A stretch of DNA of 16,530 nucleotides, from contig JACKBM010000076.1 in NCBI GenBank assembly GCA_020634575.1, positions 1 to 16,530 of the forward strand. The letters run 5' to 3'. This stretch comes from Ardenticatenales bacterium. GTDB taxonomy: Bacteria > Chloroflexota > Anaerolineae > Promineifilales > Promineifilaceae. The notes below the pieces were generated by a model. That model had not been told where the DNA came from and did not search any database. It worked only from the letters and a program-made list of their open reading frames with translations. Position numbers and translations under genes: made by a program. Position 1 is the first letter of the stretch. Each line of letters opens with the position of its first letter. Positions 1-16,530 of the stretch are shown one piece after another.

Positions 1-2715
1 GCCATCGCGGCCGGAGGTGAAGACGAGCCATTGGCCATCGGGCGAGAAGGACGGGGCGGTGTTGCTGGCGGTGTCTGTGAGCTGGCGGAGCTCGCCAGTG
101 GTGAGGTTTACCAGATAGATATTGCGACTGCTGGCGGGACCGGCATAGAAGGCCAGCCATTGGCCGTCCGGAGAAACATCGCTACGACCACCGATGGAGG
201 GGACGTTGGTCAGGATGGGCTGGCGCTCACTCCCATCCGGCCGGATCAGCACATGCGTATAGCCACCCTCCGAGCCCTGCAGCCACTCCGCATAAACGAG
301 GTGCTCCCCATCCGGCATCCAGACCGGATCGACAGCGTCCCCTTCGACAAAAGTGATTTGCTGCGGGTCGCTGCCGTCACGGTTCATCAGCCAGATATTT
401 TGCATGCCGGCGCTGGAACGGACAAAGGCGATTTTTGTGCCGTCCGGCGAGATGGCCGGGGCGTAATCGCCGCTGCTGGATTCGGTGAGCTGGCGCCAGT
501 CGTTGCCCAGCAGGTCGTACAGGTACAGGCTAAAAACGCCCGAGCGGCTGCTGGAGAAGATGATTTCGTTCAGCTCAGGCGCAAAACTGGCGTACCAGCT
601 CGTGGCGGGGAAATCTGTGATCTGCACGGATTCGCCAGTGGCCGCATCGATCAGGCAGAGCTGATCCAACCCGTCGAGGAAGCAGGTGAAGATGATGGGA
701 CCGGCCGGTGGAGCCACAAACTGCGCTGGCGGCGTAGCGGAAGGCGCCACGGTGGCCACCGCAATGGCCAGCTCCGTGGCCTGCTGGGCGCTCAAGGGCA
801 TGGCGGTGGCACGCGGTGTCCGGCTGGGGGTGGCCGTGCTGGCTGGCGCCACGGTGGCCACCGGCGTCGCTGTGACGGCCGCAGCGGCAACGGCTGAGGG
901 TGTATTCGCCGCTTCTGGACCCGCCCAGGCGGTTAACTCGGGATAGTCAGCGATACGGTCGCGCAAGGCAGCCTGTAGTTCCGGGCTGCTGTTCAGGAGA
1001 GCCGCAGTCTGCGCCTCCCAGTCTGGATGCTCTCCGGCAACAAATTGCAGCTCGGCCAGGGCGGTTTCCAGATCTTGTAAGGCCAGCGCAACCTGGGCAT
1101 TTTCCAGCCGAGTGGCCGGGTTGTCGGGTGCCAGCCGTAGGGCCACGGCGTAGTCGATGCGGGCCGAATCCAGCTCGCCATTCAGCGCCGCACTGCGTCC
1201 GCGCAACCAGCTGTTGATCTCGACCTGGAGCGGGCTGGCCTGCTCTGTTTCGCCGACGGCCAGGGCGGCGGCCATCGCCGCCAGGACGTCGCTGCCTGGT
1301 GCGGCGGTGCGGATGTCTGACTCGTACAGTGTCTGATAGAGGTGCTGGATTATCTCGGCGATGGGCGGATCAAGATCGGCCGGCACGTCACGAAAGAGTT
1401 CGACTTGCTCAGATGTCGGTAACGCCGCGAAGGCTGTCTGTCCGACGGTTATATGGTCGGGCAAGAGCAGCAGATTGCCGAGGGCATTGAGGCGGATTGT
1501 CGGGTTGGTGGCGTCGCTGAACTCTTGCAGGTAGGCCTCAGCCAGCAGATCGTCTGCGCTGGGCCCCGGCCGGTAGAAAATGGTAATGAGGCAGGCCGCC
1601 AGCAACACCAATCCAACTAACAGCAAAGCCCGATTGGGTTGGCGCGGGGCGTGCAGACGGAGCCAGGTCTCATCAAAACTGTGTCGATAAATTTCATTGC
1701 GCACGTGGAGCTGGTGTTTGTCATTAACGCTGACCAGGCCATATAGGCGCAATTCTGTTTGCAGTGAATCACGCTCATCGGCAGTCACGGGCCGCCGCCC
1801 TGTGCGTACGCGTTGATAGAGTTGCAGCAGCGCATTGCGCTGCGGGCTGTTGAGGATGCGGCCGGCCACAAACTGAAGGTTGCTCTCCTGCAAATGGGCC
1901 TGGTCGGTCAGGAATAATGATTTGACGAGCTGATCAACTGCCGCGGCGTCAGCGGCCGGCGCCGGCAGGTTACTCAGCGCCTGGCCCAGCTTTTGGGTGA
2001 GGTAAGGATGGCCGTTGGTCCAGTGATAGATGCGCTCGATGGCGGCGGGCGCGTAGCCGGGCAGGCCGGCGCTCAGCATGGCGATGGTTTCCGCTCGGGG
2101 CAGTTCGGCGAGCTGAATACGTTGGCCGACGTTGAACGGGGTCCGGCTATTGTCGCGAATCAGGTCGTTAGGCGCGGCCACACCGAGCAAGACCAGCGAA
2201 AGCGGCGGCTCGGCCTGGCGACTGACGCTCCAGTTGTGGATGGCGCGCAGGGTGGCGAAAAAATCGTCGGCAAAGGGCAGGCGCAGGACGCTGTCGAGTT
2301 CGTCAAAAAAGAGGACAACCGGCCGGTGCAAGGCCCCCACCAACTGCTCCTGCACAAAGCGCAACAGCCGCCTTTCCGGCGTTAGCTGGGCCCGGGCCTC
2401 CCACCAGCCGTCCAGATCCATATCGAGGTCAAGCTGGTAGCAAATGTCGTCCAGCAGGCTAAGGTACCAGGCGTCGGGCTCAGCGGTGCCGAGGGCAGTG
2501 AGGTCGCTGATGGCGGTCAGCCAGCCTTCAGCAGCCAGTTGGCGCGAGGTCTGGTTCATCAGGCTGGATTTGCCCATCTGGCGGGTGGTCAGGATGTAGG
2601 CGAGCTGGCCGGAACGGGCCACCTTCAGGAGCTCATCGTCAGCCGGCCGGCGCACATAGGAGGGGGCTTCGGGATGCAGGGTGCCGCCGGCGGTAAAGAA
2701 GCTTGGCTGGGCCAT
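1..2715 (-). CDS. Membrane AAA-like ATPase with TPR-like region and TolB/WD40-like propeller (partial, C-terminus outside window)
   Basis: The frame is open for 905 codons from ATG at 2715 to position 1. Residues 6-51 carry the hallmark of AAA-like (AAA_35) NTPases: FFTAGGTL, then PSYVRR, then the P-loop RQMGKSS (about 45-51). Walker B is VLFFDELD near residue 137. A C-terminal part ending DETWLRL closes the ATPase region. One hydrophobic helix follows (about 360-378, ALLLVGLVLLAACLITIF). Arginines on its N-terminal side suggest ATPase inside and the rest outside. Next come a helical, TPR-like region (about 490-590), a Thr/Pro/Ala linker (about 600-665) and at least four propeller blades with SPDG motifs (SPDGTKIAFV, MPDGEHLVYA, SPDGQWLAFY, SPDGQWLVFT). 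It starts 5 bp after the upstream ATPase gene with no clear ribosome binding site, so coupled translation is likely. Role unknown; a sensor or scaffold NTPase is an inference. Confidence 0.88.
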   Translation of the reverse strand, partial: MAQPSFFTAGGTLHPEAPSYVRRPADDELLKVARSGQLAYILTTRQMGKSSLMNQTSRQLAAEGWLTAISDLTALGTAEPDAWYLSLLDDICYQLDLDMDLDGWWEARAQLTPERRLLRFVQEQLVGALHRPVVLFFDELDSVLRLPFADDFFATLRAIHNWSVSRQAEPPLSLVLLGVAAPNDLIRDNSRTPFNVGQRIQLAELPRAETIAMLSAGLPGYAPAAIERIYHWTNGHPYLTQKLGQALSNLPAPAADAAAVDQLVKSLFLTDQAHLQESNLQFVAGRILNSPQRNALLQLYQRVRTGRRPVTADERDSLQTELRLYGLVSVNDKHQLHVRNEIYRHSFDETWLRLHAPRQPNRALLLVGLVLLAACLITIFYRPGPSADDLLAEAYLQEFSDATNPTIRLNALGNLLLLPDHITVGQTAFAALPTSEQVELFRDVPADLDPPIAEIIQHLYQTLYESDIRTAAPGSDVLAAMAAALAVGETEQASPLQVEINSWLRGRSAALNGELDSARIDYAVALRLAPDNPATRLENAQVALALQDLETALAELQFVAGEHPDWEAQTAALLNSSPELQAALRDRIADYPELTAWAGPEAANTPSAVAAAAVTATPVATVAPASTATPSRTPRATAMPLSAQQATELAIAVATVAPSATPPAQFVAPPAGPIIFTCFLDGLDQLCLIDAATGESVQITDFPATSWYASFAPELNEIIFSSSRSGVFSLYLYDLLGNDWRQLTESSSGDYAPAISPDGTKIAFVRSSAGMQNIWLMNRDGSDPQQITFVEGDAVDPVWMPDGEHLVYAEWLQGSEGGYTHVLIRPDGSERQPILTNVPSIGGRSDVSPDGQWLAFYAGPASSRNIYLVNLTTGELRQLTDTASNTAPSFSPDGQWLVFTSGRDG
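743..863. repeat. 19-bp in-frame direct repeat in the Thr/Pro/Ala linker
   Basis: The 19 bases at 743-761 recur exactly at 845-863, 102 bp (34 codons) apart and in the same reading frame of the minus-strand gene. Each copy encodes VATVAP. The linker between the TPR-like region and the propeller probably grew by internal duplication; this is a coding repeat, not a mobile element. Confidence 0.75.
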
Positions 2716-2720
2716 GGCGC

Positions 2721-4169
2721 TTAGCTAAATTCCCGCGCCAGGTAGTCGCGATAGAGGTCACAGCGCCAGCTCTGGTCCTGGATGAGGCCGGTCATTTGCA
2801 GCCGGTAGCGCAGTTCCAGGCTGTTGATGCTCTGCCTGCCTAGCTGCTCAGCAACGGCGGCGGCCAGGTCCGGGTCGGCTGAAATGAGCCGGCCGAGATG
2901 GTGCAGGTGCGGGGCAAAGGGGCTGTGTGGCGCGAGGGCGCCGGCCTGCAGTTCGGCCAGGCTAAGCTGGCGGGTAACGAGTTCGTATAGCGCCGAACGG
3001 GTCAGGAAGGGATGGCCGTGCAGCCAGTCAGAAAGTTGGGCTAACTCTGACGCTGCCAGGGGAGCGCCGTAGCGATTGTGCAGATCAGTGATCTGTGCCT
3101 CATCAAAGTCTGTCAGGACCAGGTTGAGGCCAACATTGAAGGGCGATTGGTTCAGGTCACTGATCAGGACATAGGGCTCGGTTGAGATAGCCATCAGCAG
3201 GGTGAAGCGTTGCCAGGTGGCATGGACCGAGCGCCGGTTGTGCCAGGAACGCAGCAGGCCAAAAAAGTCGGTGGCAAAGTCGCAGGGCAGGAGCCGGTCC
3301 ACCTCGTCGAGGGCCAGGGCCAGCAGAACACCATCCTGCTGTAGGGGCCCTTTTTCCAGGAAACGGGTGGCCTTGCGGCTGGGGCTGCTGCCACCCTGCC
3401 AGGCGGCGTCAAGCTCGGCCTGGTCGTAATCCAGTTCATCACAGATCAGGTTGAGGAGAAAGTAGAGGAAGCTATCCAGCGACACGAGTTGTTCCTGGCC
3501 GGCGCTCTGGACATCAACGTAGACGATCTCATAAGCCGGGTCGCGGCGTAGCTGCTGGATGCCGCGAATCAACAATGAGGTCTTGCCCACCTGGCGCGGG
3601 CCGCTGATGGTGACCGTGCGACCGGGAAAGCCCAGCTCCTGGGCCAGTTGGGCGTCGCAGGCGCGGCGAACATAAAAGGGATCATCGGGCAGCAGGGCGC
3701 CGCTGGGAAAGCTCAGGGGGGCGATGGGTTGGGCCTGCCGTGGCTGCCCTTCCCAATCCTGGAGGAGTTGGGCCAGCATCGCGATGGCTTCGCGGAGGGC
3801 CTGGTAATACTGGCCCCCTTCCGCCAGGCCAACGCGGGCCTGGACTTCATGCTTGGGCAGGTCGCGCGGATAAAGCAGGGTGAGCAGGGCGTAGGGGCGC
3901 CAGGCCAGCTCCAGCCAGCGGAGATCAGCTGCTTCGCTGGGCACATCTGCCGCCGGCGCCAGCGCCTGGATCGCTTCGCGCAGGATCATTTGCAGGGCGA
4001 GACCGCGCCCGCGGATGTCGTCAGGCAGATCGGCGCTGGCCAGTTTCTGCTGGATGAGCCTGTCTGTGGCCAGTTGGGAGCGGCCGAGGGCGACCGGCCG
4101 GTGCCACGCTTTCAACGCCTGGCGTACCGCCTTGTGCCATTGGTCGGCTGAGAGCATTTCCACGTCCAT
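2721..4169 (-). CDS. HTH-containing P-loop AAA-like ATPase with C-terminal winged helix
   Basis: 482 aa from ATG 4169. The frame extends to an ATG at 4286, but those 39 extra residues (Arg/Cys-rich, no recognisable domain) look like translated upstream sequence. Residues 1-140 form a helical region ending in a sigma-r4-like HTH pattern: a Leu/Tyr-rich helix, then GLAEGGQYYQALREAIAML. The ATPase core has GPRQVGKTS (Lys196), Walker B LALALDEVD (Asp288), and NQSPFNVGLNL, which resembles RTPFNVGQRIQL in the neighbouring ATPase. It ends with a winged-helix-like tail (YRLQMTGLIQ...LYRDYLAREF). No membrane segment is seen, so it should be cytoplasmic. It lies 5 bp before the membrane ATPase, in the same operon. 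The two cores are related, suggesting old duplication or partner ATPases. Substrate and biological role are unknown; transcription control or a STAND-like switch is possible. Confidence 0.85.
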   Translation of the reverse strand: MDVEMLSADQWHKAVRQALKAWHRPVALGRSQLATDRLIQQKLASADLPDDIRGRGLALQMILREAIQALAPAADVPSEAADLRWLELAWRPYALLTLLYPRDLPKHEVQARVGLAEGGQYYQALREAIAMLAQLLQDWEGQPRQAQPIAPLSFPSGALLPDDPFYVRRACDAQLAQELGFPGRTVTISGPRQVGKTSLLIRGIQQLRRDPAYEIVYVDVQSAGQEQLVSLDSFLYFLLNLICDELDYDQAELDAAWQGGSSPSRKATRFLEKGPLQQDGVLLALALDEVDRLLPCDFATDFFGLLRSWHNRRSVHATWQRFTLLMAISTEPYVLISDLNQSPFNVGLNLVLTDFDEAQITDLHNRYGAPLAASELAQLSDWLHGHPFLTRSALYELVTRQLSLAELQAGALAPHSPFAPHLHHLGRLISADPDLAAAVAEQLGRQSINSLELRYRLQMTGLIQDQSWRCDLYRDYLAREFS

Positions 4170-4175
4170 GCCAGG

Positions 4176-4181
4176 ATCGTA
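4176..4181 (-). promoter_or_regulatory. Candidate -10 box (TACGAT) giving a leaderless ATPase mRNA
   Basis: On the minus strand TACGAT is followed by six bases and then the ATG at 4169, so transcription would begin at or next to the start codon. No good -35 box is visible 16-18 bp upstream and no Shine-Dalgarno site precedes the ATG, which would fit a leaderless transcript. Weak evidence. Confidence 0.25.
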
Positions 4182-4326
4182 CCGGATTTTGCGCCGGCAA
4201 ACTACTGCCAGACTACTGCCGGCCTCCCGCGAATACGGAGCCAGTGCGGTGATTTTTGTCGAAACAGCCCCGTAGACTGGGGTCATCAGTGCGACATCGG
4301 AAAAACGTTATTGCTCTCGTGCCCGT

Positions 4327-4373
4327 ATTCGACCCGGCCGGCCCATTGGCTGGCCGGGTCGAGTTCGTTTTTT
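4327..4373 (+). promoter_or_regulatory. 17-bp hairpin plus T-run in the leader of the macroglobulin gene
   Basis: Bases 4327-4343 pair with 4348-4364 (17 pairs, two of them G-U in RNA) around the 4-base loop CATT at 4344-4347. Six T residues follow at 4368-4373. This is the form of a rho-independent terminator, but it sits 12 bases before the ribosome binding site of the gene it precedes, with no plus-strand gene upstream. It may be an attenuator or a stop for stray upstream transcription. The stem contains one copy of the genome word CCGGCCGG, so part of the palindrome may come from that word. No convincing -35/-10 pair was found upstream. Confidence 0.55.
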
Positions 4374-4375
4374 CT

Positions 4376-4380
4376 GGAGG
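4376..4380 (+). promoter_or_regulatory. Shine-Dalgarno site GGAGG fixing the macroglobulin start
   Basis: GGAGG followed by the 5-base spacer AAAAG and ATG at 4386. It excludes the in-frame ATG at 4311, which lies upstream of the hairpin and would add 25 residues in front of the signal peptide. It is one of few strong ribosome binding sites in this window. Confidence 0.85.
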
Positions 4381-4385
4381 AAAAG

Positions 4386-7300
4386 ATGGAAAGTCGTGGT
4401 AAACCCCTCATCTGGCTGGTGTTGAGTATGATGGGCCTGGTGCTGCTGTTGGCATCGCCGGGTAACGGTGCTGGGCCCGCCGCGGCAACGCCCACTGCGT
4501 TAGTTGTCCAGCCTGACGGTGTGGCTGCGGCAACGGTGCAGTTTGCGGTGCCGGAGGTAGAAGAGAGCGGGCTCAGGTTGATTGGGCAGCAACCGGCCGC
4601 AACGGCTGAAATGGGGCTGGACGAGCCCCTGGAAATCTACTTCAGCCAGCCGATGGACCAAAATGCCACAGCAGCGGCATTTTCGTTGCATGATAGCTCT
4701 GGCCAGGCGGTGGCCGGACGGGTTAGCTGGCCCGCCAGCAATGTCCTTCATTTTGTTCCGGACCAGGCCTACAAACAGGCGACACAGTACCGGGCCCAGG
4801 TGGCGCGGAGCGCACGCAGCCAGAGCGGCCTGCAATTTGCGGAACCAGTGTCGGTGGCGTTTCAAACTGTTGGCGATCTGGCGATTGCGCGGGTGTTTCC
4901 GGAGTCTGGTGCGGAGAATGTAGATAGGCAGGCAGCGGTGACGGTCATGTTTAACCGGCCGGTCGTCCCCCTCACCTTTTCGCCGGCGCAGGACGATCTG
5001 CCAGCGCCATTCACTATCATACCCGCCGTGGCCGGAACGGGGCGCTGGCTCAACCCGGCTGTTTACAGCTTCACGCCGGCCGAGCCGTGGGTAAGTGGGG
5101 CAAGCTATCAAGTCGTTGTGGCCGGCGGTCTGTTATCTGTGCAGGGCGTGGCTCTGGCCGAAAGCTACGCCTGGCAGTTCAAGACGACCGGCGCTGCCGT
5201 GCGTGATGTTATCTTGCGCCTGGACAATCAGCGGACAACGGCGAATGCGACCGGCGTTCGGCTGGATGAAAGCCTGGCGATACGCTTTTCCGTACCAATG
5301 GACCCGTTGACGACAGAAGCGGCCCTTGCGGTGCGCCGCCTGGGCAGTAGCCAGCCGGTGCCGCTGACCGTTGCCTGGGACGAGACGGGGCAAAATGTGG
5401 TGATCACGCCGACCGTCCGGTTGGCCCTGGACGCCCGCTACCTGTTCACGGTGGCGGAAACTGCGCGCGCGGCCGACGGTGGGGGCATGACTGATGGCTA
5501 CAGCTGGAGCTTCCGCACGGTTGGGGAGCCATCGACCCATAACCTGGAGCCGGCGCCCGCGACAGTACAGGCAGAGTTTAGCTCAGTTTTCAAAGTTGCA
5601 TTTGTGTCGCCCATGGCTGCTGAAACGGTGCTGAATCGGATTATCATCGAACCGGATCCGCCGGAGCAGGCTGAGTGGTGGGTCTCCTATGATGGCCGGA
5701 CATTTGGCTTTGCTGGCCTGAAGCCATCCACAGAGTACCAGGTCCATTTTTTGCCGGGAATGGAAGATGTCTGGGGCAACGTCATCAGCGGCGAGAGACA
5801 ATACAGTTTTACGACTGCGGGTCTCCGGCCTTATCTATACATTCGTGACAAGGGTGCGCCGGCGCTGGTCAGCCAGCAAGGACCGCAGCGGCTTTACCTG
5901 ACGATGGCCAATGTGCCACGCGTGCATCTCTCGCTTTACCAGTTGACGCCCGAGCAGTTCAGTTTGCGTTATACCGATGTTAACGCCGAGCCGGTGAATG
6001 GTGAGTTGCTGCGCCAATGGACCGTCGCGCCTGGCCTGGCCCAGGATACGCCCGGGATTCGCTATTTCCTGCTGCGATTGGCAGGCGGGGAGCCGTTGCC
6101 GACCGGGTTTTACCGCGTCGTCGTCGATTCACCGGACCATCCGGCTGCATCCTCCACACAGGATACGCTCGACTTCTTTGTCGCCACGACAAATCTGATC
6201 ATCAAGAGCAGCGCCTCGCAGAGCTTGATCTGGGCCACCGACCTGGTTACTGGGGAGCCAGTAGCGGGTTTACCAATCCGGCTCTTTGATCAGGGGATGA
6301 AATTGCTGGCGACGGGGCAGACTGATAGTTCCGGCCTGGTGACGTTCGAGGAACTGCCGCCTCTGGAAAGTTATCGGGAGTCGCGGATTGCGCTGGCGGG
6401 TGAGGCGGATGGTGATTATCGCGGGCTGGCCTACAGCCATTATTCCTACGAGCTGTACCCCAACGGCGTGGGTATTGATACCGATTTTCTGTATCAAACC
6501 GGGCAACCGCTGGTGTATTTATATTCGGACCGGCCGGTCTACCGCCCCGGTCAGCCCGTTGCCTTCAAAGGCATCATGCGCATTGACAACGACATGGCCT
6601 ATGAACTGCCCGGACCGGGCAGCGTTGTCGCGACGGTGCGCTATTTTGGTCAGGATATCTCACGCCAGGTGTTGCGCCTGTCGGCTACCGGTAGCTTCAC
6701 TGGCAGTCTGACATTGCCGGCTGATGCCCTGCCCGGAACCTATACCCTTTTCGTCAGACCTATGGGCTCGGCGGCGACGATTGGCAATCTTGCCTTTAGC
6801 GTGGCGGCCTACCAGAAACCAACTTTCAGCGTGACACTCCATAATGAACAGCCCGATCGGCTGCAAGGCGACAACGGGACGGTTACGGTACAGGCTGATT
6901 ACTATGCCGGAGGCTCCCTGAATCTGGCTGAGGTGACCTGGCATCTTGATGCCAGTGAGCAGCCTTTTCTGCCGCCGGAGCCGTACCGGGATTACAGCTT
7001 CTGGACTGGCGAGGGGCGCCCGGGTTACTGGCGCTGGCGCTGGCGTGGCCGCTATGTCTACCCGACCATGTTGGCATTTGGCTCAGCGGTAACAAACGAA
7101 CAGGGCCAGGCCATTCTGGACATTCCGATCCGGCTGGAGCAGTTCAATGCTGATCAGCAGCTGACCCTGCAGGTGAACGTCACTGATTTTGCCGGCCGTA
7201 CGGTAACCAGCCGCACGATTTTCCGGGCCCATCAGAGCGAACTATATCCTGGCGTGCGCCCTGAAAGCTATGTAGCGTCGGTGGCGTCACCCGTCGGAAT

Positions 7301-10300
7301 TGACCTGGTTACCCTGGACATGGCGGGGCAGCCCCTACCTGAACAGGCGCTGCGGGTTGAACTGTTCCGAGTGGAGCGGCACAGCGTCCGCACATTTGAT
7401 GAATTTGGCCGGGCTTACTGGGAAACCACGAGCGAAGAGGTCCTTGTTGGCGAACTGACGGGAGTTCAGACCGATGATCAGGGAGTAACGAGCACAGATT
7501 ACAGTTTTGCCGAAGCAGGTCTGCATCTGATCCGGGTCACCGGCCAGGATCAGTATGGCAACAGCGCTGTAGCCGAGAATTATGTCTGGGTTGTGGCTGG
7601 CGACTATGTCTCCTGGGGGATGCGCAACAATTTTGCGATGGATTTGATCCCGAATCAGACGGAATTTGTGCCTGGGGAGACGGCGCAGATCCTGATTGCG
7701 TCGCCATTTCCGGGCGAGCATTATGCCCTGGTGACCGTGGAGCGTGGGCAGGTACGGCACAGCGAAGTTATACAGGTTGCCGGCAGCGACACTGTTTATG
7801 AATTACCGCTAACGGCAGCGTTGGCGCCCAATGTTTATGTGTCGGTTGTGGTTTTCAAGGCAGCGGGGGATGCGGCCGGGGCGGATATGGCGATCGGTTG
7901 GACGGAGTTGGCCGTGGCGCCGGCGCAGTTCGAGTTGCAGATTGAGCTGGCGGCCGACCGGCCGGTTGCCGGCCCCGGCGAAACGGTGACCTATGAGATC
8001 CAGGTGCTGGATCAGACCGGCAATGGGGTAGCGGCCGACGTCTCCCTGGCGCTGGTGGACCTGGCCGTCGTTTCCCTGGTAGAACCCAATAGTGCCCCGA
8101 TTTTTGAGTTTTTCTATCGACCGCGGCGGCTGGCGGTGCAGACCGGCTCGCTGCTTACAAACAATCTCGATCAGCTTTACGAGGAACTGGGCGAAGTGGC
8201 CAAGGGCGGCGGCGGTGGCCCTTCCGGCCAGGGTGTCGTCGATGTGCGCGAGGATTTCCGGGACACGGCTGCCTGGCGTGGCTTTGTCACGACGGACGCG
8301 AATGGGCGGGCCACGGTGACGGTGACGTTGCCTCACAATCTGACCACCTGGCGGCTGGATGTGCGGGCGGCGACGTTGAACCAGTTTGGGCAGGGCACGC
8401 ACGATCTGGTGGCCAACAAGATGCTCTACCTGCAACCGCAAACGCCCTATTTTTTCGTGAGCGGCGACGAAGTGCAGCTGGGCGCCATTGTGCGTAACAA
8501 CAGCGACACGACGCAGACGGTCACAGTCACCCTGGAGCAGAGCGGGTTAAGTTTGCTGTCGCCGGAGGAGCAGCAGTTTGTGATACCGGCCGGTGCCCAG
8601 ATCCTGGCTACCTGGACCGTGCGCGCTGATCAGGCGACCCCACAGGCGGATCTGCTTTTCAGGGTCACCAGCCCCGAATTTAGCGATGCCTCGCGGCCAG
8701 AGACCGGTACCTTATCCGGCGGGGGGATACCGATTCAGCGGCCGGCCGTCCAGGAAACGCAGTTGACCGCTGGCTTACTCACGTCCGCTGGCAGCAGTGC
8801 GGAAGGGGTTTATCTGCCGCCTGAGCTGATGACCTATGAAGGGGAATTGACCATCACCCTGCAACCTTCGTTGCTTCTGGGGCTGCAGGACAGCCTGGAT
8901 TACCTGGAAGAGCAACCGTTCAGCAGCCATGAGCTGCTAGTGTCCCGGTTTCTGGCCAATGTGGCCACGCGGCGCACATTGGCCGCCAGCGCCGCTGGTG
9001 ACCCACACCTGGCTGCCAGGCTCGACAGTGCAATTGAGACAGCGATCGCCCGGCTCTATCGGACGCAGACGCTGGCAGGCGGTTGGGGCTACTGGGTGGA
9101 TGGCCCGCCGCAACCGTTGCTGACAGCTTACACACTCCTGGGCTTGCTTGAGGCCGAGGCCGCCGGCTATGCCGTCAGGGCGGATGTCCAGGCGTCGGCC
9201 CAGGCTTATCTCGAGCAGCAGATGGGGGCGGTGACGCCGCAGCTGTCCACTTATGAGCTGAACCGGATTGCCTTCATCAACTTCGTGCTGGCTCGGGCCG
9301 GCGAGGTTGATGTGAGCACGGCCTCACAATTGCTCCTGGTTGAACAGCAACTGTCGTTATACGCCCGCGCTCTTCTGTTGCAGACATTGCACCATATTGA
9401 TCCGGCCGATCCGCGTCTGCCGGTATTGCTGGGGAACTTGCTGGCGCTGGGCGAGATGTCAGCCCAGGGTTGGCATTGGCAGGAGCTCGAGCCGGACCCG
9501 TGGAATTGGAACAGCGACGGCCGGACCACGGCCATCATATTGCTGACAATCCTGACGATTGATCCAGAGCAGCCGGGTGCGGCTAACGTTGTGCGCTGGC
9601 TGATGAACAATCGGGTCCGCGATCATTGGCACGGTACTCAGGAGACGACCTGGAGCTTGCTGGCGCTGCAGCGCTGGCTTATGGTCCGCGCAGAACTGGA
9701 GCCGGCCTACAGCTTCAGCCTGCGGGTCAATGATGCCTTGCTGGCCGAAGGCGCCGTCACCGATCTGACAGCCGCCAGCTGGACACTCTCCTTAGAAGAA
9801 CTGGGCTCGGGGCCATTGAGCATTGTCGAGATAAGCCGGTCTGAAGGGGCGGGCAATCTTTATTACACGGCGGCGCTGACCGCCCAACTGCCGGTGACGG
9901 CGCTGACGCCGCTCGACCAGGGAATTATGATTGAGCGGCGTTATTTTGCCCTGGACGATCCGGAAACGCCGGTGACGGTGTTGCGGCAGGGTGAAAGCTA
10001 CCTGGCCAGGATCACGCTCATCTCGCCGTACGACCGGCACTTTGTTTTGCTTGAAGATCCGTTACCGGCCGGTGCCAACGCGCTGGACGCCACCCTGCGC
10101 AGCAATCCGTGGCAGCGGACGGGCGGATACCCAGGTTGGGGTGAGCGGACGCTGGCGGGCTGGGGCTGGTGGTATTTTGACCGGGTCACCCTGCTGGATG
10201 ACCGGCTGCAACTGGCGGCAACCTGGTTACCGGCCGGTTGCTACGAATACACCTACCTCATCCGGGCCAACCTCGCCGGCCAGTTCAACCTGCTGCCGAT

Positions 10301-10391
10301 CACGGCCCAGGAGCTGTACTTCCCGGATGTGATGGGGCGTGGGGCAGGCCAGTGGATTGAGATTTTGCCCTATGCGGAGCCATCGTCATGA
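4386..10391 (+). CDS. Secreted bacterial alpha-2-macroglobulin-like protein, thioester motif lost
   Basis: 2001 aa. The N-terminal signal peptide (hydrophobic core about residues 8-23) has no lipobox cysteine, unlike many bacterial homologues that are lipoproteins. About four Ig-like Big_5 modules follow (starts near 63, 164, 274, 385; motifs such as IYFSQPMD, IRFSVPMD). The macroglobulin part begins near 484: an MG2-type stretch YSDRPVYRPGQPVAFKG (about 713-729), a Gly run KGGGGGP (from Lys1273) then VREDFRDTAAW, and the A2M segment TVTLPHNLTTWRLDVRA near 1312. The helical thioester domain is about 1480-1790. Where the family has CxEQ this protein has Ser1514-His-Glu-Leu1517, flanked by the expected YLEE..PF and VSRFL, so no thioester can form. 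Known family role: trapping proteases at the cell envelope. It overlaps pbpC by ATGA, so the two are co-translated. Confidence 0.93.
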   Translation: MESRGKPLIWLVLSMMGLVLLLASPGNGAGPAAATPTALVVQPDGVAAATVQFAVPEVEESGLRLIGQQPAATAEMGLDEPLEIYFSQPMDQNATAAAFSLHDSSGQAVAGRVSWPASNVLHFVPDQAYKQATQYRAQVARSARSQSGLQFAEPVSVAFQTVGDLAIARVFPESGAENVDRQAAVTVMFNRPVVPLTFSPAQDDLPAPFTIIPAVAGTGRWLNPAVYSFTPAEPWVSGASYQVVVAGGLLSVQGVALAESYAWQFKTTGAAVRDVILRLDNQRTTANATGVRLDESLAIRFSVPMDPLTTEAALAVRRLGSSQPVPLTVAWDETGQNVVITPTVRLALDARYLFTVAETARAADGGGMTDGYSWSFRTVGEPSTHNLEPAPATVQAEFSSVFKVAFVSPMAAETVLNRIIIEPDPPEQAEWWVSYDGRTFGFAGLKPSTEYQVHFLPGMEDVWGNVISGERQYSFTTAGLRPYLYIRDKGAPALVSQQGPQRLYLTMANVPRVHLSLYQLTPEQFSLRYTDVNAEPVNGELLRQWTVAPGLAQDTPGIRYFLLRLAGGEPLPTGFYRVVVDSPDHPAASSTQDTLDFFVATTNLIIKSSASQSLIWATDLVTGEPVAGLPIRLFDQGMKLLATGQTDSSGLVTFEELPPLESYRESRIALAGEADGDYRGLAYSHYSYELYPNGVGIDTDFLYQTGQPLVYLYSDRPVYRPGQPVAFKGIMRIDNDMAYELPGPGSVVATVRYFGQDISRQVLRLSATGSFTGSLTLPADALPGTYTLFVRPMGSAATIGNLAFSVAAYQKPTFSVTLHNEQPDRLQGDNGTVTVQADYYAGGSLNLAEVTWHLDASEQPFLPPEPYRDYSFWTGEGRPGYWRWRWRGRYVYPTMLAFGSAVTNEQGQAILDIPIRLEQFNADQQLTLQVNVTDFAGRTVTSRTIFRAHQSELYPGVRPESYVASVASPVGIDLVTLDMAGQPLPEQALRVELFRVERHSVRTFDEFGRAYWETTSEEVLVGELTGVQTDDQGVTSTDYSFAEAGLHLIRVTGQDQYGNSAVAENYVWVVAGDYVSWGMRNNFAMDLIPNQTEFVPGETAQILIASPFPGEHYALVTVERGQVRHSEVIQVAGSDTVYELPLTAALAPNVYVSVVVFKAAGDAAGADMAIGWTELAVAPAQFELQIELAADRPVAGPGETVTYEIQVLDQTGNGVAADVSLALVDLAVVSLVEPNSAPIFEFFYRPRRLAVQTGSLLTNNLDQLYEELGEVAKGGGGGPSGQGVVDVREDFRDTAAWRGFVTTDANGRATVTVTLPHNLTTWRLDVRAATLNQFGQGTHDLVANKMLYLQPQTPYFFVSGDEVQLGAIVRNNSDTTQTVTVTLEQSGLSLLSPEEQQFVIPAGAQILATWTVRADQATPQADLLFRVTSPEFSDASRPETGTLSGGGIPIQRPAVQETQLTAGLLTSAGSSAEGVYLPPELMTYEGELTITLQPSLLLGLQDSLDYLEEQPFSSHELLVSRFLANVATRRTLAASAAGDPHLAARLDSAIETAIARLYRTQTLAGGWGYWVDGPPQPLLTAYTLLGLLEAEAAGYAVRADVQASAQAYLEQQMGAVTPQLSTYELNRIAFINFVLARAGEVDVSTASQLLLVEQQLSLYARALLLQTLHHIDPADPRLPVLLGNLLALGEMSAQGWHWQELEPDPWNWNSDGRTTAIILLTILTIDPEQPGAANVVRWLMNNRVRDHWHGTQETTWSLLALQRWLMVRAELEPAYSFSLRVNDALLAEGAVTDLTAASWTLSLEELGSGPLSIVEISRSEGAGNLYYTAALTAQLPVTALTPLDQGIMIERRYFALDDPETPVTVLRQGESYLARITLISPYDRHFVLLEDPLPAGANALDATLRSNPWQRTGGYPGWGERTLAGWGWWYFDRVTLLDDRLQLAATWLPAGCYEYTYLIRANLAGQFNLLPITAQELYFPDVMGRGAGQWIEILPYAEPSS
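7029..7046 (+). repeat. Tandem hexamer TGGCGC x3 encoding WRWRWR
   Basis: TGGCGC, TGGCGC, TGGCGT in frame give Trp882-Arg-Trp-Arg-Trp-Arg887 inside a tyrosine- and arginine-rich stretch (about residues 867-893) of the macroglobulin. It looks like a small slippage expansion within a macroglobulin domain loop. Confidence 0.7.
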
Positions 10392-12778
10392 AAAGGCGCC
10401 TGCTCCGGCTGAGCCTGGTGTTGATTGTGTCGCTGGTCGCCTTTTTGTACTGGCTTCTCGTCGATCTGCCATCAGTTGACCAGCTGGCCCTGCACGAACC
10501 AAGTATTCAGTTGCTCGATCGGCGCGGCCGCCTCCTGTATGAAAGCACGGTGGGTCGGGCCGGGCGCCATCAACCCGTGTCCCTGGAAGCGGTGCCTGAG
10601 GCATTGATCTGGGCGACTGTGGCCACGGAGGACAGGCATTTCTATGAACATCCTGGTGTCGATCTGCGAGGGGTGTTACGGGCAATCTGGCTCAATCTGC
10701 GTGGACGCGAGGTGGTGGCCGGGGGCAGTACGATTACCCAGCAGGTGGCGCGCAACCTGCTGCTGAGCACCGACGAGCGTCAGGAGCAGACTCTGCGGCG
10801 CAAACTACGTGAAGCGGTCCTGGCCTGGCGGTTAACCAGGACGCTCAGTAAGGATGAGATCCTGCTTCTTTATCTCAACCAGATGAATTATGGGGGCCAA
10901 AATTATGGCGTCGCGGCGGCGGCCTGGAGCTACTTTGGCAAACCAGTGGCGGAACTGGATCTGGCGGAAGCCGCCTTGTTGGCCGGTCTGACGCAGGCGC
11001 CTGGTCTGTATGACCCGCTGCTGGCGCCCGACCTGGCCAAAGCCCGTCAGGAAGTCGTGCTGGAGCTGATGGTCCGGGCCGGTTACCTTGAGGCGGCGCT
11101 GGCGGCCGAGGCGGCCCGTGAACCGCTGCAATACAATCCGGAGCCATACCCGTTTGCGGCGCCGCACCTGGTTGAGATGGCTCTGCAGGAGGTTGAGGCG
11201 TTGCTCACAAACGGCGTACTGACGGCGGAACAGGGGCTGGTGGTGGGCACAACCCTGGACCTGGATTGGCAGCAATCAGCAGAGCAGATCATCAGCTGGC
11301 AGCTGGCTGAGCTGGCCGCTGACGGCGACCATCGTGCCGGCAACGCGGCGCTGGTGGCTCTGGAGCCGGGTAGTGGCGCGGTGCGGGCCCTGGTCGGCAG
11401 TGCGGATTATGGCAATGAGGCGATTGCCGGCGCGGTCAACATGGCGTTGACGCCGCGGCAGCCGGGTTCGGCGCTCAAACCTTTTGTTTACGCCGCCAGT
11501 TTTGACCCGGACCGGCCGGATCCCTGGTCGCCGGGCACCGTATTGCCCGATGTGTTGACAACCTTCACGACTGCCGATGGTGACCCTTACGTGCCGGTCA
11601 ACTTTGATCGGCAGGAACATGGTCCCGTGGCCATTCGTGAGGCGCTGGCGGCCTCACTGAACATCCCGGCGGTGGTGGCGCTGGCGCATGTCGGTCTGCC
11701 CCGTTTTCAAGCATTGGCGCTTGATCTGGGCCTGAGCACGCTGGCGGACCCTTTTGATTATGATCTGGCCATTGTGTTAGGGGGTGGCGAGGTGACGCTC
11801 CTGGAGCTGACGGGCGCTTATGGTTCCCTGGCGAACGGTGGGTTGGCGACGACCCCGTACGTCATCGAGACGATTCGGGATGCTGACGGGCAACTGTTGT
11901 ATTCGGCGCCGGCAGCGGTCAGTCAGCGCGTTATGGACGAACGTGTTGCCTGGCAGATCAGCGACATCCTGGCTGATCCGTATGCCCGTACCCTGTCGTT
12001 TGGCCGTTACAGCATTTTGCAAATTGACCGGCCTGCCGCCGTCAAGACCGGCACCACCAACGACTTCCGCGACAATTGGACGGTGGGCTACACGGCGGAG
12101 CTGGTCGTGGGGGTCTGGGTGGGCAACGCCGACTATACGCCCATGCGCGATCTGACCGGCGTTTCCGGCGCGGGTCCCATCTGGCATCATTTTATGCGCG
12201 CGGCCCTGGCTGATTGGCCGCCGAACGTGTTCAGGCGCCCGGATGGGCTGGTTGAGGTGGAATTGTGCGCGCTATCTGGCTTGCTGCCTGGACCTGACTG
12301 CCCCTATCGGCGAGTTGAATGGCTTTTGCCCGAGCAGATTCCCGTTCGTCACGACGACTATTATCCGGTTGCTGCGGCTGATGGGCCGGTGGCCGGCGGG
12401 GTAGCTGGCTTAAATCTGCCCATGGCCCTACAACCCTGGGCCAGGCAGCAAGATCTGCTGTTGAGTGATTTGCCAGCCGGTGGTGAGGTGGGCGACCTAC
12501 GGTTAACGGCGCCGGTGCCGGGGAGTGTCTACGAGATCAGCCCAGAACTGCCGTTGGCCGCCCAACAGCTCCGGCTGGCCGCCGGCGGTGTCACGGCGGC
12601 TGGTGTGCTGACGTTTTGGGTAGATGGGGAAAGGGTGTGTGAGTTGAGCAGCCCACCTCATGAATGCTGGTGGCCGCTAGCAGCTGGCGCGCACCGCATC
12701 TGGGCCAAAACGGAGCTGCCTACCGGAGTCAAGGCCGCCAGCCCTCCCATCCACATCCAAGTCAACCCACCCCCGTAA
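10388..12778 (+). CDS. pbpC: Penicillin-binding protein 1C (bifunctional glycosyltransferase/transpeptidase)
   Basis: 796 aa, a normal length for PBP1C. One N-terminal membrane anchor (about residues 5-25) places the enzyme outside the cytoplasmic membrane. The GT51 domain has all key motifs: ATEDRHFYEHPG with catalytic Glu81, GGSTITQQVARN, RKLREAVLAWRL, and LLLYLNQMNYGGQNYGV. The transpeptidase domain has SALK (nucleophile Ser361, Lys364), the SLN motif and KTGTTNDFRDNW (Lys553). The tail (about 710-790; APVPGSVYEI, VDGERVCEL, PLAAGAHRIWA) matches the PBP1C-specific C-terminal domain. It polymerises and cross-links peptidoglycan. The start codon overlaps the macroglobulin stop (ATGA), so expression is coupled; this gene pair is well known, for example in Escherichia coli. 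All catalytic residues look intact. Confidence 0.96.
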   Translation: MKRRLLRLSLVLIVSLVAFLYWLLVDLPSVDQLALHEPSIQLLDRRGRLLYESTVGRAGRHQPVSLEAVPEALIWATVATEDRHFYEHPGVDLRGVLRAIWLNLRGREVVAGGSTITQQVARNLLLSTDERQEQTLRRKLREAVLAWRLTRTLSKDEILLLYLNQMNYGGQNYGVAAAAWSYFGKPVAELDLAEAALLAGLTQAPGLYDPLLAPDLAKARQEVVLELMVRAGYLEAALAAEAAREPLQYNPEPYPFAAPHLVEMALQEVEALLTNGVLTAEQGLVVGTTLDLDWQQSAEQIISWQLAELAADGDHRAGNAALVALEPGSGAVRALVGSADYGNEAIAGAVNMALTPRQPGSALKPFVYAASFDPDRPDPWSPGTVLPDVLTTFTTADGDPYVPVNFDRQEHGPVAIREALAASLNIPAVVALAHVGLPRFQALALDLGLSTLADPFDYDLAIVLGGGEVTLLELTGAYGSLANGGLATTPYVIETIRDADGQLLYSAPAAVSQRVMDERVAWQISDILADPYARTLSFGRYSILQIDRPAAVKTGTTNDFRDNWTVGYTAELVVGVWVGNADYTPMRDLTGVSGAGPIWHHFMRAALADWPPNVFRRPDGLVEVELCALSGLLPGPDCPYRRVEWLLPEQIPVRHDDYYPVAAADGPVAGGVAGLNLPMALQPWARQQDLLLSDLPAGGEVGDLRLTAPVPGSVYEISPELPLAAQQLRLAAGGVTAAGVLTFWVDGERVCELSSPPHECWWPLAAGAHRIWAKTELPTGVKAASPPIHIQVNPPP

Positions 12779-12779
12779 A

Positions 12780-12872
12780 GACGCGCCGCTGGCGCGTCTC
12801 CTCTAATGCTGGCACCGTACCCCCATGGCTGGCACCACACGCGGCCAAAGCGAGACGCGCCAGCGGCGCGTC
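12780..12872. repeat. Perfect 21-bp inverted repeat, each arm a small hairpin
   Basis: Bases 12780-12800 are the exact reverse complement of 12852-12872, 51 bp apart. Each arm is itself a palindrome: GACGCGCC, a 3-base loop, GGCGCGTC (12780-12798 and 12854-12872). Between the arms the 9-mer GCTGGCACC occurs twice (12808-12816 and 12828-12836). The element starts one base after the pbpC stop and lies between convergent genes, so it may end transcription from both sides, although no T-run follows. No transposase is present; a REP- or MITE-like intergenic element is the best guess. Confidence 0.8.
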
Positions 12873-12890
12873 ACTACGGCGCGTCTCTAC
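12865..12890. repeat. 13-bp tandem repeat overlapping the inverted repeat
   Basis: GGCGCGTCACTAC (12865-12877) is followed directly by GGCGCGTCTCTAC (12878-12890), then by a decayed third unit beginning GGCGACGTCACTGCC. The units share the GGCGCGTCTC core of the neighbouring inverted repeat. The stop codon of the minus-strand racemase gene (12889-12887) lies inside the second unit. Confidence 0.7.
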
Positions 12891-13540
12891 GGCGACGTCA
12901 CTGCCAACACACAACTGCGGGGACTCGACAACACGGGAATGCCCAGATCGGCCAGCAGGTCGGCCGCGCCGGCCATGGAGGCCTGGGCGAGCAGGATGGC
13001 CGCTGGTACGGTGGCGCTGTGGTCAAGTTGGGTGCGGATGGCGTTGGCGATGGCATGATGGTAACCGGCCGGATCCCCCGCCTCAAAAAAGGCCCACGCT
13101 CCCGTACAGGCCAGCGTGTCGACCTGCAGCGCCCGGTTTTGCCGCGCTGCTTCGTCGGCCAGGAGGGCGCTGGTGGGGGCCAGTGTGCTTTCCAGGGCAG
13201 CGACGAGCAAGATGGGGCCCAGGGCGACGGCCTGGGCGGCCATCGGCCGGTCTACCCGATGGATGGGCAGGCCCAGGGCCTCCCCGTGCTGTTCAGCAAT
13301 TCCGCCGATGGTAGAACAGGTGCAAACGATCTGGCTGGCGCCAGCTTCTTTCAACTGCGTCAAGTGTGACTGGAGTTGCATCAGGATGCCAGGCGCGTCT
13401 GGCCCATTCTGCCGGGCCTCGGCCAGCAAAGGCTCGTCGACTTGATGAATCGCTTGCCATTCCGGCGCCAGTTCCGCCAGCAGCGCTGTAAAAGTGGGGA
13501 CGTGCACAGGTGATGTGTGCAGAAAGCCTATGGTTGGCAT
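12887..13540 (-). CDS. Asp/Glu racemase-superfamily protein
   Basis: 217 aa from ATG 13540, preceded by GAGGGTGG about 5 bases upstream. The frame extends to 13621, but that start lies inside the upstream gene and adds residues unlike the family. The fold signature MPTIGFLHTSPVHVPTF, the site IVCTCSTIGG (Cys75 aligning with the first catalytic cysteine) and PVLSSPRS identify the superfamily of Asp/Glu and hydantoin racemases, maleate isomerase and arylmalonate decarboxylase. Where racemases usually have the second cysteine (GCxGM) it has LLAQASMA, so a classic two-cysteine racemase is doubtful. Cys210 in SPRSC is the only late candidate. It is a cytoplasmic protein, probably co-transcribed with the hydrolase 46 bp upstream; that gap is AT-rich and could hold an internal promoter. 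Its last residues and stop codon come from the 13-bp repeat. Substrate unknown. Confidence 0.85.
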   Translation of the reverse strand: MPTIGFLHTSPVHVPTFTALLAELAPEWQAIHQVDEPLLAEARQNGPDAPGILMQLQSHLTQLKEAGASQIVCTCSTIGGIAEQHGEALGLPIHRVDRPMAAQAVALGPILLVAALESTLAPTSALLADEAARQNRALQVDTLACTGAWAFFEAGDPAGYHHAIANAIRTQLDHSATVPAAILLAQASMAGAADLLADLGIPVLSSPRSCVLAVTSP

Positions 13541-13586
13541 TGGCCCACCCTCGGGTAAGAAAATATTAAATTGTATCGTTTCATAC

Positions 13587-14492
13587 TCAGTAGTTGTTGA
13601 AATGTTTGACAAGGTCGCCAATCAAATCGACCCAGAAGGCCGCGGGCAAAGTATGCCCTAAACCGGCGATGATACGCAAGTTGGCTGTGGGGATCAGCGC
13701 TGCTGTGTCGATGGCATGTTCGACGGGGATCAGCGGATCATGGTCGCCGTGAACCACTAACACCGGCTGCGTGAGTGTGCGTAGCTGCTCGCGGCGGCTG
13801 GTACTCATCAGGAGAGTGGCTAGCTGGCGCACAACGCCTGCATCATTGAGGCCACGGTGGAAGGCCAGCGTGGCCCGGCGGCGCACCGCATCGCTGGCAA
13901 AAGGATAACGGGGGCCAGATAGCAGCTCGGAAATCGTTGCCATCTGCACACAGTAATCGTCGAGGTTATCCGCCAGGGGGGCAAATAGCTGGCTGACCAG
14001 GCTAAAGCCAGGCATTTTGATGGTCATGTCTCCGGCCGAGGACATGAGCGAGGCCAGCGTCTTAACACGTTCCGGCTCAGCGGCGGCCATGAGCTGGCCA
14101 ATCATCCCGCCCAGACCAATACCGACGACGTGGACCTTTTCCAGGCGCAAGTAGTCAAGCAGGCCCAGCGCATCTTCGGCCATGTCATCCAGGGTGTAGC
14201 CGATGCGGACCCCGGTGCCAACCAGGAAGGCGGCCGCCAGGGCAAAGCGGCTGGGGGGATCGTGGTGAAGCCAGCTGGAGCGGCCCATATCCCGGTTATC
14301 AAAGCGGATGACCCAATACCCCATCACCGCCAGCTGTTGGCAGAATTGGGCATCCCAGCCAAGCATCTGCTGGCCAAAATCAGCGATCAGCAAGATGGCT
14401 GGATCGCGGGGATCGCCGAAGGTCTCGTAGCAGATGTTGATGTCACGCAGTTCTGCTTTGACACCGTTAAATGTTAGCTGGCTTTCAGTCAT
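13587..14492 (-). CDS. Alpha/beta hydrolase-fold protein with Gly in place of the nucleophile Ser
   Basis: 301 aa from ATG 14492. The in-frame ATG at 14555 is rejected because it sits within the candidate -10 box and adds an unrelated basic stretch. The sequence follows esterases of the aclacinomycin methylesterase/MhpC type: VIRFDNRDMGRSS, TLDDMAEDALGLLDYL, the acid in HGDHDPLIP (Asp252) and the histidine in GLGHTLP (His280). The nucleophile elbow, normally VVGxSxGGMI, reads VVGIGLGGMI, with GGT (Gly126) where the serine should be. The acid and base residues are kept and the reading frame is undamaged. It may be a non-catalytic binding protein, or use another mechanism. No signal peptide is seen, so it is cytoplasmic. 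It is first in a probable two-gene operon with the racemase-family protein. Confidence 0.9.
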   Translation of the reverse strand: MTESQLTFNGVKAELRDINICYETFGDPRDPAILLIADFGQQMLGWDAQFCQQLAVMGYWVIRFDNRDMGRSSWLHHDPPSRFALAAAFLVGTGVRIGYTLDDMAEDALGLLDYLRLEKVHVVGIGLGGMIGQLMAAAEPERVKTLASLMSSAGDMTIKMPGFSLVSQLFAPLADNLDDYCVQMATISELLSGPRYPFASDAVRRRATLAFHRGLNDAGVVRQLATLLMSTSRREQLRTLTQPVLVVHGDHDPLIPVEHAIDTAALIPTANLRIIAGLGHTLPAAFWVDLIGDLVKHFNNY

Positions 14493-14553
14493 GGCTCGCC
14501 GTTTCACTCTGTTGTACCGGCCGGTCCTGGCTTCCCCCAAGTGACCTGCCGTC

Positions 14554-14583
14554 ATTGTAATCAGGCGACGGTTGTCAACGCAA
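14554..14583 (-). promoter_or_regulatory. Candidate promoter of the hydrolase-racemase operon
   Basis: On the minus strand: -35 TTGCGT (14583-14578), an 18-base spacer, -10 TACAAT (14559-14554, five of six consensus bases). It would start transcription about 55 bases before ATG 14492. A better -35 sequence, TTGACA, overlaps it but is only 13 bases from the -10. Confidence 0.4.
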
Positions 14584-14613
14584 TCTTTTAGCTGGTAGTT
14601 TGGTCACGTTCTC

Positions 14614-14622
14614 TGGTATCAT
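14614..14622 (+). promoter_or_regulatory. Candidate extended -10 promoter of the S9 peptidase gene
   Basis: TGGTATCAT matches the extended -10 pattern TGnTATAAT with one mismatch. No good -35 lies at the usual distance, which is common for extended -10 promoters. Transcription would begin near 14629, leaving a leader of about 33 bases containing GGAG (14651-14654). Confidence 0.4.
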
Positions 14623-14661
14623 CGGGGAAATTCGGCCAGGATTGGCCTATGGAGCAACAAA

Positions 14662-16485
14662 ATGAAGCCTCTGGACCTGTCTGAAAATGCCCCCTGGAAA
14701 AAACGCTACACTGTCCCACAGGCGGTTTGGGCGACGGTGGCTGCCGGCAACCCGGCGCGCGGGCTTGTCTGTCACAATCGCACGGGCAAACTGCAGCTGT
14801 ATAGCTGGGAGACGGCCTCCGGCGCCCTGACACAGTTAACGGATCGGCCCAAAGGGCAGCAAGTCGGCGTCATCGATGCAACGGGTGAATTCATCTATTA
14901 CTTGCAGGATCAAGCTGGTAACGAACAGGGCCATTTTGTGCGGGTGCCCTTTGCCGGCGGTGAGCCGCAGGATATCACACCGTCGCTGGCGCTCTATTCC
15001 TCCTGGCAGATCAGTACGTCCGCCGCTGGCAGCCACCTGGGGTTTGTCGCTTCCGGACGCGAAGGGTTTAAGCTGATGGTGCTGGAGCAGGCCGCTGATG
15101 GCGCCCTGGGCGAGCCGCGCTGTATCTGGACGTCGAAGGCGCTATCAACTGGGCCCTGGCTTAACCATGACGGATCCGTTGCCCTGGTGATGACGACGGA
15201 GCGGTCCGGGCGCAATGCGTATGCGCTGCTGGCGCTGGACACGCGTAGCGGCGCCATCCTCAACGAGTGGGAAGAGGCTGCGGCCAGTGTGTCCTGCGGA
15301 GGGCTGGCACCGGCCGCAGTGGGGCCGCTGGCGGCGGTAACCTGCAACGTGTCCGGGCACCACCGGCCGTTTCTCTGGAACTGGCAAACTGGTACCAGGA
15401 CCCCGATTGAGAGTGAGGAATTTGCCGGTGAATTGCAATGTTTGCGTTTCAATCAGGCTGGTGACGCCTTGCTGCTGCGGGAAGCCTATCGGGCCCAGCA
15501 TCGGCTCTACCGTTATGACCTGTCTGATGGGCGTGTGCGGCGGCTGGCCATTCCTGAGGGTTCCCTCGGCTTTATGGGCGGCGGCGCCTTCTTTATGCCG
15601 GAAGGCGAAATCTGGCTGAATTGGCAATCGGCGACGACACCGGCCGGTGTTATCGCCATTGATGACCAGACCGGGGCCTTTAAGCGAACGGTGCTGGCGC
15701 CGGGCGAAGTGCCGGCGAGCCAGGCGTGGCGCTCGGTCGATATGGAGTCGACGGGGGGCGCGCTCATTCAGGCCTGGGTGGCGACACCGGCCGGTACTGG
15801 CCCCTGGCCGCTGATCCTACACACCCACGGTGGGCCAACTTCAGTGATGACCAATGCGTTTCACGCGGAAGCGCAGGCCTGGTTAGATCACGGTTTTGCT
15901 TTTATGAGTGTCAACTACCGCGGCTCTATCACCTTCGGCAAGGCGTACGAAGAGGCGATCTGGGGCAACCTGGGTGATTGGGAGATCGACGATATGGCGG
16001 CGGCGCGGGCCTGGGCCGTGGCCAATGGCATTGCCCAGCCAGATGCTGTCCTGCTGATTGGCGGCTCTTACGGTGGCTACCTCACGTTGCAGGCGCTGGG
16101 GCGCCGGCCGGAGTTGTGGGCCGGCGGCATGGCCGATGTGGCCATCGCTGATTGGCGTCTGATGTATGAAGATCAGGCTGAGACCTTGCGCGGGTACCAG
16201 CGGGCCCTGTTTGGCGGCGGGCCGGAAACGGCCGGGGCCGCCTATGACAAATCTTCCCCAATCACCTACGCGGCTCAATATGCCGCGCCGCTGCTGGTCC
16301 TGCAGGGGCGCAATGACAGCCGCTGCCCGGCCCGGCAGATGGAGCAATTTGAGGCCAAGCTAAAGGATCTGGGTAAAACGATTGAACTGCAATGGTTTGA
16401 TGCCGGCCATGGTTCCTACGAGGTGGCCGAGCGCATCGATTTCCAGGCGCGCCGGATGGCATTTGCTTACCGGATCCTGGGCTAG
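14662..16485 (+). CDS. S9 family (prolyl oligopeptidase-type) serine peptidase
   Basis: 607 aa. The start is supported by GGAG at 14651-14654, 7 bases before ATG. Residues about 20-360 form a beta-propeller that gates substrate size in this family. Residues about 370-607 are the alpha/beta hydrolase catalytic domain: HTHGGPTS, the oxyanion region VNYRGSITFGKAYEEAIWG, nucleophile Ser469 in GGSYGGYLT, Asp552 in QGRNDSRCP and His583 in DAGHGSYE. All three catalytic residues are present. The length fits acylaminoacyl-peptidase and dipeptidyl-peptidase-like members. There is no signal peptide or membrane helix, so it probably degrades small peptides in the cytoplasm. It is divergent from the hydrolase-racemase pair across a 169-bp region and appears monocistronic. 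The exact peptide specificity cannot be read from the sequence. Confidence 0.95.
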   Translation: MKPLDLSENAPWKKRYTVPQAVWATVAAGNPARGLVCHNRTGKLQLYSWETASGALTQLTDRPKGQQVGVIDATGEFIYYLQDQAGNEQGHFVRVPFAGGEPQDITPSLALYSSWQISTSAAGSHLGFVASGREGFKLMVLEQAADGALGEPRCIWTSKALSTGPWLNHDGSVALVMTTERSGRNAYALLALDTRSGAILNEWEEAAASVSCGGLAPAAVGPLAAVTCNVSGHHRPFLWNWQTGTRTPIESEEFAGELQCLRFNQAGDALLLREAYRAQHRLYRYDLSDGRVRRLAIPEGSLGFMGGGAFFMPEGEIWLNWQSATTPAGVIAIDDQTGAFKRTVLAPGEVPASQAWRSVDMESTGGALIQAWVATPAGTGPWPLILHTHGGPTSVMTNAFHAEAQAWLDHGFAFMSVNYRGSITFGKAYEEAIWGNLGDWEIDDMAAARAWAVANGIAQPDAVLLIGGSYGGYLTLQALGRRPELWAGGMADVAIADWRLMYEDQAETLRGYQRALFGGGPETAGAAYDKSSPITYAAQYAAPLLVLQGRNDSRCPARQMEQFEAKLKDLGKTIELQWFDAGHGSYEVAERIDFQARRMAFAYRILG

Positions 16486-16494
16486 CGACGGGCT

Positions 16495-16530
16495 CTAGAC
16501 CAGAACTGTAAAAATCGTGCCCTGGGGTTC
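16495..16530 (-). CDS. Possible C-terminal end of a minus-strand gene (histidine kinase-like tail)
   Basis: Eleven codons read EPQGTIFTVLV followed by TAG (16497-16495). The GTxFTVxL pattern resembles the end of the ATP-binding domain of histidine kinases (G-x-GT-x-FTV-x-LP). It is convergent with the peptidase gene, 9 bp from its stop. Too short to be sure; it could also be chance open frame. Confidence 0.35.
   Translation of the reverse strand, partial: EPQGTIFTVLV

What the first reader, a model, noticed from the sequence alone, without database searches (positions are those of the whole stretch)
237..15794. A HIP1-like palindromic word, ACCGGCCGGT, saturates the window
CCGGCCGG occurs 17 times; at about 60% G+C roughly one is expected. 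The decamer ACCGGCCGGT occurs 11 times, where about 0.04 is expected. It appears in genes on both strands, in two codon phases (DRPV-type and PAG-type peptides) and between genes, so protein-level bias alone does not explain it. Cyanobacteria have a comparable highly iterated palindrome (HIP1, GCGATCGC), tied to DNA methylation and repair. A methylase target, chromosome-organising signal or repair-linked word in this lineage would be worth describing.
Basis: partly seen in the sequence, partly recalled or inferred. Interest (0 to 1): 0.7.

Follow-up and report, generated by a model that had tools for sequence, protein, structure and literature searches.

The report
Genome-saturating palindrome family in Chloroflexota bacteria
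A short mirror-image DNA word sits at nearly every place in this bacterial fragment where the proteins allow it, and related bacteria are filled genome-wide with sister words, so an unknown process seems to favour and keep one word across whole genomes.

Summary
The window's genome is not held and no genome counted is rich in its word, so its genome-wide count is untested. The window is Anaerolineae-like. In one Anaerolineae order (56 genomes held) 37 carry a HIP1-like word: ACGGCCGT (28 genomes, up to 15,176 copies), TCGGCCGA (2), GCGGCCGC (1), CGGCCG with free flanks (5), TGCCGGCA (1). The window adds a C-flank form of the same core. Fixed-flank resident words fill 59-100% of protein-permitted places, and ACGGCCGT is kept against synonymous change. 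Occupancy of ACGGCCGT hardly depends on distance to the next word, so the process seems to act site by site. No methyltransferase family searched tracks the words, and in two word-rich genomes no plausible cognate was recognised. New variant of the HIP kind; the responsible gene is unknown.

The parts
700..709 (.). ACCGGCCGGT, in the - strand reading frame 1-2715 (PAG-type)
2318..2327 (.). ACCGGCCGGT, frame 1-2715 - (HRPV)
4093..4102 (.). ACCGGCCGGT, AAA-like protein 2721-4286 - (HRPV)
4954..4963 (.). ACCGGCCGGT, alpha-2-macroglobulin-like protein 4311-10391 + (NRPV)
6529..6538 (.). ACCGGCCGGT, same protein (DRPV)
7957..7966 (.). ACCGGCCGGT, same protein (DRPV)
8585..8594 (.). ACCGGCCGGT, same protein (IPAG)
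10064..10073 (.). ACCGGCCGGT, same protein (LPAG)
10229..10238 (.). ACCGGCCGGT, same protein (LPAG)
14516..14525 (.). ACCGGCCGGT, in the open frame 13587-14555 - but upstream of its likely start codon; the only decamer in phase 1
   Evidence: start inferred from sequence
15639..15648 (.). ACCGGCCGGT, S9 peptidase-like protein 14662-16485 + (TPAG)
15786..15795 (.). ACCGGCCGGT, same protein (TPAG)
237..244 (.). CCGGCCGG with other flanks (T..A)
1566..1573 (.). CCGGCCGG with other flanks (C..T)
2643..2650 (.). CCGGCCGG with other flanks (G..C)
4334..4341 (.). CCGGCCGG with other flanks (C..C), upstream of the likely start of the macroglobulin gene
   Evidence: start inferred
11512..11519 (.). CCGGCCGG with other flanks (A..A), in PbpC 10388-12778 +
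13065..13072 (.). CCGGCCGG with other flanks (A..A), in the Asp/Glu racemase-like frame 12887-13621 - (Pfam match below its cut-off)
16104..16111 (.). CCGGCCGG with other flanks (G..A), in the S9 peptidase-like protein; lies outside the finding's stated end

Best explanation
ACCGGCCGGT is one member of a family of lineage-specific, highly iterated palindromes in Anaerolineae, most of them built on the core CGGCCG with flanks that differ between lineages. SHOWN in relatives: the words are genome-wide, act at the DNA level (all codon phases, both strands, non-coding too), fill most places that the proteins permit, and ACGGCCGT and free-flank CGGCCG are kept against synonymous change. SHOWN for ACGGCCGT: filling hardly depends on how near the next word is. 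INFERRED: a symmetric word-reading protein acts on each near-match on its own. My choice is a short-patch repair or conversion enzyme that resolves mismatches in near-words towards the word and so also protects finished words; its preference for the bases outside CGGCCG drifts between lineages, which switches the word. Whether it needs a methylated base is open. That the window's own genome is saturated like its relatives is inferred from 12 of 14 permitted places being filled.
For: Family and switching: ACGGCCGT up to 15,176 per genome (G401, control word 183), 28 of 56 order genomes at 437-2101 per Mb; TCGGCCGA 9,414 in G402 and 7,668 in G104; GCGGCCGC 173 in 103 kb of G189 and free-flank CGGCCG in G003, G007, G159, G419, G420 (samples); TGCCGGCA 3,665 in G405. 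In the class draw of 396 genomes none outside that order has more than 430 ACGGCCGT. Occupancy of permitted places: window 12/14, G002 259/299, G410 199/218, G363 26/26, G104 144/202, G402 145/183, G189 152/184, G405 80/136; in these eight the other words tested stand at 0.00-0.12, save the window's CCGGCCGG (19/37), part of its own word. Maintenance: codons inside ACGGCCGT identical in 0.89-1.00 of amino-acid-conserved cases against 0.52-0.87 for the same codons outside, 13 directed comparisons; free-flank CGGCCG 0.82-0.85 against 0.45-0.58, 2 comparisons; word-poor controls 0.89 v 0.83 and 0.82 v 0.72. Site autonomy, 20 genomes: occupancy 0.79 under 50 bp, 0.88-0.91 from 50 to 1,200 bp, 0.86 beyond to the next word. 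Flank preference falls off outward from the core.
Against: No enzyme has been identified. The window's genome is not held, no counted genome is rich in ACCGGCCGGT (highest 20 per Mb against 726 in the window), and PbpC does not settle the window's place. Selection on every site would give much the same conservation. Very short gaps between words are about half as frequent as random in four of eight genomes, and occupancy dips a little under 50 bp. Left and right flanks match more often than independent half-sites would give: ratio 1.23 in G002 and 1.41 in G405 at the first flank, 1.01 in G410. Permitted places are denser for most resident words but not for GCGGCCGC (2.25 per kb in G189; 2.72 in word-poor G413), and ACGGCCGT in G363 (1.43) equals word-poor G413 (1.42), so forced amino-acid change is not general. 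Some gains and losses change 3-5 of 8 bases with quiet flanks, which single-mismatch repair does not predict.
Confidence: 0.45

Rival explanations
1. Selection on each site: the word is the binding site of an abundant symmetric DNA-binding protein (nucleoid packing, segregation, recombination) and losing a site costs fitness.
For: Flank preference graded outward like a protein-binding motif, with some excess of symmetric flanks; strong conservation; lineage-specific flanks would follow the protein's drift.
Against: Would need selection on up to 15,000 sites per genome, including places under 50 bp from the next word that are still 79% filled. No candidate protein was looked for.
Confidence: 0.25
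2. Methyltransferase plus methyl-directed mismatch repair, as Elhai proposed for HIP1: a methylase for the word's core guides repair and the word accumulates until most bases lie within about 1 kb of one.
For: [quoted passage not shown] MutL is found in 50 of 56 genomes here. A 670-700-residue methyltransferase is in 29 of 31 fixed-flank genomes.
Against: Occupancy hardly falls near existing words. That methyltransferase is also in 14 of 19 word-poor genomes and not found in G415 and G141. C5 methylases not found in 14 of 28 ACGGCCGT genomes. In G007 only a Dcm-like C5 enzyme was seen; in G415 none was recognised. CGGCCG holds no adenine, so adenine methylases cannot serve the free-flank words. 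Caveat: genome completeness is not told, and other methyltransferase families were not searched.
Confidence: 0.15
3. Self-recognition or DNA-uptake word, kept by preferential import of kin DNA.
For: Mean spacing of fixed-flank words is about 500-720 bp, of the order of known uptake words (recalled); words differ between lineages.
Against: Words are palindromic; a second word on an imported fragment should add little, yet occupancy near another word stays high.
Confidence: 0.06
4. Codon, amino-acid or base-composition bias.
For: High G+C; in word-poor genomes related words also exceed synonymous shuffles, though less (ACGGCCGT 3.1-fold in G078, CCGGCCGG 5.1-fold in G232).
Against: Synonymous shuffles give 0.60 decamers against 12 and 5.6-13.4 times too few words in eight carriers; other words of like composition are almost unused; several phases and non-coding sites.
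Confidence: 0.02
5. The window is an atypical island; its word is local and says nothing about the genome.
For: No genome with the word at this density was found; only 16.5 kb are available.
Against: Sites are spread over seven frames on both strands; relatives show words of the same build genome-wide.
Confidence: 0.07

Closest known systems
HIP1 (GCGATCGC) of cyanobacteria and its alternate HIPs (TCGATCGA, GGGATCCC, GGCGCC, rCCGGy, GCsGC), Elhai 2015, PMC4390886 (introduction and sections 2.3, 2.5, 2.6, 3.4 read)
   Same: Genome-wide palindrome at about 500-2500 per Mb; a six-base palindromic core (CGATCG there, CGGCCG here) with a favoured flanking base; for ACGGCCGT and TCGGCCGA deviations mostly at the outermost base; word replaced by another in some relatives; low or lost in some.
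   Different: Different phylum and core; three single-base flanks of one core (A, T, G) dominate different genomes of one order and the fourth (C) the window; no matching methylase recognised in some saturated genomes; filling nearly independent of spacing for ACGGCCGT, against the 1-kb saturation of Elhai's model. I measured no cyanobacterial yardstick.
Uptake sequences of Neisseriaceae and Pasteurellaceae (DUS, USS; passages of PMC1939737 seen)
   Same: Short over-represented word thought to spread by molecular drive.
   Different: Here palindromic, with most permitted places filled and hardly any effect of a neighbouring word.
Very short patch repair at Dcm sites (Vsr; recalled, not looked up)
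   Same: A word-reading enzyme pushes near-words towards a palindromic word without regard to other sites.
   Different: Vsr acts on T:G mismatches from 5-methylcytosine; here the preference covers an 8-10-base word. Vsr was not searched for.

Membership tests
HIP1 proper | Sequence GCGATCGC in a cyanobacterium | tested here: not met
   Word is ACCGGCCGGT; PbpC relatives are Anaerolineae
HIP-like words (kind) | Palindrome over-represented many-fold across the genome, hundreds to about 2,000 per Mb | tested here: met
   Genome-wide only for relatives' words; for the window's word over 16.5 kb: 726 per Mb, 87 times an order-2 expectation
HIP-like words (kind) | In all codon phases and outside genes | tested here: met
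   Eight relatives: (non-coding density lower in most, higher in G104). Window: three phases, two sites probably 5' of genes
HIP-like words (kind) | Deviations concentrated at the outermost positions | tested here: inconclusive
   Yes for ACGGCCGT and TCGGCCGA, not for GCGGCCGC (G189) or TGCCGGCA (G405). Window: too few deviations to say
HIP-like words (kind) | A methyltransferase matching the word or its core in the same genome | tested here: inconclusive
   None tracked the words among 56 genomes; some saturated genomes show none recognised. Specificities cannot be read with these tools; none of the six window proteins scanned is a DNA methyltransferase
HIP-like words (kind) | Methylation of the word | not testable with these tools
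   No long-read data
Methyl-directed mismatch repair origin (Elhai model) | Filling stops once a word lies within about 1 kb | tested here: not met
   ACGGCCGT, 20 genomes: occupancy 0.79-0.91 at all distances
DNA uptake word | Bias in DNA uptake | not testable with these tools
   Needs a culture

The most novel reading that the evidence does not exclude
An order of Anaerolineae carries a word-writing system that needs no cognate DNA methyltransferase: a symmetric enzyme converts near-words to the resident word one site at a time, close to completion, changing some amino acids on the way, and small shifts in its reading of the bases around CGGCCG have rewritten whole genomes from one flank to another (A, T, G and, in the window's lineage, C).
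Probability: 0.28. Interest if true: 0.92.

Novelty: new variant of a known kind. Interest (0 to 1): 0.8.

Why it matters
What makes and keeps HIP1 is an open question (stated in PMC4390886, introduction), and the 14 papers that one search lists under its name are nearly all on cyanobacteria. A second phylum with many related words, apparent switches, losses and close pairs of genomes gives a comparative system in which the responsible gene could be found by presence and absence. For several words (ACGGCCGT, TCGGCCGA, TGCCGGCA, ACCGGCCGGT) peptides that permit the resident word are denser than in most other genomes examined, which suggests that a DNA-level process also shifts protein sequence; this would bear on how orthologues are aligned, dated and read for selection in these bacteria.

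Tried and rejected
C5 methyltransferase as the writer: PF00145 found in 26 of 56 order genomes, not in 14 of 28 ACGGCCGT genomes. The C5 enzyme shared by G007, G419, G159 and G078 (66-76% identity among the 30 loci compared) is closest to solved chains 3lx6 and 3me5 and matches NF007772, below its cut-off, and TIGR00675 'dcm'. That these chains are Dcm and that Dcm reads CCWGG is recalled; so it is not an obvious CGGCCG enzyme.

Weak hits of eight genomes were fetched: those in G007 (L166) and G175 (L178) look like RlmL-type rRNA methyltransferases and that in G415 (L168) like a general one, by reading the sequences. A 670-700-residue methyltransferase (L167; permuted motifs; a zinc-ribbon is suggested only by sub-threshold matches) is in 29 of 31 fixed-flank genomes but also in 14 of 19 word-poor ones, in 0 of 5 free-flank ones and not in G405, G415 or G141 (matches at E under 1e-70 counted as present).

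MutL: 50 of 56, in word-rich and word-poor genomes alike. Finding the window's own lineage: 15 chosen, 396 class and 400 phylum genomes (overlapping draws) counted for ACCGGCCGGT, none rich. Placing the window by PbpC: unresolved; window plus the order with G232 and G279 included was rejected (p 0.0003, 53 rows), without those two, with P0008 and fewer outgroups (35 rows), it was not (p 0.55). A cyanobacterial yardstick was not obtained and not pursued. Papers: the listings show no report of such words in Chloroflexota; the library holds open-licence papers only.
Full report
THE OBSERVATION. The decamer stands in reading frames on both strands, in three codon phases (6, 5, 1), and each of its single-base variants occurs 0-2 times. 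Two of the 19 octamers, at 4334 and 14517, lie inside open frames but upstream of the likely start codons; the others are inside genes. Shuffling synonymous codons within each gene, which keeps proteins and codon usage, gives 0.60 decamers on average and 4 at most in 2,000 trials. The proteins permit the decamer at 14 places and it is present at 12; thirteen other decamers tried have 0-11 permitted places and at most 1 used. So the bias acts on DNA.

WHERE THE WINDOW COMES FROM. It encodes an AAA-like protein (2721-4286) beside a similar-looking frame that I did not scan (1-2715), an alpha-2-macroglobulin-like protein, PbpC, an Asp/Glu racemase-like protein (below its cut-off), a hydrolase and an S9 peptidase. 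PbpC's best relatives are Anaerolineae where named, at most 57% identical. No whole genome is held for the window. PbpC puts it on a long branch among Anaerolineae without a settled place; grouping it with the word-bearing order is not rejected (p 0.55), though a set that included G232 and G279, whose PbpC falls elsewhere, was (p 0.0003).

RELATIVES HAVE SISTER WORDS. Eighty PbpC loci from named genomes (the best 80 of 557) were scanned for raised palindromes of 8 and 10 bases: L006 carried ACGGCCGT 47 times in 22.5 kb against 1.05 expected, L003 17 times, L013 6 times. The whole genomes of that order (56 held) were then counted: 28 are dominated by ACGGCCGT, from 2,887 copies (G403) to 15,176 (G401, control word 183), that is 437-2,101 per Mb. 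G405 instead has 3,665 TGCCGGCA and 14 ACGGCCGT. TCGGCCGA reaches 9,414 in G402 and 7,668 in G104. Samples of 4-142 kb for 55 of the 56 genomes (all but G414) show GCGGCCGC in G189 (173 in 103 kb) and, in G003, G007, G159, G419 and G420, CGGCCG at about 3,500-5,100 per Mb without a strongly fixed flank (G003 leans to ACGGCCGT, 514 per Mb over its genome). The other 19 have a weak word, none, or (G414) were not sampled; they are not blank: G232 has CCGGCCGG at 1,000 per Mb in 20 kb, G212 much CGGCCG, and several samples are only 8-14 kb. In the class draw of 396 genomes none outside this order exceeds 430 ACGGCCGT. The window's word is rare wherever counted: at most 20 per Mb in 396 class genomes, fewer in 400 phylum genomes, against 726 per Mb in the window. 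The window thus has a C-flank member of a set whose A, T and G members dominate genomes.

HISTORY. A tree of one penicillin-binding protein from 48 of the 56 genomes puts five word-poor genomes (G296, G078, G413, G123, G046) inside the ACGGCCGT part, beside G382 and G403, the latter with the lowest density, and word-poor G341 likewise; the simplest reading is loss. Sixteen of 45 inner forks are open, so the number of switches is not settled.

ANATOMY. Around CGGCCG one base dominates the first flank in fixed-flank genomes (0.75-0.92 in the five profiled), another the second (0.47-0.63 in four, 0.32 in G002), and less beyond; G405 shows T at 0.67 around GCCGGC. In the window the first flank is C (0.61) and the second A (0.44). 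Left and right flanks match more often than chance in some: ratio 1.01 in G410, 1.07-1.23 in the other four at the first flank, 1.41 in G405, 1.34 at the second flank of G104. So half-sites are not fully independent. Exact ACGGCCGT exceeds a masked order-3 expectation 77-fold in six genomes (493 against 6.4); single variants sit near or below expectation except at the outer base for ACGGCCGT and TCGGCCGA; in G189 and G405 the outer base shows no such excess.

OCCUPANCY. The share of protein-permitted places that carry the resident word is 0.87 in G002, 0.91 in G410, 1.00 in G363 (26 places), 0.71 and 0.79 for TCGGCCGA in G104 and G402, 0.83 for GCGGCCGC in G189, 0.59 for TGCCGGCA in G405 and 0.86 in the window. 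In these eight the other words tested are at 0.00-0.12, save the window's CCGGCCGG (19/37), part of its own word. Word-poor genomes: CCGGCCGG 0.43 in G232, 0.31 in G404, 0.24 in G279; ACGGCCGT 0.24 in G078. In the five free-flank genomes CGGCCG is at 0.57-0.79. Permitted places are denser for the resident word in most cases: ACGGCCGT 1.4-2.3 per kb in three carriers against 0.3-0.6 in carriers of other fixed words and the window; TCGGCCGA 1.75-2.0 against 0.5-1.5; TGCCGGCA 2.3 against 0.65-1.6; ACCGGCCGGT 0.86 against 0.05-0.69. Against this, GCGGCCGC is not denser in G189 (2.25) than in G+C-richer G413 (2.72), G078 (2.36) or G405 (2.35), and ACGGCCGT in word-poor G413 (1.42) equals carrier G363 (1.43). 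So word formation has probably changed some amino acids, but base composition is mixed in. Synonymous shuffles of eight carriers give 5.6-13.4 times fewer words than observed; word-poor genomes also exceed their shuffles, 1.7-5.1-fold.

MAINTENANCE. In ten pairs of ACGGCCGT genomes, 70-94% identical over the aligned DNA, 62-100% of words are intact in the partner against 8-68% of other 8-mers of equal G+C. Restricting to codons whose amino acid is conserved, codons inside words are identical in 0.89-1.00 of cases, the same codons outside in 0.52-0.87 (13 directed comparisons); free-flank genomes 0.82-0.85 against 0.45-0.58 (2 comparisons); two word-poor controls 0.89 against 0.83 and 0.82 against 0.72. 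Polarised with a third genome, gains and losses are equal, 15 and 15 over five trios; the trios share genomes, some sites count twice, one outgroup was poorly aligned, and further sites could not be polarised.

PLACEMENT. In eight genomes the words lie in all three phases, unevenly; outside called frames the density is 0.4-0.9 of the coding density in six, higher in G104, and 0.2 in G007. Gaps shorter than a tenth of the mean are about half as frequent as random in the four ACGGCCGT and TCGGCCGA genomes, not in the other four.

MECHANISM. If the word only had to be near enough to every base, or if one word per imported fragment sufficed, places close to an existing word should stay empty. In 20 ACGGCCGT genomes occupancy is 0.79 under 50 bp (76 of 96), 0.88-0.91 from 50 to 1,200 bp and 0.86 beyond (12 of 14). 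Apart from a slight dip at the shortest range, the process judges each site by itself. A symmetric reader with graded flank preference that pushes near-words to the word, or equally strong selection on each site, fits; I prefer conversion or repair because of the number of sites, but the data do not exclude selection.

METHYLTRANSFERASES. [quoted passage not shown] introduction and sections 2.3, 2.6 and 3.4 also read). Here none of the families searched tracks the words. C5 enzymes were not found in 14 of 28 ACGGCCGT genomes; N4/N6 enzymes are scattered; a 670-700-residue methyltransferase is in 29 of 31 fixed-flank genomes but also in 14 of 19 word-poor ones and in none of the 5 free-flank ones. 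In that small sense it goes with fixed flanks among CGGCCG-word genomes, but the free-flank genomes are mostly one clade. G007 shows only a Dcm-like enzyme and G415 none that I recognised. Assembly completeness is not told; G415 also lacks a MutL match, so its gaps may be missing sequence. PF02384, PF02086, Vsr and NucS were not searched.

STANDING. It works like HIP and I file it with that kind; it is not HIP1. No paper in the listings seen reports such words in Chloroflexota (listings only). The gene responsible, the methylation state, and the count in the window's own genome are the open points.

Noticed in passing
L037 (JANXAH010000174.1), 17.4 kb: TCGGCGCCGA occurs 8 times against 0.07 expected: another HIP-like palindrome with a different core, GGCGCC, in an Anaerolineae genome (G008) outside the 56-genome order.
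   Followed up: no
G159 samples (L237, L238, L333, L338): Four other six-base palindromes are absent from permitted places (GCCGGC 0/176, CGATCG 0/157, GGCGCC 0/179, CAGCTG 0/274) while CGGCCG fills 236/297: looks like broad palindrome avoidance with one word spared.
   Followed up: partly
G189 samples (L229-L232, L322, L087): A second palindrome, GCCGCGGC, is raised (24 against 3.3 expected) beside the resident GCGGCCGC.
   Followed up: no
L167:1276-3297:- and relatives L179-L208: A 670-700-residue DNA methyltransferase-like protein with permuted motifs, weakly related to DUF1156 proteins, is found at E under 1e-70 in 43 of the 56 order genomes; function unknown.
   Followed up: partly
G242, G261, G401 alignments: Four word gains or losses differ at 3-5 of 8 bases while the 40 flanking bases differ at only 2-4, as if words change in one step; small numbers.
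   Followed up: partly
samples of G159, G189, G409, G415, G410 and G405: GCCGGC, the core read inside out, is nearly missing (0-50 per Mb) in five word-bearing genomes, and the reverse holds in G405 (CGGCCG 108, GCCGGC 2255 per Mb); many other ACGGCCGT genomes have 500-1,500 per Mb, and the window has 2782 CGGCCG and 2601 GCCGGC.
   Followed up: no
window 1-4286: Two neighbouring - strand frames look like related AAA proteins; the first runs past the window's edge and ends in a repeat region that looks like a beta-propeller (only 2721-4286 was scanned; the rest is my reading).
   Followed up: no
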